Source: a virus
Virus record (IMG/VR): IMGVR_UViG_3300035670_000113
Span: 1 to 64,000 of that record
Strand: one strand, 5' to 3'
Length of the DNA: 64,000 nucleotides
Below the pieces are notes generated by a model. It did not search any database, was not told where the DNA came from, and was given only the letters and a program-made list of their open reading frames with translations. Below are positions 1 to 64,000 of the stretch, piece by piece. Made by a program: the position numbers and the translations under genes. How positions within the stretch are numbered: the stretch's first letter is position 1; each line of letters opens with the position of its first letter.

Positions 1-1
1 A

Positions 2-1093
2 CTGTCATCAAAGATTAATAGTACTGAAGATGCATTTCAATCACTGCTGGCTATTAGTACTTCTGGTAGCAAAGAACAGCTAGATTATATTATACAACTT
101 GTAGGTGAGATAGATAGACTAAATACAGAATTAAGAGACCTAAATCTTACTGAAGAGGAACGCAAGAAGAGACTTGAAGAAGTAAAGAGACTCTCAGAGA
201 CTGGAGCCAGTCTTCTGGACCTTGCTATGCAATCAACACAGAAAGAGACAGCATCTCAAAGTAATTTCGAGATTTTGGATAAAAGAGACATGGCAGATCC
301 AGGATATGATGCTCTTATGGATATGTACAACAAGACGCTTGCTCAGTATCAATCCTTTAAAGATCCAAATGGAAATCCTTTATTCCAACCAGAAGAGCAA
401 GATGTTGGAATAATCTTCAAAGATGGAAATGAGAAGTTACACGTAGATTTAAGACTTCTACAAATTGCTATGGATAAGTTGATTGATGTAAATCAAAAGC
501 AGTTAGATGGTCTGTATAACATGCCTGAAGGGTCATACTTCTGGATACCTTCTACAATACTTCCGTATATTGCTAGTGGAGGTGGAGGAGGTACTACAAC
601 CACCGAAACAACCCCTGCTACACTTGCACCAGTATCTACTACGGTAGAAACTACTAAGGATGTTACTGGAGAGAGTGCCAAGATAGAACGTATGGAAGCT
701 GAAGAAGCTACAGTTCAGTTACCCGTATGGGATGCTGGACTTGCTAGGACACAAAGCAGAGAAGCATCTTCATTAGAAGCAGAGGAAGAAACCGGCTCAT
801 CTAAAGTTATATCTGACGTATCATCTGCACTCACTAACATGGTACTTAAACTTAGCGAGTTTCTAAATAACAATCTAAATCCATTAGACTGGATGGGATT
901 AAGAGGAGACTCTGAATCTTCTGGTCAGGTTAATACTGCTCCAGTTTCAAGAGTTGATTTAAAGTTTGAGTCTACTACACAACTTGTTGTAGATGGAAGA
1001 GTGCTATTTGAAACTATGAAGCCTTATATGGCAGAGGATATAGCAGCTGCAGAGGCTGCCAATGGAACTGTTACACGTTCCTTTGTAATTTAG
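2..1093 (+). CDS. C-terminal part of probable tail tape-measure protein (5' truncated by window)
   Basis: The frame is open from base 2 to a TAG at 1093, so this is the 3' end of a longer gene. An internal ATG at 227 is not a convincing start, because the open frame runs through it. The visible part begins with charged, helical Lys/Glu-rich sequence, then a Gly5 and Thr-rich linker near codon 200, then an acidic stretch and a C-terminus with VVDGRVLFETMKPYM. That ending (T-Q-L-V-x-D-G-R) resembles the tail of tape-measure proteins, and the gene lies directly before hub-like tail genes, the usual position. Tape-measure proteins set tail length and act in DNA passage. The family call rests on position and C-terminus only. 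Confidence 0.55.
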   Translation: MSSKINSTEDAFQSLLAISTSGSKEQLDYIIQLVGEIDRLNTELRDLNLTEEERKKRLEEVKRLSETGASLLDLAMQSTQKETASQSNFEILDKRDMADPGYDALMDMYNKTLAQYQSFKDPNGNPLFQPEEQDVGIIFKDGNEKLHVDLRLLQIAMDKLIDVNQKQLDGLYNMPEGSYFWIPSTILPYIASGGGGGTTTTETTPATLAPVSTTVETTKDVTGESAKIERMEAEEATVQLPVWDAGLARTQSREASSLEAEEETGSSKVISDVSSALTNMVLKLSEFLNNNLNPLDWMGLRGDSESSGQVNTAPVSRVDLKFESTTQLVVDGRVLFETMKPYMAEDIAAAEAANGTVTRSFVI

Positions 1094-1103
1094 GAGACTA
1101 AAA

Positions 1104-1463
1104 ATGGCTTGGTATTTAAATAACACAAGAATTTTTGTACAAGAACATAAAAAAGTAGGTACACAGATTATACCGAGACTGCAACCACTGACAGGGGGAA
1201 CAGTGCATCAGTTCTTTGGGTATGAAAGTCCGATAGTAAAACTGGCAGCCCTTGTTGTTGGAAACACAGACAAAGATGCCCTTGAGGACATGTATCAGAG
1301 TACATCGTCAGTTGTACTATCTGGTCCCTACGATATATATAAAAGTTATTATATGCACAGTATTGAAACTGGTATTGAACCAGCAACATGTCAAACTATT
1401 AGAACAGACCTTGCAGAGGATGCTCCAGTATATACAATCTTGATGGAACTATACGAGGTATAA
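1104..1463 (+). CDS. small tail/baseplate protein, unknown family
   Basis: The product is 119 aa, starting after GGAGACTAAAA. It begins MAWYLNNTRIFVQ and includes a histidine-glutamine-phenylalanine patch in the middle; no catalytic motif is seen. It sits between the tape-measure end and the hub genes, 1 bp before the next start. That position is typical of a distal-tail or LysM-type adaptor. Function is inferred from position only. Confidence 0.5.
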   Translation: MAWYLNNTRIFVQEHKKVGTQIIPRLQPLTGGTVHQFFGYESPIVKLAALVVGNTDKDALEDMYQSTSSVVLSGPYDIYKSYYMHSIETGIEPATCQTIRTDLAEDAPVYTILMELYEV

Positions 1464-1464
1464 A

Positions 1465-2406
1465 ATGCCTATATTAGATGCATCAGTAACTGGAACAAGC
1501 GGACTTATATCTATAGTAGTATCAGATAGCTATACTGCTGCTACAGCTACGGCGGTTATCACCGCTCTAGATACAAACCTCGATATCGGGGACAGTGTTT
1601 CCGTATATTTAGGATACTCTACTGGAATAAATAGAGTTTTCCAGGGGTATGTTAAATCTATGGAAAGAAAGGAAACTGAGCGTGTTTACACGATAACAGC
1701 TGCTAATGCCATGATACGGGCCGTAGATTACTTTATTGTGTCACCAGACGGGCCTGAATACCCCTACAGGTGGCGTGGGGTGGATGCAGAAGACTTGGTG
1801 GGGGACATTCTAGGCATGGCAGGGCTTACAAACTACTATGGGGGAAACTCTGGGTTTACATTTGGTATAAATACAGATGTTGAAGTAAATCTAACATCTG
1901 CGTATGACTATGCTCACTTTATTGCCAGCATTTTAGCGTGGCACGTTTATTGTGATGATAATGGTAAATGTTGGTTTGTAAACAGGCCTCCATACCCCAG
2001 TGGAGATACGAGCATAGCTACAGTCACAAATTCTTCCATAATTCAGGCACAGTATATGGAGTCTGATAGAGACCTTAGAAACAGGGTTGTTGTTTATGGA
2101 GCTGAAGGAATTGTTGCTGAGGCTAAAGCCGCATCCCCATATCTACCCGCAGGATTTTATAAAAGTGTTGTTTTAGCATCCCCAATAATAGATGTTCAGA
2201 GCGTAGCAGATGCAGCAGCAGCATACAACTTGGCAAAACTTAATAGACTTACTAAAAGACTTAATGCTAGTATTATTGGTAATCCAAGTATAAACTGCAG
2301 AAATTGCATTAATGTTACAGGTTGGGGAGGACAGTACTTTGTCTACGGTATAGAACACAACTGGTCAAGAAGTGGCTATATGACAAATATGGAATTGAGG
2401 AAATAA
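1465..2406 (+). CDS. tail hub-like protein (gpD/gp27-type), short paralogue
   Basis: The product is 313 aa. The ordering resembles tail-hub proteins: an N-terminal beta domain, an inserted domain around the YPYRWRGVDAEDLVGDIL segment, then DRDLRNRVVVYG and a C-terminal barrel. It shares several landmarks with the first 300 residues of the next gene (RNR-A/V-VVYG, Y-F-I-x-S, a D-Y-F-I motif near residue 90), so the two are tandem paralogues. The likely role is in the baseplate or tail-tip hub that seats the fibres and lytic activity. No peptidase motif was seen. Confidence 0.6.
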   Translation: MPILDASVTGTSGLISIVVSDSYTAATATAVITALDTNLDIGDSVSVYLGYSTGINRVFQGYVKSMERKETERVYTITAANAMIRAVDYFIVSPDGPEYPYRWRGVDAEDLVGDILGMAGLTNYYGGNSGFTFGINTDVEVNLTSAYDYAHFIASILAWHVYCDDNGKCWFVNRPPYPSGDTSIATVTNSSIIQAQYMESDRDLRNRVVVYGAEGIVAEAKAASPYLPAGFYKSVVLASPIIDVQSVADAAAAYNLAKLNRLTKRLNASIIGNPSINCRNCINVTGWGGQYFVYGIEHNWSRSGYMTNMELRK

Positions 2407-5400
2407 ATGGATTTAGTAAATGTTTTTCATGGAAGTACAAACATTACAGAATATGTAATTTCATATGAGAGAAATCAGAAGATGTGTACAGGAATACATA
2501 CACTATCTCTGACCTTATCTCCTGGCCTGTCTTTTACTCCCTGGGATGTTTTGAGGATATACGAGGAAGGAAATTTAAATGGGGAGTTTTACGTCAGCAG
2601 TTATGGACCTAAGAAACCAAACAATGAGTATATAGTAACGGCTCAGTGTGGTTCAAAACGTCTGGTTGATTATTTTATAGCGGAATCATATACTATAGAA
2701 TATCCTACCTATGCAAGAAGTTGGATAGAACAATTTCTTACGGAGGCAGGTGTAACTTATGAATTTACTACAGAGAGTTATGGGAGCCTTCTTTCTAATA
2801 ACACAACTCTTGGACTGATGAGTGCTTATGACCAGATAATGTATCTACTGCAAATCAGTGGATGGTACATGTATTTTGATGAAAGAAATACTTGCAAGAT
2901 AGGCAAAATGGATGTTGACTATGGAAGAACAAGAGGGACATTTACTAATAGGAAGCTGCTAAGCATTAAACTTGTTAAGCACGATAAAATGTTGAGAAAC
3001 AGGGCTGTAGTGTACGGTAATGTTGATCCATTCACTGGACAGCAGATTATTACAGACATTAGTACAATTACACCCTGGAACTATGATGAGAATGATTTAA
3101 GAGCGGTTGTGGTATCTAATTCCAATATCCCAAACCAAAGCTCTGCAGATACCCTTGCATCACAGATACTCAGTGAGTTTGCAGACATTACTCAAGAAAA
3201 ACACATAACTTTTCACGGTGGAAGTAAATTACACATCGGAGAAGTAGTCAGAATTTCCAACAAAATATTTAATGGAAAAGGTGTAGTTACCACACAGGGT
3301 GCATCTTTGAGCAGAGAAGGACTTGTTGGAATGGCAATATTGGATGAAAGATGCCCAAGACTGTGGGCCTTCTTTGATTATGGTGACTATGTTTATGTTG
3401 GAACTGTAAGTAGTGGAGTATATAGAAAACACATCCTTTGGGATCATACGTGGAGTGGATTCAATGAGGGACTTACAGAGTCTGGCATATCTGACCTGTT
3501 TGTGCGTGGAGGAGTTGCTACGTGCGTCACATTCAGCGGACTCGCATGGGTAACTCTAGCTGAAGAAGTTAAGGCAGCATGGAGTGGAATAATCATTCCT
3601 CCACTAATGACATTTAGTGGAGAGAATAGTGATAGAACACTGTATCCAAGTGGAGATATGTTAGTAGAATCTGGACTAATGGCTAGAGGAGTTATACACG
3701 ATAAAGTTACTAATAATATAAGACTTTTGGTGGATAACTACTCTGGAGGTAATTATCCAGGATTCTTTGATATGTATTCAGGAGTTTTTATTAATGCTAG
3801 TGGTATTACAGCAGAAATGTTCTCAGGACTTCGGGCTTGGGTACTGGACTACACAACCAGTGGAAATCCTGGAGATGATACATCTGCTGACTATGTTAGT
3901 GGATATTATGGATCTCCCATATTGGTGAGTTCATATCCTATAGAAGTATCTGGAAATTTTGGATTTATAGGAATAGACATAGAAAATGATGGCAGATATG
4001 ACTACGTATCCGTTGCTACTTCTGGAGAAGGAGTGCCAACTAATCCAAGTGGAGAATATAATTTTGGATACAGGGGTCCAGTATTTGGGTGGGGTCCTGA
4101 TATAAATATAAAAACAAGTATATCTAGAACTACAGACTTTTCTTCTGGTTTTACTTATACTTCAAGAAACGGTGATGATATATATCCGGCATCTGTATTT
4201 GCTTATGATGACGGAGATGTTGCAGAACTGGCATACGTAAGAAGATTGCCAGTAGGTGGTACAAATGAGGTCTGTCACCTTAAAATAACCAAAGAGTTTG
4301 ATGACTTTTGGAACGAATTCTATCCAGTTAAAACATTTACTTCAAAATCATTGACAGGAATTGGGTTTCCAATTATGGGAACACACAGGGTCGAAGAAGG
4401 TATTTTCAAGTTTTTTGATGGAGAAAAGATGTATGAGTGGGATGTTGCTAATAATACTATAACATCAGAAACAGTAAATTCTACGTCCTTCCCATATGCG
4501 CCTTCTGTCTACATTGACGGAATAGCTTATACAGCATCTGCTAATAACACAAGCAATAACCTTGTTGTTAAATTATTCTCAATAAATACACTAACAGGTG
4601 AGGTTGGAGAGAATGAGGTATTAAACTACCCCGCCGATGATTATAACAGATATAGACTATCAACAATACAGACAGGAAGAGTTAATAATAATCCAGCGTT
4701 TTTAGTTCACTATACTCATGAATATAGAAGTTCATTATTAGATGAGTGGGATACAGCACTTTATGGGGCATATATTCAGGGTCTTACAGCTGCAGGTGTT
4801 GAGCTAATACATGACTTTGAAAGACCTCTAGACTATGGTTCCCCAGACCCTATTTTTGGTATAGAGAATTATATTCAGCTTAATGACTCAACATTTGTTG
4901 GTTCAACTGTGGCAATGTTTACTGACATGACCGGAGATGATCCAGTTTATATCTGGGTAAGAATAACCCAATCAAACGGTTCCTTTAATTTTGAGCAGTT
5001 TACATCTGCCACCTTGACATTGCCACCAACCAATCCACTAGATGGCTATACTACAATTCCTCTTACTGGAACGGATGATGGTGCATTTTTAATGGAAACA
5101 GCTACTGAAACAATATGGAAGGCGGATTCAAAGTGGGGAAATCCTGTAGAGGAGTTCTTAATTGAAGGATATACGGTTGCTAATATAATACAAAATGCAG
5201 ACACTGTAACAGAAGAGATATATGTACTAGTTTATGATGATAACTATGATTACTACCTAATTCCATATGATACAGCAGGTGATGAGGCGGGTAAGAAAAT
5301 AGTATCAACCCTGTCTACTGGAGGCGATGCTACATTGACTATGGCTGGTCCCTGGGTAATAGCCTACTTTCCAAGATATGTACAAAACGAGTTTTCTACA

Positions 5401-6063
5401 GTTCAAGCAGATTCTTCTATCAGATACCTTTATAACAAAGGCGGAATTTCTTCTGGAATAACTTTCTTAGTCTTACAAAGGGATGGTGGTGTCTTTTATG
5501 TGCTGCAAAGTGGTGGATACCCCTATAGGCTGGATGTATCAGCAGTATCACCGCTTCTTACTGTTCAGGAAACTCTGGGAACATCAAGAAGTATGTATGT
5601 GACAGGGCCTGGAATGTTTGTTGACGATTTTGGTGGAGCACTAACATATGGAGATACTCCAGTACATGATTATAGATATACAACACTAGATTCTGTGGCA
5701 TCTGGTATAATTCTAAATGACGTAACAGTTTCAGGTGGTTCTAGAAGTATGGTATTTGTTGTAGAGAGCGGCCTGGTTTTAGCATCTGGCATATTCTTTA
5801 CAGATCTGTCTCTGAGCATGGGAGTATATGATATTTCATATCTTATCAGTGGTGTCCCAGTTCAAATGTCAGGAGTTCCAGAGTTAATAGAAACTACAAA
5901 CTACAGTTTCCCAGACCAGTTTATATTTGCTACATCAAGTGGAGAAGAAGGTCTCTACAGGTTCTATCAAAAGAACCCTAGTGGACTTATGTTTCAAGAG
6001 CATATAAGCGGATTTCCAATGGACTCTAGAACTACTATAATCAGAGTAGAGGATAAAATTTAA
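2407..6063 (+). CDS. large tail protein: hub domain plus long C-terminal beta-rich region
   Basis: The product is 1218 aa; its ATG directly follows the previous stop. Residues 1-300 are a second copy of the hub-like fold (KMLRNRAVVYGNVD near residue 200). The remaining 900 residues are Gly/Ser/Tyr/Asp-rich, with many short W/Y-G-D and SG-containing strands, consistent with beta-propeller or fibre-type modules. No enzyme motif is evident. The gene probably combines the tail-tip hub with a receptor-facing structure. It overlaps the next gene by one base. The tail role is likely; the fold of the C-terminal part is inferred. Confidence 0.6.
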   Translation: MDLVNVFHGSTNITEYVISYERNQKMCTGIHTLSLTLSPGLSFTPWDVLRIYEEGNLNGEFYVSSYGPKKPNNEYIVTAQCGSKRLVDYFIAESYTIEYPTYARSWIEQFLTEAGVTYEFTTESYGSLLSNNTTLGLMSAYDQIMYLLQISGWYMYFDERNTCKIGKMDVDYGRTRGTFTNRKLLSIKLVKHDKMLRNRAVVYGNVDPFTGQQIITDISTITPWNYDENDLRAVVVSNSNIPNQSSADTLASQILSEFADITQEKHITFHGGSKLHIGEVVRISNKIFNGKGVVTTQGASLSREGLVGMAILDERCPRLWAFFDYGDYVYVGTVSSGVYRKHILWDHTWSGFNEGLTESGISDLFVRGGVATCVTFSGLAWVTLAEEVKAAWSGIIIPPLMTFSGENSDRTLYPSGDMLVESGLMARGVIHDKVTNNIRLLVDNYSGGNYPGFFDMYSGVFINASGITAEMFSGLRAWVLDYTTSGNPGDDTSADYVSGYYGSPILVSSYPIEVSGNFGFIGIDIENDGRYDYVSVATSGEGVPTNPSGEYNFGYRGPVFGWGPDINIKTSISRTTDFSSGFTYTSRNGDDIYPASVFAYDDGDVAELAYVRRLPVGGTNEVCHLKITKEFDDFWNEFYPVKTFTSKSLTGIGFPIMGTHRVEEGIFKFFDGEKMYEWDVANNTITSETVNSTSFPYAPSVYIDGIAYTASANNTSNNLVVKLFSINTLTGEVGENEVLNYPADDYNRYRLSTIQTGRVNNNPAFLVHYTHEYRSSLLDEWDTALYGAYIQGLTAAGVELIHDFERPLDYGSPDPIFGIENYIQLNDSTFVGSTVAMFTDMTGDDPVYIWVRITQSNGSFNFEQFTSATLTLPPTNPLDGYTTIPLTGTDDGAFLMETATETIWKADSKWGNPVEEFLIEGYTVANIIQNADTVTEEIYVLVYDDNYDYYLIPYDTAGDEAGKKIVSTLSTGGDATLTMAGPWVIAYFPRYVQNEFSTVQADSSIRYLYNKGGISSGITFLVLQRDGGVFYVLQSGGYPYRLDVSAVSPLLTVQETLGTSRSMYVTGPGMFVDDFGGALTYGDTPVHDYRYTTLDSVASGIILNDVTVSGGSRSMVFVVESGLVLASGIFFTDLSLSMGVYDISYLISGVPVQMSGVPELIETTNYSFPDQFIFATSSGEEGLYRFYQKNPSGLMFQEHISGFPMDSRTTIIRVEDKI

Positions 6064-7460
6064 TGGGAACTTTTGAATTACAAATCTTAGAATATATAAA
6101 TAGTGCTATTAGACAAAGCAGGGCACAGGCTCTTATACTCGGCTCAAGACCTGGAGGATACGTTGGACAACTTCCACAAACCAGAGTACAGTATGATATA
6201 AATGAGTTAGCAACAAGTGGTACTCCTATTTCTGGATATTCCATGCTTGATAACTTAAACCACATAAGGTATAGAATACAAGTACTGGAAAGTGGAGGAA
6301 CACCATCATCTTTCAGTGGGGCATTTACAGATCTATCAGATACACCTAGTACTTATACAGGAAATGCTGGAAAGATTCTTATTGTAAATGCTACTGAAAG
6401 TGGTATAGAGTTCACCTCTTATGTTCCATCGTCTGGAACTACTACGCTATCTGGCATTGCATCAAATGATGCTGTGTTCTTTATAGATGGTGCTTTGGCT
6501 AGTGGTATTGCAATGAGTTACTCATATGTAGTTCCTAGAAACATGACAATATCAGGAATTTTTGCATATGTTGAGACTCCAGGAGATTCTGGAGACACAA
6601 TAATTGATGTCAATAAAAATGGAACAACATTATTCACTACACAGGCCAATAGACCTTCTGTAGCATATAACGATACATCTTCTATAAAAGCAGTTCCAGA
6701 TATTACAGAACTGCTAGAGGGAGACATTATAACCATAGACATTGATACTGTAGCAGAGGCAGCAGAAGATCTCACTATAGTAATAGCTGCTAATACAAAC
6801 CTGGTAGAGCAGATAGTACAGTCTGGAGCATCAACCTTTATAGAACTTTCAGATACTCCAATAGATTATACAGGAGATGCTGGTAAGTTTCTTGTTGTCA
6901 ACCCAACAGAGGATGGAATTATATTCTCTGGATACACACCATCCGACTTCAATTTGACGGTAAAAGAGGCAGATGGAAACCCATCTATTAGTAATATTAG
7001 CACAATTGTATTCAGTGGTGCTATAATTAGTGATGATGGTGGAGGCCAAGTAACTGTTACTGTTTCTGGTGGTACTTCAACAGGAACTTTCATACAACAT
7101 AGCCAGGCAGTACTAACAGTTGGTGGAGTACTAAGTAGTACCGGAGTAAAACCATTAAGAATATATACTCCAGATGTTGCAAGTGGTGCTACTATAGAAG
7201 AGATATATGTTGCAGTTAATACAGCTCCAGCAAGTACAGCATTAAGAGTAAGAGTTTTAAAGGGCGGGTCTACAATTTTTAGTGGAACCGATTATATAGA
7301 AGTATCCTTAGGAAGTAATACTGCTTCAAGAACTACAAATTTTGTAAGTACATCTTTATCAAAGAATGACTATTTTACAATAGAGATAGTTCAAGGGGAT
7401 AGTACAGCCAGTGATCTGTCTGTACATATAAGATATAAATGGACACTTGACAGTGATTAG
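6063..7460 (+). CDS. tail fibre/adhesin-like protein with repeated LSDTP modules
   Basis: The product is 465 aa. Two modules read F-x-x-LSDTPxxYTGxAGK followed by VNxTExGIxF, near residues 85-120 and 260-295. This repeat type is common in phage tail fibres and neck/tail adhesins. Each is followed by a beta-rich domain of about 110 residues, apparently also duplicated (TLxVxVNxx and RVRVLKGG-like strands). The gene starts on the last base of the preceding stop and is followed 11 bp later by another adhesin-like gene. It is probably a virion surface protein that touches host sugars; this is inferred. Confidence 0.6.
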   Translation: MGTFELQILEYINSAIRQSRAQALILGSRPGGYVGQLPQTRVQYDINELATSGTPISGYSMLDNLNHIRYRIQVLESGGTPSSFSGAFTDLSDTPSTYTGNAGKILIVNATESGIEFTSYVPSSGTTTLSGIASNDAVFFIDGALASGIAMSYSYVVPRNMTISGIFAYVETPGDSGDTIIDVNKNGTTLFTTQANRPSVAYNDTSSIKAVPDITELLEGDIITIDIDTVAEAAEDLTIVIAANTNLVEQIVQSGASTFIELSDTPIDYTGDAGKFLVVNPTEDGIIFSGYTPSDFNLTVKEADGNPSISNISTIVFSGAIISDDGGGQVTVTVSGGTSTGTFIQHSQAVLTVGGVLSSTGVKPLRIYTPDVASGATIEEIYVAVNTAPASTALRVRVLKGGSTIFSGTDYIEVSLGSNTASRTTNFVSTSLSKNDYFTIEIVQGDSTASDLSVHIRYKWTLDSD

Positions 7461-7471
7461 GAGATTTAATA

Positions 7472-8467
7472 ATGGCTAGAATTTTAACAGAAGGATTTGA
7501 GTTGCAGGACATGGTGGGCTTTTCTACATCTACTATCGGTTCTATTAGTACTTCAGTAAAGAGAAGCGGTAACGCATCTCTAACACTGGCTGGTGGTAAA
7601 GATTTAACATATAGCTTTCCAGCATCCTACTCTGAATTTTATATTAGAGCTGGAATATACCTTAATACTATAAATGGACTTAGCATAAGATGGTATAAGA
7701 ATTCTGTCGAGCTTGGGTCCATAAGAACGGATACTAGTGGTTCAATACTTATTTATACTAGTACAGGAACCCTAAGAGCAACAGGAACTACACCACTGAG
7801 TACAGGTATATGGTATCTTATAGAAATAAAGGTGTTAATAAATGATACAACTGGCTCTATAGAAGTTAAGTTAGATGGGGCAAGTGAGGTATCCTTTTCT
7901 GGTGATACCAAGCCTGGAACAGATACTGATGCTAATGTTATGAAATTTTATGGACTTACATCTAATGGATTTAACTTGGATGACGTAGCTCTTAATGATA
8001 CATCAGGAGGAGCAGATAATTCGTGGTGTGGTGATGGTAAAATTATAATGCTAATTCCTAATGGAAACGGAGACGCTTCTGGGCTTACTGGATCTGACGG
8101 AAACAGCACAGATAACTACCTTCTTGTGGATGAAGCACCATCAGATGATGATACCACTTACGTTGAAGGAACCGTTGTTGACACAGAAGACCTATATGCT
8201 TTAAGTAATATGACAGTATCTGGGATTACTATAAAAAGAGTTTGGGTAGCTGCAAGAGCTAAAGACACTGTTGCAAGCGGTAGAGAAATATCCCTTAATA
8301 TTAAACCAAGTGGTGGAACTACTCAACTTGGGACCAGTGTGGCACTTCTAGATTCATATACAAAAAATATTTTGGGAGATTATTACACTACCAATCCTGT
8401 AACAACATCAGCATGGCAGATATCTGAGCTGGATTCTTTACAGGCAGGTGTAAGAATTAGGAGCTAG
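7472..8467 (+). CDS. tail-associated protein with LamG/jelly-roll-like domain
   Basis: The product is 331 aa, starting after AGGAGATTTAATA. Residues 1-170 look like a concanavalin-type jelly roll (GFELQDMVGF start, FYIRAGIYLN, IWYLIEIKV, NLDDVALND), a plan used by many phage carbohydrate-binding tail proteins. The remainder has a DNSWCGDGKIIMLIP segment frequently found after this domain in phage structural proteins. It lies inside the fibre cluster. A sugar-binding role is inferred. Confidence 0.55.
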   Translation: MARILTEGFELQDMVGFSTSTIGSISTSVKRSGNASLTLAGGKDLTYSFPASYSEFYIRAGIYLNTINGLSIRWYKNSVELGSIRTDTSGSILIYTSTGTLRATGTTPLSTGIWYLIEIKVLINDTTGSIEVKLDGASEVSFSGDTKPGTDTDANVMKFYGLTSNGFNLDDVALNDTSGGADNSWCGDGKIIMLIPNGNGDASGLTGSDGNSTDNYLLVDEAPSDDDTTYVEGTVVDTEDLYALSNMTVSGITIKRVWVAARAKDTVASGREISLNIKPSGGTTQLGTSVALLDSYTKNILGDYYTTNPVTTSAWQISELDSLQAGVRIRS

Positions 8468-8469
8468 AT

Positions 8470-8670
8470 ATGGCATCTAGAACTACAAATCTTGGTACTA
8501 ATGTAGAATATGTAAACACCTCGAAAATAACGGTGTCAAATCTGGGGTTGAAATTGGAGTACGTTTTCCCCAGTAATATTACCGTATCAACATTAGGACT
8601 AATGGTGGAGTATACTGGTACTGAGATACCAGTTTCTAACGTCTATGGACCTGATTTACAAACAATGTAG
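8470..8670 (+). CDS. small repeat-containing structural protein
   Basis: The product is 66 aa and consists almost entirely of three imperfect copies of a T-x-L-G-L-x-x-EY-V-x-x-S-x-I-T-V-S unit. Short proteins of this kind sit between fibre genes in several phages. It starts 2 bp after the previous stop and ends 12 bp before the next start, so it is translated within the tail operon. Its role is unknown; it may be a fibre accessory or decoration peptide. Confidence 0.5.
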   Translation: MASRTTNLGTNVEYVNTSKITVSNLGLKLEYVFPSNITVSTLGLMVEYTGTEIPVSNVYGPDLQTM

Positions 8671-8682
8671 GAGAAATTACTA

Positions 8683-9963
8683 ATGAAGAAAAATGATAAA
8701 CAACTAGGAAAGCCTGGTATTCTTTATAAAAATACAACAGCAGCCATAGAAGCACTTACTTCAGTTGATGAAGGAAGCATAGCATACGCCACAGATACAG
8801 ATCTAATTGGAACATTTAATGGTGTAATATGGCTTTGGGGGTCCGAAGCGGCTGTTTCTGGGTTGCATAATTCTTTGGATGGTATACAGGGTGGAAGCCC
8901 AGATGATTATTACCACATCACACAGGTACAATATTCTGGGCTTGTAGGAGGAGAGGAGACCTCCCTGCACAGTCATGCGGCTGTTGCAGTCAGTGGAGCC
9001 AATGGACACATAATTCAGGAAGAGGGCGTATCTGTAACACAGAGGTCAAAACTGAACTTTGTAGGTGAAGGTGTACTTGTACTTGATGATGAAGCCAACG
9101 ATACTACGATTGTTACAATATCAGGAACCACAGTATCTGGAACCACATCATCTGGAACATCATATACTGATGAGCAAGCCCAGGACGCAGTTGGGAGTAT
9201 ACTAAATACAACCCTGGTGTATGATGATGATGCCCCATCAATTGGTCGTGCAACAATCTCAGGAGACGTAAGCGTTCTTGCTGGAAGCAATGTATCTACA
9301 ATACAAAATGATGTTGTTACTAATGCTAAGTTGGCAGAAATGACCAGTTACACCCTTAAAGGAAATGGAACAGGGGCCACTGCTAATCCAACAGACTTAA
9401 CTCTAAACAATGTTTTAGATTGGAAATCTGCAATAGCTGGAGCAATGCTTTACCGTTCAGCATCTTCGTGGGTTGGACTTACGGGTCCAACAGCAACAAC
9501 ACAGTTTCTTGGAGTAACCTATGATGCTGGAACTGAGGTATACTTACCAGAGTGGAGAAATGGCCCCGGATATGTTTTGCAGGGAATGGCTACAAACCAA
9601 ACATCTACAACAGATGGCCAAACAGTATACTGGGGATTAATTGACCGTCTTCCAACAGCCACTGCTGGAGACCATAGGGTTTATATACCATTTGCTGGAA
9701 CGATCAAGATTGCGTATATCTTTACACAATCTGGAACTGCCGGATCTGGACAAGACTGGTCAGTGTATATTAGATTAAATAATACAACAGATACCCTGGT
9801 TCAGACAATCGGGTCAACATCAGCAGTAAGAGTTTTTACGAATACTGGTTTATCCATTGCTGTAGCACAGGGAGACTACATAGAAATAAAAGAAGTTCAT
9901 CCAACATGGACAACAAATCCAGTTAATATTAGACGCAACTTCTCAATCTATGTGGCAATATAA
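8683..9963 (+). CDS. tail fibre protein
   Basis: The product is 426 aa. The early GSIAYATDTDLIGTFNG segment and HNSLDGIQGGSPDDYYHIT are recurrent tail-fibre signatures, followed by collagen-poor, Thr/Ser/Gly-rich beta structure. A C-terminal jelly-roll-like domain (residues 290-426, ending with a NIRRNFSIYVAI strand) probably trimerises or binds the receptor. It is the last of the fibre genes before lysis. Confidence 0.6.
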   Translation: MKKNDKQLGKPGILYKNTTAAIEALTSVDEGSIAYATDTDLIGTFNGVIWLWGSEAAVSGLHNSLDGIQGGSPDDYYHITQVQYSGLVGGEETSLHSHAAVAVSGANGHIIQEEGVSVTQRSKLNFVGEGVLVLDDEANDTTIVTISGTTVSGTTSSGTSYTDEQAQDAVGSILNTTLVYDDDAPSIGRATISGDVSVLAGSNVSTIQNDVVTNAKLAEMTSYTLKGNGTGATANPTDLTLNNVLDWKSAIAGAMLYRSASSWVGLTGPTATTQFLGVTYDAGTEVYLPEWRNGPGYVLQGMATNQTSTTDGQTVYWGLIDRLPTATAGDHRVYIPFAGTIKIAYIFTQSGTAGSGQDWSVYIRLNNTTDTLVQTIGSTSAVRVFTNTGLSIAVAQGDYIEIKEVHPTWTTNPVNIRRNFSIYVAI

Positions 9964-9985
9964 TACCATAAATAGGAGATATAAC

Positions 9986-10069
9986 ATGTTCGCATATTTA
10001 CCAGTGATTATTTTTATAATTAACTTTGTGGGAAGAGTTTTTATTGGACCAGCTATTAGAGTATTCTAG
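9986..10069 (+). CDS. 27-aa hydrophobic micropeptide upstream of endolysin
   Basis: A short ORF (M-F-A-Y-L-P-V-I-I-F-I-I-N-F-V...) follows an AGGAGATATAAC ribosome site. It is one short hydrophobic segment with a basic C-terminal half. It is too small to classify. Its position directly before the endolysin suggests a lysis-related membrane peptide, but this is inference. Confidence 0.45.
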   Translation: MFAYLPVIIFIINFVGRVFIGPAIRVF

Positions 10070-10078
10070 TAGCAATAT

Positions 10079-10102
10079 GGGGAGGGAGATTTCTCCCTCC
10101 CC
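10079..10102 (+). repeat. perfect G-rich/C-rich hairpin before endolysin
   Basis: GGGGAGGGAGA and its exact complement TCTCCCTCCCC are separated by two bases. There is no U-run after it, so it is not a classical terminator. It may protect or process the endolysin mRNA, or reduce read-through. It resembles hairpins at 12680, 12844 and 21221. Confidence 0.7.
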
Positions 10103-10117
10103 AATAAAGAGATTAAT

Positions 10118-11107
10118 ATGATATTAGGAATTGATGTATCACACTGGGACGGAATTGTAAATTTTCAAAAAGCAATAGATGCTGGAGTTAAATTTGTAAT
10201 AATCAAGGCAATGGATGGAAAAGTAGAGACAAGATACTTTAGAGATAACTATGCTGGAGCTAGAAATGCTGGACTTATAGTTGGAGCATACCAGTGGTTA
10301 TACCCATCCAGCAAAATCAGTGCTGGAGGACAGGCAAGAGAGTTTATAAATCTTTTGAAAGGTTATCCAGTAGATATAGTTCCAGTTATTGACTTTGAGT
10401 GGACCAACTGGGGAGGTGCTCCAGCCAACCCAACAGAAAGCGACCTGAACGGTTACTGTGTTCCATTTGAGGCAGAGTATGGAACAAAGCCCATGATTTA
10501 TACTAGTGCCGGATACTGGAACCAGTACGGAAATGTAATGAATCAAGCATGGAAAGAATATCCATTGTGGGTAGCAAATTATGGGGTTAGTTATCCAATG
10601 ATACCAAGACCCTGGGACAGATTCAATTTCTGGCAGTTCTCGGCAAGTGGGGATGCACAGCTTTATGGAATTGACCCTAATGTAAAAAGAGCAGTGGATT
10701 TAGATTATTGGAACGGAACCTATGACGAACTTGTCAATTGGTGTAATTATGTTCCAGAAACAGGAGAAAATAATATGTACAAGTATTCAGCTACCATAGT
10801 AGCAGGAAAAGAATTTATTAATATTAGAGCTAGCAATACCATTGCTTCAGCAGATCTTGGGGACCTAGTAAATGGAGATGTTGCCAGAGGCGATGAACTG
10901 GTGGATTCCGCTAATGGAGACCAGTGGCTTCACATCAAGGAGACCAATAAACTAGGCCTAATAGATGGATGGATAGCGGTAAAGGTTGCTGGAGCTACAT
11001 ACAGTGTAGTTACAGTCAATACACCACCAGAAGCAGTAGAAACTATTACGTTCAATGTTACCACTTCCAGTGGAAAGACGGGAACAGCAACCATCGAACT
11101 AAAGTAG
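10118..11107 (+). CDS. endolysin, GH25 muramidase with C-terminal SH3-like domain
   Basis: The product is 329 aa. Residues 1-200 are a GH25 (lysozyme, N-acetylmuramidase) domain: GIDVSHWDG places Asp6, and IDFEW places Asp92 and Glu94, the expected catalytic carboxylates. Residues 220-295 form an SH3-like cell-wall binding domain (INIRASNT, GDELVDSANGDQWLHI, GWIAVKV). It cleaves the glycan backbone of Gram-positive peptidoglycan at lysis. There is no signal peptide, so it needs a holin, and candidates lie at 9986 and 11899. A strong hairpin lies just upstream of its start. Confidence 0.92.
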   Translation: MILGIDVSHWDGIVNFQKAIDAGVKFVIIKAMDGKVETRYFRDNYAGARNAGLIVGAYQWLYPSSKISAGGQAREFINLLKGYPVDIVPVIDFEWTNWGGAPANPTESDLNGYCVPFEAEYGTKPMIYTSAGYWNQYGNVMNQAWKEYPLWVANYGVSYPMIPRPWDRFNFWQFSASGDAQLYGIDPNVKRAVDLDYWNGTYDELVNWCNYVPETGENNMYKYSATIVAGKEFINIRASNTIASADLGDLVNGDVARGDELVDSANGDQWLHIKETNKLGLIDGWIAVKVAGATYSVVTVNTPPEAVETITFNVTTSSGKTGTATIELK

Positions 11108-11114
11108 GTAGATT

Positions 11115-11888
11115 ATGAGTTACACAGTAAATGTATTCATACAAGATACCTATGAAGACCTGAATCTGTATGTTTTAAAGCATGACTTTGAATCACCAGA
11201 TTGGGAATACTTTCCAAGAGTATGGAAAGATGTAAAAGACCTGCCACCAGAAAGATGGTATGGTCTTCCAGAAACTGAGAAGTTTCTAATATCAGACTTT
11301 CTCTCATTGACACCTGCATGGCAAAACTTCTGGTTTGGCCTGATGGTACACCACGCTAGAGGCCTCAATATACCAGAAGATAGGATGAAGAAAGAGTGGG
11401 CCAGCCTAACAGATGGTAGAAAAGCCTTTACCAACAAGAATGGTTCAGAAGAGAAAGCTGATTATATCAACGGAACAAATCTTGATAAAGAGCCTATAAG
11501 AAAAGAAGGTTTAAGCACTTGTGGAAATATAGTAAAAGCCCTGGGGGACCCAGAGATAAAATCTGGTGAGTTATGGGTTCCAGTAGAGTGCATAAATTAC
11601 AACGATGCGCCACCTCAAATAGAGGCAGTGGCTGATTTACGCCACTTAGTTCATGCAGCCACAATATGCAGACCGGAGCTAATTGATGACACTAAAACAG
11701 AACTTGCCCCTAATGGTAAATTCAGAGTAAATCCCTTCCCTAATTATGACTCTGGCAATGGTTCTAGAGTTCCCTATGTACCAGTTCCTATGATAGCAAA
11801 AGGCGGAATAAACTGGATAAAACTATCCAGACTAAGAAAGTTAACACCAGGTGAGCGCATACCCTCCCCCTATGTACCTGAGCGTTAA
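11115..11888 (+). CDS. conserved phage protein of unknown function
   Basis: The product is 257 aa, 7 bp after the endolysin. It is soluble-looking, Trp-rich (FPRVWKDVKDLPPERWYGLP; TPAWQNFWFGL) with a histidine pair HHARG and a LRHLVHAATICRPELI segment. No enzyme family is recognised. Its location between endolysin and the holin-like gene suggests a lysis or virion role, but the sequence does not show one. Confidence 0.5.
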   Translation: MSYTVNVFIQDTYEDLNLYVLKHDFESPDWEYFPRVWKDVKDLPPERWYGLPETEKFLISDFLSLTPAWQNFWFGLMVHHARGLNIPEDRMKKEWASLTDGRKAFTNKNGSEEKADYINGTNLDKEPIRKEGLSTCGNIVKALGDPEIKSGELWVPVECINYNDAPPQIEAVADLRHLVHAATICRPELIDDTKTELAPNGKFRVNPFPNYDSGNGSRVPYVPVPMIAKGGINWIKLSRLRKLTPGERIPSPYVPER

Positions 11889-11898
11889 GGAGATTATC

Positions 11899-12396
11899 AT
11901 GACAGAAAGAAAAGCCGGTAAAAGGAAATTGGATTGTATGACAGCAGACGAAGTAAAAGACTTGATAATAATGGCACTGCAGCCGCTGGTAGTACAGTTA
12001 ACTGATGCAATGGAACTGACAAAACAGAATGATAGAACCTTGAGGGGCAACAATGGAACCCCAGGAGTTTTAGCAAAACTGGACGTTGTAACCAATAAAA
12101 TGACATCCTTAGAGGAGAAAGTAGAAGAAGGGTCCAAGATGACCAGAGCTCTACAAGAATCCTTACAAATGCACGAAGATAAGGAATTCTCCTATCACGC
12201 AGACGTAAGTAAAAAGTTGGAAATATTGGAAACATTATTCACATCAGCTAACCTGAAGGCTAAAATACAAGAAGATAATAAGGATAATGCATGGCAATAC
12301 ATAGTAGAGAAGATGGTTTTCCCCATAGTAATACCAGGAATAGTTTTCATCCTATATACAGTCATGCCAAAGATATTCATTCTTCTGGATAAGTAA
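11899..12396 (+). CDS. holin-like protein: coiled coil with C-terminal membrane segment
   Basis: The 165-aa protein starts at ATG 11899 behind AAGGAGATTATC; an upstream in-frame ATG at 11851 lacks a site. It has a basic start, a long Leu/Glu/Lys coiled-coil middle (residues 30-130) and a single membrane helix near the C-terminus (VFPIVIPGIVFILYTV). This plan (coiled coil, then one C-terminal membrane span) is found in XhlA-type lysis proteins. It lies downstream of the endolysin and before a terminator. Holin assignment is inferred. Confidence 0.5.
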   Translation: MTERKAGKRKLDCMTADEVKDLIIMALQPLVVQLTDAMELTKQNDRTLRGNNGTPGVLAKLDVVTNKMTSLEEKVEEGSKMTRALQESLQMHEDKEFSYHADVSKKLEILETLFTSANLKAKIQEDNKDNAWQYIVEKMVFPIVIPGIVFILYTVMPKIFILLDK

Positions 12397-12410
12397 ATAC
12401 CAGGACATGA

Positions 12411-12442
12411 AAAAGAGACCTTTTAGGTCTCTTTTTTATTTA
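12411..12442 (+). terminator. intrinsic terminator of the tail/lysis operon
   Basis: AAAAGAGACC and GGTCTCTTTT pair with a five-base loop, followed by T-rich sequence. It lies 15 bp after the holin-like stop and ends the rightward structural operon. Confidence 0.85.
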
Positions 12443-12673
12443 ATACCGATATCGGCATATATAAAAAATAATTTTAAAAAATTTTTAACAATAACATCTT
12501 ATAATAAATGATTAATCACCGATATCGGACAATATTTTCAACATATGTGCTGCGTCTCTGGGGTACACACGGGGCGCATATCGTGTAGTAATCGGACAAT
12601 TTTTATCCGAATAGGGGGGGATTGCGTGTATGAATATGACAAACCTTACCCATAATGTCCTAATTAACTCTAT
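12443..12673. other. intergenic region with repeated CCGATATCGG palindromes
   Basis: There is no gene here. Two copies of the perfect palindrome CCGATATCGG lie at 12446 and 12519, 73 bp apart. The second is extended to ATCGGACAAT, which recurs at 12591 and there begins a TCGGA...TCCGA inverted repeat. The arrangement is compatible with protein binding sites or an origin or packaging-related region. The convergent end of two transcription units lies here. Confidence 0.5.
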
Positions 12674-12704
12674 AAAAAAACGGGAGGGATTAACTCCCTC
12701 CCGT
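12674..12704 (-). terminator. intrinsic terminator of leftward operon
   Basis: On the minus strand ACGGGAGGGA pairs with TCCCTCCCGT across a five-base loop and is followed by a run of seven T. It lies 8 bp beyond the 35-aa ORF stop. Confidence 0.85.
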
Positions 12705-12711
12705 TATACCA

Positions 12712-12819
12712 TTAGAATTTCAATCCGTTGAAGAGCGTTGAAAATATCGGAGCAACTACCCAGTAATAAGCGGCAAGTCCGATGACGGCCACGAACAAAG
12801 CAAGCAAAAGTTTAGCCAT
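12712..12819 (-). CDS. 35-aa single-pass membrane micropeptide
   Basis: An ATG at 12819 behind AAGGATCC opens a 35-aa ORF of the form MAKLLLALFVAVIGLAAYYW, then PIFSTLFNGLKF. It has one membrane helix with Lys3 at the N-side. It is the last gene of the leftward operon. It could be a small toxin, holin-like or accessory membrane peptide; nothing decides between them. Confidence 0.5.
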   Translation of the reverse strand: MAKLLLALFVAVIGLAAYYWVVAPIFSTLFNGLKF

Positions 12820-12843
12820 TGTAGGATCCTTCCATGTGCGGGT

Positions 12844-12868
12844 GAGGGAGGGGTATTGCCCCTCCCTC
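12844..12868 (-). repeat. intercistronic G/C hairpin
   Basis: A perfect ten-base inverted repeat, GAGGGAGGGG and CCCCTCCCTC, with a TATTG loop lies between the two leftward genes. There is no U-run. It is similar to hairpins at 10079, 12680 and 21221. Confidence 0.7.
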
Positions 12869-12877
12869 GATAGTTGA

Positions 12878-13303
12878 TTAGAATTCCGTGACAGAGGCTT
12901 TTTTATCGCCCGATCCCGTCACCTTGCCGTTTGCATCACGGGTGACAAACTTGTCAAGAGGCGTCACTTCAATTTCAGTGATACCCTCGATGGCAGATTT
13001 CAGGGCGACGGCCTGATTCGCACGGGCAAGCAATTCCTTGCGAGTCTTGCGATACATCACCTTCTTACCTTGCTCGGGATGCTCGAATTCGAATTCGAAC
13101 ACGTCACCTTCTTTGCCCTTGCTCATGGCGGTGATGATGGAGGGAGTGTCTTTGTATGCGCCCTCCGATGTGATTTTCATGTCCACAAGGCGGACCACGG
13201 CCGCAGGGATTGCGCCCGTCAGGGCGGTTCGTTTTGTGCCTTCAACTTTAACCAGTGTCCCGGTTAGGAAGATGATTTTACCGCTTTCAAGTGTTGCATG
13301 CAT
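12878..13303 (-). CDS. 141-aa protein of unknown function in GC-rich leftward operon
   Basis: The start is placed at ATG 13303 (MHATLESGKIIFLTG), with GAGGA five bases upstream; a longer frame to 13360 has no site. The protein is soluble, has a beta-rich N-terminal half, FEFEFEHPEQGKKVMYRK in the middle, an alpha segment (ELLARANQAVALKSAIEGI) and a Gly/Asp/Lys-rich C-terminus. It could be a virion head-like or DNA-binding protein, but no family is recognised. Codon use is markedly GC-richer than its neighbours (GCG, CCC, GGC), pointing to separate ancestry or strong expression. Confidence 0.55.
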   Translation of the reverse strand: MHATLESGKIIFLTGTLVKVEGTKRTALTGAIPAAVVRLVDMKITSEGAYKDTPSIITAMSKGKEGDVFEFEFEHPEQGKKVMYRKTRKELLARANQAVALKSAIEGITEIEVTPLDKFVTRDANGKVTGSGDKKASVTEF

Positions 13304-13489
13304 GATTATCCTCTTTTCTTTGTAACTATCCTCTTGCGTAGGATTAACTTTGTCCCTCACACTAGAGGGGTTAAGGTGTGTACTACGCTATTCAATTCCA
13401 CGGCCCGGTTTAGCAAAGACTCACCTGCCGTGCCTTCCCCCCATTTGCCGGTTCTCCCCTCACGCCCCGACCGTAGCGTAGACTTCCGT

Positions 13490-13513
13490 CCCGGTCCCCT
13501 TCCCCCTCACCCC
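13490..13513 (-). promoter_or_regulatory. possible G-quadruplex at 5' end of leftward mRNA
   Basis: On the minus strand four G-runs (4, 5, 4 and 3) are separated by loops of 3, 2 and 3 bases: GGGG-TGA-GGGGG-AA-GGGG-ACC-GGG. This meets the usual G3+N1-7 rule. It starts about 6 nt after the predicted transcription start of the leftward operon. Confidence 0.5.
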
Positions 13514-13525
13514 TCAACAATGCCC

Positions 13526-13554
13526 ATTATAAGAGATGCCTCTCTCTGTGTCAA
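13526..13554 (-). promoter_or_regulatory. consensus sigma70 promoter for leftward operon
   Basis: The minus strand reads TTGACA (13554-13549), a 17-bp spacer, then TATAAT (13531-13526). The expected start is near 13519, leaving a GC-rich leader of about 215 nt before the ATG at 13303. Confidence 0.85.
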
Positions 13555-13885
13555 GAGGCAATTTACCTTAAATTTTCTATTACAAATGTTAAAGAATCTA
13601 TTACTTTCATAATTATAAGAATTATATGATTTATTAACATACTACACGAATGTTAATAATTATGATAAAAGTGACGTTTTTTAACGTTCGATTATGCGAA
13701 ATTGTATCATTGTACATCAACCTTAAAGAATCCCCCCACGCCTTGCAATGGGGGTATAATCACCCCTGAAATGGGCTTATAGGGCATGTGTGCTCCCTGC
13801 TACCCCTCTCTCTATTGTGAAATGTAGGTAAATGCGTGTCCAAATTAACCCAAAAAATCCGGTCTTCGGGTCCGAAGAGGATAAC
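13555..13885. other. AT-rich intergenic region upstream of the accessory operon
   Basis: No gene is seen. It is an AT-rich stretch (13560-13720) followed by a GGGG-TATAATCA-CCCC inverted repeat at 13751-13766 and ACGTT-TTTT-AACGT near 13672. The region lies between divergent operons and must contain the start signals of the 13.9-34.3 kb transcript. A TATAAT at 13755 has no good -35 partner, so the rightward promoter remains undefined. Confidence 0.4.
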
Positions 13886-14395
13886 ATGAATGACACAGAG
13901 TTACAAAATGAAGTACTTAAAGAGATGAAACGTCTCTTTGATGTATCCAGGGGTTGTGGACTCATTCCTGATGCTCCTGTAAAGGTTAGTGTACTATTTG
14001 ACCTCAGGGGACATACAGGCGGTTGGGCCATTAGACGAGGTACAGACCTCTCTATTAGGTTCAATATGGATATTCTCAGGGAAAATAGCCACTCATTCAT
14101 TCGAGAGATTGTTCCTCATGAGGTTGCTCACATCATTACCTACATCATGGGCCTGTATGATGCACATCATGGTAAAGAGTGGCAGGACGTTTGCTGGAAA
14201 ATTGGATATGCTCCAAGCAGGTGTCACAATTTTGATACTACTCCAGCCAGAAAAAGCTCACCTAGAAATACCAGAGTTTTGTGTGAGGCATCATGTGGCT
14301 GTCAAACCTATGTGAGTAGCATCACCCTCAAAAAGGTGAGAGTTTGGAAATGTGGTAAACACAATGTGGACGTTACCCTAACCCCGATCCTATAG
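13886..14395 (+). CDS. SprT-like metalloprotease
   Basis: The 169-aa protein starts at ATG 13886 behind GAAGAGG; an upstream ATG at 13832 is less likely. HEVAH (residues 78-82) with a further His pair at 94-95 (YDAHHGKEW) fits the SprT/Spartan zinc-protease motif. The C-terminal 50 residues carry Cys and His that look like the SprT zinc ribbon (CEASCGCQTY, WKCGKH). Relatives cleave DNA-protein crosslinks; substrate and role in a phage are unknown. It is the first gene of the accessory operon. Confidence 0.85.
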   Translation: MNDTELQNEVLKEMKRLFDVSRGCGLIPDAPVKVSVLFDLRGHTGGWAIRRGTDLSIRFNMDILRENSHSFIREIVPHEVAHIITYIMGLYDAHHGKEWQDVCWKIGYAPSRCHNFDTTPARKSSPRNTRVLCEASCGCQTYVSSITLKKVRVWKCGKHNVDVTLTPIL

Positions 14396-14404
14396 GAGAT
14401 CAAA

Positions 14405-14641
14405 ATGTGTGAAGAATGTGAATATCAGATTCTGGAAGAGGTTATGAGAATCCCTAGACACTTGGTCCGTGAAATCAGGGATGATGGGCGTGTTAAAAGC
14501 ATGAATGATGCAACAGATGTAGATGACCTCTATCTTGTTGCTGTTCTTTCAGGCGGAACCATGATCGACATTACAAAAAAGGTAATCTCTTTTGAAAGGG
14601 ATTACTTTATTATCAGCCAATACGTGAGAGGCGATCTATAA
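14405..14641 (+). CDS. 78-aa hypothetical protein
   Basis: The ATG follows AGGAGATCAAA. The sequence opens MCEECEYQILEEV, a Cys-x-x-Cys near the start, then mostly alpha/beta with no recognised domain. It overlaps the next start by one base, so it is translationally coupled. Confidence 0.5.
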   Translation: MCEECEYQILEEVMRIPRHLVREIRDDGRVKSMNDATDVDDLYLVAVLSGGTMIDITKKVISFERDYFIISQYVRGDL

Positions 14642-15198
14642 TGGACACCACAGATAAAACAGGTATTCCATACCCTGAAAATGGTTTTTCATTTGAGCAG
14701 TTTGCTGCTCTGAAGAATGTCTTAAAACCAGGACAGGCAGTAAAAATTCAGATGCAGACTGATGGTAGTCTGCATATCTTTTTCGAGCACAAAACGGGAA
14801 AAAAGACACAGTCTACCAGACTCAGGAACGATCTGTTTCTTAGGGACACCTATCAACCAGTGAGGGCTTCAGGCCTTTACATGGGAATCAGTGGAGGACC
14901 TGCTGATACCAGTGCGCTGGAATCAAGGAAATATAAAAAGCCTATTGATAAAAATAAGAGGCACGCCCACAAAATGGAGGTGGAAACTGTAAAATTTCTC
15001 GCTCAGGAGGCTATCTCGAGTGAGGAGGCTGATGTTAAACAGGCTGTAACTGGGTACGAAAGATTTTGGGTCAGAGAGTATTATTGTGGTGAACTGAAAG
15101 TTTTCTCACAACTATCTGACATTAATAAAATCATCAAGATCGAATATCATGGAAAAATGTACTACATGGACCAGGATGAACCTCTGGTATCATTCTAG
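14641..15198 (+). CDS. 185-aa hypothetical protein
   Basis: It begins on the final base of the previous stop. It has a soluble N-terminal half (FEQFAALKNVLKPGQAVKIQM), a Gly-rich loop GLYMGISGGPAD and a Lys/His-rich segment. No catalytic signature is recognised. Confidence 0.5.
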   Translation: MDTTDKTGIPYPENGFSFEQFAALKNVLKPGQAVKIQMQTDGSLHIFFEHKTGKKTQSTRLRNDLFLRDTYQPVRASGLYMGISGGPADTSALESRKYKKPIDKNKRHAHKMEVETVKFLAQEAISSEEADVKQAVTGYERFWVREYYCGELKVFSQLSDINKIIKIEYHGKMYYMDQDEPLVSF

Positions 15199-15211
15199 GA
15201 TTAAGGAAAAA

Positions 15212-15460
15212 ATGAGTAAACTTGATGAGATCACATTCTTCCTAAATGCTCTTGCTCTTATTTCTACGGATAAAACTTTAGAGGAGATCCATGGGATTAT
15301 AGTCATTTTCCCAATCTCGTGGGTGATGGAGGTAGAAGAGAGGGATTGCACTGGGATGGCAGACTATGTGAAAGATGTGTGGACACTACATTATCCGTTC
15401 CGTATTGATCTGTGGGTAAATTCTGATTTTGCTATTACTCTCTGGATGGAGAGTGATTAG
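15212..15460 (+). CDS. 82-aa hypothetical protein
   Basis: The start is set at ATG 15212 (MSKLDEITFFLNALAL) behind TTAAGGAAAA; the longer frame overlaps the previous gene without a site. The protein is acidic, partly hydrophobic and Trp-rich. Function is unknown. Confidence 0.45.
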   Translation: MSKLDEITFFLNALALISTDKTLEEIHGIIVIFPISWVMEVEERDCTGMADYVKDVWTLHYPFRIDLWVNSDFAITLWMESD

Positions 15461-15482
15461 TATCTGAAAAAGGAGATATAAA

Positions 15483-15641
15483 ATGGATAGGCTTGAACGG
15501 AAGCACGTAAGAGACATGGTCAAGAGCGTACTTGGAAACGAGTACGTGACCGCAATGTGCAACTTTCTCGTAAGTTTCTCTCAGGGCACTTTCGGGACTG
15601 ATTACGAAGCTGCTCTGAAAAAGGTGTTCCTGGGAGGGTAA
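15483..15641 (+). CDS. 52-aa hypothetical protein
   Basis: A short ORF with an excellent AAGGAGATATAAA site, MDRLERKHVRDMVKSVLG..., predicted helical and basic. It is followed one base later by another small gene. No function can be assigned. Confidence 0.5.
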   Translation: MDRLERKHVRDMVKSVLGNEYVTAMCNFLVSFSQGTFGTDYEAALKKVFLGG

Positions 15642-15642
15642 A

Positions 15643-15807
15643 ATGTTGCACAGACAGAAACAGAGTTGGGGTAAGTGGCTGGTAAAGCTGATCCTTCTTC
15701 TTAATGCTGAGGGATTTGAGCTCAGTGATGTGTCTATGGGTAAGGTAAAGGGTCTCTTTGAGGCAGGGTTTAGTCCTAAAGAGGCGTTGCGAAGGCTGTA
15801 CATTTAA
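15643..15807 (+). CDS. 54-aa hypothetical protein
   Basis: A short ORF starting MLHRQKQSWGKWLVKLIL, with GGGAGG three to eight bases upstream. It has a basic N-terminus, a hydrophobic LILLLNAEGFEL segment and a C-terminal amphipathic helix. The paired layout with the previous 52-aa ORF suggests two small partner proteins. Confidence 0.45.
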   Translation: MLHRQKQSWGKWLVKLILLLNAEGFELSDVSMGKVKGLFEAGFSPKEALRRLYI

Positions 15808-15935
15808 CCTTCGAGTCGTATTGCCAGAAACGGCATAACTTTTCTATCCAAAAAACTCAAGATCTTATATCAGGCAGGTGTCCTGAGGAGGTGTGACATG
15901 TAAAATATATCTAAATAGAAAATATAAGGATCTGA

Positions 15936-15970
15936 AAAGGCACTCTGAAAAGAGTGCCTTTACCTTTTAA
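15936..15970 (+). terminator. intrinsic terminator-like hairpin
   Basis: AAAGGCACTCT and AGAGTGCCTTT form a perfect 11-bp stem closed by a GAAA loop, followed by ACCTTTTAA. It lies between the small ORFs and the PrsW-like gene and may attenuate the long transcript. Confidence 0.7.
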
Positions 15971-15984
15971 TAGAGGCTATAATA

Positions 15985-16446
15985 ATGGATAAAATTAAAA
16001 TTCTTGGATCTGTTGCTGCTGGTGGAGTAGCACTAGGATTAGTAGGAGAAGTAAACTACTATCTGGTGCAAGAGTTCTCCAAAGAGGTAGCATCAGTTTT
16101 TATGTCACCTTTTCTGGAAGAGCCACTGAAAAGAGGTATTAATAAAGTTTCCGTGTTCAGTACTGTTATCTTTTCAGTGATTGAGAATATCCAGTACACA
16201 ACGTGGTCTGACAGGCCGCTGGAGACCTTTGTAGTAAGATGTTTACTCACAACTCCAATGCACATCATGTCATCGAAATATAAAATGTGGATCGGAATAG
16301 CATCTCACGTACTTTTTAACGCAATGGCAGTAAATCACCTGCCAGTGGGATTATTGGCAGTATTTGTTTACACTCAACTCGCCCTACATCTCTACAGGGC
16401 GAGAAAATTAAAAAGAATGGAGAAGGAAAATGTTTCAGACAGTTGA
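15985..16446 (+). CDS. PrsW-like intramembrane protease
   Basis: A 153-aa multi-spanning membrane protein. Conserved features of the PrsW superfamily are visible: the glutamate pair FLEEPLKRG (Glu45, Glu46, Lys49), FSVIENIQY (Glu67, Asn68), Arg85 and His93 (CLLTTPMHIM), and His108 (ASHVLFNA). PrsW proteases cut membrane or anti-sigma factors within the bilayer; the phage target is unknown. It is shorter than bacterial PrsW. The SD is AGAGG. It lies upstream of the papain-like and amidoligase-like genes. Confidence 0.65.
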   Translation: MDKIKILGSVAAGGVALGLVGEVNYYLVQEFSKEVASVFMSPFLEEPLKRGINKVSVFSTVIFSVIENIQYTTWSDRPLETFVVRCLLTTPMHIMSSKYKMWIGIASHVLFNAMAVNHLPVGLLAVFVYTQLALHLYRARKLKRMEKENVSDS

Positions 16447-16711
16447 GACAAAAGGGGTAAGTCGCCTCTATGCCAAACAGGGAAAAAGGCGTATGATGCT
16501 TCTCTGTGGGGCAAGTTTTGAGAAACTTGTTGCTGTACAGCACAAACTGAAAAAGGGACAAGAGTTCAGCGTTGGATTGCTGGAGGAAGGGGATATTCAC
16601 TTATTTACAGTGAGTATCGCTGATATCTGTGTCTTTCTTGATTCGGATAAAGAAAAGGCCGAGAGATTCTGTAATAAACTCAATGAAAGACTTAAAAGTT
16701 TTGAGAGGTAA
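16430..16711 (+). CDS. 93-aa hypothetical protein
   Basis: The start at 16430 overlaps the PrsW-like stop by 17 bases. The protein has KQGKRRMMLLCGASFEKLVAVQ and a conserved-looking LLEEGDIHLFTVSIADICVF strand pair. No family is recognised. Overlap suggests it is translated together with the protease. Confidence 0.45.
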   Translation: MFQTVETKGVSRLYAKQGKRRMMLLCGASFEKLVAVQHKLKKGQEFSVGLLEEGDIHLFTVSIADICVFLDSDKEKAERFCNKLNERLKSFER

Positions 16712-16713
16712 AA

Positions 16714-17124
16714 ATGGATCTCGATACAGCATTAACAGAGTTGGGAAAGATTCCCAATATTAACTCTGGAGGGTGTGGTCTAGTTGCTTTAGCTCTGTAC
16801 AGAATGTTGGAGCGAAAACCAAAAATATTCGCAGTATACGAGTTTCCATCAGAGGTAAATAAGTGGATACCTTATCACTTATTTATTGAGTATGATTCCT
16901 CAGTAATTGATGCTGAAGGAATCTGGCATGATGGGTGGTATCCACATGAGGAGGATCTTTATGTGGCTGAGGAAAGTTTGGTAGTAGTAGAGATTGAAGA
17001 ATCTCTACTACTAAAAATGCTGAACGGGCAAACTCGTGGATCGTGGAATAGTATGTTTGAGCGTGAAAAATATTTCAGAAAAATTGAAGAGATATGTGGT
17101 GTATCTCTCTTGGAGGTAGTATGA
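16714..17124 (+). CDS. papain-like cysteine protease/transglutaminase-fold protein
   Basis: The product is 136 aa. The triad-like pattern is Cys21 in NSGGCGLVALALYRML, His55 in PYHLFIEY, Asp67 in SVIDAEGIW. This spacing is typical of small papain-fold proteins. It could hydrolyse or transfer amide bonds, which fits the amide-ligase neighbourhood, but a purely structural role is possible. It precedes a zinc-fused amidoligase by two genes. No signal peptide. Confidence 0.55.
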   Translation: MDLDTALTELGKIPNINSGGCGLVALALYRMLERKPKIFAVYEFPSEVNKWIPYHLFIEYDSSVIDAEGIWHDGWYPHEEDLYVAEESLVVVEIEESLLLKMLNGQTRGSWNSMFEREKYFRKIEEICGVSLLEVV

Positions 17125-17423
17125 ATATATACGTATGTGAATATTTTGCGGATAATGCTACAGGGCATGTCACATTCGTATGTGAGGAAGACCATCTTCC
17201 TCACGTGTCATTTCATGGGCTTAAAATCATTACAGATAAAGTCCAAACAGATTTGTTTAGGAGATACAAAAACGAGCATAAAGATTGTCCAGACTCTCCG
17301 ATTGATGGAATTTACATCCTTTTTAAAGGGATCTCAGAGAGACCCTACGTGAAATTTCTTGTAATAATGGATACATTCTTTTACCATGAAATCGAAGGAG
17401 AAATATCATGCCATACTATCTAG
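17121..17423 (+). CDS. 100-aa hypothetical protein
   Basis: The start is set at ATG 17121 overlapping the previous stop (ATGA). It opens MNIYVCEYFADNATGHVTFV, then a His/Asp-containing soluble domain with ISERPYVKFLVIMDT. No motif decides a function. It overlaps the following gene by 16 bases. Confidence 0.45.
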   Translation: MNIYVCEYFADNATGHVTFVCEEDHLPHVSFHGLKIITDKVQTDLFRRYKNEHKDCPDSPIDGIYILFKGISERPYVKFLVIMDTFFYHEIEGEISCHTI

Positions 17424-18187
17424 AAAAAGAACCATATCTCCCAGACAGAATCAGGCACGGTTACTACGAGACTAAATGTGATGCATGCCAACAATACTTC
17501 TGTAGGAAGATCGACTCGATGAACTATATTGAGAAGTACCTGGATTTGATGTGCTGTCCTTGCTGTGGGTATGGAAATCGAGTACATAAAGAACGGGTAG
17601 AGGATAATAGTGCAGATGGTTATCAACCTCATGTCGAGGAGATCAAACCTGTCACATACGATGAAAAAGAATACAGCATGGGATTTGAGATAGAATTCTT
17701 TATTCCAGATCCAGTGAAAGATGTTGAATACATCTCCAGAGTTAGAAACCCAAAATACGACACTCTCGGATTTGATGGAGCGACACCCTTCATTAAAGAA
17801 TTCAGAAGTTTTCCTTGCTACTCTGATGACATTAGAACATTATTTGCTAAAGTCTCTCGTGAGTTGGACGAGACTGTACATGTAATCGAGGAATGTGGAG
17901 GTAAGTTGGCCCCCTATAAAATCTCTCTTTCAGGATTACTAACATTTGGAATCCATCTCTCGTTTGGAGGAGACCTTCTGGCTGGAACGTATGGTGATTA
18001 TATCCCTGAAGACACTATTTTGGGAGGTATTCTGGCACAGTTGAAAAAGAAAACTCCCTTCAGGATTGAAAGATATTTTGTTGATAAATTTCGATACCAT
18101 AGGGACAGGGTAGAGTTTAGAGGTTTTTCATCCTCTGAAAACTCAATTAAAATTATCACAGATTTCCTCAAGAATCCCTATTTATAG
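17408..18187 (+). CDS. amidoligase-like protein with N-terminal zinc ribbon
   Basis: The product is 259 aa. Residues 20-55 carry six Cys (24, 27, 49, 50, 52, 53) in a ribbon-like arrangement. Residues 90-240 show the amidoligase (glutamine-synthetase-like COOH-NH2 ligase) pattern: GFEIEF (92-97), Asp123, Glu131 and Arg133, GIHLSFGG (His183) and RVEFRGFSS (Arg234, Glu236, Arg238). This family joins carboxylates to amines with ATP. The SD is AAGGAGAAAT and it overlaps the preceding gene. The zinc ribbon may bind an RNA or peptide carrier; that is inferred. It is the first of three such enzymes in the operon. Confidence 0.6.
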   Translation: MPYYLEKEPYLPDRIRHGYYETKCDACQQYFCRKIDSMNYIEKYLDLMCCPCCGYGNRVHKERVEDNSADGYQPHVEEIKPVTYDEKEYSMGFEIEFFIPDPVKDVEYISRVRNPKYDTLGFDGATPFIKEFRSFPCYSDDIRTLFAKVSRELDETVHVIEECGGKLAPYKISLSGLLTFGIHLSFGGDLLAGTYGDYIPEDTILGGILAQLKKKTPFRIERYFVDKFRYHRDRVEFRGFSSSENSIKIITDFLKNPYL

Positions 18188-18201
18188 AAAGGAGAAATGC
18201 A

Positions 18202-18303
18202 ATGGACCAACTAACTGTAGTGGCACTTCTTGTTGTATTTTTTATTGCTGGAATGGCATGTGGAATGTCCCTTGCTCTGCTGGTAATGCATATGTACAGG
18301 TAG
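18202..18303 (+). CDS. 33-aa membrane micropeptide
   Basis: The ATG follows AAAGGAGAAATGCA. MDQLTVVALLVVFFIAGMAC is one long hydrophobic helix, then GMSLALLVMHMYR. It is a single-pass peptide with no known family. Confidence 0.45.
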   Translation: MDQLTVVALLVVFFIAGMACGMSLALLVMHMYR

Positions 18304-18420
18304 TTTCTATATATCTGGCGACACCTGCCACCAAATGAGGACTCTATATCACCGAGGGTTCGGATTCGATATACTGATCTGATGGAAAGTGGTGTGACTC
18401 TAAGGGAGAGACCTTGGCCT
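18304..18420 (+). ncRNA. structured spacer RNA upstream of tRNA-Arg
   Basis: There is no ORF. TATATC (18338) pairs with GATATA at 18368, and inside it CCGA-GGGT-TCGG forms a GGGT-loop hairpin; GGC/GCC and GACACC/GGTGTG pairings are available around it. It is part of the same transcript as the tRNA, either as its 5' leader or as a separate RNA. Confidence 0.4.
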
Positions 18421-18493
18421 GCCTCTCTAGCTCAATGGATAGAGCAACAGACTTCTAATCTGCAGGTTCAGGGTTCGAGTCCCTGGAGAGGTG
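18421..18493 (+). tRNA. tRNA-Arg (TCT)
   Basis: GCCTCTC/GAGAGGT acceptor, D-arm AGCTCAATGGATAGAGC, loop CTTCTAA gives anticodon TCT, T-arm GGG-TTCGAGT-CCC. It reads AGA, the dominant Arg codon here. One A-C mismatch at the top of the anticodon stem. Confidence 0.9.
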
Positions 18494-18577
18494 CTAAGGC
18501 TTGAGGGGTTGCCATCTGGAAAACCTGCTCGCAGTAAACAAGAGTAGGAAATTGCCAACTGGTACAAGTTACATGTA

Positions 18578-18675
18578 ATCTCAGTCGCACAATTGGTTAG
18601 TGCCGAGACTGTCCATAAGGTGGGCCAGTTTGAGCGGACATTCTTACCATGCTGGTTCGAGTCCAGCCTGAGATT
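18578..18675 (+). tRNA. tRNA-Asp-like gene with about 25-nt insertion beside the anticodon
   Basis: ATCTCAG/CTGAGAT acceptor and a canonical GCTGG-TTCGAGT-CCAGC T-arm frame a tRNA with D-arm GCAC-AATTGGTTA-GTGC. The region between D- and T-arm is 47 nt instead of about 23. Loop bases CTGTC give a GTC (Asp) anticodon at 18611-18613, followed by about 25 inserted bases before the 3' stem strand. The insertion can form a TGTCC/GGACA stem. It may be an intron-like or Y-RNA-like insertion, or a broken gene. A complete tRNA-Asp (GTC) exists at 46685. Confidence 0.45.
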
Positions 18676-18790
18676 ATAGACAGGTGGTAGGTATTGGGGT
18701 CGGGAATACTGAGCCAACACTCCCCGACTCATAAATAGAGTGTAGGCTCATTGCTGTAAGGAGTCACAAGTAACAACATACACTTTACTA
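18676..18790 (+). ncRNA. structured spacer RNA with pseudoknot potential
   Basis: TGAGCC-A-ACACTC pairs with GAGTGT-A-GGCTCA to give a 12-bp stem with one A.A mismatch. GTCGGG upstream pairs with CCCGAC in its loop, which would be a pseudoknot. Next, GTCAC-A-AGTAA and TTACT-A-GTGAC form a second long hairpin. No T-run follows. Confidence 0.45.
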
Positions 18791-18862
18791 GTGACAAAAA
18801 CACATCTCATCAATCACAGTATACCACCATCCAATATACCACCTGTCAAAAAAGGAGAAACC

Positions 18863-19360
18863 GTGAGTGCTAAACCTGTTACTATCATCCACCTGATCGA
18901 AGATATAAATGCTATGCCTAAGAGGATAGACATCCTGATGGAGTCTATCAAATCTGGGGCGTTTGAGTCCCCGATGACTGATGACATTCTGAGGCTGACA
19001 TCACTGATCGAGTCTCTTGGAAATTATAAGAATACCCTGGATACAGCAAACTCTACTATCACAGTAGAGTACAATGGCATTGTTTTAACTTTGTCAGAGG
19101 TCAGGCATCTCAGAGATTCTATGTTAAAGAAGAGTTCTGTTCTCGGCATGTTAGCCTCTTCGCAGAGGGAGAGAGAACGCAAGAATTTTGAAATTGGCTC
19201 AGATGGTGTACAGAGAACGGTGTACATAAAAGAGACATCCCAACTGGACTTTAAGAGGCTGAAAGCAGTGGCTGATGAGTGTGCTAAAGTGGCTAGAGAG
19301 TTGAACGAGTTACTTCAACAGACTAACTGGACCAAAAAAGTAGCCTTAATTGAAGCATAA
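18863..19360 (+). CDS. DIP1984-family (septicolysin-like) helical protein
   Basis: The start is taken as GTG 18863 behind AAAGGAGAAACC; an earlier GTG at 18791 has no site. The 165-aa product is an all-helical, charged protein: LIEDINAMPKRIDILMESI, a SLIESLGNYKNTLDTANSTI segment, TLSEVRHLRDSMLKK and the C-terminal LLQQTNW. That last signature and the R-D helix are typical of the DIP1984 (DUF6847) family, whose function is unsettled. It is transcribed from the accessory operon just after the RNA island. Confidence 0.6.
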   Translation: MSAKPVTIIHLIEDINAMPKRIDILMESIKSGAFESPMTDDILRLTSLIESLGNYKNTLDTANSTITVEYNGIVLTLSEVRHLRDSMLKKSSVLGMLASSQRERERKNFEIGSDGVQRTVYIKETSQLDFKRLKAVADECAKVARELNELLQQTNWTKKVALIEA

Positions 19361-19370
19361 GGAGATACAA

Positions 19371-19628
19371 ATGAAAACTGATAATACTGAAATTGAGGTT
19401 GGACAGAAGATGTATGCATGTGTAGAAGCTGGAACTACACTAAATCTACTTTTAGAAGACCTATCCTGTGGACATGTTGAGCTTTATCGAAATCCAGAGG
19501 ATGCTGTAGAATCCGAATCTATCTTAGAAGTAGGGAGGAATCTATTGAATCCAGAGGTTGTAGAGATGGAGATCACAAAAATACTGATTCCCCATGTTGA
19601 GACAAGAATCTCTTTTACAGACAAGTAG
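19371..19628 (+). CDS. 85-aa hypothetical protein
   Basis: The ATG 19371 follows AAGGAGATACAA; the longer frame from 19350 overlaps the previous gene. Acidic, soluble, with EVGQKMYACVEAGTTLNLL. No function recognised. Confidence 0.45.
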   Translation: MKTDNTEIEVGQKMYACVEAGTTLNLLLEDLSCGHVELYRNPEDAVESESILEVGRNLLNPEVVEMEITKILIPHVETRISFTDK

Positions 19629-19633
19629 AAAAA

Positions 19634-19909
19634 ATGAAAACTCGTGTAACTTTTACTGCACAGGAGTACAGAGAAATTGTCAGGGTACTGGCAGGAGCCT
19701 GTGTGGTCAATCAAGAGTACATTAATGCAAATAGAAAAGAAGACTCAGATCATCCTATTGACAGGAAAAACTGTCCAGTAGCACAAAAAATGATCTTTAA
19801 TGGTCTCTTGTGGGCTCCTACTGAACTACTCTCTGATATTGAAAATGAAATTGGAAAGATGATGGGAGAGTTCAGGGCAGAAGTTTTGGATAACTCAGAT
19901 GACTTTTGA
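19634..19909 (+). CDS. 91-aa hypothetical protein
   Basis: Starts MKTRVTFTAQEYREIVRV. It has an early beta hairpin then helices, and a Cys pair (ACVV, NCPV). There is no recognised motif. Its stop lies 18 bp before the next start (ATG 19927). Confidence 0.45.
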   Translation: MKTRVTFTAQEYREIVRVLAGACVVNQEYINANRKEDSDHPIDRKNCPVAQKMIFNGLLWAPTELLSDIENEIGKMMGEFRAEVLDNSDDF

Positions 19910-19926
19910 TTGGAAAAGAGGATAAA

Positions 19927-20220
19927 ATGGATATTTCAGGCATATATGAAACAGACCTGGAAGTTGTGAGAGAAGCGGCAGTTAGATCAGTTATGCTAGA
20001 GCTTTCCAACGATACAGATCCCTGTCAGCATGATATGTTTACGTTCTGTCCCAGTGCTCTTTGTAGAGTCATATCGCTCTTCAATATTTATCCTATGGAT
20101 CTATACCAGAGAATTCTTGGTTATGTACCACTGGAAGAAATGCAATCTTTGGAGGAATACTGGAGGCACTTTATCAATCATCTTGTCAGAGATCCTAATG
20201 ATTTTCAAGTAAGAAATTAA
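19927..20220 (+). CDS. 97-aa hypothetical protein ending at an unusual in-frame stop
   Basis: ATG 19927 follows AGAGGATAAA. The product contains CQHDMFTFCPSALCRVI and is soluble. The TAA at 20218-20220 is followed, in the same frame, by 59 open codons to TAA 20400. See the separate entry for that stretch. The stop could be real with a decayed 3' exon, or it could be a nonsense change. Confidence 0.5.
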   Translation: MDISGIYETDLEVVREAAVRSVMLELSNDTDPCQHDMFTFCPSALCRVISLFNIYPMDLYQRILGYVPLEEMQSLEEYWRHFINHLVRDPNDFQVRN

Positions 20221-20400
20221 CAGTATTTCCATCCCAGAGTATTTGGAACGGTATCTATTTACAAATACACTAACTCGTATCTTACATTTGGTGAGGTAGA
20301 TGACCTGGATTACATCTCCTCAGGTACGTTCAGCAGTAAATTAAGGAGTGCAAAAAACTTATTGAGGGAGATTGCTAAGGAGAAAAGGAAAAATGATTAA
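20221..20400 (+). pseudogene. in-frame open extension after TAA, no start codon
   Basis: Fifty-nine codons immediately continue the frame of the preceding gene (QYFHPRVFGTVSIYK... then LREIAKEKRKND). There is no ATG or GTG start with a ribosome site. It overlaps the next ATG by 8 bases, as real operon genes do, so it was probably coding. Either the TAA is read through or it interrupts a longer gene. Confidence 0.35.
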
Positions 20401-20533
20401 TATCTTTTTCATGGTATATAGTATTTTAGCACGAGTTGCTGATAAAAAATACATTCTTATGTCTCTCAGATTCGCAAGTATTGAGCTACTTGCAGATCTC
20501 ATGCTAATTTTTGTACTTGTTAATATTAACTAA
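20393..20533 (+). CDS. 46-aa membrane micropeptide
   Basis: The ATG follows AAGGAGAAAAGGAAAA. MINIFFMVYSILARVADK, then a second hydrophobic stretch LADLMLIFVLVNI. Two short membrane helices, no family. Confidence 0.45.
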   Translation: MINIFFMVYSILARVADKKYILMSLRFASIELLADLMLIFVLVNIN

Positions 20534-20545
20534 AAAGGATATATC

Positions 20546-20734
20546 ATGCCTCTAAATACAGATACATTTAATGCTTTCTTGGATAAGTTTATGGAAACTC
20601 CTGGAGCTAAATTCCAGACTCTTTTTCAAGAGTTCTTTGGAAAAGTAGATGGGATCTCCACTGAAGAAGAATCCTTCAGTGATCTTGTGGAGATGATCAA
20701 GTGGTTCATAGAAAATTTGGAGGAAAAAATGTAA
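20546..20734 (+). CDS. 62-aa acidic hypothetical protein
   Basis: The ATG follows AAAAGGATATATC. Helical and acidic, with a Phe-rich FNAFLDKFMETPGAKFQTLF. No recognised function. Confidence 0.4.
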   Translation: MPLNTDTFNAFLDKFMETPGAKFQTLFQEFFGKVDGISTEEESFSDLVEMIKWFIENLEEKM

Positions 20735-20791
20735 AATTAAACCATAAAATAAAAACAAACCGATCAAACCAGACTCACTAAAAGGAGAAAA

Positions 20792-20968
20792 ATGAACAGA
20801 GAATATGAGGTTGCTTTCGTTTTACGTGGCAATATTGACATTGTCACAGAAAAGATCCAGGAGTTTCTTAAGAAACTCCATGCAGACGGGGTGATTGAAG
20901 AGGAAGTGGGATGTGTCTGCTTCCTTGACACTGAACTTGATGCTGAAATGGAGGCTGAAGATGCTTAA
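20792..20968 (+). CDS. 58-aa acidic hypothetical protein
   Basis: The ATG is behind AAAGGAGAAAA. MNREYEVAFVLRGNIDIV, then a helical middle and an acidic tail EMEAEDA. Overlaps the next gene by 8 bases. Confidence 0.45.
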   Translation: MNREYEVAFVLRGNIDIVTEKIQEFLKKLHADGVIEEEVGCVCFLDTELDAEMEAEDA

Positions 20969-21215
20969 TATCCCCAATAATGGAAAGGATCTCGCAAGCT
21001 TCTTTAAGAAGAGGGGTGCAAGTACCTCTCCAGGGCCTGGAGGTACTACAAAGATCAGTGTAGGAAACTCCCACATGGTTGTTTCCAGCACATCAAAACA
21101 GCTGGATAAGGGAACTCTCCACCGAGTGATCAAATGGGCAAAAGCAGTCGGTCTACTGGTGGTCCTCATCATGTTGAAAGATCCATTGATGAACCTCTTG
21201 ACATCCCTAATGTAG
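20961..21215 (+). CDS. 84-aa protein with C-terminal membrane helix
   Basis: ATG 20961 sits behind GAGGCTGA; the longer frame lies inside the previous gene. A basic, Gly/Ser-rich N-terminal half is followed by a C-terminal hydrophobic segment AVGLLVVLIMLKDPLMNLL. Could be a membrane-tethered accessory protein. Confidence 0.45.
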   Translation: MLNIPNNGKDLASFFKKRGASTSPGPGGTTKISVGNSHMVVSSTSKQLDKGTLHRVIKWAKAVGLLVVLIMLKDPLMNLLTSLM

Positions 21216-21220
21216 TGACA

Positions 21221-21254
21221 GAGGGAGGGGAGTTATTTTTAACTCACCTCCCTC
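21221..21254 (+). repeat. long G-rich hairpin between membrane-protein genes
   Basis: GAGGGAGGGGAGTT pairs with AACTCACCTCCCTC with one mismatch, loop ATTTTT. Together with 10079, 12680 and 12844 it forms a set of GGGAGGG hairpins in this phage. Confidence 0.65.
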
Positions 21255-21266
21255 AAAGGAGAAAAA

Positions 21267-21440
21267 ATGATCAAGCACTATCAAGGAAAAGATGTGACTT
21301 TTACATCTGAGGGTACAATTGAATCTGGAAAAAGAATCGAGTATGATTTTTCTGGAAAACTTACTCTGGAGGAGATCATTATCAGAGTGGTTATCTGGGT
21401 CACTCCCATCGTCATTATGGTGATGCTATGGAAAATCTAG
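21267..21440 (+). CDS. 57-aa membrane-anchored protein
   Basis: The ATG follows CAAAGGAGAAAAA. A 35-residue polar N-terminal part is followed by IIIRVVIWVTPIVIMVMLW, one membrane helix at the C-terminus. No family. Overlaps the next start. Confidence 0.45.
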   Translation: MIKHYQGKDVTFTSEGTIESGKRIEYDFSGKLTLEEIIIRVVIWVTPIVIMVMLWKI

Positions 21441-21733
21441 ATCTAGTTTCATGGTATTTAGATATATTCCATAAAGCATATGGATATGGGACTACTCAGA
21501 ATATCTTTCTTTGGTTTTCAGCAGTACATGCTATCAATCTTGTACTGCTGATTCTCCAAACCTTGCTAAACAGGCTTAATAAAAGCCTGTTTCCTCTGAG
21601 TGCTACTATGAAGAATCTCCAATTTTGGGGATTCTTCATGGCAACTGTATGGTTTATTCTAATTGTTGTCTCAGCATATTTTTGGATATGGTGGGATTCC
21701 GTGCTATGCAATTCAGGAGTATACTGCAAATGA
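21428..21733 (+). CDS. 101-aa membrane protein
   Basis: Starts inside the previous gene. Hydrophobic segments AVHAINLVLLILQTLL and FFMATVWFILIVVSAYFW give two to three membrane spans. Ends with VLCNSGVYCK. Unknown function; part of the membrane-peptide group at 20.4-21.9 kb. Confidence 0.45.
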   Translation: MENLDLVSWYLDIFHKAYGYGTTQNIFLWFSAVHAINLVLLILQTLLNRLNKSLFPLSATMKNLQFWGFFMATVWFILIVVSAYFWIWWDSVLCNSGVYCK

Positions 21734-21849
21734 TCACTATTCTTGTTATAGTCATAGGAGTTCCTCTCATTGTATTGGTATTAAATGATATTCTCGATGG
21801 ACGATTTAAAGGAATATCATTTAAAGAGAAGAAAGATGAGGACAAATGA
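21730..21849 (+). CDS. 39-aa membrane micropeptide
   Basis: ATG 21730 overlaps the preceding TGA. MITILVIVIGVPLIVLVLND is a membrane helix, followed by a charged tail FKEKKDEDK. Coupled to the next gene through a four-base overlap. Confidence 0.4.
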   Translation: MITILVIVIGVPLIVLVLNDILDGRFKGISFKEKKDEDK

Positions 21850-22568
21850 AAATTTTGGACAGAGATACGTATATGGGTGATCACCCTATTTTTGTGTGTC
21901 TAAGCTCTGGGATTATTTTTCCAGCATATCTCTGTAGATACATGGTGATACAAAATAGTACTGGAGAGAGGCTGGGAAGAGTCTTTAGGGGTAAGGAGTT
22001 TTCAAGATTAAAAGTATATGGAGATCTCTTCTATTCGATGAGAAACTCAAATAGAATACATATATCATTAGAAAATAGAGATACTCCTAGTGATATTCCA
22101 CATTATCTATGGAATACATGGAGTAAAAATGTAGCTGATACTGAAAAAAAGCTTAATTTGATGCAGAAACTCCGCTTTTTTCGAGATAATAAAGATACCG
22201 TAAGGATTCTTAAAGAGACCACAAATTTAGAGTCTTTAATAAAAAAAGTGGCAATGTTTGCTCAGTACAAGGGATCTATAAACGAAACAGAAAAAACTCC
22301 TCCAGGTCACAGGAGATCAAGTCAGGATATATATAGGCACATAAGGAGTATTAGAGATGATATACCCCTGAGGGAAGTTATGAGAGTCCTGGCTAATAGT
22401 ACATTAATGCGGAACTACTGCAGTGATGTTGAGAGACTAGTATTCCATCATAACCACTATATGTTACTTAGGGAGCATATTGACTGTTTTGATGAGTTTG
22501 GGGGATTCATCAAAATGTGGGGGTACAAAAAGTTCAGAAAAAATATATTTATGGAGGAAGAAAAATGA
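21846..22568 (+). CDS. 240-aa protein of a three-copy paralogue family (copy 1)
   Basis: It shares with the third copy the RRSSQDIYRH and V-E-R-L-V-F segments, but lacks the short N-terminal M-R-x-I-x-D-L opening of the other two. It is rich in Arg/Lys/His; no catalytic signature is recognised. It precedes the two longer copies in the same coupled string, overlapping the next by 4 bases. A nucleic-acid-binding role is conceivable, not shown. Confidence 0.5.
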   Translation: MKILDRDTYMGDHPIFVCLSSGIIFPAYLCRYMVIQNSTGERLGRVFRGKEFSRLKVYGDLFYSMRNSNRIHISLENRDTPSDIPHYLWNTWSKNVADTEKKLNLMQKLRFFRDNKDTVRILKETTNLESLIKKVAMFAQYKGSINETEKTPPGHRRSSQDIYRHIRSIRDDIPLREVMRVLANSTLMRNYCSDVERLVFHHNHYMLLREHIDCFDEFGGFIKMWGYKKFRKNIFMEEEK

Positions 22569-23407
22569 GACAAATAAAAGATCTCGTAAATGTTTCAGAT
22601 GGAGAAGCGGTCATAGCACTTATAAGAGATTCTCTTCTCCTTGCAATAGTATCAAAGGAGCCTGGAGGATTCTATTTATGCCAGGATTACAGGAGTGGCA
22701 TGCCCAGTAGACATAAAAAGGGTATGATGTATTCTTGGTGTGTGGGAGATGGGAGTGAGTATGCACTAAATCGAAATGAGGTTAAGGTGTTTTATGCTGG
22801 ATCTCCAGAGAGTATTAGTAATGAATCTTTAGATTTTGACAGTTTAAACGCTTTGAAGAGTTCCTTTCTCATGTGGAAAAAGAATATGAACAAAATAGAG
22901 GTACATGCAAGGAAATCTCCAATGTTCTTCTTGGCGGATGTACAAGAGAAATTTGAACGAGTAATGAGATCAGATATATCACTGAAAGCAAAAATTGTTG
23001 CTACTATAAACTTCATGCGCTACGGAGTATGTACTGAGAGTTTATCAGGATACTATACAGGCGTAAGGAAGTATGAATTTGATATATCCTTCCTGTATAG
23101 GATCATGGTCACAGTGGATCATGGATTATCTATCATGGATATTATCAAGAATCTTTACAGATTAGATATATCTATGAATGATGGAGACTATGTGGCCCCT
23201 CTGCTAAAGAGGGTATATGAATTCCTTAGAGATGGCACAAGTTTTAGAGAACAACATTTTTGGAAAATGTTGTGTGAGGATACTCTAAGTATTCCTAGTG
23301 GACCTGCTCTATTTGATCTAATCAGAAGTTTAATAAAAAGTCCGGTCGTTGACTATCTAGAACAGTCACGAGAAAGACTTATGACATTAAAAAAAGGAGC
23401 GAAGTGA
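22565..23407 (+). CDS. 280-aa paralogue family (copy 2)
   Basis: The start is ATG 22565 (MRQIKDLVNVSDGEAV) behind GAGGAAGA. The first 100 residues align with copy 3 (L-A-I-V, Y-x-L-C-Q-D/N) and then continue with a helical middle and C-terminal SREQHFWKML-like helices. The stop at 23407 shares a base with the next ATG. No family recognised. Confidence 0.5.
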   Translation: MRQIKDLVNVSDGEAVIALIRDSLLLAIVSKEPGGFYLCQDYRSGMPSRHKKGMMYSWCVGDGSEYALNRNEVKVFYAGSPESISNESLDFDSLNALKSSFLMWKKNMNKIEVHARKSPMFFLADVQEKFERVMRSDISLKAKIVATINFMRYGVCTESLSGYYTGVRKYEFDISFLYRIMVTVDHGLSIMDIIKNLYRLDISMNDGDYVAPLLKRVYEFLRDGTSFREQHFWKMLCEDTLSIPSGPALFDLIRSLIKSPVVDYLEQSRERLMTLKKGAK

Positions 23408-24375
23408 TGAGAAAAATCCAAGATCTAATTTCCACAAGAAGTGGAGATATTGTTGTGTGTAGTATCTTCAGTAATCTTGGGCTTGCAATCGTTGAAAGAT
23501 CTCCGGAAAACACTAATGCTCATTACCATCTATGCCAAAATATGGTTAGTGGTAATAGACCAGAAAATTTACATGGCATGAATTTTGGGTGGTCAGTTGC
23601 ATATGGAAATGCTTCTAACCTCAGATCCAATTCTACTGTAGTATATTATGTAGTTGATAAAAAGGACTCTTTGGAGAAGATTCTAAGATCTATGGACTTG
23701 TTAAAAGAAGAGCGTGATAAAGAATATCCAGATGTTTTGAGACTATTCAAAAAATGGAAAATTGAGGTTGCCAGAATGGGAGAACATTGGAAAAGAAAAG
23801 GTCATCTCTATTTGCCAGATAAACAACAAAGACTCTTAAAAAGGGTCTGCGAAACGGATTTAACACTTAAATCAAAAGTGTATATGTGTTTATACCTAAC
23901 AAGAGAATTTGGGTCATGGGATATTCCAGAAAAGATCTTCTCATCTAATGATAAAGTACACACTACACCTGCCAGAAGGAGATCTTCTGGAGATATTTAC
24001 AGGCATCTCCTTTCTGTTATGGAAGTGAAACTGGAGGATGTAATTGAGGCAATGTATGGTATTTTAGGGAAAAAAGTATTTGCATCAATCCATCCTTCCT
24101 TTAGAATAACCTGTTCGTTCTGCTCAACTGTTAAAAGGATGGTATTTTATGGTCACATGTCACCAAGTATTCCTACTAAGGGAGTTGATGAGTACAGAGG
24201 AAGCTTACTTTACTGGAAAATAGTAAACTGGACCAATGAGGATGAGATTTACTCATACCTGTTAAAGAATGGAGCTCCAGGAGCATGTAATGATGGTAAC
24301 CCACTAAAATCAATGAGAAATATGATTGAATTATCATACAACTATATCAGAGAAATGGAGAAAACAGCAAAATGA
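23407..24375 (+). CDS. 322-aa paralogue family (copy 3)
   Basis: Start ATG 23407; a GTG three bases earlier is alternative. N-terminus MRKIQDLISTRSGDIVV resembles copy 2. It also carries RRSSGDIYRHLLSV and CSTVKRMVFYGH that recall copy 1. The last gene before the ATP-grasp enzymes, overlapping the first one by four bases, so it may belong to the same biochemical module. Confidence 0.5.
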   Translation: MRKIQDLISTRSGDIVVCSIFSNLGLAIVERSPENTNAHYHLCQNMVSGNRPENLHGMNFGWSVAYGNASNLRSNSTVVYYVVDKKDSLEKILRSMDLLKEERDKEYPDVLRLFKKWKIEVARMGEHWKRKGHLYLPDKQQRLLKRVCETDLTLKSKVYMCLYLTREFGSWDIPEKIFSSNDKVHTTPARRRSSGDIYRHLLSVMEVKLEDVIEAMYGILGKKVFASIHPSFRITCSFCSTVKRMVFYGHMSPSIPTKGVDEYRGSLLYWKIVNWTNEDEIYSYLLKNGAPGACNDGNPLKSMRNMIELSYNYIREMEKTAK

Positions 24376-25250
24376 AGAAATTTCTAATACTTATCACTCC
24401 CCTGGGAAAGAAATATGCTGGGATGATCAGCAGATCCATTATTTTCCAGGCGAAGAGGGACGGAGAGGATGTCAAAGTTGACATCTCTACTCCAGGATGT
24501 AATATGGATGGATACTCGTGCATCCATCCCCGTACAGCCTCTCCAAAGGCTGCATGGCTGTCCAATGCTGAGAAACTCCAGACTTTTGGGGTACAAGTAA
24601 TTAACTCTCCTGCCACTGTAAGACTCACATCTGATAAGATGAGATGTTCTGATGTTCTCATCAGAGCGGGTGTATCTCATCCGGATAGTATCTCCTACAC
24701 AAAAGGAGATGTTGCATCTTTCGAGTCGGTACTGGAGTTGCTTAGGGGTGGTTTGGCAATTGCCAAACCTACAACTTCACTCTCTCAGGGACAGCATGTG
24801 ACAAAGTTTGATCTTCCCAATTCCTTTGATGAGTTTGAGAGGCTTGTAAATGGAGTTCCTGGAAAGCAAATTGTAGTACAAAGGTTTGTTCAGTACACAG
24901 GAATTCACAGAGTAATTGTAATTGGAGGAGTTCCAAAGAACTTTACTTTTGTTGACAGAGTTTCTTTCCATCCAGAACAGTGGAAGGTCTCGGTGTGTCT
25001 ATCCAAAACAAAGAGACTAGTTACTAATCCTCCAAAAGATCTTCTCGATGTTGCTGTAAAAGCACAGATGGCTGTCGGAGGTGACATCAATTTTATTGAT
25101 GTCTTTGAGACACCAGATGGTTATACCATGAGTGAGATTAATACAGCATGTTCTCTGATCAAGCACGAGAAAATGGCAAGAGAAGCCGGAGTAAGGGGGT
25201 GGAATATCCATGCCAGTATTGCAAAACTGTTGTTAAGAAAAACAGCTTAA
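24372..25250 (+). CDS. ATP-grasp ligase A (RimK-like)
   Basis: The product is 292 aa with an N-terminal pre-ATP-grasp domain (LILITPLGKKYAG) and ATP-grasp core: KMRCSDVLIRAGVSHP, AIAKPTTSLSQGQHV (nucleotide-binding lysine and Gly-rich loop), VVQRFVQYTGIHRVIVIGG and the metal-binding end FIDVFETPDGYTMSEINTA (Asp, Glu, Asn). ATP-grasp enzymes activate a carboxylate as acyl phosphate and join it to an amine or thiol. Substrate is unknown. It starts inside the stop of the paralogue gene and is 9 bp before ATP-grasp B. Confidence 0.8.
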   Translation: MKKFLILITPLGKKYAGMISRSIIFQAKRDGEDVKVDISTPGCNMDGYSCIHPRTASPKAAWLSNAEKLQTFGVQVINSPATVRLTSDKMRCSDVLIRAGVSHPDSISYTKGDVASFESVLELLRGGLAIAKPTTSLSQGQHVTKFDLPNSFDEFERLVNGVPGKQIVVQRFVQYTGIHRVIVIGGVPKNFTFVDRVSFHPEQWKVSVCLSKTKRLVTNPPKDLLDVAVKAQMAVGGDINFIDVFETPDGYTMSEINTACSLIKHEKMAREAGVRGWNIHASIAKLLLRKTA

Positions 25251-25259
25251 GGAGATAAA

Positions 25260-26003
25260 ATGTATACTATCCTGACAAATGTAAATTCTGTATTAAGAAA
25301 AACTGCCAATATCATGGCAGAAGAACTTGGACAAAAGTGGAGAGTGGTTACAAAGCTTTCTGATGGAGTTCCCCCCACTGTAAGATGGGGAACATCCAAA
25401 TCCTGGTTCCAGAAAGATACTGATCTCAACTCTCCATACTGTATAAATACTGCTGGAGTGAAAACGAAATTAGCTGAGGTATTGAGAAATGCTGGAATAT
25501 CTCACGTAGAATTTTTTAATGATACTCCAACGAGATATCCAGTAGTTGTAAGAAAAATGATCAATGTTGGTGGGGGTAGAGGTATCGTAATTGTTAAGAA
25601 TGAGAGTGAATTCCAGCAATATATTGGAAATACATTCTCATATTGGTATGACTTTCAATTCGAGTTGGGAGTTCATGTACTGGATGGTAGAATTGCCAGA
25701 GTTTTTAAGAAGGTGTGGCCAGAAGAATTAACTCCCCAAGAGTTTCCAATCAGGAATACCCAACTTGGTTGGGAGTACAGGTTAAGAAATATTGAAAAAT
25801 ACAAAAAACTCCCACAATTTGTGAGTGGTATTTACAGTGTATTCCCAATAAGGATGTGTAGAATGGATATTGGATGGGATGATACCAATAAAACATACAG
25901 ACTTATTGAGATTAATTCTGCTCCAGATCTGTCTAATAACAGCAACACCAGAGAACTGTACACTAATTTTATTAAGGAGGTGGTAAATGCCATCACCAAT
26001 TAA
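25260..26003 (+). CDS. ATP-grasp ligase B
   Basis: The product is 247 aa. YPVVVRKMINVGGGRGIVIV provides the ATP-binding lysine and Gly-loop, FQFELGVHVLDGRIARVFKK the central sheet, and MDIGWDDTNKTYRLIEINSA the Mg ligands (Asp, Glu, Asn). It is shorter than A and divergent from it. The distal part overlaps the amidoligase start by 17 bases, so translation is coupled. A second ATP-grasp next to an amidoligase suggests two sequential ligations. Substrate unknown. Confidence 0.8.
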   Translation: MYTILTNVNSVLRKTANIMAEELGQKWRVVTKLSDGVPPTVRWGTSKSWFQKDTDLNSPYCINTAGVKTKLAEVLRNAGISHVEFFNDTPTRYPVVVRKMINVGGGRGIVIVKNESEFQQYIGNTFSYWYDFQFELGVHVLDGRIARVFKKVWPEELTPQEFPIRNTQLGWEYRLRNIEKYKKLPQFVSGIYSVFPIRMCRMDIGWDDTNKTYRLIEINSAPDLSNNSNTRELYTNFIKEVVNAITN

Positions 26004-27102
26004 GGTTCTTGATTGGTTGGGAATAGAGCTGGAAACATCTATTCTTTCCAGAGAAGAACTGTCAAAACTTTTGCAGATTGGAATTGGAAAGAACCTGAAA
26101 GAATTTGTACAGGACATTCACAGAGATGCAAGTACAGAAAGTCCAATGTATGAGTTTTCCGGATTGAGATTACTAAGATCCCCGAATGAGGGAGATGTTA
26201 TATCCTTCATGGGAGATACCCTATATGGGCACAGCTCTGTTGTGGGAGGAGAGATTGTATCACAACCACTAACAGAGGAAGAGAAGAATGTATTTCTCCA
26301 CAGAATTATACCCCTTATTTCCAATAATGGGGTATCTGCTGATCCGAGGTCTGCTCTACATTTCCATGTTGGTTTTCCATACTACCATGAGAATATGGTA
26401 AAAGCCCTCATGGTAGCCAGGGTCGTTGATCCTGTCCTATTCAGAATTGCAGGAATGGGGGGTTTTTACAGAGGAGAGATAAACAGCAGTATATTTGCAA
26501 GACCTGTAGGTTCACCTCCAGCAGTAAAAGATATGGATAATAGATGGTGGAAAATGAACCCTCTGCGGGCCGTATCTTCAACTAATTTGGCAGACTTCTG
26601 GAAAATGTATGCGGGTATCTCAGATCTTGAGAGACCCGATAGAAGCTTTCCAATCAGGTATTCAAGTGTTAATCTTTTTTCAGTGCTCGCACACGGGACT
26701 CTGGAATACAGACATTTTAATAGTACAAATATTCCTGTATTTGCATCCAATGTTGGAGGCCTGTGTATGCTGATTACTAAGCTGATAGATAGACTCAGCA
26801 TACCTGAAATCAATAATCTGCCAGTTTTGCCTTATATCTTTAATGGTTTTCAGGATAAGGTATTGTTTGACTTGCTGGAGAATCTTATAAAGATGGCCAG
26901 GAGTAAGGGTATTAATACATGTGTGTCATTAGATGTAATAAAAAATATCTTTAAGGTCACACCGCACCCTGTAATACAAATGGGAGACTATAAAACTCAC
27001 TCCAAATACAAATTTAATTCCATGACACCTCAGAAATGTGGTTGGACTGAGTGTAGTCCTCTAGAATCTGGACACATTGATATTCATACATTTGGATTTT
27101 AA
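25987..27102 (+). CDS. amidoligase (Amidoligase_2-type)
   Basis: The product is 371 aa with a perfect AAGGAGG site inside the end of ATP-grasp B. It shows the amidoligase core: GIELET (12-17), ALHFHVGF (His125, His127) and RYSSVNL...HGTLEYRHFN (Asn229, Glu240, Arg242). The fold is that of glutamine-synthetase-like COOH-NH2 ligases, which use ATP to make an amide. It is flanked by ATP-grasp and glutamine amidotransferase genes, a classical arrangement for making isopeptide or amide bonds with ammonia or amines. Target not known. Confidence 0.75.
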   Translation: MPSPIKVLDWLGIELETSILSREELSKLLQIGIGKNLKEFVQDIHRDASTESPMYEFSGLRLLRSPNEGDVISFMGDTLYGHSSVVGGEIVSQPLTEEEKNVFLHRIIPLISNNGVSADPRSALHFHVGFPYYHENMVKALMVARVVDPVLFRIAGMGGFYRGEINSSIFARPVGSPPAVKDMDNRWWKMNPLRAVSSTNLADFWKMYAGISDLERPDRSFPIRYSSVNLFSVLAHGTLEYRHFNSTNIPVFASNVGGLCMLITKLIDRLSIPEINNLPVLPYIFNGFQDKVLFDLLENLIKMARSKGINTCVSLDVIKNIFKVTPHPVIQMGDYKTHSKYKFNSMTPQKCGWTECSPLESGHIDIHTFGF

Positions 27103-27114
27103 TTAGGAGACTAT

Positions 27115-28269
27115 ATGTGTAATCTAATATTCGCTAATTTGGGAGATACCAAGCTTAATATTGCTATAATTGAGATTATAGCATCCATCGGATCTTTGGC
27201 CAGACATGATGACGGGTTTGGTATTTTTTCTCCGGCAACGGGGCTATGGAAAACTGAGCAATCTGCTCATCTGTATAATAAACTGGGAAAAAATGTCTTT
27301 GATATGTTTAATGGTGTTCCAACAGATGGTGGTGTAATGGGACATATTAGAGCAGCATCTCCAAACATTCCCGTAACAGTTGAAAATGCTCACCCATTCG
27401 ATGGAGAGAGATTTGTTCTAGCCCACAATGGGAGGCTATATACGAAAGATGATAAAACACCGGTCGTAGCCAGTGATGAGTCTACAGGTTCTGACTCTTT
27501 GATGTTTCTACACAGGCTGGAAAAGATACCTCTAAAAAAGAATGTATGGAATGGGCTTGTTGATACCATGAGAGAATTTAGAGGTACATTTGCATTTCTA
27601 ATCTATGACAAAAGTAGTGAGGAATTTTACGCAGCAAGAGGTAAGAATAAAAAACTATTTATAGCATTTATTGGAGATAGATATGTGATCACGACAGAAG
27701 AAAATAATCTAAAATTCTCTGTAAATCTTCTGATAAACATGTCCCAAATACTGGGAAAGGATCTCTCAGATGAGACTGTAGATATACAAGAAATTCCAGA
27801 AAACTCTATTCATAGATTGGATAAGAATAGCATTGTACATGTTTCAAAGATTCAGGAGACCGAAGATCCAGTGGTGCAACGGCCTATTACTGTAGGCACA
27901 AAATCTGTGAGTGGAATGAAGGGAATACTGTGGGAAGATCCTGTATCCATTAGTAAGTGGGCTAAAGGTCAAGGTCTACTGCCCAGAGATATGGATGTGA
28001 TATGGAAAGTATTATTTGGACATGGTATTCTCGCTGCAGAGATGTGGGAGATGGACAAATTTATTAACAAAGTAATTCCAAAAATATCTGCGGATAAACG
28101 TGCATTAAAGTTTTGTCATAAACTCAGAATGTTGCCTTTTTACAGGTATTACTACATGAGACACGTATCCAAGAATGAAAAATCTGAATTTCCCTGGAAT
28201 TTGTGGACTCTAAATGAACTAAGAGAGTTCGCAGATAAAGAGGAAAAATCCAAGAAAGTTGGAGACTGA
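27115..28269 (+). CDS. class II glutamine amidotransferase
   Basis: The product is 384 aa. Met is followed by Cys2 (MCNLIFANLGD), the N-terminal nucleophile, once Met is removed. GVMGHIRAASP, ENAHPF and LAHNGRLY are the Ntn-hydrolase active-site motifs. The C-terminal 120 residues, rich in Trp/Met/Lys, are not a synthase domain I recognise. It frees ammonia from glutamine, likely for the neighbouring amide ligases. Its start follows AGGAGACTAT. Confidence 0.85.
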   Translation: MCNLIFANLGDTKLNIAIIEIIASIGSLARHDDGFGIFSPATGLWKTEQSAHLYNKLGKNVFDMFNGVPTDGGVMGHIRAASPNIPVTVENAHPFDGERFVLAHNGRLYTKDDKTPVVASDESTGSDSLMFLHRLEKIPLKKNVWNGLVDTMREFRGTFAFLIYDKSSEEFYAARGKNKKLFIAFIGDRYVITTEENNLKFSVNLLINMSQILGKDLSDETVDIQEIPENSIHRLDKNSIVHVSKIQETEDPVVQRPITVGTKSVSGMKGILWEDPVSISKWAKGQGLLPRDMDVIWKVLFGHGILAAEMWEMDKFINKVIPKISADKRALKFCHKLRMLPFYRYYYMRHVSKNEKSEFPWNLWTLNELREFADKEEKSKKVGD

Positions 28270-28270
28270 A

Positions 28271-29053
28271 ATGTATTTTATCGGACAGAGTAGGATAATG
28301 AATGAGCTGTCAGTACTCCTAAAACAGCTGTATAGCTCAAGATCTGGAACTAATATCCTAATCAGAGGACCATCTGGTTGGGGAAAGACACGTATGGCTC
28401 TCGGTATATGTAACTATTTGTCAGGGAGAGATTTCTACATGGCAGTAGGAAGCTACGCTCGAAATGATAAATGGGTACAGTTTATTGACGAGTGCCACCT
28501 AATAAATGATCCAGAATTCATGTATGAAGTTATGGACATGAAAAAGTATGTTATGATATTCTGTACCAATGATGCATCCATACTCAAGGAAGCATTTGTT
28601 AATAGGTGTACATATAGCTTCTATATGGAGCCATACACCGATGAAGAGCTATTTGAAATGGTAGGAAGATCACTGAGGATAAGACTTCTTCCTGAATCTA
28701 TTAAATATTTAATAGATTCAGGAGGTGGAAATCCAAGATTAATTCTAGGATTAGCATCCAGAATTAATACTCTACATGATGGAGGAGTCATAGAAAGTTT
28801 AAGTCATGAGGACTTTGTTAATATTCTCGATAAGTTTATGGGAATTAGGTATAGTTTAAGCCCTGCATGTACCAGGTACTTAAGTGTTCTTAGAGATATT
28901 GGAGGAACTGCATCACTGGATACAATGGCTTCAATGTTAAGAATGGATAAAAGCACGATAAGGTCTGAGATAGAGCCTGTATTACTGTACAAAAATTTGA
29001 TAACCATCTCCAGTAAAGGAAGGAAGATAAAAAATGACAACTACACTGACTAA
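28271..29053 (+). CDS. AAA+ ATPase (RuvB/clamp-loader-like)
   Basis: The start is ATG 28271 behind GGAG (a TTG at 28259 is the alternative). 260 aa: Walker A RGPSGWGKT (32-40), Walker B VQFIDECH (Asp73, Glu74), sensor 1 IFCTND and a C-terminal winged-helix-like part. This is the AAA+ layout of RuvB-like or loader proteins. It overlaps the next gene by 20 bases and sits in the ligase operon, where it may remodel or unfold a protein target. Role inferred. Confidence 0.8.
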   Translation: MYFIGQSRIMNELSVLLKQLYSSRSGTNILIRGPSGWGKTRMALGICNYLSGRDFYMAVGSYARNDKWVQFIDECHLINDPEFMYEVMDMKKYVMIFCTNDASILKEAFVNRCTYSFYMEPYTDEELFEMVGRSLRIRLLPESIKYLIDSGGGNPRLILGLASRINTLHDGGVIESLSHEDFVNILDKFMGIRYSLSPACTRYLSVLRDIGGTASLDTMASMLRMDKSTIRSEIEPVLLYKNLITISSKGRKIKNDNYTD

Positions 29054-29996
29054 AGTAGTGAGAACAAGTGACGATGTGTTTGTTTCCAGAACTCTTTATG
29101 AGTTCAAAGCAGATCTAGGAAAAGATGTTAAATTTTGCTATGTACCAGCTACAGACATTGTATTGATTAAAAGAACGTCTCAAACAAATATTGATGTATG
29201 TTTCCTGTATTGCATCCACCACAACCATGCTGATATCTGGACAAAACTGGATGGAGATAAAACTGTAACAAGAATTGCTCAGCTATCTGTCGGAAGTTAC
29301 GCATTTTACTCATTAAGAGATGAGAGGATCATTGATGATAATGACTTCTCAAGATTTATTCGTAAAGCAAAAATAAGTGATGAAAGGCCTCTGCTGGCAT
29401 ATATCATAAAGAGTTCACTAAACTCTGGTATTGACAAAGTATACTTTGTTACACCAACAATCAAAGAAACATACGAAAAATGTATTAGAATGACAGAATC
29501 TCGAAATTTCCTTATCGAAATTGCTATTACTGCTCCTGGACAGAGATTATTTGAAGCCCTCAATGTAGCATCAGGTGATTTTAATGAGTATGACGAGAAT
29601 GATCATGCTCCTGGAGGTGTTACTGCTGACTTGATGATACCTCAAGAGTCTAACATACCAGAATATTTGTCCTATAATAGATTATTAAAGATCAAAAAAC
29701 AAGTATTCCCAGACGCTACTGATAGAGAAGAAAGACCCCTTACTTTATCTGATGCTGTAGAATCTATTGGTATTAACGTTCTGCTGGACTCTCTATATCC
29801 AGATGACCGTGTAGAACTGGAAATAGACATGATGGAGGACTTCTTTAAGAAGGTAACGCTGACGAAGTTTAACAACGGATCTGCCATGTGTGCAGTAACA
29901 TTACAAACACCATCTCATGGTAAGGAGGTATACGATAAAATAGAAAGTTCTCTAGGAACAGATCTTTTCTTCCTGCTTGAAGGAACGGATATTTAG
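29034..29996 (+). CDS. 320-aa protein, unknown function
   Basis: It starts inside the AAA+ gene. Soluble, with FCYVPATDIVLIKRTSQTN, a mixed alpha/beta region, an acidic insertion FNEYDENDHAPGG and a long C-terminal helix. No motif is recognised. Coupling to the AAA+ gene suggests it is its partner or substrate; this is inferred. Confidence 0.5.
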   Translation: MTTTLTKVVRTSDDVFVSRTLYEFKADLGKDVKFCYVPATDIVLIKRTSQTNIDVCFLYCIHHNHADIWTKLDGDKTVTRIAQLSVGSYAFYSLRDERIIDDNDFSRFIRKAKISDERPLLAYIIKSSLNSGIDKVYFVTPTIKETYEKCIRMTESRNFLIEIAITAPGQRLFEALNVASGDFNEYDENDHAPGGVTADLMIPQESNIPEYLSYNRLLKIKKQVFPDATDREERPLTLSDAVESIGINVLLDSLYPDDRVELEIDMMEDFFKKVTLTKFNNGSAMCAVTLQTPSHGKEVYDKIESSLGTDLFFLLEGTDI

Positions 29997-30013
29997 TTAG
30001 AGAGGAGATAAAA

Positions 30014-30394
30014 ATGCAAGTATTCTGTAGTAAGTGTAAGTGTCCTGTAAAGCTCACTGGAACAATTTCTACTGTTGCAACCATTGTTGGGATCTCTCCA
30101 ACCCCCAGTGGAATGGGTAAAATCACCCTGGGAGAGCGTGGAGAGTTCACCACCGCAGTTACATATAAGTGTTCATCGTGTGGACACAATGATACCATCA
30201 GTAACTCCTACGTGTGTTGCTCTCAGTGCGGAGATCAGTATGAGATCAAGGAGATGTATTGGTCTTATATCACAGGGACCACATGTAGTAAGTGTAAAAC
30301 ATCTGAGACCTTGATAAAAGACTACAGTGATATTCAATCATTCAGATGGCACAGAATGTCCACTATTCTTGGAAAAGGAGATACAAATGAGTAA
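30014..30394 (+). CDS. zinc-ribbon protein
   Basis: The product is 126 aa. Cys pairs CSKCKC (5-10), CSSCGH, CCSQCG and CSKCK give three to four zinc-binding knuckles across the protein. The ATG is behind AGAGGAGATAAAA. It overlaps the phiEco32-type amidoligase start by 8 bases. It probably binds nucleic acid or serves as a protein scaffold. Confidence 0.6.
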   Translation: MQVFCSKCKCPVKLTGTISTVATIVGISPTPSGMGKITLGERGEFTTAVTYKCSSCGHNDTISNSYVCCSQCGDQYEIKEMYWSYITGTTCSKCKTSETLIKDYSDIQSFRWHRMSTILGKGDTNE

Positions 30395-31256
30395 AAAACT
30401 TCTATATGGGGCAGATCCTGAGTACTTCGCTACTGAACCTGGAACAGACAATGTAATTCCTCCAATCTTCTTTAGAAAGTTTGCTGGAGCGTCTGTGGAG
30501 GTAGTGAATGGGGCTGAAAATCACCCTATCTTTTTTAAGAGGGGTAAGGCTTTTATCCACGAGGATGGAGCTGCATTTGAAATGAGTCTGCCTCCAAGAG
30601 AGAGATGGCAAGACCTTTGGGATGATATTCAAGATCTTAAAAATGCTTTTGATCTGTCAGCCTATCCTTTTGTAGAGCCCAAACTAAAGGCTCTGCCTAC
30701 TGCAACTTGGCAAGTAGAAAGATGGTTGGAGACTGGAGATGATGATTTCAAATTCTGTACAAGATTCGGATGTGACCGAGACGAAGATGCGTTCCTCATT
30801 GAAGAGGAGCAGGATGAAGAGGATGCGTCTCTGCACCCATTCAGATATGCAGGAGGACACGCTCACTTCTCAGGACTTGAGATCTTCGAGAGGAGACCTC
30901 TGGATGTTGTTAGAGGGCTGGCATTTACTGCAGGAATTTGTGCCATGCTGTACTCTGACACTCCTAAGGAGGATAAGCTCAGGGTGTACAGATATGGAAA
31001 ACCTGGAAAATTTCGTGTACAACATTACTCTAATGGGGCGGTTGGTATCGAGTACAGAACTCCATCCACTCGCTGGACGGATAACAAAGAACTTGCTCAA
31101 AAGATCTTTGAAGCAGCACAATATTGCTTCTATGAGCTTGTACCCTCTGGGAGGGTAGAAAGGATCTATAGTGATATGCGGGATACTCTAATTGCTGCAT
31201 TTAGAGGTATGAATAAATCGGTTCTATCTGATATTCTGAAGGAGGTTATGGTATGA
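30387..31256 (+). CDS. phiEco32-like amidoligase type 2 (PF14395-type)
   Basis: The product is 289 aa. GADPEYF (8-14), EDGAAFEM (Glu65), GGHAHFSG (His158, His160), VYRYGKPGKFR and GIEYRTPS (Glu222, Arg224) match the COOH-NH2 ligase family described from phage phiEco32. These glutamine-synthetase-like enzymes ligate carboxylate to amine. Start chosen at 30387, AAAGGAGATACAA; the earlier ATG at 30327 is inside the zinc-ribbon gene. It overlaps the class I amidotransferase gene by four bases. Confidence 0.85.
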   Translation: MSKKLLYGADPEYFATEPGTDNVIPPIFFRKFAGASVEVVNGAENHPIFFKRGKAFIHEDGAAFEMSLPPRERWQDLWDDIQDLKNAFDLSAYPFVEPKLKALPTATWQVERWLETGDDDFKFCTRFGCDRDEDAFLIEEEQDEEDASLHPFRYAGGHAHFSGLEIFERRPLDVVRGLAFTAGICAMLYSDTPKEDKLRVYRYGKPGKFRVQHYSNGAVGIEYRTPSTRWTDNKELAQKIFEAAQYCFYELVPSGRVERIYSDMRDTLIAAFRGMNKSVLSDILKEVMV

Positions 31257-31855
31257 ATGTCCTATTTGCAAGCAGAACTCTCTCTCAAGCGGTTGCTGAA
31301 AAACTCTCAAAACACAATATCTTCTTTTCTGAAAATAGAGATAGGAAAACCACATACGATCTCGTGATTTTTACAGGAGGTAGCGATATCCATCCAGAGG
31401 CTTATGGAGAACGTGTGAATGGAGCAGTCGGCTTTGACACTGATAGAGATAGTCATGAACTGGCACTTCTCCAAGATATCTATGGAGGATACATCAAGGT
31501 CAGGAAACTTCTAGGAATCTGTAGAGGTATGCAAATGTTACATGTCGCTAGAGGTGGTAGACTTATTCAACACATTCCAAACGCTCACAGGTCCTATCAT
31601 ACATTAAAGTGGCTGGAACATGGACCTCTTGATACCTTTGCTATGGTAAACTCTCTACATCATCAATGCATTATTCCGGATGGAAGACAGAGAGTTTTAG
31701 CTATGCATGAAGATGGAGATCCAGAGGCCACTTATTTTTCCTATAATGGAATTGAACAACTTGGAGTTCAATGGCATCCAGAGTGGATGACCAATGCAGA
31801 AGATTTCTTTGATATAATCATCAAATGGGTCAATGGAGGTACTATTGTAAAATGA
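31253..31855 (+). CDS. class I glutamine amidotransferase/peptidase C26-like
   Basis: The product is 200 aa. TGGSDIHP (41-48), GICRGMQ with nucleophile Cys90, NSLHHQ, and GVQWHPEW with His175 and Glu177 are complete for the peptidase C26/gamma-glutamyl hydrolase group. It could hydrolyse a gamma-glutamyl amide or supply ammonia. Its stop is followed by an 82-bp spacer and a new gene run. Operon position after amidoligase 2 is typical of such clusters. Confidence 0.85.
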   Translation: MNVLFASRTLSQAVAEKLSKHNIFFSENRDRKTTYDLVIFTGGSDIHPEAYGERVNGAVGFDTDRDSHELALLQDIYGGYIKVRKLLGICRGMQMLHVARGGRLIQHIPNAHRSYHTLKWLEHGPLDTFAMVNSLHHQCIIPDGRQRVLAMHEDGDPEATYFSYNGIEQLGVQWHPEWMTNAEDFFDIIIKWVNGGTIVK

Positions 31856-31937
31856 TGTTCACAGATATAAAGATTAGATCTCCCTGTTAAAGATCTATAA
31901 TCATAAATAATAAACTACAAAGAAAAGAGGAAAACAA

Positions 31938-32672
31938 ATGTTAATCAATGCTAAGATATTACTAATTCCCACATCTATGTATGGAAAGAGGTGTGGAAAG
32001 ATTCCTATTACTAAAGTTAAAGACCCCGCAGAAGCAGTAATACTGGCTGTAGAGAACTGTATCAATGATAGGAATTTTACTACGCTTGAGTTGCAAATTG
32101 CAGACCCTGTAGAGTGCAGAGAAGTACTGGTTTCAAGGATTATAAGAAACATCAGGGACATTAATTCCATATTTAGGATCGGTCTCCCTAAAGATAGTGG
32201 TGAAAGACCTTCAAGATATAGATCTTTCACTATTGAGATAGAAATGCTGAAAGGATTCTATCCAGAGAAATATAATGCAAAGACAGGCACGAAACTCTCA
32301 CGCATTATAGATGCATCTGTAAAGTTTAATAGAAAGAGAGACAAGGTATACTTTAAGATTGATCCAAAAAATACAGATATCCTATTTACATCGGCGCAGA
32401 TCTCTGCATGTCTCCTCTTTCTAAGAACTCCAGATATTGTTGACCGTATAAATGAAATTCCTGGTGCTCTAACTTTTAATATCTTCAACAGCCTCACAGA
32501 TTTAGCAGTATTAAAAAATGATATTCATCTCTTAGAAATACTGGCAGTTTTGCGTGTAATTCAGGGGAGGTCATTTGTACACAATGGGCCAATTAACCTC
32601 CTTTGGAGATTAGCAGATATTAAAAATATGATAGACAACAAAATTGAAAGAGCAACACAGGTAAGGAGTTAA
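31938..32672 (+). CDS. 244-aa protein of unknown function
   Basis: The ATG follows AGAGGAAAACAA. MLINAKILLIPTSMYGKRCG, a long Arg/Glu-rich middle and helical C-terminus (NLLWRLADIKNMIDNK). No signature. Starts 82 bp after the class I amidotransferase; a GATC-containing AGATCT repeat lies in the spacer. Confidence 0.45.
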   Translation: MLINAKILLIPTSMYGKRCGKIPITKVKDPAEAVILAVENCINDRNFTTLELQIADPVECREVLVSRIIRNIRDINSIFRIGLPKDSGERPSRYRSFTIEIEMLKGFYPEKYNAKTGTKLSRIIDASVKFNRKRDKVYFKIDPKNTDILFTSAQISACLLFLRTPDIVDRINEIPGALTFNIFNSLTDLAVLKNDIHLLEILAVLRVIQGRSFVHNGPINLLWRLADIKNMIDNKIERATQVRS

Positions 32673-32673
32673 T

Positions 32674-33060
32674 ATGCGATATCACAAAGAAGTATATGCC
32701 CCTCCCTGGTGGGAGAAAGAGGTAGGTGATCTGGTAAAGAAGATTAATTCCAAAGAGGTGAGATGGACAGAACACTCTGAGGATAAGTTGTTTGATCTTC
32801 CTCCACGTCTAAGAAGAAATATTATTAAATTTATTACTTGCATGTGGATAGATACATCTATGGTATTTGAAGTTTACAGAGCTGATAGTATCTACAAGTT
32901 TTGTCTAAGAGTTCAAAGTCCGATCTCAAACAACGATATGGTAGTAGTAATGACCTCAGACAAAAAAGTTGTAACATTCTACTTCAATAGGACAGAAGAC
33001 ATGCACTCAAACCTAAATGAGGAAGTATATGAAAGAGAGGAAAAATGCCAGCAAGAGTGA
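32674..33060 (+). CDS. 128-aa protein, possible RelE-like fold
   Basis: Pattern: WTEHSEDKL, LPPRLRRNIIKFI, FEVYR and VVVMTSDKKVVTFYFNRTEDMHSNL. The strand order and the last motif resemble small phage proteins of the RelE/BrnT type, but catalytic residues are not clear. Overlaps the next gene by 16 bases. Confidence 0.4.
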   Translation: MRYHKEVYAPPWWEKEVGDLVKKINSKEVRWTEHSEDKLFDLPPRLRRNIIKFITCMWIDTSMVFEVYRADSIYKFCLRVQSPISNNDMVVVMTSDKKVVTFYFNRTEDMHSNLNEEVYEREEKCQQE

Positions 33061-33347
33061 GAAATGTTGTAATCGAGAATGGAGAGGTGGTGGTTCTTCC
33101 AAGCATGGAGGACATTGAAGATCTCAAAATTGGACATGCAAATGGGAAGATGTACTTTGCTACCAGTGACAGGTATCTCTTCAAACTCCATAATGTGAAT
33201 GAATCATATATGTGGATAGGTATGTGGAATAGTATTTGCTGTATTGAAAAGACTTTCAAAACAATGGAGGAGGCAATTGTGTATATGTTAAATGACAGAT
33301 ACAAGGTAAAACAAATTCCATACTCATGCTTCGATCATATATATTAA
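33045..33347 (+). CDS. 100-aa hypothetical protein
   Basis: ATG 33045 is behind GAGAGGAAAA. Beta-rich start MPARVRNVVIENGEVVVLP, ending KQIPYSCFDHIY. Unknown function. Confidence 0.45.
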   Translation: MPARVRNVVIENGEVVVLPSMEDIEDLKIGHANGKMYFATSDRYLFKLHNVNESYMWIGMWNSICCIEKTFKTMEEAIVYMLNDRYKVKQIPYSCFDHIY

Positions 33348-33371
33348 GTACAATTACTAAAAGGAGGCACA

Positions 33372-33569
33372 ATGTTTAAGATCTTTGTTAGAATCCTGAC
33401 GTTTCTTTTCCTGTTTTCAACATCCATGTCCTTTATCTGGATCTACCTGCGAGAGGAATTAAAGTTTGTTCCTGAGAGTGTGGTAGAAGTACAACTTATG
33501 GGGTTAGGATATTTTGTACTAGTGTGTATTGGACTTGGGATCAATCCAGTTGATAGTCTATCCAAGTAA
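33372..33569 (+). CDS. 65-aa two-pass membrane protein
   Basis: The ATG follows AAAGGAGGCACA. Two membrane helices (FVRILTFLFLFSTSMSF; LMGLGYFVLVCIGLGI) separated by a charged loop. Could be holin-like or envelope-associated; no family. Confidence 0.45.
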   Translation: MFKIFVRILTFLFLFSTSMSFIWIYLREELKFVPESVVEVQLMGLGYFVLVCIGLGINPVDSLSK

Positions 33570-33581
33570 AAAAGAGATAAT

Positions 33582-33917
33582 ATGAATAACATGGTAGCAA
33601 GTAAGGCAGAGCGTGTACGAAGAAGATTAAATACTGGATCTATTACTACAGAGAGGGTCGTTGACTTTCTCGCTGTAATGAACGCCATTAATACTTCCCA
33701 TATTTTTAAGGAGGATGTGCATGACAGAATGTTCTTAGAGTTGGACCCACTCTCAGAGATGAGAAACGATCACTACTTCTACGTGAGGAGAAACCGGCTC
33801 AGGAATCAGGATGCAAAAGATCTTTTCGATGTAATTAGATACGCATGTAATATCCCCGTAGAGCTCAGTAATGATGGTGAAGAGGTGACAAAATTACTCT
33901 TCTGGGTGAGTTACTAA
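33582..33917 (+). CDS. 111-aa hypothetical protein
   Basis: Basic N-terminal helix (ASKAERVRRRLNTGS), then RDNHYFYVRR-like segment and a helical C-terminal half. No motif assigned. The gap to the next gene contains a CCGT/ACGG inverted repeat. Confidence 0.4.
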   Translation: MNNMVASKAERVRRRLNTGSITTERVVDFLAVMNAINTSHIFKEDVHDRMFLELDPLSEMRNDHYFYVRRNRLRNQDAKDLFDVIRYACNIPVELSNDGEEVTKLLFWVSY

Positions 33918-33965
33918 ATAGTTCCGCTACCGTGAACCTATAACGGAGAGAAAGAGAAGGCAAAA

Positions 33966-34346
33966 ATGATTAAGAAGATGCTAATTGTTATGGCAGTGCT
34001 AATGATGCTCCTGTCAGGATGTGCAGAGGCGGACGTGGCATCAGAGAATTTGTCAAAAAAGGCAGATTACTTTGAGGTTACTCGCCGCATCGTATTCTAC
34101 AACGGAATCACTGGAGACTACATTCTGGTCATTGAAGGGTTGTGCTCTCTCGGCAACTACGATGCATTAGGGGAGTTGTCAGTGACATGTAAAGTTGGTC
34201 CTGAGGAGTATAAGAAACACTTTTTGGGATTATCTGATAACGTCACATATTTTGCTGAGCAGATTGAGGCAGTCAAAACAGATGTATACCATTACAAGGT
34301 GATTTTCCGGCCCTCAGTTATCGTTCCAGACGTAGATGTTAAATAG
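33966..34346 (+). CDS. beta-sandwich-type lipoprotein
   Basis: The product is 126 aa. Signal peptide MIKKMLIVMAVLMMLLSGC with lipobox LSGC, then RRIVFYNGITGDYILVIEG, a CKVGPEEYKKHFLGLSDN strand pair and a FAEQIEAVKTDVYHYKV end. This pattern is that of phage beta-sandwich lipoproteins, presumably anchored to the cell membrane; superinfection or host-surface roles are possible. Last gene before a bidirectional terminator. Confidence 0.65.
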   Translation: MIKKMLIVMAVLMMLLSGCAEADVASENLSKKADYFEVTRRIVFYNGITGDYILVIEGLCSLGNYDALGELSVTCKVGPEEYKKHFLGLSDNVTYFAEQIEAVKTDVYHYKVIFRPSVIVPDVDVK

Positions 34347-34359
34347 TATCCTGTAACTA

Positions 34360-34400
34360 AAAAAGCCCCCAGAGATAAAACTCTGGGGGCTTTTTAATTT
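34360..34400. terminator. bidirectional terminator between convergent operons
   Basis: AAAAAGCCCCCAGAG pairs with CTCTGGGGGCTTTTT, loop ATAAAA, with T-runs on both strands. It separates the accessory (+) operon from the RNR (-) operon. Confidence 0.9.
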
Positions 34401-34433
34401 AAATTTTTTCGTGTGGTTATTAGAGTGAGAACT

Positions 34434-36212
34434 CTATGCTACATCACAAAATGAAAACCCACAATCTGGATCTGAACACTTGGAGCACCCACTCTCATGA
34501 ATAAGAGGTTTTTCACAAACAGGGCACATATCTTTTTTGATATTCTTTGGTTTCAGTACTTCTATATCTCTAGACCCATTTCTATAAACTGTTATACCTT
34601 TTACTCCCAATTTCCATGCATATAAAAAGGACTCATATATAGTATCTTTGTCTGTTGAGTTGGGGAAATTTATAGTCTTACTCACACCACTATCAACAAA
34701 TTTTTGGGCTGTGGCTTGTGTCTCAATGTGCTCTTGCCATGTGACCTCAACCGCTCCATTTGAGGATACTGAGCATCTATACCAGGGGAGTTTTGAAAGC
34801 TCTGTATGGTCAAACTCATATTCTCCAGTCTTATCCTCTCTTTTCGTAAGATCAGAGAAGAATGGCTCGATACCTGAGTTGCATCCTGCTATCAAACTTA
34901 TAGTACCAGTTGGGGCTATAGTCAATAGAGTGATATTTCTTCTTGGATTTGGAAGTACAGAGCACGACTTTGGAACTCCTCTCTCTTCACCGAGGGTTAT
35001 GGACTCTTCAGTGGCTATTGTTCTAATGAACGATAATATAAAAGCAAGCTCTTCATTAGCCTGTCTGGAGCCATATGCTACACCCCTGAGTAAATAATAG
35101 TCAGCTAAGCCCATAATTCCAAGACCTATAGGTCTATTCTCTTCGGACCATCTGGCAATATCATTAGTGGGGTATGAAGATACACTAACTACATCATCTA
35201 AAAACCTCACTGATAATCTAACTGCTAATTCCAGCATCTCAACATTAATGGAGTTATCATCTCTCAGAAACTTTGAAATATCCAAACTCCCAAGATTGCA
35301 TACACCATTAGGCGGAAGTGGTTGTTCTCCACACGGGTTAGTAGCTTGTATCACCTGCCCAGAAAACCTATAAGGGGAATTATTAATTTGGTCAAAAAAT
35401 AGGATTCCAGGTTCACCATTTTTCCATGCGCTATCAACAATTAACCTAAAAAGATGTCCGACACTTAAAACATATGTATCTGGATGAACGTGTTTTAGAT
35501 CCTCCTCCAACATTACTGTTGGGTAATAGATTCCTGGACCTGGATCACGCAGTAAGTATCCTTCCCCCCAACCATCAAAAAATACCCTGTGTGGCTTATC
35601 AGGAGTACTTTTTACCGCCTCCATGAAAGAATCGTCAACAACTACTGATATATTGGTTGTTCTCATGACACCTTCCGTACTTTTGGCATTAATAAACTCC
35701 ATTATATCTGGATGGTATACGCTCATTGTACCCATCATGGCCATTTCCCTGAAACCAGCCTGTGTCATAACTTCCATATCGTGACATATTGTATTAAAAA
35801 ATGCTACAGGCCCACCAGCATATCCGTGAGTACTGCCATTGACAAGAGATTTTTTAGGTCTAAGATTTGATAAAGTGGTCCCACAACCACCACCCTTCTT
35901 GGCTATAAGAGCGAAATCCAGCTTTGTTTTATAAATGCTTTCGATACTATCCTTAAAGTCTACTACAAAACATGCCGACAATCCACCACCTACAGTCCCT
36001 GAATTGAAAAGACATGGGCTATTAGGAATAAAGTACCTGTTTGCTATCATCTCCCTTGTAAGGGCTTTTGTAGTAGGGTCTTCATACACCATAACATGAT
36101 TAACAACTCTGTCAGCAATATCCTCCCAAGACTTTTCACCCTTTTTAAAATACCGCTTGTGTAGAATATTCATTGCGGTATCTGTAATATCATTTACTTT
36201 AAAAAATACCAT
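34434..36212 (-). CDS. nrdJ: adenosylcobalamin-dependent class II ribonucleotide reductase
   Basis: The product is 592 aa. Cys67 in NSPCLFNSG, NPCGEQPLP (Cys294, Glu296), CNLGSLD and the C-terminal Cys cluster (CPVCEKP...CSKCSDPDC) are as in NrdJ-type reductases. It reduces ribonucleotides to deoxyribonucleotides with a radical from vitamin B12 and the C-terminal dithiols. GGAGG lies before ATG 36212. It is the distal gene of the leftward operon, so it is probably made late in it; a hairpin lies upstream. MazG-like, nucleotidase and dNMP kinase genes in the window complete the nucleotide pathway. Confidence 0.92.
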   Translation of the reverse strand: MVFFKVNDITDTAMNILHKRYFKKGEKSWEDIADRVVNHVMVYEDPTTKALTREMIANRYFIPNSPCLFNSGTVGGGLSACFVVDFKDSIESIYKTKLDFALIAKKGGGCGTTLSNLRPKKSLVNGSTHGYAGGPVAFFNTICHDMEVMTQAGFREMAMMGTMSVYHPDIMEFINAKSTEGVMRTTNISVVVDDSFMEAVKSTPDKPHRVFFDGWGEGYLLRDPGPGIYYPTVMLEEDLKHVHPDTYVLSVGHLFRLIVDSAWKNGEPGILFFDQINNSPYRFSGQVIQATNPCGEQPLPPNGVCNLGSLDISKFLRDDNSINVEMLELAVRLSVRFLDDVVSVSSYPTNDIARWSEENRPIGLGIMGLADYYLLRGVAYGSRQANEELAFILSFIRTIATEESITLGEERGVPKSCSVLPNPRRNITLLTIAPTGTISLIAGCNSGIEPFFSDLTKREDKTGEYEFDHTELSKLPWYRCSVSSNGAVEVTWQEHIETQATAQKFVDSGVSKTINFPNSTDKDTIYESFLYAWKLGVKGITVYRNGSRDIEVLKPKNIKKDMCPVCEKPLIHESGCSKCSDPDCGFSFCDVA

Positions 36213-36233
36213 ACTTCCTCCAAGTTGACAAGT

Positions 36234-36259
36234 TTACCCCCAAGAAAACTTGGGGGTAA
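36234..36259 (-). terminator. hairpin in leader of RNR gene
   Basis: TTACCCCCAAG and CTTGGGGGTAA form an 11-bp stem with an AAAA loop. On the minus strand it precedes the RNR start by about 22 nt. No run of T follows on that strand, so it may be an attenuator or mRNA stabiliser. Confidence 0.5.
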
Positions 36260-36275
36260 TTTAGTTTAATTTCAT

Positions 36276-36282
36276 TATACCA
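36276..36282 (-). promoter_or_regulatory. possible extended -10 promoter before RNR
   Basis: The minus strand reads TGTGGTATAATG here with a poor -35. The GG-TATAAT form matches other phage promoters. It could give extra RNR transcription downstream of the MazG-like gene. Confidence 0.4.
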
Positions 36283-36289
36283 CATAATA

Positions 36290-36685
36290 CTATTCTGTGA
36301 TATTTCTACCGTCTACTGGAAGAAGCTGTGAATACCCCTCAAGAATCTTTCTTTCCGCTTGCAAATCTCTTTGATTTGCATTTTCCTCTGTAAACTTATT
36401 TGGGAAGCGAGCATGTAACTTGCTAATATTTTGTTCCAAAATTTTCTCAAAATCAATGCTAAGAATATTACACATATTAGCTAAATACCACATTATATCC
36501 CCTAATTCTTCCTCAATATTTACAAGATCTAGTTCTCTTCCATACGCAAGAGCCTTCTTGTACTGGTCCAATAACTCACCAGACTCTGTAGAGATACCGA
36601 TAACCATGTGCAGCTGGTTTTTAAGACTATCCCCCAAATCTGGGAGAGTCCTTTTTGTTGATTCCATATATTCTTTAAGATTCAT
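36290..36685 (-). CDS. MazG-like nucleotide pyrophosphohydrolase
   Basis: The start is ATG 36685 (MNLKEYMESTKR) behind GGGAGT; a longer frame begins at 36724. 131 aa. ESGELLDQYKKA and EELGDIMWYLANM give the EExxE...ExxD metal motif of MazG/all-alpha NTP pyrophosphatases. It would degrade abnormal or host nucleotides to supply the pool or prevent stringent signalling. It overlaps the 66-aa gene upstream by 11 bases. Confidence 0.8.
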   Translation of the reverse strand: MNLKEYMESTKRTLPDLGDSLKNQLHMVIGISTESGELLDQYKKALAYGRELDLVNIEEELGDIMWYLANMCNILSIDFEKILEQNISKLHARFPNKFTEENANQRDLQAERKILEGYSQLLPVDGRNITE

Positions 36686-36875
36686 TTTTACTCCCGTGTC
36701 TAATTCCGAATTCCACTCCAGCATAAAAAATACTATATAGAAGTGCGTTGATAGTATTTATAAATGTTTTAGATTCTTTAATATACTCTGATGAGTTCGC
36801 ATAGATATCTTCAAATATTTTTCTTATTATATTATCGTACTCTTCAACAATGGCTTCTTCAGAAATATCTTCCAT
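36675..36875 (-). CDS. 66-aa hypothetical protein
   Basis: The ATG at 36875 follows AAGGAGTTATAAA on the minus strand. Acidic start, then helices with FINTINALLYSIFYAGVEFG. Unknown function. It overlaps the MazG-like gene by 11 bases. Confidence 0.45.
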   Translation of the reverse strand: MEDISEEAIVEEYDNIIRKIFEDIYANSSEYIKESKTFINTINALLYSIFYAGVEFGIRHGSKNES

Positions 36876-36876
36876 T

Positions 36877-37398
36877 TTATAACTCCTTCTCTAAGTTTTG
36901 TCTAAGCTCTAGCATGGAATAAACAGTATTGTATGCGTTACTCATGTGCGTATTCCAGGGTCTATTATACATAAAGGCATGTGTCACTTTACTCAAATTT
37001 TTAATCTGATATACAGAATCTTCCACAGAAAAATCAATCGAGTATAGTCTTGCAAGAGTTGCTTTATCACTCTCAAATATTAAATTATCTCCCTGTGGAA
37101 AATTAAAATCTCTGAAATACTTCTCTGTTACTCTCATTACACTAGTTGGTCTACTAGTAACATAATAAATATCAAAAATATTATTGGCCCAAGTAAGAAA
37201 ATCTTTAACATCTTTTGATGGTGAAATTCCATAATAGTACATCGGTATACTGCATATATAGTCCTGGTACTCTGTGGACTGGTTATGCACAAACACTGTC
37301 CAGAAATGATTGAAATCCATGTCTGGATTCACTTCCCTGTGTACGACATAATGCCAGTCATAAAGTACTCCGTCTAAGTCCAAAAGAATCTTTTTCAT
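36877..37398 (-). CDS. HAD-type 5'(3')-deoxyribonucleotidase
   Basis: The start is ATG 37398 (MKKILLDLDGVLYDW) behind GAGGTG; an earlier start gives six more residues. 173 aa. The DLDGVLYDW motif I (Asp as nucleophile) and VTSRPTSV motif II of the HAD fold are present, with a capping region between. This class dephosphorylates deoxynucleoside monophosphates. Position beside MazG and RNR fits nucleotide metabolism. Confidence 0.8.
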   Translation of the reverse strand: MKKILLDLDGVLYDWHYVVHREVNPDMDFNHFWTVFVHNQSTEYQDYICSIPMYYYGISPSKDVKDFLTWANNIFDIYYVTSRPTSVMRVTEKYFRDFNFPQGDNLIFESDKATLARLYSIDFSVEDSVYQIKNLSKVTHAFMYNRPWNTHMSNAYNTVYSMLELRQNLEKEL

Positions 37399-37399
37399 T

Positions 37400-38254
37400 T
37401 TACACCTCGAATACATAAGTAGAATTAGAAATCAAGTCTTTAAATCCTTCCAGTGTACCGCCGTCTCTAAAGAAGTCAACAGTATCATACTTTTCGGGCT
37501 TTTCCCTATACTTAACTATACGAACTCTGCCTGTTCCTAAAGATTCTGCTACCTTTTTAGATGCTAAATACCCTGCCTTATCATTATCTGCAATATAAAA
37601 AATGTTATCTACTCTTGTAAAGTATTTAACCCACGATGAATTCCAATGATTTGCACCGTTTGTAGTACACACACACGGAAATCCCAGTTGATTTAGTAGT
37701 ATACAATCAACCATGCCCTCTGTAATGTATGCAGTATCTGTAAACTGTAGAATGTTCTTATTAAATAAAACTGGCTTAAAATCAATATCCTTGTACCACA
37801 TACGAATATTCTTGGGGTCGTCCCTTCTACACTGAAAGTTTACAAACCTATCATTATCATAAATGGGTATCAGACTCCACCCATCATAAAATCCTAGTCT
37901 GTACATATCTATTGTAGAATCTTTGAGACCACGCTTATACCAGTAATCTCTAAAATGTTTACCAAGATTATAAAAAGAATCTATCAGTTTAGAAAACTTT
38001 ACCTGGACTCCAGTGGATTTTACTTCATCTGAAAATGGGTCAGCGTGATTTTTTATCAGCTCCCTAGCCGACTTTACATCCATCTGTCTGACCTTTACTA
38101 AATATTCTAAAGGTCCTCCACTAAATCCTCTCGAATTGAAATAGAAAACATTCTTCTCATTATCTATAACTAATGAGGAGTGTATGTCAGACCTTAGCCA
38201 TCTCCCTCTTCCAGATATTCCAAAGTCTTCTTTAACTAGTTCCTGTAGTAGCAT
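37400..38254 (-). CDS. DNA primase (Toprim) with degenerate zinc domain
   Basis: The product is 284 aa. The N-terminal part (SSLVIDNEKNVFYFNSRGFSGGPLEYL) resembles a CHC2-type primase zinc region without its cysteines. The Toprim core runs AYITEGMVDCILLNQLGFP and FYIADNDKAGYLASKKVAE (conserved Glu and Asp-x-Asp). It makes RNA primers and pairs with the DnaB-like helicase at 57811. Overlaps the methyltransferase by 23 bases. Confidence 0.8.
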   Translation of the reverse strand: MLLQELVKEDFGISGRGRWLRSDIHSSLVIDNEKNVFYFNSRGFSGGPLEYLVKVRQMDVKSARELIKNHADPFSDEVKSTGVQVKFSKLIDSFYNLGKHFRDYWYKRGLKDSTIDMYRLGFYDGWSLIPIYDNDRFVNFQCRRDDPKNIRMWYKDIDFKPVLFNKNILQFTDTAYITEGMVDCILLNQLGFPCVCTTNGANHWNSSWVKYFTRVDNIFYIADNDKAGYLASKKVAESLGTGRVRIVKYREKPEKYDTVDFFRDGGTLEGFKDLISNSTYVFEV

Positions 38255-38858
38255 TTAGCCTCTCTTCCGCTATTGCACAATAAGAAGGTGATATGTCTAC
38301 TCCTATATAATTTCTTCCAAGATTCTTTGCACTAACACATGTTGTCCCTGACCCAACAAATGGGTCCAATATCAGATTACCTGGCTTAGATGCTCTGCTT
38401 ATTATCCAATCTGCCCACTCTATTGGCTTTGGGACTGGATGATTAAATGTTCCCTTTTTAGGGCTTGGTTTTGTCTGAAAAAAGTCATGCATTACTACTC
38501 CCTTGTTTTTTCCATATACAAGGTGTGGCTCATAGTCATTGAATCCTACAAAACTTCTATGGCCAGTTGATCCCTTATACCATATAATCAACCAATCTGG
38601 AGGAAAGTTATCATATATCCATTTCATTCTGGCAATCTTACAAGATGGAAGTATTGCCATAGTTGATACCCTAATAATCTCTGGTAATGCTTTGCCCATC
38701 AGTTTAAACCACTCATCTTCTGTATCACTATATGTATCATAATCTATTCCAATACCGTATGGCGGGTCTGTTAAAACTAGGTCTACAGACTTGTCTGGAA
38801 GTGTTCTCATAAATTCAATACAGTCTGCTGTATAAATCTTATTAATTTCAGGAAACAT
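38232..38858 (-). CDS. site-specific DNA methyltransferase (N4/N6 amino)
   Basis: The product is 208 aa. DPPYG (motif IV) and DPFVGSGTT (motif I) lie in the beta order (IV before I). It probably methylates the exocyclic amine of adenine or cytosine in phage DNA, protecting it from host restriction. The target sequence is unknown. Start ATG 38858 with AGAGG. Overlaps the primase and the next methyltransferase. Confidence 0.85.
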   Translation of the reverse strand: MFPEINKIYTADCIEFMRTLPDKSVDLVLTDPPYGIGIDYDTYSDTEDEWFKLMGKALPEIIRVSTMAILPSCKIARMKWIYDNFPPDWLIIWYKGSTGHRSFVGFNDYEPHLVYGKNKGVVMHDFFQTKPSPKKGTFNHPVPKPIEWADWIISRASKPGNLILDPFVGSGTTCVSAKNLGRNYIGVDISPSYCAIAEERLNATTGTS

Positions 38859-39528
38859 TTAACCTCTTTTCTGCGAGTGAGAAAACATTCTTATCTATTT
38901 CTATACCTGTATAATTTCTATTAGAGTATCTACACACTTCACCAAGTGTACCAGAACCCATAAATAAATCTAGCACGTTATCACCTTCATCAGTAAAAGG
39001 TAATAGTAATCTTTCCATTAACCATAAAGGTTTCTGCCACTGTATATTTCTACCACTATCTGTTTTTACTCTTTCTTTACTAACTGTAGAAAAGGATACC
39101 TTATCATAAAAAACAGATGCTGGTACTTTTGTTCCAGTGCCCTTCTTATCAAACTTTGTTCCCGCTGTTGCTTTAGGAATCAAAATAGAATCTGAGTTCC
39201 ATTTCCATGTCGTAGAATTTGAATAAACCAGTATATCGTCATGTTTCTGTGCAAATCTATTTTTAGGGACCCCTCCCCAATCATTTATATATATTAACCA
39301 GTTTACAAATGACATCCCTAACATATCAAGATGCCTTTTAACCTCACATACTGTATGATAATCTGTTTGCACAACGAATATGCATCTGTCTTTCATCCTG
39401 GATATGGCATGATTAATCCATTCAAGATTTAAATTTTCATATATCATATCAGCATAAATAAAATCATACATAACATTGTCTCTTTTAATAAAGGATATGT
39501 TATCTTCATTAATTATTCTTATTGTCAT
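38848..39528 (-). CDS. DNA methyltransferase with variant catalytic motif
   Basis: The product is 226 aa. It has the same beta arrangement (DLFMGSGTL as motif I) but the place of DPPY is filled by YADMIYENLNL, i.e. D-M-I-Y. The Asp and Tyr are kept, the two prolines are not. It could be active with a changed pocket or an inactive partner of the first enzyme. Its stop overlaps the first methyltransferase. Confidence 0.7.
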   Translation of the reverse strand: MTIRIINEDNISFIKRDNVMYDFIYADMIYENLNLEWINHAISRMKDRCIFVVQTDYHTVCEVKRHLDMLGMSFVNWLIYINDWGGVPKNRFAQKHDDILVYSNSTTWKWNSDSILIPKATAGTKFDKKGTGTKVPASVFYDKVSFSTVSKERVKTDSGRNIQWQKPLWLMERLLLPFTDEGDNVLDLFMGSGTLGEVCRYSNRNYTGIEIDKNVFSLAEKRLNVS

Positions 39529-39700
39529 TTGAATAGAATCCCTCTCCTACAAATACAATTCCTGGTTTTACTATAATCTTTATAGTGCTGTTACTCCCGC
39601 ATTTTGGACATGCGGGAGATTTAACAGCATGCTTTATATCTATAAAAGATTTGTCAAAATATTTAAGACACTTTGTACACTTATACGAATAGGTCAGCAT
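39509..39700 (-). CDS. FmdB-like zinc-ribbon protein
   Basis: The product is 63 aa: YKCTKCLKYFD and CPKCGSNST, two CxxC pairs around a beta hairpin, typical FmdB-type regulator ribbon. Overlaps its neighbours on both sides. Confidence 0.65.
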   Translation of the reverse strand: MLTYSYKCTKCLKYFDKSFIDIKHAVKSPACPKCGSNSTIKIIVKPGIVFVGEGFYSNDNKNN

Positions 39701-39860
39701 ATTTCTCTTTTCTCATCTTCTTTTTGTGCTTACTCTTTTTCTTGACATCTCTCTTATTTATTTGTTCTTCGATGGTAAATACGCTCTTTGAGTCCATTAC
39801 CATACCGTAGCGTTTCTTTCTGTTTTTACGCTCTCTAACTGTAGCTTTAGTTATATTCAT
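39681..39860 (-). CDS. 59-aa very basic protein
   Basis: The ATG at 39860 follows AGAGGAA. MNITKATVRERKNRKKRYG then ERRxxKKxSKHKKKMRKE: strongly basic, likely nucleic-acid-binding. Overlaps the FmdB-like gene by 20 bases. Confidence 0.45.
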   Translation of the reverse strand: MNITKATVRERKNRKKRYGMVMDSKSVFTIEEQINKRDVKKKSKHKKKMRKEKYADLFV

Positions 39861-40014
39861 TTCCTCTATTTCCAGTTAGCATCTTGCAGAACTTTTGCCA
39901 CCTTCTTTGGCGATTCAATTTCTTCTGATCTCTTATCATTGCCTTATGCCGTCTGGCATCTTGTCTGCGTTCTCTTTCATCATCTCTAATCTCTGCCTTT
40001 GTTTTTCCAAACAT
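39847..40014 (-). CDS. 55-aa basic hypothetical protein
   Basis: ATG at 40014. MFGKTKAEIRDDERERRQD then Arg/Lys-rich QRRWQKFCKM. Overlaps the next leftward gene by 14 bases. Likely binds nucleic acid; not classified. Confidence 0.45.
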   Translation of the reverse strand: MFGKTKAEIRDDERERRQDARRHKAMIRDQKKLNRQRRWQKFCKMLTGNRGNEYN

Positions 40015-40016
40015 TT

Positions 40017-40184
40017 CTACCTACCTTTCTTTATAATACTTTCAAACTCTTCTTTTGTAATTTGTCTAACATCTCCTGCACTGGTCACATAATATATATC
40101 ACACAACCAACAATGAAGAAAGTGGTGTGGTAAAACCCATACGTCATCCAAACAGGAGTTACACACAAAACATTTTTTTCTCAT
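40017..40184 (-). CDS. 55-aa zinc-ribbon protein
   Basis: MRKKCFVCNSCLDD and HCWLCDIYYV give CxxC pairs. Overlaps the upstream gene's stop by 4 bases. Function unknown. Confidence 0.5.
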   Translation of the reverse strand: MRKKCFVCNSCLDDVWVLPHHFLHCWLCDIYYVTSAGDVRQITKEEFESIIKKGR

Positions 40185-40405
40185 TTGTTTCCCCTTAAAT
40201 ATCTAGTTAAAGTTCTAGTAAGAGTGTCTGACAACAGATCATCATCTTTAGTATACAGAAAATTTATCAATCGGTTTAGGTCTGGTTTAGATAGTGGCAC
40301 ATAAATTAATTCATGTGCATCTCTACATTGGTCTGCTTTAAACTCTGTAGGGAACTCCTTTTCACAATAACTGCAATACCACTTGTCTTTTTTATTAATA
40401 GCCAC
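40181..40405 (-). CDS. 74-aa C2H2-like zinc-finger protein
   Basis: GTG at 40405 preceded by AGGTAGGTACTG. WYCSYCEKEFPTEFKADQCR has CxxC then a Cys and a His in EL; TRTLTRYLRG ends the protein. Likely nucleic-acid binding. Confidence 0.5.
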   Translation of the reverse strand: MAINKKDKWYCSYCEKEFPTEFKADQCRDAHELIYVPLSKPDLNRLINFLYTKDDDLLSDTLTRTLTRYLRGNK

Positions 40406-40580
40406 CAGTACCTACCTGTTCAACCTGTATCATATAAATACCACTCAATGCCTTTGAACACTCCTCAAACAGTCTACACAGAATATCATTACTGGAGTTT
40501 TTATTGATTGTAAAAGGAAACTTTACAGTCACCTTTTTTTGTCCATGTGAACTAAAACATTTACAGGAATATTTAATCAT
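40395..40580 (-). CDS. 61-aa hypothetical protein
   Basis: ATG 40580 (MIKYSCKCFSSHGQKK) behind AAGGAGC; a longer frame begins at 40643. Has CKC, then a strand region VTVKFPFTIN. No family. Confidence 0.4.
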   Translation of the reverse strand: MIKYSCKCFSSHGQKKVTVKFPFTINKNSSNDILCRLFEECSKALSGIYMIQVEQVGTGGY

Positions 40581-40717
40581 TATGCTCCTTTCATTAGAAA
40601 CACTGTCATTGCGGCTGTACCTACTACTAGAAAAATCTCCCATGTTGCAAGGATGTAGGCATCATATACAGTTGTAGTACCAGTAACAATTCTTTTGTAA
40701 ATACTTTTTAGTAACAT
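40580..40717 (-). CDS. 45-aa membrane micropeptide
   Basis: ATG 40717 behind GGAG. MLLKSIYKRIVTG then ILATWEIFLVVGTAAMTVFL, one helix; TAATG overlap with the next gene. Confidence 0.45.
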   Translation of the reverse strand: MLLKSIYKRIVTGTTTVYDAYILATWEIFLVVGTAAMTVFLMKGA

Positions 40718-40833
40718 AAAAATTTTCTCCTTCCACAGTATGAGCATCTCCATCCGTGCCCGTGATTATAAAACCATACATAAGCTCTGCAAACAGAGCA
40801 ATACATCCATCTCTCTTTTACATTACTTGTCAT
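40708..40833 (-). CDS. 41-aa zinc-ribbon peptide
   Basis: ATG 40833. YCSVCRAYVWFYNHGHGW then RCSYCGRR: two CxxC pairs. Overlaps the stop of the methyltransferase by 4 bases and the following peptide. Confidence 0.5.
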   Translation of the reverse strand: MTSNVKERWMYCSVCRAYVWFYNHGHGWRCSYCGRRKFLCY

Positions 40834-41510
40834 GCGTTATTCTTCCTTGTTTCTGCAGTAAGATCAACAAAAGTCTCTGTTCTTCCCAAATCAAACCCAT
40901 ATGTTAGCCACATTGAGTGAAACTGTGCCGAAGAATATTTATAAATAAGTTGTGAAGGGATTTCATCTTTTCGTTCAAAAATCGTATTTTCTCTGCTGTT
41001 TACTCTTGAAACAATATCTGGAGTAATGTATGCAATTCTGGATGTTGGAATAATTTTCTCACAACCTCTCTTTATCCAATTAATAGATGTTGCAGAGTAA
41101 TCAGCATTAATAAGAAATGCAAACGGCTTATTATATTCAAACGCTTTCTCAATAAATAGGTCCTTTATCGAGAATGGGGGATTGGTTATAATACAGTCTA
41201 TACTGGACAGCTCACTATCTTCCAAAGTTTCTGTTATAAAATTAAACTGCCTATCAATTATGTCTGGTTCAAATCGAATGTCTGTAGTATAAACACCGTA
41301 TCTTTTAGTACCTTCCAAGCGCACGGCTATTTTACCACCACCCGCCGCACATTCCCAAATTGTGCCAACATTTTTAGGAATGAAGGGAATAAGTAAGTCA
41401 ACAGCATAATTAGGCGTTTCAAATGTATCCCTGCCTTGCACGCTTTCGGGCGTTTTGGGGGGCATGGTAATGCCTTTTTTAGTGCGTAATTTGTAAGAAA
41501 ATTCGGGCAT
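40830..41510 (-). CDS. adenine-specific DNA methyltransferase-like (NPPF)
   Basis: The product is 226 aa. TIWECAAGGGKIA gives the SAM-binding loop and ITNPPFS the catalytic N-P-P-F motif, in alpha order. Third methyltransferase of the operon, first gene after the promoter at 41608. Start 41510 (MPEF) or 41465 (MPPKTPES), neither has a strong site. It could modify phage DNA to avoid restriction. Confidence 0.75.
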   Translation of the reverse strand: MPEFSYKLRTKKGITMPPKTPESVQGRDTFETPNYAVDLLIPFIPKNVGTIWECAAGGGKIAVRLEGTKRYGVYTTDIRFEPDIIDRQFNFITETLEDSELSSIDCIITNPPFSIKDLFIEKAFEYNKPFAFLINADYSATSINWIKRGCEKIIPTSRIAYITPDIVSRVNSRENTIFERKDEIPSQLIYKYSSAQFHSMWLTYGFDLGRTETFVDLTAETRKNNA

Positions 41511-41538
41511 TTTGGTGAAAATTCCTTTGCTTTAACCC

Positions 41539-41567
41539 TTGACAAATGGGTGATTTTGTGCTATAAT
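41539..41567 (+). promoter_or_regulatory. consensus promoter of tRNA cluster
   Basis: TTGACA (41539-41544), 17-bp spacer, TATAAT (41562-41567), start near 41574. Faces a leftward promoter. Confidence 0.85.
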
Positions 41568-41572
41568 AGGCA

Positions 41573-41602
41573 CATCGTTAGAAAGTAAATTACCCAACGA
41601 TG
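41573..41602 (+). repeat. inverted repeat between face-to-face promoters
   Basis: CATCGTT and AACGATG with a 16-base loop lie exactly between the two -10 boxes; both transcripts begin near one arm. Confidence 0.7.
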
Positions 41603-41607
41603 AACCA

Positions 41608-41636
41608 ATTATACACCATTTTAATGATTTTGTCAA
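41608..41636 (-). promoter_or_regulatory. consensus promoter of leftward RNR/methylase operon
   Basis: On the minus strand TTGACA (41636-41631), 17-bp spacer, TATAAT (41613-41608); start near 41601. Upstream TTTTACCC matches the motif seen at other phage promoters. Confidence 0.85.
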
Positions 41637-41652
41637 GGGTAAAAAACAAAGT

Positions 41653-41724
41653 GCCTCGGTAGTTCAGTGGTAGAACATCATACTTGTAATATGATTGTCA
41701 GAGGTTCGATTCCTCTTCGAGGCT
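41653..41724 (+). tRNA. tRNA-Thr (TGT)
   Basis: GCCTCGG/TCGAGGC acceptor, loop CTTGTAA (anticodon TGT), T-arm AGAGG-TTCGATT-CCTCT. First tRNA after the promoter. Confidence 0.93.
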
Positions 41725-41835
41725 CCTAAGTGGTGTGGTCAACATTCTATGGAGAGATATTTCTCTAAAAATGACAAAGACCATATATACAAAATCGTTG
41801 AGCCTGAGTAAGCCAACAGCCACAACTAGAGTATC
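41725..41835 (+). ncRNA. structured spacer RNA
   Basis: No ORF. GTGTGGTC (41733) pairs with GACCATAT (41779) through 8 bp with two G.U pairs and encloses AGAGA-TATT-TCTCT; GTTG/CAAC follows. Processed with the flanking tRNA or a separate RNA. Confidence 0.4.
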
Positions 41836-41849
41836 AGAGAGGTAATAAT

Positions 41850-42080
41850 ATGGATGAAAAAGTCTACTCTGGTGTTATACACGAGATTAAAGATGGTAAA
41901 GTACACCACTGCATAACCATCACTATAACACAATATAGTAACTCAAAAATGCCTGAGAAGATAGATGATGGCTTCAAGTTAATTAGCAAGTCATCCAAGA
42001 AAGTTGGGTTTCTGGAAGTTAATGGAATTTACTTCTCTGGAACTGTACATACTTTTATATTCAAAAAGTATCTGGATTGA
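41850..42080 (+). CDS. 76-aa hypothetical protein
   Basis: The ATG follows GAGAGGTAATAAT. MDEKVYSGVIHEIKDGKVHH, then a second strand-rich half HTFIFKKYLD. Small beta-rich protein located between tRNA-Thr and tRNA-Phe. Confidence 0.45.
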   Translation: MDEKVYSGVIHEIKDGKVHHCITITITQYSNSKMPEKIDDGFKLISKSSKKVGFLEVNGIYFSGTVHTFIFKKYLD

Positions 42081-42083
42081 TAT

Positions 42084-42156
42084 GTATCCTTAGCTCATGT
42101 AGTAGAGCACCTTCCTGAAGAGAAGGGGGTGGCTAGTGCAAGTCTAGCAGGATACA
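42084..42156 (+). tRNA. tRNA-Phe (GAA)
   Basis: GTATCCT/AGGATAC acceptor, CCTTC-CTGAAGA-GAAGG anticodon arm, T-loop TGCAAGT (slightly unusual). Confidence 0.85.
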
Positions 42157-42189
42157 CAAGAGCAGTAATACACTGCTCGAAGGAGTACC

Positions 42190-42549
42190 ATGTTACCAAA
42201 GTATCACTATGAAATTGATGCTAACACTGGGAACGAAATTAAAGTTAGAAATTATCAATGCCCTACAGGTTGTAGTGTAGGCATAGCAGACTATCTCTGC
42301 TTTACAATAAACACTGGTAAGGCCACAATTACTACAACACCTTCAAACCTATACAATGATACAGAGGAGTGTTTAAAGATTATTATAAGAAATACTTCTA
42401 AAAAGACTGTAAAGATTGGAGGACCACTTTCACAGGATTTATCCCTGCTTCAAAATGCTGTAATAGAAATACCTATAAACAGTGTAAGTAAGGTATTTCT
42501 AAGAACTGATAGTGGTAGTACAATAGTAGAGTATATGATTTTAGGGTGA
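42190..42549 (+). CDS. 119-aa hypothetical protein
   Basis: ATG after GAAGGAGTACC, itself preceded by a GAGCAGT-AATAC-ACTGCTC hairpin. Contains CPTGC, then a beta-rich ribbon (LKIIIRNTSKKTVKIGGPLS). It could be a structural or decoration protein; no family. Confidence 0.45.
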   Translation: MLPKYHYEIDANTGNEIKVRNYQCPTGCSVGIADYLCFTINTGKATITTTPSNLYNDTEECLKIIIRNTSKKTVKIGGPLSQDLSLLQNAVIEIPINSVSKVFLRTDSGSTIVEYMILG

Positions 42550-42555
42550 GTTACT

Positions 42556-42626
42556 GGGCGATTGATGTAACGGGAGCCTGATTGCTTTGCAAGCAATTCG
42601 TAAGAGTTCGATTCTCTTATCGTCCA
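42556..42626 (+). tRNA. tRNA-Ala (TGC)
   Basis: GGGCGAT/ATCGTCC acceptor, ATTGC-TTTGCAA-GCAAT anticodon arm, T-arm AAGAG-TTCGATT-CTCTT. Its D-arm is irregular. Confidence 0.8.
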
Positions 42627-42838
42627 CTAGTCTAATAGCATCGGCTGAGAAACTAGGACAACACTCAGTTTGTTGCCCAGGCAATAAGTACGGTAGTCAT
42701 CGAAGGTAATCTGCAAAGATATTCCTCCTAGTAGTAAGAGGTAATCCCTGATGGCAAAAGGAGTGAGTTTGCTACAATAACAATAATCTCCGCCTACAAG
42801 AAAGGGTAAGCCGACCTGTAAAGTGTAAGCAGGATTAT
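42627..42838 (+). ncRNA. 212-nt structured spacer RNA (element b)
   Basis: No ORF above background. Hairpins include CTAGT...ACTAG, CAACA-CTCAGTT-TGTTG and TTGCC/GGCAA. GCAAA...TTTGC encloses GGAG, which pairs with CTCC further on: a pseudoknot. It contains a CCCAGGCAATAAG segment recalling other spacers. Confidence 0.45.
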
Positions 42839-42911
42839 GGTGGCTAGCGTATAAATGGTAGTACACTCGTCTGTGAAACGAGAGGTGAGGGATCGTTACC
42901 CTCTGGCCGCC
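42839..42911 (+). tRNA. tRNA-His (GTG)
   Basis: Extra G at the 5' end (G-1:C73), acceptor GTGGCTA/TGGCCGC, loop CTGTGAA, T-stem GAGGG/CCCTC with irregular loop ATCGTTA. Confidence 0.85.
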
Positions 42912-42946
42912 CCTTGAGCTTTAAGGCTCAGAGAAAGGGATAACCA

Positions 42947-43132
42947 ATGTTAGCTGTCTTGTACGTTTCAATCAGTATAGGTGTATTTATAGCATACTTA
43001 CTTGATATGGAAGGGCCTTTTGAAGGACTGCCAAAAACAATTTTTAATATACTAGGAAACTTTGTTGAGGCGTTCTTCTGGCCCATCACACTTTACATGC
43101 ATATCTTTAAAAAGATTTGGGGTGATGAATGA
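42947..43132 (+). CDS. 61-aa membrane protein
   Basis: Hydrophobic MLAVLYVSISIGVFIAYLL then a second span FFWPITLYMHIFKKIW. Two membrane helices; overlaps the next gene by 4 bases. Confidence 0.45.
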   Translation: MLAVLYVSISIGVFIAYLLDMEGPFEGLPKTIFNILGNFVEAFFWPITLYMHIFKKIWGDE

Positions 43133-43329
43133 AAAAAGACGCATTTCAAGTAGGCTACGATGTAAAAAGTAGTGTAATCACTGTTTTATCTCTGATTGGA
43201 ATGATAGTATTATGTGTTGGAGCATTTTTAATTATATCATTTTTTGCTACACAGTTTCAATACTACACTCATCAGCCTGAGATGAACTATGTTGTATCAA
43301 TTCCAAAAACAATTATAGGAGCACACTAA
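43129..43329 (+). CDS. 66-aa membrane protein
   Basis: One long hydrophobic stretch VITVLSLIGMIVLCVGAFLI and a C-terminal YVVSIPKTIIG. Overlaps both neighbours (ATGA, TAATG). Confidence 0.45.
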   Translation: MKKDAFQVGYDVKSSVITVLSLIGMIVLCVGAFLIISFFATQFQYYTHQPEMNYVVSIPKTIIGAH

Positions 43330-43430
43330 TGAGAACTAAAATCGCTTGGTGCAAAAGATGTAATTCATATAGAGTCTTTATTAAGATTGGATCTATTTGG
43401 AACTGCAGAGTTTGCGGAGAACAAAAATAG
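43329..43430 (+). CDS. 33-aa zinc-ribbon micropeptide
   Basis: TAATG overlap with the previous gene. MRTKIAWCKRCNSYR then WNCRVCGEQK, two CxxC pairs. One of many phage zinc peptides here. Confidence 0.5.
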   Translation: MRTKIAWCKRCNSYRVFIKIGSIWNCRVCGEQK

Positions 43431-43436
43431 AAAGAT

Positions 43437-43509
43437 GCTCCTATCTTCTAATGGACAGGAAACTAGACTCTCAATCTAGGAATCGTGGGTTCAACTCCCC
43501 GTAGGAGCA
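43437..43509 (+). tRNA. tRNA-Glu (CTC)
   Basis: GCTCCTA/TAGGAGC acceptor, CTAGA-CTCTCAA-TCTAG arm (anticodon CTC); its T-stem has two mismatches. Confidence 0.8.
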
Positions 43510-43553
43510 CACAAATATAAAATGTTCTTTTGGTATAATATATAGGAGATAGA

Positions 43554-43676
43554 ATGTTAAACTTAATAAGAAACTTCATTAAGGCATACAAAGAAGCATG
43601 GCTTGAAGAGAAGGTTATCTTTATAGCCCTGTGCATATTCTTTATTGTTATCGTAGTTTTAGAAACCAGATTTTAG
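43554..43676 (+). CDS. 40-aa membrane micropeptide
   Basis: ATG after ATAGGAGATAGA. Amphipathic MLNLIRNFIKAYKEAW then IALCIFFIVIVVL. A GG-TATAAT at 43532-43539 lies 15 bp upstream of the ATG. Confidence 0.45.
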   Translation: MLNLIRNFIKAYKEAWLEEKVIFIALCIFFIVIVVLETRF

Positions 43677-43684
43677 TGGTAAAT

Positions 43685-43757
43685 GCTCCCTTCGTCTAGT
43701 GGTTAGGACATCTCCCTTTCAAGGAGAAGATGGTGGGTTCGACCCCCACAGGGAGCA
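43685..43757 (+). tRNA. tRNA-Glu (TTC)
   Basis: GCTCCCT/AGGGAGC acceptor, TCTCC-CTTTCAA-GGAGA (anticodon TTC), T-arm GTGGG-TTCGACC-CCCAC. Confidence 0.9.
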
Positions 43758-43775
43758 CTGAAGCATGTAAGACAT

Positions 43776-43848
43776 TGACGACTAGTTCAATTGGCGGAAC
43801 GCCTGTCTCTGGAACAGGAGGCTCCAGGTTCGATCCCTGGGTCGTCAG
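43776..43848 (+). tRNA. tRNA-Gln (CTG)
   Basis: TGACGAC/GTCGTCA acceptor (U1-A72 as usual for Gln), CCTGT-CTCTGGA-ACAGG arm. Confidence 0.88.
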
Positions 43849-43849
43849 C

Positions 43850-43965
43850 TTGGGAGTGACAATGTTACTGTAGTAAAGTCTGCATACAAGTCCTTGTGGC
43901 TTAGACTCCCAAATCGAAAATCTGTAAATCCACTATGCATAATCCTGAATAGTGGATTTACAGGC
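43850..43965 (+). ncRNA. structured spacer: paired-end element plus 15-bp hairpin
   Basis: First, TTGGGAGT (43850) pairs with ACTCCCAA around a 50-nt interior. Next, CTGTAAATCCACTAT (43922) pairs perfectly with ATAGTGGATTTACAG (43949) around 12 nt. No T-run follows. Confidence 0.55.
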
Positions 43966-44028
43966 TAATGGATAACATCTTCACTACATCATATCTTATT
44001 ATAATTGAGTACAAGAAAGGAAAAACTA

Positions 44029-44295
44029 ATGTATAAAATCGAGTTCGCTCATTTCCCTAACGAGGGTGGATCTGGAAAGTTTCAAGAAAATGGTAATACG
44101 CTCAAGTATGTTGGACATACTACGTGTGTAATCCTAAAAGGTGAAGAATTAATCTCCACTGGTAAAGCATTTTGTGGAGAAAAGGATAAGTATAACAAGG
44201 AAAAAGGTCGTAAAGTGGCTCTTTCCAGGGCTATTAAAAACCTTGATAGAGATACAAGAACCACTATTTGGAATGAGTACTTTTGCAGAAAGTAA
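44029..44295 (+). CDS. 88-aa conserved phage protein
   Basis: ATG 44029 behind AAGAAAGG. The GRKVALSRAIKNLDRDTRTT C-terminal segment with an upstream Cys-x-x-Lys-Asp-x-Tyr-Asn segment recurs in many phages. Function unknown. Confidence 0.5.
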   Translation: MYKIEFAHFPNEGGSGKFQENGNTLKYVGHTTCVILKGEELISTGKAFCGEKDKYNKEKGRKVALSRAIKNLDRDTRTTIWNEYFCRK

Positions 44296-44304
44296 AATAC
44301 TGAT

Positions 44305-44378
44305 GGGTCTGTAGCTCAATTGGCTAGAGCAAGTGCCTCTTAAGCATTAGGTTCAGAGTTCAAATCTCTGCAGACTCA
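44305..44378 (+). tRNA. tRNA-Lys (CTT)
   Basis: GGGTCTG/CAGACTC acceptor, loop CTCTTAA, T-arm CAGAG-TTCAAAT-CTCTG. Confidence 0.9.
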
Positions 44379-44394
44379 CTTAAGGATATATAAG

Positions 44395-44661
44395 ATGTCA
44401 TTACTTCAAGAAGTCAGAGACTATAAAGATGTTATTACTTTTGGTAAGTATAAAGGTCATACCTACAGATACATTATTGATATTGACCCATCCTATATTG
44501 ACTGGCTAGATTCCCAAGAAATTGTAAAACTTCCAGCAAGGATGATGAAAAAAGTATTACATAATAAAAAAGAAAATGACATATTCTACGATGTAGATAT
44601 TAGTCATGCTGACGATGACATTATTAATGGTGGATGTGACCCGAATATGTGGGGGGATTAA
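44395..44661 (+). CDS. ExoX-like C-terminal domain protein
   Basis: The product is 88 aa. ITFGKYKGHTYRYIIDIDPSYIDWL is the exodeoxyribonuclease X C-terminal DNA-binding pattern (FGKY-G, DPSYI-W). No exonuclease domain is attached. Possibly binds branched or single-stranded DNA. ATG behind AAGGATATATAAG. Confidence 0.65.
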   Translation: MSLLQEVRDYKDVITFGKYKGHTYRYIIDIDPSYIDWLDSQEIVKLPARMMKKVLHNKKENDIFYDVDISHADDDIINGGCDPNMWGD

Positions 44662-44681
44662 TACACCATAAATCATCTTAT

Positions 44682-44753
44682 GCTCCTGTAGGTTAATGGA
44701 TAACCGCTTCGCTACGGACGAAGAATCTGCGAGTTCGATCCTTGCCAGGAGCT
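44682..44753 (+). tRNA. tRNA-Arg (ACG)
   Basis: GCTCCTG/CAGGAGC acceptor, CTTCG-CTACGGA-CGAAG arm (needs A34-to-I editing). T-loop TTCGATC. Confidence 0.88.
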
Positions 44754-44765
44754 CAGTTAAATAAT

Positions 44766-44852
44766 GGAGAGTTGGCCGAGCGGTAAGGCTCTCGTCTTGA
44801 AAACGAGTGACATCTGTAAAAGGGTGCAGGGGTTCAATTCCTCTACTCTCCG
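44766..44852 (+). tRNA. tRNA-Ser (TGA)
   Basis: GGAGAGT/ACTCTCC acceptor, CTCGT-CTTGAAA-ACGAG arm, long variable arm, T-arm AGGGG-TTCAATT-CCTCT. Confidence 0.9.
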
Positions 44853-44857
44853 CCTTG

Positions 44858-45107
44858 TATCACATTTAGTAAGCAATCTAATCACAGAAGGTTGCTGAAA
44901 ATCAAGTAAGAAAAGAAAGTCTTACATGCACCAGGCATACCATTAAGATGTATGTATACTATATTAAGTTTAACTGTGAGTGTGACTTATTATAGGGTTA
45001 TCAGGCTGTGACGCTTGAGATTCTACCAAAAATTCAGGTAACGACTGGAAAATGGTAGACGGTTACTAGAATCCGATGCCTTGAAATAAGGTGAGTGCAG
45101 TGTGATA
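44858..45107 (+). ncRNA. 250-nt structured spacer RNA (element c)
   Basis: TATCACA (44858) pairs with TGTGATA (45101). Inside are AGCAATC/GGTTGCT, GTAAGA/TCTTAC, ATGC-ACCAG-GCAT, CCTT-GAAAT-AAGG and GATTCTA/TAGAATC. CTACC/GGTAG and GTAAC/GTTAC cross each other, a pseudoknot. It lies between two tRNA-Ser genes. Confidence 0.5.
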
Positions 45108-45110
45108 CTT

Positions 45111-45195
45111 GGAAGATTGCCCGACCGGTAAGGGCTCGGTTTGCTAAACCGAAGGCATCCGTAAGGGTGAATAGGTTCGATTCCTATATCTTCCG
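45111..45195 (+). tRNA. tRNA-Ser (GCT)
   Basis: GGAAGAT/ATCTTCC acceptor, TCGGT-TTGCTAA-ACCGA arm, long variable arm, T-arm ATAGG-TTCGATT-CCTAT. Confidence 0.9.
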
Positions 45196-45241
45196 CCTAA
45201 AAGACTAATAAGACAAAGATTGTCAAATTTCAAATTTACCC

Positions 45242-45270
45242 TTGACATGGCAAACATGTTGTGGTATACT
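45242..45270 (+). promoter_or_regulatory. consensus promoter inside tRNA cluster
   Basis: TTGACA (45242-45247), 17-bp spacer, TATACT (45265-45270), preceded by TTTACCC. Confidence 0.8.
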
Positions 45271-45276
45271 AGGGGT

Positions 45277-45333
45277 ATGTGGACGAAATGACCACCCCGC
45301 CTTTGGTGCAAACTGGGAATGGAAGTCCACATT
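45277..45333 (+). ncRNA. 55-nt leader hairpin at start of tRNA-Ile transcript
   Basis: Begins at the predicted start of the 45242 promoter. ATGTGGAC pairs with GTCCACAT; a competing GTGG/CCAC pairing exists inside. It directly precedes tRNA-Ile. Confidence 0.45.
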
Positions 45334-45334
45334 A

Positions 45335-45408
45335 GCAGAAGTGGTGAAGTGGTATAACACGCTCGTCTGATAAGCGAGTATACGCAGGTCCGAATCCTGC
45401 CTTCTGCA
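45335..45408 (+). tRNA. tRNA-Ile (GAT)
   Basis: GCAGAAG/CTTCTGC acceptor, CTCGT-CTGATAA-GCGAG arm, T-arm GCAGG-TCCGAAT-CCTGC. Confidence 0.88.
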
Positions 45409-45410
45409 CT

Positions 45411-45711
45411 AATGTCTGTGTGCCAGACTATAAAAGAACGTCCTACGGTTGAAATGGGATGTGTGGAGGTCTAACATACACAGGCTGTAAGTAACTCTGT
45501 AGTGATATTGGCAGAAGAAGAGATGCAAATTAGACCAGCATCTACTGCGCTCACATTCGGTAGCAATTAAACATGGTTAGTAGGCGAATGTGTGGGGTAG
45601 ACATCCCCCCAAGACGGTGATAATTACAGGCCAGTAATTTGAGTCTTGTGAACCAGAATAATCATAGACAGAGTGAAAGCTAGGAGGCCTTACAAGCTTC
45701 CCACAGACATT
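45411..45711 (+). ncRNA. 301-nt structured spacer RNA (element d)
   Basis: AATGTCTGTG pairs with CACAGACATT at the ends. Inside: TGCCA/TGGCA, a 7-bp ACGTCCT/GGGATGT hairpin, AGATGC/GCATCT, CACATTCG/CGAATGTG, GGGG-TAGACAT-CCCC, AATTAC-AGGCCA-GTAATT and AAGAC/GTCTT. A loop AGGCCA could pair with GGCCT near the 3' side. Nothing suggests coding. Confidence 0.55.
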
Positions 45712-45716
45712 AACAT

Positions 45717-45789
45717 GCTCCAGTAACTCAATGGTCAGAGTACCGCTCTTATAAGGCGTTAGTTGTAGGTTCGACTCCTACTTGGAGCA
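45717..45789 (+). tRNA. tRNA-Ile (TAT)
   Basis: GCTCCAG/TTGGAGC acceptor, loop CTTATAA, T-arm GTAGG-TTCGACT-CCTAC. One mismatch in the anticodon stem. Confidence 0.82.
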
Positions 45790-45803
45790 CAGAAAGGAAA
45801 TCT

Positions 45804-45971
45804 ATGAACACTCATCCAACAGAAGGAGGTTTATTGAGATATCCTGAAACAGGTGGTTTTTACGAAGAGATTCCGTGTACTTGCAAGGAGGATTGTAACG
45901 ATCCTTGTAGGGGAGAATGTGGTTGTAGAGCATGTGTTAATGCTTATATAGATGTCCTGGAGTATGATTAA
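45804..45971 (+). CDS. 55-aa cysteine-rich protein
   Basis: Starts after AGAAAGGAAATCT. Seven Cys in C-T-C-K-E-D-C-x-x-P-C-R-G-E-C-G-C-R-A-C, a compact metal- or disulfide-binding array. Similar Cys-rich peptides occur in phages; role unknown. Confidence 0.5.
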   Translation: MNTHPTEGGLLRYPETGGFYEEIPCTCKEDCNDPCRGECGCRACVNAYIDVLEYD

Positions 45972-46048
45972 AGGCAATGTACAAGACTACGAACAGCAAA
46001 CTAAAAAAATTTTCCAGTCAATGAAAAAAAATAAAAGTAGTCTGTTTT

Positions 46049-46134
46049 GGGTAGAAGGCGAATATGGTTTGTCGCACCTGACTGTAAATCAGACGAGGCT
46101 CGGCCTCATGCAAGTTCGACTCTTGCTCTGCCCA
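46049..46134 (+). tRNA. tRNA-Tyr (GTA)
   Basis: GGGTAGA/TCTGCCC acceptor, loop CTGTAAA, long variable arm, T-arm GCAAG-TTCGACT-CTTGC. Confidence 0.88.
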
Positions 46135-46199
46135 CATGTATTATTAATATTAATATATATTCAGGAGATGTGTCTTATGTACCAATATCAGGACACTCT

Positions 46200-46274
46200 G
46201 CAACCTTGATGGGAATTGGCATACCTGGGTCCCTCAAAAGCTCCCGTTTACTGGTTCGAATCCAGTAGGTTGCA
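46200..46274 (+). tRNA. probable tRNA-Leu (CAA), atypical
   Basis: GCAACCT/AGGTTGC acceptor and T-arm ACTGG-TTCGAAT-CCAGT are good, D-arm is Leu-like. Loop CTCAAAA gives CAA, but the anticodon stem has mismatches and there is no long variable arm. Confidence 0.55.
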
Positions 46275-46295
46275 CTTATTGGCACTGCAATAAAA

Positions 46296-46369
46296 GCTCC
46301 CTTAGCTCAATTGGACAGAGCACTTCGGTCCTAACGAAGAGGTCACAGGTTCAAATCCTGTAGAGAGCA
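46296..46369 (+). tRNA. tRNA-Arg (CCT)
   Basis: GCTCCCT/AGAGAGC acceptor (one mismatch), CTTCG-GTCCTAA-CGAAG arm, T-arm ACAGG-TTCAAAT-CCTGT. Confidence 0.85.
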
Positions 46370-46386
46370 CCAAGAAAGGAGATGCT

Positions 46387-46578
46387 ATGAAAATTTTTAT
46401 GGTGATAATATACTTTCCATTGTTTGTAGTATTCTTTCCCTGGATTGTAGCATACAAACTTGCTATCAAAAATACACGTATTGATTATAATCTTAGTTAT
46501 CCAATGACAATTATAGTCATAGGATATGTAGCTCAGATGGTTTATTTTGCAACGATTTTCTACGTGTTTTTGCATTAG
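46387..46578 (+). CDS. 63-aa two-pass membrane protein
   Basis: ATG after GAAAGGAGATGCT. Two helices: MKIFMVIIYFPLFVVFFPW and MTIIVIGYVAQMVYFATIF. No family. Confidence 0.45.
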   Translation: MKIFMVIIYFPLFVVFFPWIVAYKLAIKNTRIDYNLSYPMTIIVIGYVAQMVYFATIFYVFLH

Positions 46579-46584
46579 TAAAAT

Positions 46585-46670
46585 GCTCTTGTGGCGGAAT
46601 TGGTAGACGCAACTGACTTAAAATCAGTCGGGAAATTAGTACCGTAAGGGTTCGAGTCCCTTCTTGAGCA
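46585..46670 (+). tRNA. tRNA-Leu (TAA)
   Basis: ACTGA-CTTAAAA-TCAGT arm, long variable arm, T-arm AAGGG-TTCGAGT-CCCTT. The acceptor GCTCTTG/CTTGAGC has two T.T mismatches. Confidence 0.8.
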
Positions 46671-46684
46671 CAGAAATGATAAAT

Positions 46685-46758
46685 GGCCCATTGGTCGAGA
46701 TGGATAAGGCACTTCTCTGTCACGGAAGAAACCAGGGGTTCGAGTCCCCTATGGGCCG
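46685..46758 (+). tRNA. tRNA-Asp (GTC)
   Basis: GGCCCAT/ATGGGCC acceptor, CTTCT-CTGTCAC-GGAAG arm, T-arm AGGGG-TTCGAGT-CCCCT. Confidence 0.9.
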
Positions 46759-46795
46759 CCTTTAGTAAGTATTTATAAACAGTAAAAGGAGACTT

Positions 46796-46984
46796 ATGAA
46801 AACATTTTTAGTTCTATTAGGTATCTATATTACATTCGGATATGTATTTTCCATATCATATCTTTATGATGTATCAAGAACATGGAACGCACATTTTGTA
46901 GGAAGAACAACACGAGAAGTTAAATTGATGGCCATTAAGAAAGCTATAATGATGGTTGTAATGTGGCCGGTTCTTTACAAATAA
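46796..46984 (+). CDS. 62-aa membrane protein
   Basis: ATG after AAAGGAGACTT. A first helix (LVLLGIYITFGYVF) and a second MVVMWPVLY. Ends 3 bp before tRNA-Trp. Confidence 0.45.
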   Translation: MKTFLVLLGIYITFGYVFSISYLYDVSRTWNAHFVGRTTREVKLMAIKKAIMMVVMWPVLYK

Positions 46985-46987
46985 GAT

Positions 46988-47058
46988 GGCTAGGTAAGCT
47001 AATGGTAAACTGCTGATCTCCAAAATCAGTTTTCAGGGTTCGAGTCCTTGTCTGGCCG
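46988..47058 (+). tRNA. tRNA-Trp (CCA)
   Basis: GGCTAGG/TCTGGCC acceptor, CTGAT-CTCCAAA-ATCAG arm, T-arm CAGGG-TTCGAGT-CCTTG. Confidence 0.85.
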
Positions 47059-47077
47059 CTATTAGAAAGGAGCATAT

Positions 47078-47248
47078 ATGAATCAGTATCCTAAGGATTT
47101 ACGTGATAAGCAACAGAAAAAGTTTTTAGAGAAGGGGGAAGAAGCCAGAAAAGAGTACCTGTTTCATAAGAAGTATAAGGTGGCTGTAAAACTGTCTGCA
47201 CTGATTATATTCATTATGTTTATTATCAGAATCGTTATAGAAAATTAA
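47078..47248 (+). CDS. 56-aa membrane-anchored protein
   Basis: ATG after GAAAGGAGCATAT. Charged cytoplasmic N-terminus (KQQKKFLEKGEEARKEY) and C-terminal membrane helix LSALIIFIMFIIRIVI. No family. Confidence 0.45.
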   Translation: MNQYPKDLRDKQQKKFLEKGEEARKEYLFHKKYKVAVKLSALIIFIMFIIRIVIEN

Positions 47249-47259
47249 AAATTTATTAA

Positions 47260-47331
47260 TCCCGTCTAGCTCAATGGCAGAGCAGGAAGCTGTTAACTTC
47301 AAGGTTTGAGGTTCAAGTCCTCAGATGGGAG
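47260..47331 (+). tRNA. tRNA-Asn (GTT)
   Basis: TCCCGTC/GATGGGA acceptor, GGAAG-CTGTTAA-CTTCA arm, T-arm TGAGG-TTCAAGT-CCTCA. Confidence 0.87.
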
Positions 47332-47335
47332 CTAA

Positions 47336-47409
47336 GGACTCGTAGTTCAGTTGGTTAGAATGTCTCTTTTACACAGAGAGGGTCGGGAGTTCGAGTCTCT
47401 CCGAGTCCA
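47336..47409 (+). tRNA. tRNA-Val (TAC)
   Basis: GGACTCG/CGAGTCC acceptor, TCTCT-TTTACAC-AGAGA arm, T-arm GGGAG-TTCGAGT-CTCTC. Confidence 0.9.
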
Positions 47410-47435
47410 CCTATATCAAAAAGAAAGGATTCTCT

Positions 47436-47534
47436 ATGAAAGAAATCTACAAAAATCTCGATAATATTATCATATCCACTCTTATATTCATCACAGGAGT
47501 AGGCACGTTTCTGATGTTTAGATATGTTATCTAG
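47436..47534 (+). CDS. 32-aa membrane micropeptide
   Basis: ATG after AAAGAAAGGATTCTCT. MKEIYKNLDNIIISTLIFIT then GVGTFLMFRYVI. One helix. Confidence 0.4.
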   Translation: MKEIYKNLDNIIISTLIFITGVGTFLMFRYVI

Positions 47535-47539
47535 TATAG

Positions 47540-47610
47540 TCTCCTATCGTATAATGGAAGTATGCTTTGCTTTGAACAAAGAGGCCTCGGTTCAATTCCC
47601 TGTAGGAGAG
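47540..47610 (+). tRNA. tRNA-Gln (TTG)
   Basis: TCTCCTA/TAGGAGA acceptor, CTTTG-CTTTGAA-CAAAG arm; T-stem weak. U1-A72 is Gln-like. Confidence 0.8.
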
Positions 47611-47636
47611 CCTTTACACAATAGGAAGGAGTTATC

Positions 47637-47723
47637 ATGGCAATTCTAGTTTTGCTAGTTATTATTGTGGTACTTTTGTTTCTAGCCTACCTGTATTTAT
47701 TCAAGAAATATTGGGACAAATGA
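47637..47723 (+). CDS. 28-aa membrane micropeptide
   Basis: ATG after AGGAAGGAGTTATC. M-A-I-L-V-L-L-V-I-I-V-V-L-L-F-L-A, then YLFKKYWDK. One helix; overlaps the next gene (ATGA). Confidence 0.4.
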   Translation: MAILVLLVIIVVLLFLAYLYLFKKYWDK

Positions 47724-47908
47724 AAACCATTAAGTATATTGACCCACCAGAAGGATGGAAATATGGATTTCCAAAAAAACTTCCTGATAAGATTAAGAAT
47801 AAAGACATTAACAATTGGTTAATATCTCAAGGATATCCTAAGGAACTAATAGAATCCTATGGTGACAGTTTTATAGTAAGTTACTGGACATCGAATAAGC
47901 CTCCATAA
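47720..47908 (+). CDS. 62-aa hypothetical protein overlapping a tRNA gene
   Basis: ATG 47720 shares bases with the previous stop. Trp/Pro/Tyr-rich: IDPPEGWKYGFPKKLPDKI. Last codons (Lys-Pro-Pro-stop) lie inside tRNA-Lys. Confidence 0.45.
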   Translation: MKTIKYIDPPEGWKYGFPKKLPDKIKNKDINNWLISQGYPKELIESYGDSFIVSYWTSNKPP

Positions 47909-47972
47909 CTCAACTGGCTAGAGTATCTGCCTTTTAAGCAGGAAGTTCAGAGTTCAAATCTCTGTGGAGGCA
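47899..47972 (+). tRNA. tRNA-Lys (TTT)
   Basis: GCCTCCA/TGGAGGC acceptor, loop CTTTTAA, T-arm CAGAG-TTCAAAT-CTCTG. Its first ten bases also encode the end of an ORF. Confidence 0.9.
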
Positions 47973-47976
47973 CTAT

Positions 47977-48049
<73 letters not shown>

Positions 48050-48107
48050 CAATTATTAGAATTTCATTAGAATTGTGAAAGTCATATGAAATTGCCCCAC
48101 TTTACCC

Positions 48108-48136
48108 TTGACAAAATTGAAATTTGATGGTATAAT
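48108..48136 (+). promoter_or_regulatory. consensus promoter upstream of iteron region
   Basis: TTGACA (48108), 17-bp spacer, TATAAT (48131), preceded by TTTACCC. Confidence 0.8.
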
Positions 48137-48166
48137 AGGACATATAGGACGGCAGAAATAGGGCAT

Positions 48167-48214
48167 ATATTAATTAATATATTAATTAATATATTAATTA
48201 ATATATTAATTAAT
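48167..48214 (+). repeat. four perfect tandem copies of a 12-bp AT unit
   Basis: ATATTAATTAAT repeats four times without error. Each contains TTAAT palindromes. Followed at once by a hairpin. Confidence 0.85.
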
Positions 48215-48216
48215 AA

Positions 48217-48243
48217 GCGGAATAATAAAATTTATTATTCCGC
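48217..48243 (+). repeat. 13-bp perfect hairpin
   Basis: GCGGAATAATAAA and TTTATTATTCCGC face each other with one central base. A-tracts follow, not T-runs. Confidence 0.8.
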
Positions 48244-48295
48244 TTGATAAAAAAAAATAAAAAAAAAGAAGAAGAAAGTGATTTTTATTTTACCC

Positions 48296-48324
48296 TTGAC
48301 ATATTTTAAAAATTGTGGTATAAT
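48296..48324 (+). promoter_or_regulatory. consensus promoter for 80-aa ORF
   Basis: TTGACA (48296), 17-bp spacer, TATAAT (48319), preceded by TTTACCC. Confidence 0.85.
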
Positions 48325-48357
48325 ATATACATAATAAAAAATGAAAGGAAGTAAAAA

Positions 48358-48600
48358 ATGATTCGTTCAAGTATTCACTCAAACCAGTTTATTATTGCAT
48401 CTGTCTATTACAGCGGTAAAACAGCTCATTTCTCTGTATCTGATAATCCTGTTATTCATGAGAGTTACTCAGAGGCTCTTAAGGAAGCTCAGCGTCTAGC
48501 ATCTAAGTTTAATGGTAAAAAGTTTGTTGTACTTGCTATAGCCGCTATTGCTGAATTAGCTCCTGTAAGTACTCCGGTAATAACCACTTATTCACTTTAG
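48358..48600 (+). CDS. 80-aa hypothetical protein
   Basis: ATG after GAAAGGAAGTAAAAA, with its own consensus promoter. Soluble: MIRSSIHSNQFIIASVYY, helical middle, AAIAELAPVSTPVITTYSL. The dedicated strong promoter suggests high expression. Unknown function. Confidence 0.5.
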   Translation: MIRSSIHSNQFIIASVYYSGKTAHFSVSDNPVIHESYSEALKEAQRLASKFNGKKFVVLAIAAIAELAPVSTPVITTYSL

Positions 48601-48898
48601 TTTACAAACATTGGTGACTGAAAGAAATCTTGACTTCGGGAACAAGGTATTTCCATAAGAATCATACTACATGGAAAGTAGGGAAGATAGGAAAGGGTAA
48701 GGTGCTGGTAAAGATATTCTTAGGACAGTAGAATTCCTAAGATCACAGGCAATGTGTATCTCACGAAGTTACACAGTACATGTAAAACCATGTCATCACG
48801 ATAAAAAGAAATTGCTACTCTTTTTGTGATGTGACCGAATACCTGGAACTTCTATCATAATCTTGCAGTTAGTGACGCAACTGCCCAATGTTTATAAA
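48601..48898 (+). ncRNA. 298-nt structured spacer RNA (element e)
   Basis: Ends pair: AAACATTGG (48606) with CCAATGTTT (48885), extended by TTTA/TAAA. Inside are TTCCAT/ATGGAA, TTAGG/CCTAA, GTGTA/TACAC, ACATG/CATGT, GCAGTT/AACTGC and CTTG/CAAG. The GTGACGC loop also occurs in element c. Confidence 0.55.
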
Positions 48899-48899
48899 T

Positions 48900-48974
48900 C
48901 GAGGAGTAGCTCAGTCCGGCTAGAGCACTTGCTTTGGGAGCAAGGGGTCGCAGGTTCAAATCCTGTTTCCTCGA
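48900..48974 (+). tRNA. tRNA-Pro (TGG)
   Basis: CGAGGAG/TTCCTCG acceptor, CTTGC-TTTGGGA-GCAAG arm, T-arm GCAGG-TTCAAAT-CCTGT. Confidence 0.88.
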
Positions 48975-49001
48975 CAGTACATATTTTCAAGGAGATATTA
49001 G

Positions 49002-49160
49002 ATGATTAATAAAAATCAAATTGTAACAATTATTCTATCAGTAATTTTACTGGGTGCTGGAATTGCTACTTTTGTAGTGACCAAGAATGATGCACTTTCA
49101 AATGAGCTTATGATTGGGTCTATGATATTTGTAGTGATTACCTTATTTCTAAAACAGTAG
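49002..49160 (+). CDS. 52-aa two-pass membrane protein
   Basis: ATG after AAGGAGATATTAG. MINKNQIVTIILSVILLGAG and MIFVVITLFLKQ. Typical of the local membrane peptides; no family. Confidence 0.45.
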   Translation: MINKNQIVTIILSVILLGAGIATFVVTKNDALSNELMIGSMIFVVITLFLKQ

Positions 49161-49234
49161 ATTGATTGATTGCTTACAGCAAATACTACTCTTTGGCTTC
49201 ATGTCAAGTATAGGGGCAATCAGTAAAATAACTT

Positions 49235-49306
49235 AGCGGGTGGTGGGCAAGGAGTCCAAAGAGCCTCATAAGCTCTTATAGCACAATTCAATTTTGTGAC
49301 CCGCTA
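49235..49306 (+). tRNA. tRNA-Met (CAT)
   Basis: AGCGGGT/ACCCGCT acceptor, D-arm TGGG/TCCA, AGAGC-CTCATAA-GCTCT arm, T-arm CACAA-TTCAATT-TTGTG. Whether elongator, initiator or Ile-CAT type cannot be told. Confidence 0.8.
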
Positions 49307-49371
49307 CATGGACTTCATACAGCAACTAATAAATTTTTTCATTTGGAGAAAAAAAACCGAAGTCCGTATTT

Positions 49372-49484
49372 GCCGAGATAGCTCAATGGTAGAGCACTAA
49401 AAAATTTTAGTCAGTAGATTAGTATCAGCAATAACTATAACCTTTGCAGGGTAGTGGTTCTAGGTTCGACTCCTAGTCTCGGCA
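49372..49484 (+). tRNA. tRNA-Cys (GCA) interrupted by 41-nt insertion
   Basis: GCCGAGA/TCTCGGC acceptor and CTAGG-TTCGACT-CCTAG T-arm are perfect. The anticodon stem is split: CTA at 49397-49399, then 41 extra bases (49400-49440) including half of an ACTAAAA/TTTTAGT hairpin, then CC-TTTGCAG-GG-TAG. It is the only Cys tRNA in the window. Confidence 0.65.
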
Positions 49485-49605
49485 CTAGTCACATAGGAAT
49501 ATGTGACTCCCACAAGCCCATTGGCGGTGCAAACCAATTAAAAAACACTTCAGAGTTTTTACCGCATAGATTTTCTCAAGGACAAAAAAATCTATGCACA
49601 CTTAT
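49485..49605 (+). ncRNA. structured spacer RNA upstream of vWA gene
   Basis: AGTCACATA-GGAA-TATGTGACT is a perfect hairpin with a GGAA tetraloop; GCATAGATTTT (49564) pairs with AAAATCTATGC after 12 nt. Lies directly before tRNA-Gly and the vWA gene. Confidence 0.5.
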
Positions 49606-49613
49606 ATAGATTT

Positions 49614-49684
49614 GAGGCTATGGTCTATGGGTTGGGCCTCTGCCTTCCAAGCAGATGAACTGAGTTCGAGTCTCAGTAGCCTCT
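49614..49684 (+). tRNA. tRNA-Gly (TCC)
   Basis: GAGGCTA/TAGCCTC acceptor, TCTGC-CTTCCAA-GCAGA arm, T-arm CTGAG-TTCGAGT-CTCAG. Confidence 0.9.
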
Positions 49685-49775
49685 TAAGTTAGATTCCTAA
49701 CAGCAAACACAGGAAAAAAAATTCATTTTGAGAATTATATGTGGTTCAAATCCACAAAGAAAGGAATCAGGAATT

Positions 49776-51197
49776 ATGAACAACCTATTTAAGGCACTTA
49801 CTACAAAAGATACTTACACAGAAAATGGTATGCTAGCACACTCAACAACATCTAATCCACTATTGGACATGTTCTTCAAGATTGGAGCTACAAGACATCT
49901 AAGTGAAGTTGATATTGTAGATATCTTCTCAAAAGCATTTGCATATAATCCGACACTGGCTGTAAGATGCATGTTTTACAATCGTGATATTAGGGGAGGC
50001 CAGGGAGAAAGACGTTCATTCAGAGTCATGCTTGCATGGCTAACACAAAATTATCCTGAAACTGCTATAAACATCATTAAGTACGTTCCAGAATATGGTA
50101 GATGGGATGACCTTTTTTCTACTGTTGGTAATTCAAGAGTTTGGAAGGTAGCAACAGATTTTATTTTATTTAGTCTGAAGGCAGGAGATGCACTTTGTGC
50201 AAAGTGGATGCCTAGAGATAATAAGAAGTACAGAGAAATTGCAAATTATCTGGTAGAGACTTGGGGTATAACTCCAAAGCAGTATAGAAAGCTTATTGCT
50301 GGAAATACTAATGTAGTTGAGAGCCTGATGTGCAATGGATTGTGGAACAAGATTAATTATAACAGTGTTCCATCAAAGGCTTCTAATATCTACAGGAACT
50401 CTTTCAAGAGACACGATACAGAAAGATATAACGAATGGATTGATTCTTTGAGCAAGAAAGATACTACTTCAAAAATCAATGCCGGAGCTATTTTTCCACA
50501 TGATATTGTGAAGCCTTATTATGATGGAAAACCATTAGATAGAACTTTGGAAGAGCAGTGGAAGGCTTTACCAGACTACGTTTCTGAGGGTGTTTCTTTT
50601 CTTCCAATTTGTGATGTATCAGGCTCAATGAGCAGTTACGCAGTACTTGATAAGGCCATCACACTTTCTATTTATCTTGCAGAAAGAAATAAGTCCATCT
50701 TTAAAAATGGGTTTATGACATTCTCTGGAGATGCACACTTTGTACAAATTCATTCAAAATCATTGTATGCTAAGGTACAAGAGGTGCGTAATACTAGAAT
50801 TACTAGTATGTGGGAAAGCAATACAGATTTGACCAATCTTTTTAAAGTCCTTCTAGGACACGCTAGAGACGCTGAAGTGTCTCCAAGTGATATGCCTGAC
50901 ACACTGTTGATTCTGTCAGATATGCAATTTGACCCTTCATGGTATAACAGGAATCAAAGTGCTATGGAAATGATTAAAGAAAGTTACGAGAGATTTGGTT
51001 ATAAGTTCCCTAACATAGTTTTCTGGAACCTAAGATCCTCTGATAATGTTCCTGTGAAGGCAGATACTAAGGGTACTATACTAGTGTCTGGCTATAGTCC
51101 TAGCATTATGAAAAATGTTCTTTCAAATGAGTACACTCCCGTAAACATGATGCTACGTGTATTGAATTCAGATAGGTATAGTAAGATAACTTTATGA
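49776..51197 (+). CDS. DUF2828/vWA protein (Ro60/TROVE-like)
   Basis: The start is ATG 49776 (MNNLFKALTTKDTYT); the frame is open from 49728. 473 aa. Helical repeat N-terminal half with RDIRGGQGERRSFRVML, YGRWDDL (107-113), AKWMPRDNKKY and VPSKASNIYRNSF; vWA half with MIDAS DVSGSM (Asp280, Ser282, Ser284), SDMQFD (381-386) and VFWNLR. This is the DUF2828 pattern, a HEAT-plus-vWA architecture reminiscent of Ro60, which binds structured RNAs. Embedded in the tRNA and structured-RNA cluster. RNA binding is inferred. Confidence 0.75.
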   Translation: MNNLFKALTTKDTYTENGMLAHSTTSNPLLDMFFKIGATRHLSEVDIVDIFSKAFAYNPTLAVRCMFYNRDIRGGQGERRSFRVMLAWLTQNYPETAINIIKYVPEYGRWDDLFSTVGNSRVWKVATDFILFSLKAGDALCAKWMPRDNKKYREIANYLVETWGITPKQYRKLIAGNTNVVESLMCNGLWNKINYNSVPSKASNIYRNSFKRHDTERYNEWIDSLSKKDTTSKINAGAIFPHDIVKPYYDGKPLDRTLEEQWKALPDYVSEGVSFLPICDVSGSMSSYAVLDKAITLSIYLAERNKSIFKNGFMTFSGDAHFVQIHSKSLYAKVQEVRNTRITSMWESNTDLTNLFKVLLGHARDAEVSPSDMPDTLLILSDMQFDPSWYNRNQSAMEMIKESYERFGYKFPNIVFWNLRSSDNVPVKADTKGTILVSGYSPSIMKNVLSNEYTPVNMMLRVLNSDRYSKITL

Positions 51198-51559
51198 ATA
51201 ACAACATAGAATCAATTGAAGTTAATATTGATAATGAACTGAGCCTGTATCTAGTATACAGGCTTGGTTCTGCCTTATGCGGGATATGCAAGGTAACACA
51301 CCTTGAAACAGACATTCTTTTTATAGACACCCTTTATGTAGTTCCGTTCTTTAGGGGTAAGGGTATTGGAAAACATCTTGTACAAGCAGTGGTAGATATA
51401 GCGAAAGAAAACAATCTACACGGAGTATCTTTGGGGGTAGATGATTGTTTTTCAGGATTAGGTGCTTTCTACGAAAAGATAGGATTTAAAAGGGTTTATC
51501 AATACCCTAGTGATAATATGCATGCATGCATTTATTCAATTGTACTTGACAAAAACTAA
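51194..51559 (+). CDS. GNAT acetyltransferase-like protein
   Basis: The product is 121 aa; it overlaps the vWA gene by 4 bases. VVPFFRGKGIGKHLVQAV is the acetyl-CoA loop (R-G-x-G-I-G), FYEKIGFKRVYQY the C-terminal strand motif. It may acetylate a protein, tRNA or small toxin. The gene's end overlaps a promoter for downstream genes. Confidence 0.8.
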   Translation: MNNNIESIEVNIDNELSLYLVYRLGSALCGICKVTHLETDILFIDTLYVVPFFRGKGIGKHLVQAVVDIAKENNLHGVSLGVDDCFSGLGAFYEKIGFKRVYQYPSDNMHACIYSIVLDKN

Positions 51560-51574
51560 ATAGTATGGTATAAT
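51546..51574 (+). promoter_or_regulatory. consensus promoter abutting tRNA-Leu
   Basis: TTGACA (51546), 17-bp spacer, TATAAT (51569-51574). tRNA-Leu begins at the very next base, so transcription from this site would start inside the tRNA. Confidence 0.75.
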
Positions 51575-51656
51575 GGGGACGTGGTGGAATTTGGCAGACA
51601 CGCATGCCTTAGGAGCATGTGACTAGTTCGTGAGGGTTCAACTCCCTCCGTCCCCA
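51575..51656 (+). tRNA. tRNA-Leu (TAG)
   Basis: GGGGACG/CGTCCCC acceptor, CATGC-CTTAGGA-GCATG arm, variable arm, T-arm GAGGG-TTCAACT-CCCTC. Confidence 0.9.
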
Positions 51657-51673
51657 CTACAGAAAGGATTTTT

Positions 51674-53548
51674 ATGTCACTAAATTATATTCAAGACCTG
51701 AAAGGAGTAAGTGATTTTCTCATCAAACTAAATGATAGTGAGGTGTTGGGATTTGATACTGAAACAACAGGTCTTGATCCATTTAATGACAGACTTATAT
51801 TAGTACAGTTTTCATTCAAAAATAATGATGTTTATGTAATAAATGTTAGGAATATAGGTTACGACCATTGTAAGAGTATTTTTGATAAGATAAATCAATT
51901 AAATATAAAACTTATAGCCCACAATGCTACATTCGATATAAAGTTTATATACACGCATTTTGGTATTATGTTAAAGAATGTTCATGATACTATGGTAGCA
52001 GAGGCAATTTTGACAGCGGGACTTGGAAAGTTTAAAATGTCGCTGGCAGAAGTGATACACAAATATATTGGGGTTGAAATAACAAAGGATACAAGAAAGG
52101 ATTTCTTTAACTTTCCAGAGAATTCTGTAGTCTCGTATGAAATGGTAGCATATGCTGGAATAGATGTTATCCATCTTATGAATATATATAAATTACAGAT
52201 GAAAGCAATGGAAGATTCTAAATCTTTAGATGTTTATAATCTGGAAATGATGGTTATTCCAGCTGTAGCCAGCATGGAGATCAATGGTGTATCCATAGAT
52301 GCTGATAAATGGAAGGCATTAGTAGAAAAAGCCGAGATAGATGTAAAAGAACTGGATATAAAGATTAGAGAGTTTTTTGTGGAAAACTCTAAGATTTCTG
52401 GAAAGACATCTTTAGAGGTTGCTCATATGTTTAAGATACCAGTTAAACTAAAAAGAGATATTGAAGCATTAAGTATGATAGTGGATGCTAGCAATATAAA
52501 AAAGTGGTTAGTAGATAACATAAATCTCGGTTCTCCAAAACAACTTAAAACATGCTTACATAATGTTGGTATAAAAGTAGCAGATACAAATGAGAAAACA
52601 CTAAGAAAGTTACCAAAAAATGAAGTTATAGAATTGATATTCAAGTATCGTGAGTATGATAAGAAAATAACATCATTTGGAATGAACATACTAGAGCTTG
52701 TTAATTCTAAGACTGGTAGGATACATACACATTATTCTAGCATAGGAACAGCCACCGGAAGGTTTTCTTCTTCCGTTCCAAACATGCAACAGATTCCATC
52801 AACCAATGACTATAGAAATGCCTTTATAGCTGGTGATGGAAAAAGTTTTGTTGCTATGGACTATTCACAACAAGAGTTAAGGCTTGCAGGAGCAATAAGT
52901 AACGAGGATAAGTTTATCGAAGCTTATATTAATAATACTGACTTGCACCAATTAACAGCATCATTACTTTTTGGTATTCCATTAAACAAGGTAGAAAAAA
53001 GTCAAAGAAGCATAGGCAAGTCTATAAACTTTGCTATTCTATACGGCACAACAGATTATGGTCTTAAATATAATCTTGATGTGTCTATGGAAGATGCAAG
53101 ACGTTTTATTAACAACTTCTATAATGGCTATCCAAAACTGGCAATGTTTAAAGCCTATGCAGAGGAACGTATTATAGAGTTGGGTTTCTCCGTTACCCCA
53201 CTTGGTAGACGCAGATATTTTACACCTAGACCAATGTTTATTACTCCAGATGAACTTGAGAAGTATTATGGAAAACTAAAGCGTGAAGGATTCAATCATA
53301 TTATTCAGGGTAGTGGTGCAGATATAACAAAGATGGCACTGCAGAGAATGTTCTTTGAGAACCCATTCGGAGACAAGTTCAAACTTATTCTTCAAGTACA
53401 TGATGAGATTGTAACAGAAGTTGACGATAGTGTATTAGAAGATGGTATAAAGTTTATGAAGAGTATTATGGAGCAGGTAGAACAGAGATTTTTGGGTAAA
53501 ATTCCAGCAGCAGTTGATTATAAAGTTGGAAAGATGTGGAGTAAATAA
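51674..53548 (+). CDS. polA: family A DNA polymerase with 3'-5' exonuclease domain
   Basis: The product is 624 aa, no 5' nuclease domain. Exonuclease: FDTETTG (Asp28, Glu30), AHNATFDIK (Asn84, Asp88), YAGIDV (Tyr160, Asp164). Polymerase: SSVPNMQQIPS, motif A VAMDYSQQELR (Asp396), motif B RSIGKSINFAILYG (Arg445, Lys449), motif C HDE (576-578). It copies phage DNA with proofreading. ATG after AGAAAGGATTTTT. It leads the replication block with RecA and DnaB. Confidence 0.95.
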   Translation: MSLNYIQDLKGVSDFLIKLNDSEVLGFDTETTGLDPFNDRLILVQFSFKNNDVYVINVRNIGYDHCKSIFDKINQLNIKLIAHNATFDIKFIYTHFGIMLKNVHDTMVAEAILTAGLGKFKMSLAEVIHKYIGVEITKDTRKDFFNFPENSVVSYEMVAYAGIDVIHLMNIYKLQMKAMEDSKSLDVYNLEMMVIPAVASMEINGVSIDADKWKALVEKAEIDVKELDIKIREFFVENSKISGKTSLEVAHMFKIPVKLKRDIEALSMIVDASNIKKWLVDNINLGSPKQLKTCLHNVGIKVADTNEKTLRKLPKNEVIELIFKYREYDKKITSFGMNILELVNSKTGRIHTHYSSIGTATGRFSSSVPNMQQIPSTNDYRNAFIAGDGKSFVAMDYSQQELRLAGAISNEDKFIEAYINNTDLHQLTASLLFGIPLNKVEKSQRSIGKSINFAILYGTTDYGLKYNLDVSMEDARRFINNFYNGYPKLAMFKAYAEERIIELGFSVTPLGRRRYFTPRPMFITPDELEKYYGKLKREGFNHIIQGSGADITKMALQRMFFENPFGDKFKLILQVHDEIVTEVDDSVLEDGIKFMKSIMEQVEQRFLGKIPAAVDYKVGKMWSK

Positions 53549-53889
53549 TGAAAGGCTGTAAAAATTGTTTCGATGGATATTTATCTGAAGAAATAGTAGA
53601 GTATGTTACAGAGGATATGGCTAAAGATGCTGGAGACCCTTCCTTAGCTGGATCTGTTTTTAGAAAGCACATTCATTATTCTTTATGTCCGTGTTGTCAC
53701 GGTAGCTTTGATGCGTGTAAAGCATGTGATACTGAACATTGGGTTAACAGATACAAAAATTGCTCTCCTTATAAATTCCCAATAGAGTTATGGGATAATG
53801 GTAAATGCTCCAGATGTGGTGATACTATTAAAGATACTGGACATGTATGCAAGGATATAATAGCACTTCTTAAAGAAGAGGACAAATGA
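53548..53889 (+). CDS. Cys-rich zinc protein
   Basis: The product is 113 aa. Cys pairs KNC, CPCCHGSF, CKACD, CSRCGD (about eight Cys). It starts on the last base of the polymerase stop and overlaps RecA by 4 bases, so it belongs to replication. Probably DNA-binding. Confidence 0.55.
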   Translation: MKGCKNCFDGYLSEEIVEYVTEDMAKDAGDPSLAGSVFRKHIHYSLCPCCHGSFDACKACDTEHWVNRYKNCSPYKFPIELWDNGKCSRCGDTIKDTGHVCKDIIALLKEEDK

Positions 53890-54908
53890 CAAAAAGTGAA
53901 ACATTTCTAGATAAAATATTTGAAGAATTTGATGAAAGAGTTGTTGTAAATGAGGAAAGAAAGGTAGACGTAATTCCTACAGGGAGTTTAGCATTGGACA
54001 TGTCCATAGGAATTGGTGGAATACCTAGAGGTAAGATCACAGAAATCTATGGTAGTGAAGGTTCTGGGAAGACCACCCTCGCTCTAAGTATCGTAAAGAG
54101 CTGCTTAAGTATGGGGGAAAAAGCACTATACATAGATGCTGAAAACATGTTGGATTACAGCATGTTAAAGACAATGATTGGAGAAGCCTATGGGCAGGAA
54201 TCTCTTATCATTACTACACCGGAAACAGCGGAAGATGCATTTAGAATGGCGGAACTCGGTCTTGAATCTGGGGATTTTGCACTTGTTATTATAGATTCAA
54301 TAGGTGCTCTAGCCCCTAAAAAGGAAAAAGAGGATGACTTTGCAGATGCCAATGTAGCCCTTGTTCCAAGAATGGTATCAAAATTCTTGAGAAGAAACGC
54401 TACTGGTGCTGTAGCTAGAAACAATGTTGCACTAGTACTTCTTAATCAGGTTAGGGACAAGATAGGTGCATATATGGCATCTTTTGAAACACCTGGAGGT
54501 CACGCCCTAAAACATTTTTCATCCCTTAGAATTTCAATGTCCAGAGGTCAGGAAATCAAGGTAGGAAAAGAGACTGTAGGAATACTAACAAAGTTTACCA
54601 TTAAGAAAAATAAAATGTCAGCCCCATTTAGAGGGTACTTTACTCCAATTCTTTTTGGAAAGGGTATTGATACATATGCTGATGCAGTTGACTTTTGTTC
54701 TATGTTAGGAGTTATAAAGAAAAGTGGTTCCTTCTACAAGTTTGAAGGAGAAACTCTTGGACAGGGTAAAATAGCCTCAGCAGATTATGTAAAGAGTGTG
54801 CCTGGGATGCTTGACAAATTACGTGAAAAGGTGTATAATGTGTTGAATCAGAACACATCCATAGACCTTGAAAATATGGAGGAAGTTGAGGAGGAAGAAA
54901 ATGAATAA
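53886..54908 (+). CDS. recA: RecA recombinase
   Basis: The product is 340 aa. Walker A GSEGSGKTT (56-64), Walker B LVIIDSIGA, then LIT-type and NQVRDKIG loops as in RecA. Homology searching and strand exchange for phage repair and replication. Acidic C-terminus EEVEEEENE. Overlaps the next gene by 8 bases. Confidence 0.93.
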   Translation: MTKSETFLDKIFEEFDERVVVNEERKVDVIPTGSLALDMSIGIGGIPRGKITEIYGSEGSGKTTLALSIVKSCLSMGEKALYIDAENMLDYSMLKTMIGEAYGQESLIITTPETAEDAFRMAELGLESGDFALVIIDSIGALAPKKEKEDDFADANVALVPRMVSKFLRRNATGAVARNNVALVLLNQVRDKIGAYMASFETPGGHALKHFSSLRISMSRGQEIKVGKETVGILTKFTIKKNKMSAPFRGYFTPILFGKGIDTYADAVDFCSMLGVIKKSGSFYKFEGETLGQGKIASADYVKSVPGMLDKLREKVYNVLNQNTSIDLENMEEVEEEENE

Positions 54909-55233
54909 ATCGCTTTCGGTTGAAAGGTTGTACTCTTTGGGGGACTATAAGAATATTAAATTTTCTGATACAATTACAGATATTCCTGGGCATGTAGCTC
55001 TTGACCAGGATGTTATGAAATTGTTATCTTATTTACAAATAGTGGATATTGAATTATCCTTTAATAGATATAAGGAATTAGTAACCAGAGCTGGAACAGA
55101 GAAGTCTGAAGATATCCTCGCATTTCTGGAGGAAGAAAGAACCCTTACGTTTCAAAATCTGGTTGACAGATTAGCAGATAAACATGGATACGGCGATTCA
55201 GCAAAAGCCGTAGTATTAAAAACACCAGAATAA
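54901..55233 (+). CDS. 110-aa hypothetical replication protein
   Basis: ATG 54901 (MNKSLSVERLYSLGDYKNIK). The SLGDYKNIKFSDTITDIP segment is frequent in phage replication operons. Helical C-terminal half. Role not known; may interact with RecA or polymerase. Confidence 0.5.
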   Translation: MNKSLSVERLYSLGDYKNIKFSDTITDIPGHVALDQDVMKLLSYLQIVDIELSFNRYKELVTRAGTEKSEDILAFLEEERTLTFQNLVDRLADKHGYGDSAKAVVLKTPE

Positions 55234-55251
55234 GAAAAGGAGTATAATAAA

Positions 55252-56031
55252 ATGCCATTCGCAGATACAAAGAAACCAGAGTATTCCAATAATAAAAAGA
55301 CTCAGTTCATGAGTTTGGATGCCGGAACATATTTGGTTAGAATTCTAAACACAGAGGCACATGATACATACACACACTATATCAATAGAGCTACAGTAAT
55401 GTGTCTTGGAGATGATTGTCCAATTTGCAGAAATAATCAGCGTATTATCATGGAAAATCCTGACCATTTCAGGGAAGAGAAGGGATACTCTTCAAAGTCC
55501 AGACGCTATGCTGTAAATGTTCTTGACAAGACACCTGTTAGAATTTGTCCAAAGTGCAACACTGAAAACGTAAATGTACCAGGAAAGTCTCCAGTATGTA
55601 AAGCATGCAATGAGATGCTGGTATCAGTAGAGCTTAAGCCGTCAAATACAGTTAAGGTATTGTCAAAAGGCGTTAGTCTATTTGACCAATTGAATAGTAT
55701 TGATTTGGCAGTTCTAACTGAGACTGGAGAGCCAGTAGGAATTACTAATTATGATATTACGTTTGTTGTAAGTGGGACAGGAAAAAGCAAGTCCATCACT
55801 GCTATTCCAAGTACAAACTCAAATGCACCTATTCCAGATGGACTGGAATTACATGACCTGGAATCCTCAGTTATTAAGCTGACACCAGATGAGATGCTAG
55901 ATGTTCAGAGGGGAGTAACCCTTAAGGACATCTTTGCATCAAGGCGTGCAACATCTCTGGAAAAGGATATTGATAGTTCAGATATCGTAGCTGATGCCAG
56001 GGAACAAGTTCAAAATTTATTTAAGGAGTAG
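55252..56031 (+). CDS. single-stranded DNA-binding-like protein with zinc ribbons
   Basis: The product is 259 aa. OB-like core QFMSLDAGTYLVRILNTEA; Cys clusters CLGDDCPICRNN and CPKCNTENVNVPGKSPVCKACN; acidic-basic C-terminal part FASRRATSLEKDI. Layout resembles zinc-containing phage SSBs (gp32-type). SD AAGGAGTATAATAAA. It sits between RecA and DnaB. Confidence 0.6.
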   Translation: MPFADTKKPEYSNNKKTQFMSLDAGTYLVRILNTEAHDTYTHYINRATVMCLGDDCPICRNNQRIIMENPDHFREEKGYSSKSRRYAVNVLDKTPVRICPKCNTENVNVPGKSPVCKACNEMLVSVELKPSNTVKVLSKGVSLFDQLNSIDLAVLTETGEPVGITNYDITFVVSGTGKSKSITAIPSTNSNAPIPDGLELHDLESSVIKLTPDEMLDVQRGVTLKDIFASRRATSLEKDIDSSDIVADAREQVQNLFKE

Positions 56032-56033
56032 AA

Positions 56034-56237
56034 ATGCCTACAATTGATTACCTTTCCATTGGTGCTATCTTCACAGCAATTTACATTCTTCTAAAGTTCT
56101 TCTGGGCAGATTTCCCTCTAACCCAGGACCTGTTTGTTCAGGTTTGGGTAGCCATTCTTACACTGATTGGTTATAATATTACCGATAAGCCAAGAACAGC
56201 CCTAAAGGGATTTTTACAGAAAAAATTTAGTAAGTAA
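56034..56237 (+). CDS. 67-aa membrane protein
   Basis: ATG 2 bp after the previous stop, MPTIDYLSIGAIFTAIYILL, a second hydrophobic VQVWVAILTLIGYN, basic C-terminus. Two spans; holin-like or replication-anchoring, unknown. Confidence 0.45.
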   Translation: MPTIDYLSIGAIFTAIYILLKFFWADFPLTQDLFVQVWVAILTLIGYNITDKPRTALKGFLQKKFSK

Positions 56238-56242
56238 TTAAA

Positions 56243-56318
56243 GGTATGGAATGTGAAAGTCATGTATACGACCTTTTATAGGTACGAGAGATTATAGGTG
56301 CAAATCCTACCCATACTT
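56243..56318 (+). tRNA. possible tRNA-like element, anticodon-loop TTA
   Basis: GGTATGG/CCATACT (one G.U), D-like TGTG/TACG and T-arm ATAGG-TGCAAAT-CCTAC with a Phe-tRNA-like loop. A CGACC-TTTTATA-GGT(A)CG arm would give TTA (UAA reader) but with a bulge and T37. It could be a degenerate tRNA. Confidence 0.35.
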
Positions 56319-56353
56319 ATAGATTAAATCATTATTAAAGGAGGCACTGCCTT

Positions 56354-57421
56354 TTGAAGTACATATATAGTATCATTATAGCACTTGTACTGGTTTTTAA
56401 TACTGTCTCTTATGTAAGTGCAGATGATGGAATGGGGAATGGTGGAAGTCTGCAAAGAATTGTTTCAATAGAAAATAAAATTTTAACAAGAAAAGTAGAG
56501 CATTACTATTATAGTTTAGCAAGACAGGCATGGAACTTTAGACCTTTCTTCAGTATAAAAGCAGAAGATTACAAAGAATATTTTAGTGATGGGTTTCTTG
56601 ATGAAGCCGAGAGAAAATTACTTTACACTAATTATTATTCAGAAATGCCAAAAAGTTTTACATGCAGTGCTACACTTTATGGGTCTGATATAGGGGCTAT
56701 GAGAGAGGTTTTGTCTTATGGAGAATGGATACGCCAGCAAATGTCAAGGGGGTGGGTTCTTATAGGAAGTAGAAACTATGGATACCATGATAGTCTGGAA
56801 AAAGATTTGTCCTTATTTATACAGACCAATTATAGTTATAAAGATGATAGTGATGTTTTATTATCGAAGCAAGCCTCCCCACTTTATTTATATTTTGCGG
56901 ATGGTGGCAGACAAAAAGTTAGAAGGGATATAAAGAACCAGCCTGTTCCAGTAATATACTCTGAATTGAATTCTAGACAGAAAAGAATATATGACTTTAC
57001 ATCAGTAGGTACTGATATTGCCAGACATAGGTTTATATCCACAATTGATTATCAGCAGTCTACGGGAATTATAGAATCTTTAAACAGTGGTAAGTATATA
57101 GGGATTATATCATCAAAGTCTCCCAATGATTTTGGAAGAAGATTTATTTTATTCTTGAATAGAAATAATAGAATAGAATTTTTAGGTATAGTTCTCGTAG
57201 GAGGAGAGGCAAAAAGAGATGACTGGGTGGGATTTGGGAGTCCAACATCAAAATATTTCAAGCAGTTTCCTCTCGGTCTTAGGAATAGTGACGGACTATA
57301 TTGGGGAGCAGATATCCCAGTATCAATCTATGAGTACATTAAGGGTTGTGACGTTAATGATGAGGACTTTTGTTATGGGCCAGCATTAAATTTGATTTTT
57401 ATTGACCCAGATTTGGAGTAA
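56354..57421 (+). CDS. secreted protein of unknown function in replication block
   Basis: The product is 355 aa. TTG start with AAAGGAGG, which pairs with the following CCTTT. N-terminal signal peptide M-K-Y-I-Y-S-I-I-I-A-L-V-L-V-F, then VSADDG. The mature protein is soluble and Tyr-rich; no enzyme motif. Odd for a replication neighbourhood: an exported protein may affect the envelope or superinfection. Confidence 0.5.
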   Translation: MKYIYSIIIALVLVFNTVSYVSADDGMGNGGSLQRIVSIENKILTRKVEHYYYSLARQAWNFRPFFSIKAEDYKEYFSDGFLDEAERKLLYTNYYSEMPKSFTCSATLYGSDIGAMREVLSYGEWIRQQMSRGWVLIGSRNYGYHDSLEKDLSLFIQTNYSYKDDSDVLLSKQASPLYLYFADGGRQKVRRDIKNQPVPVIYSELNSRQKRIYDFTSVGTDIARHRFISTIDYQQSTGIIESLNSGKYIGIISSKSPNDFGRRFILFLNRNNRIEFLGIVLVGGEAKRDDWVGFGSPTSKYFKQFPLGLRNSDGLYWGADIPVSIYEYIKGCDVNDEDFCYGPALNLIFIDPDLE

Positions 57422-57422
57422 T

Positions 57423-57833
57423 ATGGAAGAAAATGCAGCTGAGACTTATTATAGGAAGTTGTCTGGAGCCACTAATCCAGCTACAATTTTATGTGATTTC
57501 TATAAAACTATAACAGGAAGGCCCTGGGGAAGATCTGAAATTATCATGTTTAATAAACTGATAAAAATATTCGGAAGGTACACAGTATTTTTTGCAGTAC
57601 TGGATTTAGCAAATGTTCAAGCCCTGTCTGCTTATCCATACAGGCTTTTATTTACAATATGTAAAAATAGGCTTGAAAAAATCAACCAAGTTGACCTTAC
57701 ATCAGCTACATCTACAAACTTGAATAAGAGTGCTGGTGCTATAGAAAAAGAAATAGAGAAATTAAAAAAGACCAAAAAGGTCGTTCACAATATTATAGAA
57801 GAAATGGAAAATGAGGATGACAGACACGATTAA
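57423..57833 (+). CDS. 136-aa hypothetical replication-associated protein
   Basis: ATG 57423 behind TTGGAG (longer frame at 57402). Helical throughout; C-terminal coiled coil EKEIEKLKKTKKVVHNII. It overlaps the DnaB gene by 23 bases, so may be its loader. Inferred. Confidence 0.5.
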   Translation: MEENAAETYYRKLSGATNPATILCDFYKTITGRPWGRSEIIMFNKLIKIFGRYTVFFAVLDLANVQALSAYPYRLLFTICKNRLEKINQVDLTSATSTNLNKSAGAIEKEIEKLKKTKKVVHNIIEEMENEDDRHD

Positions 57834-59109
57834 TATCTTTTCGCATGAACCAGAATTGGCGGTTCTTTCAATAAACTTGAAAAACCCCACACTTGTAAAC
57901 TTATCAAGTGGGCCTAGATTTTATATGTTTTCATCCATACCGCATCAAGTGATATACAAAGAAATGGAAGACCTGTATGAGAAAAATCTTGTTGCAGATT
58001 CTTCACTTGTTGTAGCGTCTTTGGAAAGTAGTGGTACACTAAATAAGGCTGGAGGAAAAGAGTACATAGAGTATCTTCTTGGGCTAGACTATCCAGAAGC
58101 AAATCTTTCAGAGTACGTTAGAATTCTTCAGCAGTCTTATAAAGCAAGAATGGCAATTACTGCAGTATCTACTTTCAAGACATCTGAGATTACTACGGAT
58201 AATGTAGATACACTGATGTCAACATTAAAAAGATCAATAGATAATATTACAGAAACATCTGGAGGATCTGCGACTGTACATATCGGTGATAACATGAAAG
58301 AATTCACTGATACTGTTATTTCCAGAGTTTCAAACCCAGGAATTAGGGGCTTTTCTTGGGGTATTAGTGATATTGATATAACCACTGGTGGTAAAAGTGC
58401 TGGAGACTTATGGATTATAGCATCAAGACCTTCTATGGGAAAGACAGCTGTAATTTGTAATTCACTTTTAAAGGATGGTGAGAACGGTGTTCCATCAATC
58501 CTGTTTGAGAAAGAAATGAATTATCAGTCATTGGTAGAGAGATTGGTAGCCATTGATACTGGTATCCCACTTCAGAATATTAGAATGGGAATTCTAAATC
58601 AGGAGCAATTAAAACTTATTCTAGCTTCTGGAAAGAAAATAAAAGAGTATCCAATCTACATTGACACAAACTTTAAATCAGACGTATACTACCTAGAATC
58701 AACCATATCGAGACACCAGAAAGTTAATGGTATCAAAAATGTATATCTCGATTATCTACAACTCTTTGCAGAAAGGGATGATAATCAAACACACGAACTA
58801 GGGAGAATTTCAAGAACACTGAAGTTACTATCAACAGAATTGAATATATGTACAATAGCAGTATCTCAGTTAAATAGAATGGTTGAGATGAGAGATAATA
58901 AAAGACCATTCCTTTCAGACCTAAGACAGTCAGGAAATCTAGAAGAAGATGCTGATTTTGTAGTAGGATTGTATAGGGATGACTATTATAATACTGAATC
59001 ATCTGCTAAGGGTCTACTAGAATTTATAGTTCTTAAAGCAAGAAATGGTCCTGTTGGTACTCTCACATTAAAGTTTGTAGCAGATTCAAATAAAGTATTA
59101 AAGGTTTAA
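57811..59109 (+). CDS. dnaB: DnaB-like replicative helicase
   Basis: The product is 432 aa. Small N-terminal domain, then RecA-like C-domain: Walker A ASRPSMGKTA (204-213), FEKEMNYQSLVERL, Walker B VYLDYLQLF, and DLRQSGNLEEDADFV. Unwinds phage DNA; partners with the primase at 37400 and Pol A. ATG at 57811 or 57817. Confidence 0.92.
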   Translation: MRMTDTINIFSHEPELAVLSINLKNPTLVNLSSGPRFYMFSSIPHQVIYKEMEDLYEKNLVADSSLVVASLESSGTLNKAGGKEYIEYLLGLDYPEANLSEYVRILQQSYKARMAITAVSTFKTSEITTDNVDTLMSTLKRSIDNITETSGGSATVHIGDNMKEFTDTVISRVSNPGIRGFSWGISDIDITTGGKSAGDLWIIASRPSMGKTAVICNSLLKDGENGVPSILFEKEMNYQSLVERLVAIDTGIPLQNIRMGILNQEQLKLILASGKKIKEYPIYIDTNFKSDVYYLESTISRHQKVNGIKNVYLDYLQLFAERDDNQTHELGRISRTLKLLSTELNICTIAVSQLNRMVEMRDNKRPFLSDLRQSGNLEEDADFVVGLYRDDYYNTESSAKGLLEFIVLKARNGPVGTLTLKFVADSNKVLKV

Positions 59110-59111
59110 TT

Positions 59112-59537
59112 ATGCCGTTGAAATCAAGAGTTAAAGGAAATCAATTTGAAGCACTGGCAGTTCAGTTATTGACAGAACTTGTTAAAAATAGTAGTTGGAA
59201 GAGAGTCCCAGGTTCCGGTGCATTTGGGACTTCAATGCATGAGCCACACCTACTTGGTGATATAGTAGGGCATGTGGATTCATTTCAGAAGCCATTCAGA
59301 GTAGAAGCCAAAGTTGGATATAACAGTGCATCCGATACCAGGGAAGTAAAACAGTTCACTCTTAAAAAAGAATGGTTAGATAAGATAAAACAGGAAGGTG
59401 TAAATTCATATTCCTTCCCATTTTTAATAGGAAAGTTTTCTGGTGCTAGAGATGGAGTTAAAGTATTCGTAGTAATGGATTTAGAACAATTTGCAGATCT
59501 CTTAAATAAAGTCACAGAACTTTCAAACGAGGAATAG
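59112..59537 (+). CDS. Holliday-junction-resolvase-like endonuclease
   Basis: The product is 141 aa. KGNQFEALAV, VPGSGAFGT, GDIV and RVEAKVGY place the Glu-Asp-Glu-Lys residues of a PD-(D/E)XK fold, the Hjc/resolvase type. Recombination or packaging role. Confidence 0.65.
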   Translation: MPLKSRVKGNQFEALAVQLLTELVKNSSWKRVPGSGAFGTSMHEPHLLGDIVGHVDSFQKPFRVEAKVGYNSASDTREVKQFTLKKEWLDKIKQEGVNSYSFPFLIGKFSGARDGVKVFVVMDLEQFADLLNKVTELSNEE

Positions 59538-59915
59538 ATGAGAGATGCCTGGAATACCATAAAAGATTTTTATACAGAAAACTTTAAGATTTCTGAAGAA
59601 GTTGTTGATATTGTAGCAGACCATGATATTTTACTGTTATGCGCCTCTGGACTGTCAAATATATCTATAGCATCGTTTCTGAATGTTGATGTTGAAGATG
59701 TTGCAAGTGCTGTAGAAAAGTTTTATGGTTTTCGTGGGTGGATATCTGACATGAAGATTAATCCATATAAAGAATACAGAACAGATAATAATAAAGATAC
59801 CTTTATAGAAAGATTAGAATCTGCAGGTATTGATAAGGATGCTATTTTTACATCTTACGCATTATGTGAAAAATGTTTTGCATACGATAATAGAATAGAA
59901 AAAGAGTGGGTATAA
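59538..59915 (+). CDS. 125-aa hypothetical protein
   Basis: ATG directly after the previous stop. Helical, with CASGLSNISIASFLNVDVED and a C-terminal ALCEKCFAY (CxxC). HTH-like helix SGLSNISIASFL may bind DNA. Not classified. Confidence 0.45.
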   Translation: MRDAWNTIKDFYTENFKISEEVVDIVADHDILLLCASGLSNISIASFLNVDVEDVASAVEKFYGFRGWISDMKINPYKEYRTDNNKDTFIERLESAGIDKDAIFTSYALCEKCFAYDNRIEKEWV

Positions 59916-59933
59916 TTGCAGGAAGGAATATAA

Positions 59934-60194
59934 ATGAAAATTAATATAGAAAAAATACCCTATGGAAATAATTATATTAGTGTTGGAAATACTGTGACTA
60001 GAGAACTTACTAATTTACAGGTACTTCAAATGATATCAAAACTGGGTGTTTTTGGAGTACTGAGATTGGAAGTTGATACAATTAGTAAGTTTTCCAGTTT
60101 ATGCAAGGTGCTTGAAAAACTTGGTATTATAAGTTACTATCATACATATGAACCAGAAAATTCACGTACTATTTTAAATATAAGAAGGAGTTAA
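59934..60194 (+). CDS. 86-aa hypothetical protein
   Basis: ATG after GGAAGGAATATAA. ELTNLQVLQMISKLGVFGVL, beta-alpha; unknown. Confidence 0.4.
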   Translation: MKINIEKIPYGNNYISVGNTVTRELTNLQVLQMISKLGVFGVLRLEVDTISKFSSLCKVLEKLGIISYYHTYEPENSRTILNIRRS

Positions 60195-60195
60195 T

Positions 60196-60567
60196 ATGAT
60201 TACAAATTCAAATGAACTAATTAAATCATTACCAGATTTTGATGACCTTGTAAAGGTTGCTCAGGATATTTCAGCACTACAGTATAAAAAATTAATGCTG
60301 GAAGCTAAAATCAAGGAGGCCGAAGCAAACGTATTTAAACTGGCATTTACTGACGAGAAGTTTTTCCAGGGAGGAAAGCCAGCCTCAGTTACATTTATTG
60401 AGAACACCTATAAATACACTGGACTGGATAATTCAATAGTTCCTCTAAGAACAGAGTTAGCAGAAGTAACAGCAAAATTAGAAGAGCATAGAATTCTATT
60501 TGACATCTATAAGAACATGTTGGACGTGTGGAGAACATTATCAGCATCTGAAAGAAGTGTTACATAA
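60196..60567 (+). CDS. 123-aa coiled-coil protein
   Basis: ATG behind AAGGAGTTAAT. Heptad pattern LYKKLMLEAKIKEAEANVF and C-terminal helices ELAEVTAKLEEHRIL. Overlaps the PD-(D/E)XK nuclease gene by one base. Confidence 0.5.
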   Translation: MITNSNELIKSLPDFDDLVKVAQDISALQYKKLMLEAKIKEAEANVFKLAFTDEKFFQGGKPASVTFIENTYKYTGLDNSIVPLRTELAEVTAKLEEHRILFDIYKNMLDVWRTLSASERSVT

Positions 60568-61244
60568 TGACAATAAAACTATCAGCATCACTGATAAAGG
60601 ATTGGCTGGCGTGTAAGGCCATGCCGTTCAATAGAATTAATTTCCCAGAAGAGGTTGTTCCGAGCAGGGAAATGCACATCGGTAATGCTGTACATTTCTC
60701 TATAGAGCATGGATGGACAAACATGGAGTCCAGCATGGTCTACCTTGAAAAGTATAGAAAGTATTTTGACTATACACCACAAGAAAAAGATTTTATACTA
60801 AAATGTTTGAATAATTTTCATTCAGTATTTAGGGGATTTCTTTCAGAGGAAGATCTCGTAGAAAAAAAGTTTTCAATTGATATTGGAAATGATGTTCGTG
60901 TAGTAGGTAAAATAGATAGAATAACGTCTGATGGAAAGATTTTTGATTGGAAAACAGATAGAAAAGTTCCCTCCAGTATATCAAAGTCACCACAGTTTAT
61001 AATCTATGATTGGGCATATAGAAAACTTTTTGACAAACAACCAGTAGGAGTTTATTTTGCATCCCTTACCGAAGGAAGTTTAATAAGTAAGAAGAAGGAT
61101 GCCCTTTCAGAAAATGAATTGTTTGAGAGTATAATACCTGCTATAGTTAGTGATATAAGAAATAATAAGTTTCCAAGAACAGGGTTATTTACAGGAACTT
61201 GTTTTAGATGTCAGTATAAGAAATCCTGTTTAAAGGAAGATTAA
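60567..61244 (+). CDS. PD-(D/E)XK nuclease (Cas4/RecB-like)
   Basis: The product is 225 aa. GNAVHFSIEHG (His), VGKIDRI, FDWKTDRK, QFIIYDWAY and the C-terminal CFRCQYKKSC, a Cas4-like cysteine cluster. Exonuclease for recombination or DNA processing. Iron-sulfur binding possible but Cys spacing is partial. Confidence 0.8.
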   Translation: MTIKLSASLIKDWLACKAMPFNRINFPEEVVPSREMHIGNAVHFSIEHGWTNMESSMVYLEKYRKYFDYTPQEKDFILKCLNNFHSVFRGFLSEEDLVEKKFSIDIGNDVRVVGKIDRITSDGKIFDWKTDRKVPSSISKSPQFIIYDWAYRKLFDKQPVGVYFASLTEGSLISKKKDALSENELFESIIPAIVSDIRNNKFPRTGLFTGTCFRCQYKKSCLKED

Positions 61245-61245
61245 T

Positions 61246-61647
61246 ATGAGTTGGGCAGTACAAAATTTATTACGAACAAGAGAGACTATTAGAATAAAGC
61301 ATGATATAGAATCAGATGAGTACAATGACTTACTTATTCTAGAAAGACAGATAAAGGTATTACATGCTGCAGGAATGTTAACAGACTTTGATGTATTTTT
61401 GTTAGATTCTATCGGTGATGGTAGACCGCTAGTAGAACTTGAGAGAATACTAAATCTTAATCGGCTTACTGTATCTAAACTATTCGTGCAATTGTGTAGT
61501 AGAATAGCATATTATCTTGGTGGAACATTTACAGATGACGGACTGATTGAGGATATGACAAAGAAGTATTCCCTGAAGGATGAAGAAATAGAAACCCTAA
61601 AGAAATATATCAGCGGAAGATATAGACATAAACTAAAAAGGAAATAA
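61246..61647 (+). CDS. 133-aa HTH (sigma-r4-like) protein
   Basis: AAGG site; LVELERILNLNRLTVSKLFV is an HTH with R-L-T-V-S-K recognition helix. Positively charged C-terminus SGRYRHKLKRK. Could be a phage transcription factor. Confidence 0.5.
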   Translation: MSWAVQNLLRTRETIRIKHDIESDEYNDLLILERQIKVLHAAGMLTDFDVFLLDSIGDGRPLVELERILNLNRLTVSKLFVQLCSRIAYYLGGTFTDDGLIEDMTKKYSLKDEEIETLKKYISGRYRHKLKRK

Positions 61648-61650
61648 AAA

Positions 61651-62547
61651 GTGATAGCAAAAACAGACATTAAGAATTTCAGATGCAAGCACAGACACTC
61701 AGCTTTATCCCACCCCAAATGTTATATAAAGTTTCTGAGGGGTGAAGAAGATAAAAAGACACTCCCCAAAATACTTGTAATGGATATTGAAACATCCCCA
61801 CTTACTGCGTATGTTTGGCAAAAGAGTGTGTGGAAGGCAAGCATTACAGATGACCACATTATATCAGAGTGGTATATGCTTTGCTGGAGTGCTAAATGGT
61901 TATTTGATAATAATATAATGGCAGATAGACTCACATCTAAAGAGGCACTGGCAGAGGATGACTCTAGAATAGTTGGAAGTTTGTGGAAACTTTTGGATGA
62001 AGCAGACATTGTTATAGCACATAATGGTGATACTTTTGATGTTCCAAATATGAATACACGTTTTATTGTTAATAACTACACTCCTCCAAGTCCATACAAG
62101 ACAATTGATACTGTCAAAATAGCTCGAAGACAGTTTGGATTTACCCATAATAGTCTTAGAGCTCTTGCAAAAGTTTTTGGATTCAAGACAAAACTGGAAA
62201 CTAATTTTGAGCTGTGGAAAAAGTGTACAGACGGTGATGAAGAATCCCTAAAAAGTATGGAAGAGTATAACAAGAATGATGTCAGACTTCTAGAGGATGT
62301 ATATACAAAACTTAGACCCTGGATTAATGGACACCCAAATCTTGGAATGTACATGGACTTTGATGGTCCGGTATGTCCAAACTGCGGAAGTGATAATATT
62401 AAATGGATTGATGGAAAATTCTGGTATGCATCTTCATCTAAATACCCGCTATTTACTTGTGATAATTGTGGGGCTTTTGGAAAGTCACGTACAAATGTTG
62501 TAACTAAAGAAGAAAAGAAAAACCTAGCATCACCAATACCTAGATAA
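61651..62547 (+). CDS. RNase H-fold 3'-5' exonuclease with zinc ribbon
   Basis: GTG start after AGGAAATAAAAA. 298 aa. Exo motifs ILVMDIETSPL (Asp, Glu), IAHNGDTFDVPNMN and Y-x-x-NDVRLL; C-terminal ribbon VCPNCGSDN and FTCDNCGAFG. Proofreading-like or recombination exonuclease of the DnaQ/RNase_H_2 group. Confidence 0.75.
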   Translation: MIAKTDIKNFRCKHRHSALSHPKCYIKFLRGEEDKKTLPKILVMDIETSPLTAYVWQKSVWKASITDDHIISEWYMLCWSAKWLFDNNIMADRLTSKEALAEDDSRIVGSLWKLLDEADIVIAHNGDTFDVPNMNTRFIVNNYTPPSPYKTIDTVKIARRQFGFTHNSLRALAKVFGFKTKLETNFELWKKCTDGDEESLKSMEEYNKNDVRLLEDVYTKLRPWINGHPNLGMYMDFDGPVCPNCGSDNIKWIDGKFWYASSSKYPLFTCDNCGAFGKSRTNVVTKEEKKNLASPIPR

Positions 62548-62560
62548 AGGAGATATGTAA

Positions 62561-62815
62561 ATGTATACAAAAATAACTTACTCGTCCAACGTAGTCTGTG
62601 AATTTGAAGATGGCTCATGGACTGTTGTAGCAGATATTATAGAGCGAAGATTTAATGGAGAAACATGGGAAGAAGAGAAAATCGCCGCTAAAGGAATTAG
62701 CAACCTGTTTGAAGAGGCTTATCAAACCGCAATGAGATCTTCTGTTGCTCAGTTTAATGACAGACTAAAGAAGACCAAATCTGGAGGATTATTTCCAACC
62801 CCAAGTAGAGATTAA
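62561..62815 (+). CDS. 84-aa hypothetical protein
   Basis: ATG after AAAGGAGATATGTAA. Starts MYTKITYSSNVVCEFEDGSW; unknown beta-rich protein. Confidence 0.45.
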   Translation: MYTKITYSSNVVCEFEDGSWTVVADIIERRFNGETWEEEKIAAKGISNLFEEAYQTAMRSSVAQFNDRLKKTKSGGLFPTPSRD

Positions 62816-62816
62816 T

Positions 62817-63026
62817 ATGGGAAAACTTATTATTACTAAACTTGATAGATTTAATACAATTGTGATAAAACAAGTAGGGGGTAAGTTCTTTCTATCAGCA
62901 CAGGATTCTTTGGTTATAGATATTCCTGGACTGGCATTTATTTTAAAGTACCTGGTATTCAATAATTTAATCAGTGTAAAGGTATTAGAAGGGATTATTA
63001 ATGAGTATAGAGATATTAAAACTTGA
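62817..63026 (+). CDS. 69-aa hypothetical protein
   Basis: ATG 62817 one base after the previous stop. MGKLIITKLDRFNTIVIKQV, then a C-terminal helix. Overlaps the kinase gene by 26 bases. Confidence 0.4.
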   Translation: MGKLIITKLDRFNTIVIKQVGGKFFLSAQDSLVIDIPGLAFILKYLVFNNLISVKVLEGIINEYRDIKT

Positions 63027-63600
63027 TAAGGTGGTTCTTCCAAAGAGCGTGTGTGTTCTTTTTTCTGGAAGAATGGGAGTAGGAAAAACCCTTTGCAGTA
63101 ATATTGCAAAGACATCTGTTAATGATGCTGGAATGACATCAACCGTATTATCTTTTGCCTATGATGTAAAAAAGATAGCACGAACTATGGGATGGAATGG
63201 AATAAAAGATGCGAGAGGTAGAGCACTTCTACAGGGGGTAGGAAGAATTGGCAGAGATTATGACAAGGACTGTTGGGTAAAATCGTCCTTTAAGCGGGCG
63301 GAAGAAACTAGTGGTTATCCTTTTGATTTTATATTCGTAGATGATTGGAGATTTCCCAATGAGGCGATTTATATTAAAGAACATGAACCTCTTTATCATG
63401 TTGTTGAAATTAATATTATATCTGATACTTATTTTCCTGCAGATGGAATTTTTGGCACTGATGATGCTTCTGAAACATCGTTAGAGAATCATACATTTGA
63501 TTATATTATAGACAATAATTCTGATACATTGCACCTCCATAATTCCATAGTTCAAGTACTTAATAGAGTGTCCAAAGAGTTAAGAAGTTCAAATAGATGA
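63001..63600 (+). CDS. deoxynucleoside monophosphate kinase
   Basis: The product is 199 aa. P-loop FSGRMGVGKT (21-30), FVDDWRFPNE and a C-terminal helix pair; pattern of phage T4 gp1-type dNMP kinases. Makes dNDPs from dNMPs for DNA synthesis, in line with the RNR, MazG and nucleotidase. Confidence 0.8.
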   Translation: MSIEILKLDKVVLPKSVCVLFSGRMGVGKTLCSNIAKTSVNDAGMTSTVLSFAYDVKKIARTMGWNGIKDARGRALLQGVGRIGRDYDKDCWVKSSFKRAEETSGYPFDFIFVDDWRFPNEAIYIKEHEPLYHVVEINIISDTYFPADGIFGTDDASETSLENHTFDYIIDNNSDTLHLHNSIVQVLNRVSKELRSSNR

Positions 63601-63627
63601 TGTATATTCATACAGGAAAAAAATTAA

Positions 63628-63834
63628 ATGCTGCCTAAAACATGCTTTCTTTGTGAGAAAGAGATACAGATTGGTAGCCGATATCAGATAATTGGCCTAG
63701 ATAAGCCGTATATAAACCTCTATTTTCATAGAGGTTGCTACGGTTTAATCGGTGAAATCAATGTATTTTTATCACAAAATGTAAAAAAAGTGTATAATTG
63801 GTGTAATAAAACTAATAAAAACACAAAGAAATGA
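63628..63834 (+). CDS. 68-aa zinc protein
   Basis: CFLCEKEIQIGSRY then FHRGCYGLIG: CxxC with a His/Cys, zinc-knuckle-like. Basic C-terminus. Confidence 0.45.
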   Translation: MLPKTCFLCEKEIQIGSRYQIIGLDKPYINLYFHRGCYGLIGEINVFLSQNVKKVYNWCNKTNKNTKK

Positions 63835-63840
63835 GGATAA

Positions 63841-64000
63841 ATGGCCAAGCAAACCAAAGAAAAAATGAGAAATCTTAAACAGTACAGTGATATGACTGAT
63901 GAAAGGTTTGAAGAAATTTGGAAGAGTAGGGTTGCTGGACTTCAGCGTTCAAGTGACTTTGAGGAAAGAATCAATAAGAAACTTGAGGATTTCTCTAAAG
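63841..64000 (+). CDS. start of a gene cut by the window end
   Basis: ATG 63841 after GAGGATAA. MAKQTKEKMRNLKQYSDMTD then FEEIWKSRVAGL, helical, open to the end of the window. Possibly a terminase-type or scaffold protein; too short to decide. Confidence 0.4.
   Translation, partial: MAKQTKEKMRNLKQYSDMTDERFEEIWKSRVAGLQRSSDFEERINKKLEDFSK

Follow-up and report, generated by a model that had tools for sequence, protein, structure and literature searches.

A nine-gene operon in a 64,000-nucleotide stretch of DNA from an uncultured phage (the window; positions 1 to 64,000 of IMG/VR record IMGVR_UViG_3300035670_000113) is very probably a lineage-specific, AAA+-bearing variant of a known phage amide-ligase cassette, as judged from its gene content and sequence relationships. 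The genes lie on the plus strand between positions 24372 and 31855, are separated by intergenic gaps of -20 to +17 bp, and encode two ATP-grasp ligases, an Amidoligase_2-type ligase, a class II glutamine amidotransferase (GATase), a RuvB-like AAA+ ATPase, an uncharacterised protein (X), a zinc-ribbon protein (Z), a COOH-NH2 ligase and a C26-family enzyme. Alignments show that the five core enzymes all keep their catalytic residues. The best overall explanation, to which we assign a probability of about 0.6, is that this variant cassette would make one amide bond after another on a precursor in the cytoplasm, plausibly one of the cell wall.

24372..25250, plus strand: RimK-type ATP-grasp ligase, the second of its kind in the operon (Pfam RimK, 4.4e-5)
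25260..26003, plus strand: ATP-grasp ligase of the cassette core (phrog_2599, 1.7e-10)
25987..27102, plus strand: Amidoligase_2-type ligase of glutamine-synthetase fold (phage amidoligase HMM, 1.6e-7)
27115..28269, plus strand: class II (Ntn) GATase, nucleophile Cys2 (GATase_6, 2.4e-10)
28271..29053, plus strand: RuvB-family AAA+ ATPase, ATG at 28271 (RuvB_C, 2.5e-12)
29034..29996, plus strand: uncharacterised protein X (position in the operon)
30014..30394, plus strand: stand-alone zinc-ribbon protein Z (alignment and leave-one-out HMM)
30387..31256, plus strand: phiEco32-type COOH-NH2 ligase, ATG at 30387 (PF14395, 8.5e-8)
31253..31855, plus strand: probable PuuD-like gamma-glutamyl hydrolase, C26 (Peptidase_C26, 1.5e-26)
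17408..18187, plus strand, outside the operon: probable third amidoligase of glutamine-synthetase fold with an N-terminal zinc ribbon (homologue in contig L091, Foldseek)

A sublineage of amide-ligase cassettes

The kinship with phiEco32 proposed in the preliminary description is borne out by core families common to phiEco32, LUZ24, Zobellviridae and many IMG/VR loci, the five-enzyme core being found in more than 130 further loci. The same breadth speaks against calling the operon unusually complete, as ordinary cassettes already have a COOH-NH2 ligase, an amidoligase, a class II GATase, an ATP-grasp and a gamma-glutamyl-cleaving enzyme. A search for the same gene order recovered the set in 14 other contigs, mostly arranged as amidoligase, class II GATase, ATP-grasp, AAA+ ATPase, X, Z, COOH-NH2 ligase and C26, and the grouping therefore exceeds chance. 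Together with the window these make up a sublineage of 15 IMG/VR contigs with a RuvB-family ATPase, and usually X and a zinc-ribbon gene, inside the operon, whereas in about 138 ordinary loci no operon contains the ATPase. In the COOH-NH2 ligase tree the sublineage phages form one group that includes a single AAA-less member. The operon of contig L121 does without the ATPase, which is therefore not strictly required. The g1 gene (phrog_4877/11055) that stands between COOH-NH2 ligase and amidoligase in 59 of 76 ordinary loci, common but not universal, was not found in the window's operon. From these sequence comparisons, the novelty lies in the AAA+/X/zinc-ribbon set that marks the lineage, plus the second ATP-grasp shared by the window and contig L008. 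A DNA-level search of GenBank phages returned no relatives of the window, and a neighbouring 'CRE'-motif family near 31938 could not be demonstrated.

Three amidoligases had originally been placed in one operon. Two lie inside it; the third, if real, is a separate gene upstream at 17408, with a tRNA-Arg and roughly twelve ORFs in the intervening 6.2 kb. The 17408 product has no significant Pfam or PHROG match and none in a single-sequence viral scan, and its profile-profile score against Amidoligase_2 and COOH-NH2 ligase is not significant (E=0.035), by a method that barely links the operon's own two glutamine-synthetase-fold ligases with each other. It carries the motifs EIE, E(F/Y)R and RxE(F/Y)R and lacks the HxH of the Amidoligase_2 core set, having a single His in GIHLSF / GIHISF. 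We nonetheless consider it a probable third amidoligase, perhaps with a glutamine-synthetase-like fold, because of its L091 homologue (36% identical, E 2e-43) and weak structural matches, the low-confidence model (pTM 0.47) resembling phage amidoligases (Foldseek prob 0.97) and glutamine synthetase/YbdK (0.84-0.93). Among the supposed partners of the amidoligases, the 'papain-like' 16714 product has no Pfam match and the 'PrsW-like' 15985 product falls below the Pfam cut-off.

The enzymes and their unusual partners

Profile matches uphold the ATP-grasp pair, the Amidoligase_2 and the phiEco32-type ligase of the preliminary description. The RimK-type protein keeps the Mg-site residues D243, E255 and N257 as well as K132 and has an L008 homologue (41% identity, 8.6e-51); it was not found in 14 other clade/AAA records, so that among the clade records searched only the window and L008 have it. 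The core ATP-grasp matches an HMM built from seven phage ATP-grasps (3.8e-15), with K68, K151, D203, E217 and N219 conserved, and in a tblastn search of GenBank phages the only matching phage ATP-grasp was that of Poriferisphaera phage ZRK32. The amidoligase keeps all invariant residues (E14, E16, D47, S49, E89, H125, H127, Y225, N229, E240 and R242), scores slightly below the cut-off against Pfam PF12224 (3.9e-4), and gave no match by tblastn in GenBank phages or in the single-sequence viral scan. The COOH-NH2 ligase also matches phrog_3815 (1.2e-18); its active-site columns are conserved across 91 sequences, and one IMG/VR scan yielded 338 relatives.

The class II GATase assignment at 27115 likewise holds, with the Cys2 nucleophile set present (C2, R79, N105-G106 and D127). 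The C-terminal double CxxC found in 62 of 77 ordinary cassettes is absent from the window's enzyme, and in its lineage as a whole the count is 0 of 11. The product of 31253, by contrast with its earlier designation as a class I GATase, is more likely a gamma-glutamyl hydrolase, because it matches Peptidase_C26 and its nearest solved relatives are Lin1909 (2e-14), SpuA-type enzymes and PuuD (3e-8). Its triad C90/H175/E177 is conserved over 76 sequences. A gamma-glutamyl-cleaving enzyme, C26 or GGCT, is present in 71 of 76 ordinary loci, and in the window's operon, where no GGCT was found, C26 fills that slot. Strict alternation of the two was rejected, as both occur in 14 loci and the trend is weak (Fisher p=0.03).

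The AAA+ assignment of 28271 (28259/28271) is corroborated by a match to solved RuvB (3pfi, 2.1e-27) using the clade profile. The protein combines an AAA+ core with a conserved RuvB_C winged-helix C-terminus, and of the 12 sequences compared, most or all keep Walker A, DExH, sensor-1 N, NR and NPR. The presensor-1 beta-hairpin, the RuvA-contacting element of RuvB, is missing: profile positions 88-97 flank residues 139-150 of the 3pfi chain, which are skipped, and about 25 residues lead from Walker B to sensor 1.

The X slot holds a 220-440 aa protein in nearly all AAA-type operons, with homology shown for the L095-L102 pair (1.6e-36), weakly for L010-L011 (1e-3), and for no other pairs. The X proteins could not be united as one family, being too divergent to align and failing a leave-one-out HMM, and the AlphaFold model (pLDDT 33) is not usable. 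Z, in contrast, forms a family whose members are all recovered by leave-one-out HMM (E 7e-5 to 2e-13), the window's copy having cysteines C8, C53xxC56, C69xxC72 and C94. Its profile match to the GATase zinc finger (E=0.001, where reversed and other zinc controls gave 0.004-0.026) is no more than suggestive of a detached GATase finger. LysW-type amino-group carriers have a conserved C-terminal glutamate, the ligation site for LysX/RimK-like ATP-grasps; Z was rejected as such a carrier, since this residue is not conserved (the ten C-termini are E, I, I, P, K, M, K, V, E and F).

Proposed function and alternatives

In the favoured reading, the ATP-grasp and glutamine-synthetase-fold ligases would join amino acids or amines stepwise to a carboxylate-bearing cytoplasmic precursor, the GATase would supply ammonia from glutamine, and C26 could later remove a gamma-glutamyl group or trim a host side chain. 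The core cassette has been proposed to act in peptidoglycan modification and superinfection exclusion (PMC5498523, PMC10580990), and by analogy an altered wall precursor might render the infected cell resistant to other phages. A peptidoglycan precursor is the likeliest substrate, although as a tentative proposal somewhat short of even odds, and putative linkage to a protein of the phage or of the wall, as first suggested, is compatible with speculation in the same two papers. No enzyme assay for any cassette of this type was found in the accessible literature. In this lineage the RuvB-like ATPase, X and Z might most plausibly form an ATP-driven platform holding or remodelling the enzyme-substrate complex, a role to which we give fairly low confidence. 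For work on a soluble wall precursor, an AAA+ ATPase of DNA type, winged helix included, would be superfluous, and this speaks against the favoured reading.

That ATPase also figures in the other readings. Conjugation to a non-wall macromolecule, either a phage or host protein tagged in RimK-like fashion or a nucleoprotein remodelled by the ATPase, would accommodate the RimK- and phrog_2599-type ATP-grasps, the conserved winged helix and the zinc ribbon, and linked ligases have been discussed as protein-modification systems (PMC4431377); we hold it unlikely, however, as no substrate protein was found and the best candidate, X, is too divergent to align. A further reading, in which the ATPase, X, Z and the ligases act as a motor-driven machine conjugating amide-linked amino acids onto a nucleoprotein or protein complex, is distinctly improbable but, if true, would be a kind of modification machine without earlier description. 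Equally unlikely as non-wall conjugation in general is that the ATPase, X and Z merely hitchhike at the cassette locus with an independent role such as replication: the same AAA subfamily occurs without a cassette near ribonucleotide reductase and M42-peptidase-like genes (L097, L098 and L100), and L121 has a cassette without it, yet the ATPase stays inside the ligase genes in 15 operons, even where genes have been partly rearranged, and is absent from all ordinary cassettes.

Auxiliary nitrogen metabolism, in which ammonia assimilation and glutamate or gamma-glutamyl amino acids would feed phage growth, is the role suggested for this core cassette in phage ZRK32 (PMC10945688), although the growth effect published there was measured for the whole phage rather than for the cassette genes. 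Hosts already have glutamine synthetase, and several ligases with a gamma-glutamyl hydrolase, an AAA+ ATPase and a zinc ribbon in one operon would go unexplained, so we give this role a low probability. Least probable by some distance is DNA hypermodification, with an amino acid or amide attached to phage bases and the RuvB-like ATPase acting on DNA. The ATPase's RuvB ancestry and winged helix would fit, as would the DNA-replication genes flanking ordinary cassettes; but a thymidylate-synthase-type gene is present in 1 of 14 clade records and ThyX in 3 of 14, which argues against one common hypermodification route, no base hydroxylase, kinase or glycosylase was identified near the operon, and the window encodes conventional types of DNA methyltransferase as well.

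Amide-ligase cassettes are widespread, with proposed roles that span wall modification to nitrogen metabolism. In the present sublineage a RuvB-like ATPase is coupled to their enzymes, and a zinc protein of its own stands in place of the C-terminal zinc motif that most ordinary GATases have; these defined, co-purifiable partners therefore offer an experimental handle on what the cassettes modify, and make the operon a clear target for learning their substrates.

Comparison with known systems

The closest counterpart is the phage amide-ligase or 'peptidoglycan modification' cassette of phiEco32 (gp77-86), LUZ24 (gp16-22), PSA-HP1 (ORFs 40-47) and Zobellviridae, which shares with the window co-oriented genes for PF14395, Amidoligase_2, class II GATase, ATP-grasp and a gamma-glutamyl-cleaving enzyme. 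Relative to the phiEco32/LUZ24 type, the window's operon lacks g1 and adds the RuvB-like AAA+ ATPase, a stand-alone zinc ribbon and X; its GATase is without the double CxxC, C26 replaces GGCT, a second ATP-grasp is present and the gene order differs. The ZRK32 cassette (PMC10945688; L110) has the same five core families but, unlike the window, keeps the ordinary layout of COOH-NH2 ligase, g1, amidoligase, class II GATase and ATP-grasp, and no AAA+ gene was found in it. The window's ATPase resembles the RuvB Holliday-junction motor in its AAA+ core, winged-helix C-terminal domain and best PDB match (2e-27), and departs from it in length (about 255 aa against about 335), in lacking the presensor-1 hairpin and in sitting in an enzyme operon. 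Finally, the Puu pathway (PuuA glutamate-putrescine ligase and PuuD) differs from the window, where the ligases are PF14395/PF12224 rather than PuuA and no Puu dehydrogenases were seen; yet by functional analogy both pair glutamine-synthetase-fold ligation with a C26 gamma-glutamyl hydrolase, and because of this Puu-like pairing a ligate-then-deprotect logic is possible for the operon.

The nine-gene operon

The 64-kb window, part of an 87,182-base IMG/VR virus contig, encodes phage tail, lysis, DNA polymerase, helicase and UvsX-like genes together with 28 tRNA genes, and its 17-32 kb region has no DNA-level match among the 50,697 GenBank phage records searched. The tight amide-ligase operon of the preliminary description is real, with nine genes on the + strand between 24372 and 31855 and intergenic gaps of -20 to +17 bp.

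Genes of the operon (24372-31855), in order
1, +, ag1, RimK-type ATP-grasp
2, +, ag2, ATP-grasp
3, +, al, Amidoligase_2
4, +, g2, class II GATase
5, +, AAA, RuvB family
6, +, X, no family assigned
7, +, Z, zinc ribbon
8, +, cn, PF14395 COOH-NH2 ligase
9, +, C26, C26/PuuD-like gamma-glutamyl hydrolase (predicted)

Comparison of the window copies with 76-91 relatives per family reveals that the catalytic residues are kept in cn (G8/D10/E12, D60, E65, H158, H160, E222, R224), al (E14, E16, D47, E89, H125, H127, N229, E240, R242), g2 (C2, R79, N105, G106, D127), ag2 (K68, K151, D203, E217, N219) and C26 (C90, H175, E177). The last of these, at 31253, had been called a class I GATase and is best described as a predicted PuuD-like gamma-glutamyl hydrolase, because the solved structures related to it belong to Lin1909, SpuA-type enzymes and PuuD; the papain-like and PrsW-like partners proposed earlier do not hold as worded. 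Directly upstream of ag1, three paralogous proteins of 240-323 aa stand in a row (21846-24375; 8e-16 between two), with relatives near the cassette in contigs L008, L010 and L091 and no function from Pfam or PHROG.

An upstream candidate ligase and neighboring genes

A third amidoligase had been placed in the same operon. The candidate, al3 (17408-18187), lies outside the operon: some dozen ORFs and a tRNA-Arg fill the 6.2 kb from its end to ag1. It has no significant match in Pfam, PHROG or profile comparison. Its homologue in one relative, L091, is 36% identical and lies 3 kb upstream of a cassette whose cn is the nearest relative of the window cn (cn tree, support 100/96); the two proteins share zinc-ribbon cysteines and the motifs G(F/Y)EIEF, GFDG, KE(F/Y)RS, GIHxSFGG and RDRxE(F/Y)RG. 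In Foldseek, a weak AlphaFold model built from these two sequences (pTM 0.47) retrieves phage amidoligases, a named one at probability 0.97; its PDB hits are YbdK and glutamine synthetases (0.84-0.93), along with unrelated aspartate kinase domains at lower probability. We therefore consider al3 a probable GS-fold ligase rather than an established member of Amidoligase_2, since the HxH motif is down to one His.

The intervening tRNA-Arg(tct) (18421-18494) stands alone, 23 kb from an array of 27 tRNA genes (41653-51657) that covers most amino acids and repeats its anticodon at 47977; the last part of the array encloses a DUF2828/DUF7788 protein (49728-51197; phrog_850 'RNA-binding protein', 414 bits). 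Elsewhere, the window carries a SprT-like metalloprotease domain (13832-14395; 4.8e-14) and two adjoining half-size DNA methyltransferase ORFs, both matching phrog_67, with a third methyltransferase-like ORF nearby (38232-39528 and 40830-41510, both - strand).

The AAA-bearing lineage

Four loci, L008-L011, are much closer to the window than other relatives, and each holds the AAA+ gene inside the cluster. With further contigs found by an AAA-profile scan, and then more by a scan with the clade cn profile, the AAA-type operon is present in 15 contigs (the window, L008, L009, L010, L011, L091, L092, L094, L095, L102, L117, L118, L120, L122 and L123), most ordered al-g2-ag-AAA-X-Z-cn-C26, vs 0 of about 138 ordinary cassette loci. 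The AAA subfamily is also absent from GenBank phages by tblastn, which returned only distant RuvB-like genes (22-26% identity). A carefully built cn tree (91 sequences) puts the ten AAA-type phages found first on one side of a branch (100/100); in a quick tree of 66 sequences with later members added, the AAA-type phages fall on one side of a branch (SH-aLRT 85) together with L121, whose operon has X- and Z-like genes and no AAA. This amounts to a single change in the group plus a loss of AAA in L121. In three further exceptions, L097, L098 and L100, AAA adjoins a ribonucleotide reductase gene and the ligases are missing. The ligase-free AAA genes of L100 (1097-5733) and L097 (9001-10759) lie next to ribonucleotide reductase, beside M42-peptidase-like genes and genes for proteins that bear an SC(F/Y)(F/W)G motif and C-terminal zinc ribbons; these neighbors may be other partners with which this ATPase works. 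Second copies of cassette enzymes also occur, namely a class II GATase in L009 (6075-6857) and a C26 hydrolase in L008 (2397-3002).

The AAA protein best matches RuvB (3pfi, 2e-27), and most or all of 12 compared sequences retain Walker A, DExH, sensor-1 Asn, NR, NPR and the winged-helix signature. The presensor-1 hairpin of RuvB docks RuvA; AAA lacks the stretch that forms it and is thus RuvB-like, yet no canonical branch-migration RuvB. Z is a real family, as leave-one-out HMMs recover every member, whereas X is defined only by position, with sequence homology for L095-L102 and, weakly, L010-L011. Because a C-terminal double CxxC marks 62/77 ordinary GATases vs 0/11 in the lineage, the zinc element may have shifted from the GATase into the separate protein Z; comparison of the two elements did not establish direct homology.

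Proposed function and the known cassette

Both ATP-grasp and GS-fold ligases build amides via acyl-phosphates, class II GATases liberate ammonia from glutamine, and PuuD-type C26 enzymes cleave gamma-glutamyl amides. Alongside the directly observed gene content, linkage, residue conservation and lineage restriction, we infer each reaction and substrate in a model where amides would be formed in multiple steps upon a cytoplasmic precursor, and AAA, X and Z could provide an ATP-driven platform particular to the lineage. No enzyme assay appears in the cassette papers covered here, a set distinct from the founding analysis (Iyer et al. 2009).

Published accounts treat the cassette as one for peptidoglycan modification directed against superinfection (PMC5498523; similarly cited, PMC10580990), and because of this reasoning a wall precursor would be the likeliest substrate; a third reads the genes as nitrogen metabolism (PMC10945688). 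Among 338 confirmed cn relatives in IMG/VR, 80 loci were retained, and the ordinary ones (n=76) encode al in 69/76, g2 in 72/76, ag in 66/76, C26 in 65/76 and g1, a phrog_4877/11055 protein, in 59/76, mostly <3 kb from cn. One ordinary cassette comes from a contig that had been assigned to a Patescibacteria MAG (L111, JAGWWT010000008.1). The reference phage named in the preliminary description was well chosen: the same enzymes appear in annotated records of phiEco32, LUZ24, Zobellviridae, Aeromonas phage APT65 and others, and in UFV-P2 (PMC3890496). The window represents an AAA-bearing sublineage of an already known cassette, in which the AAA variant is what is new.
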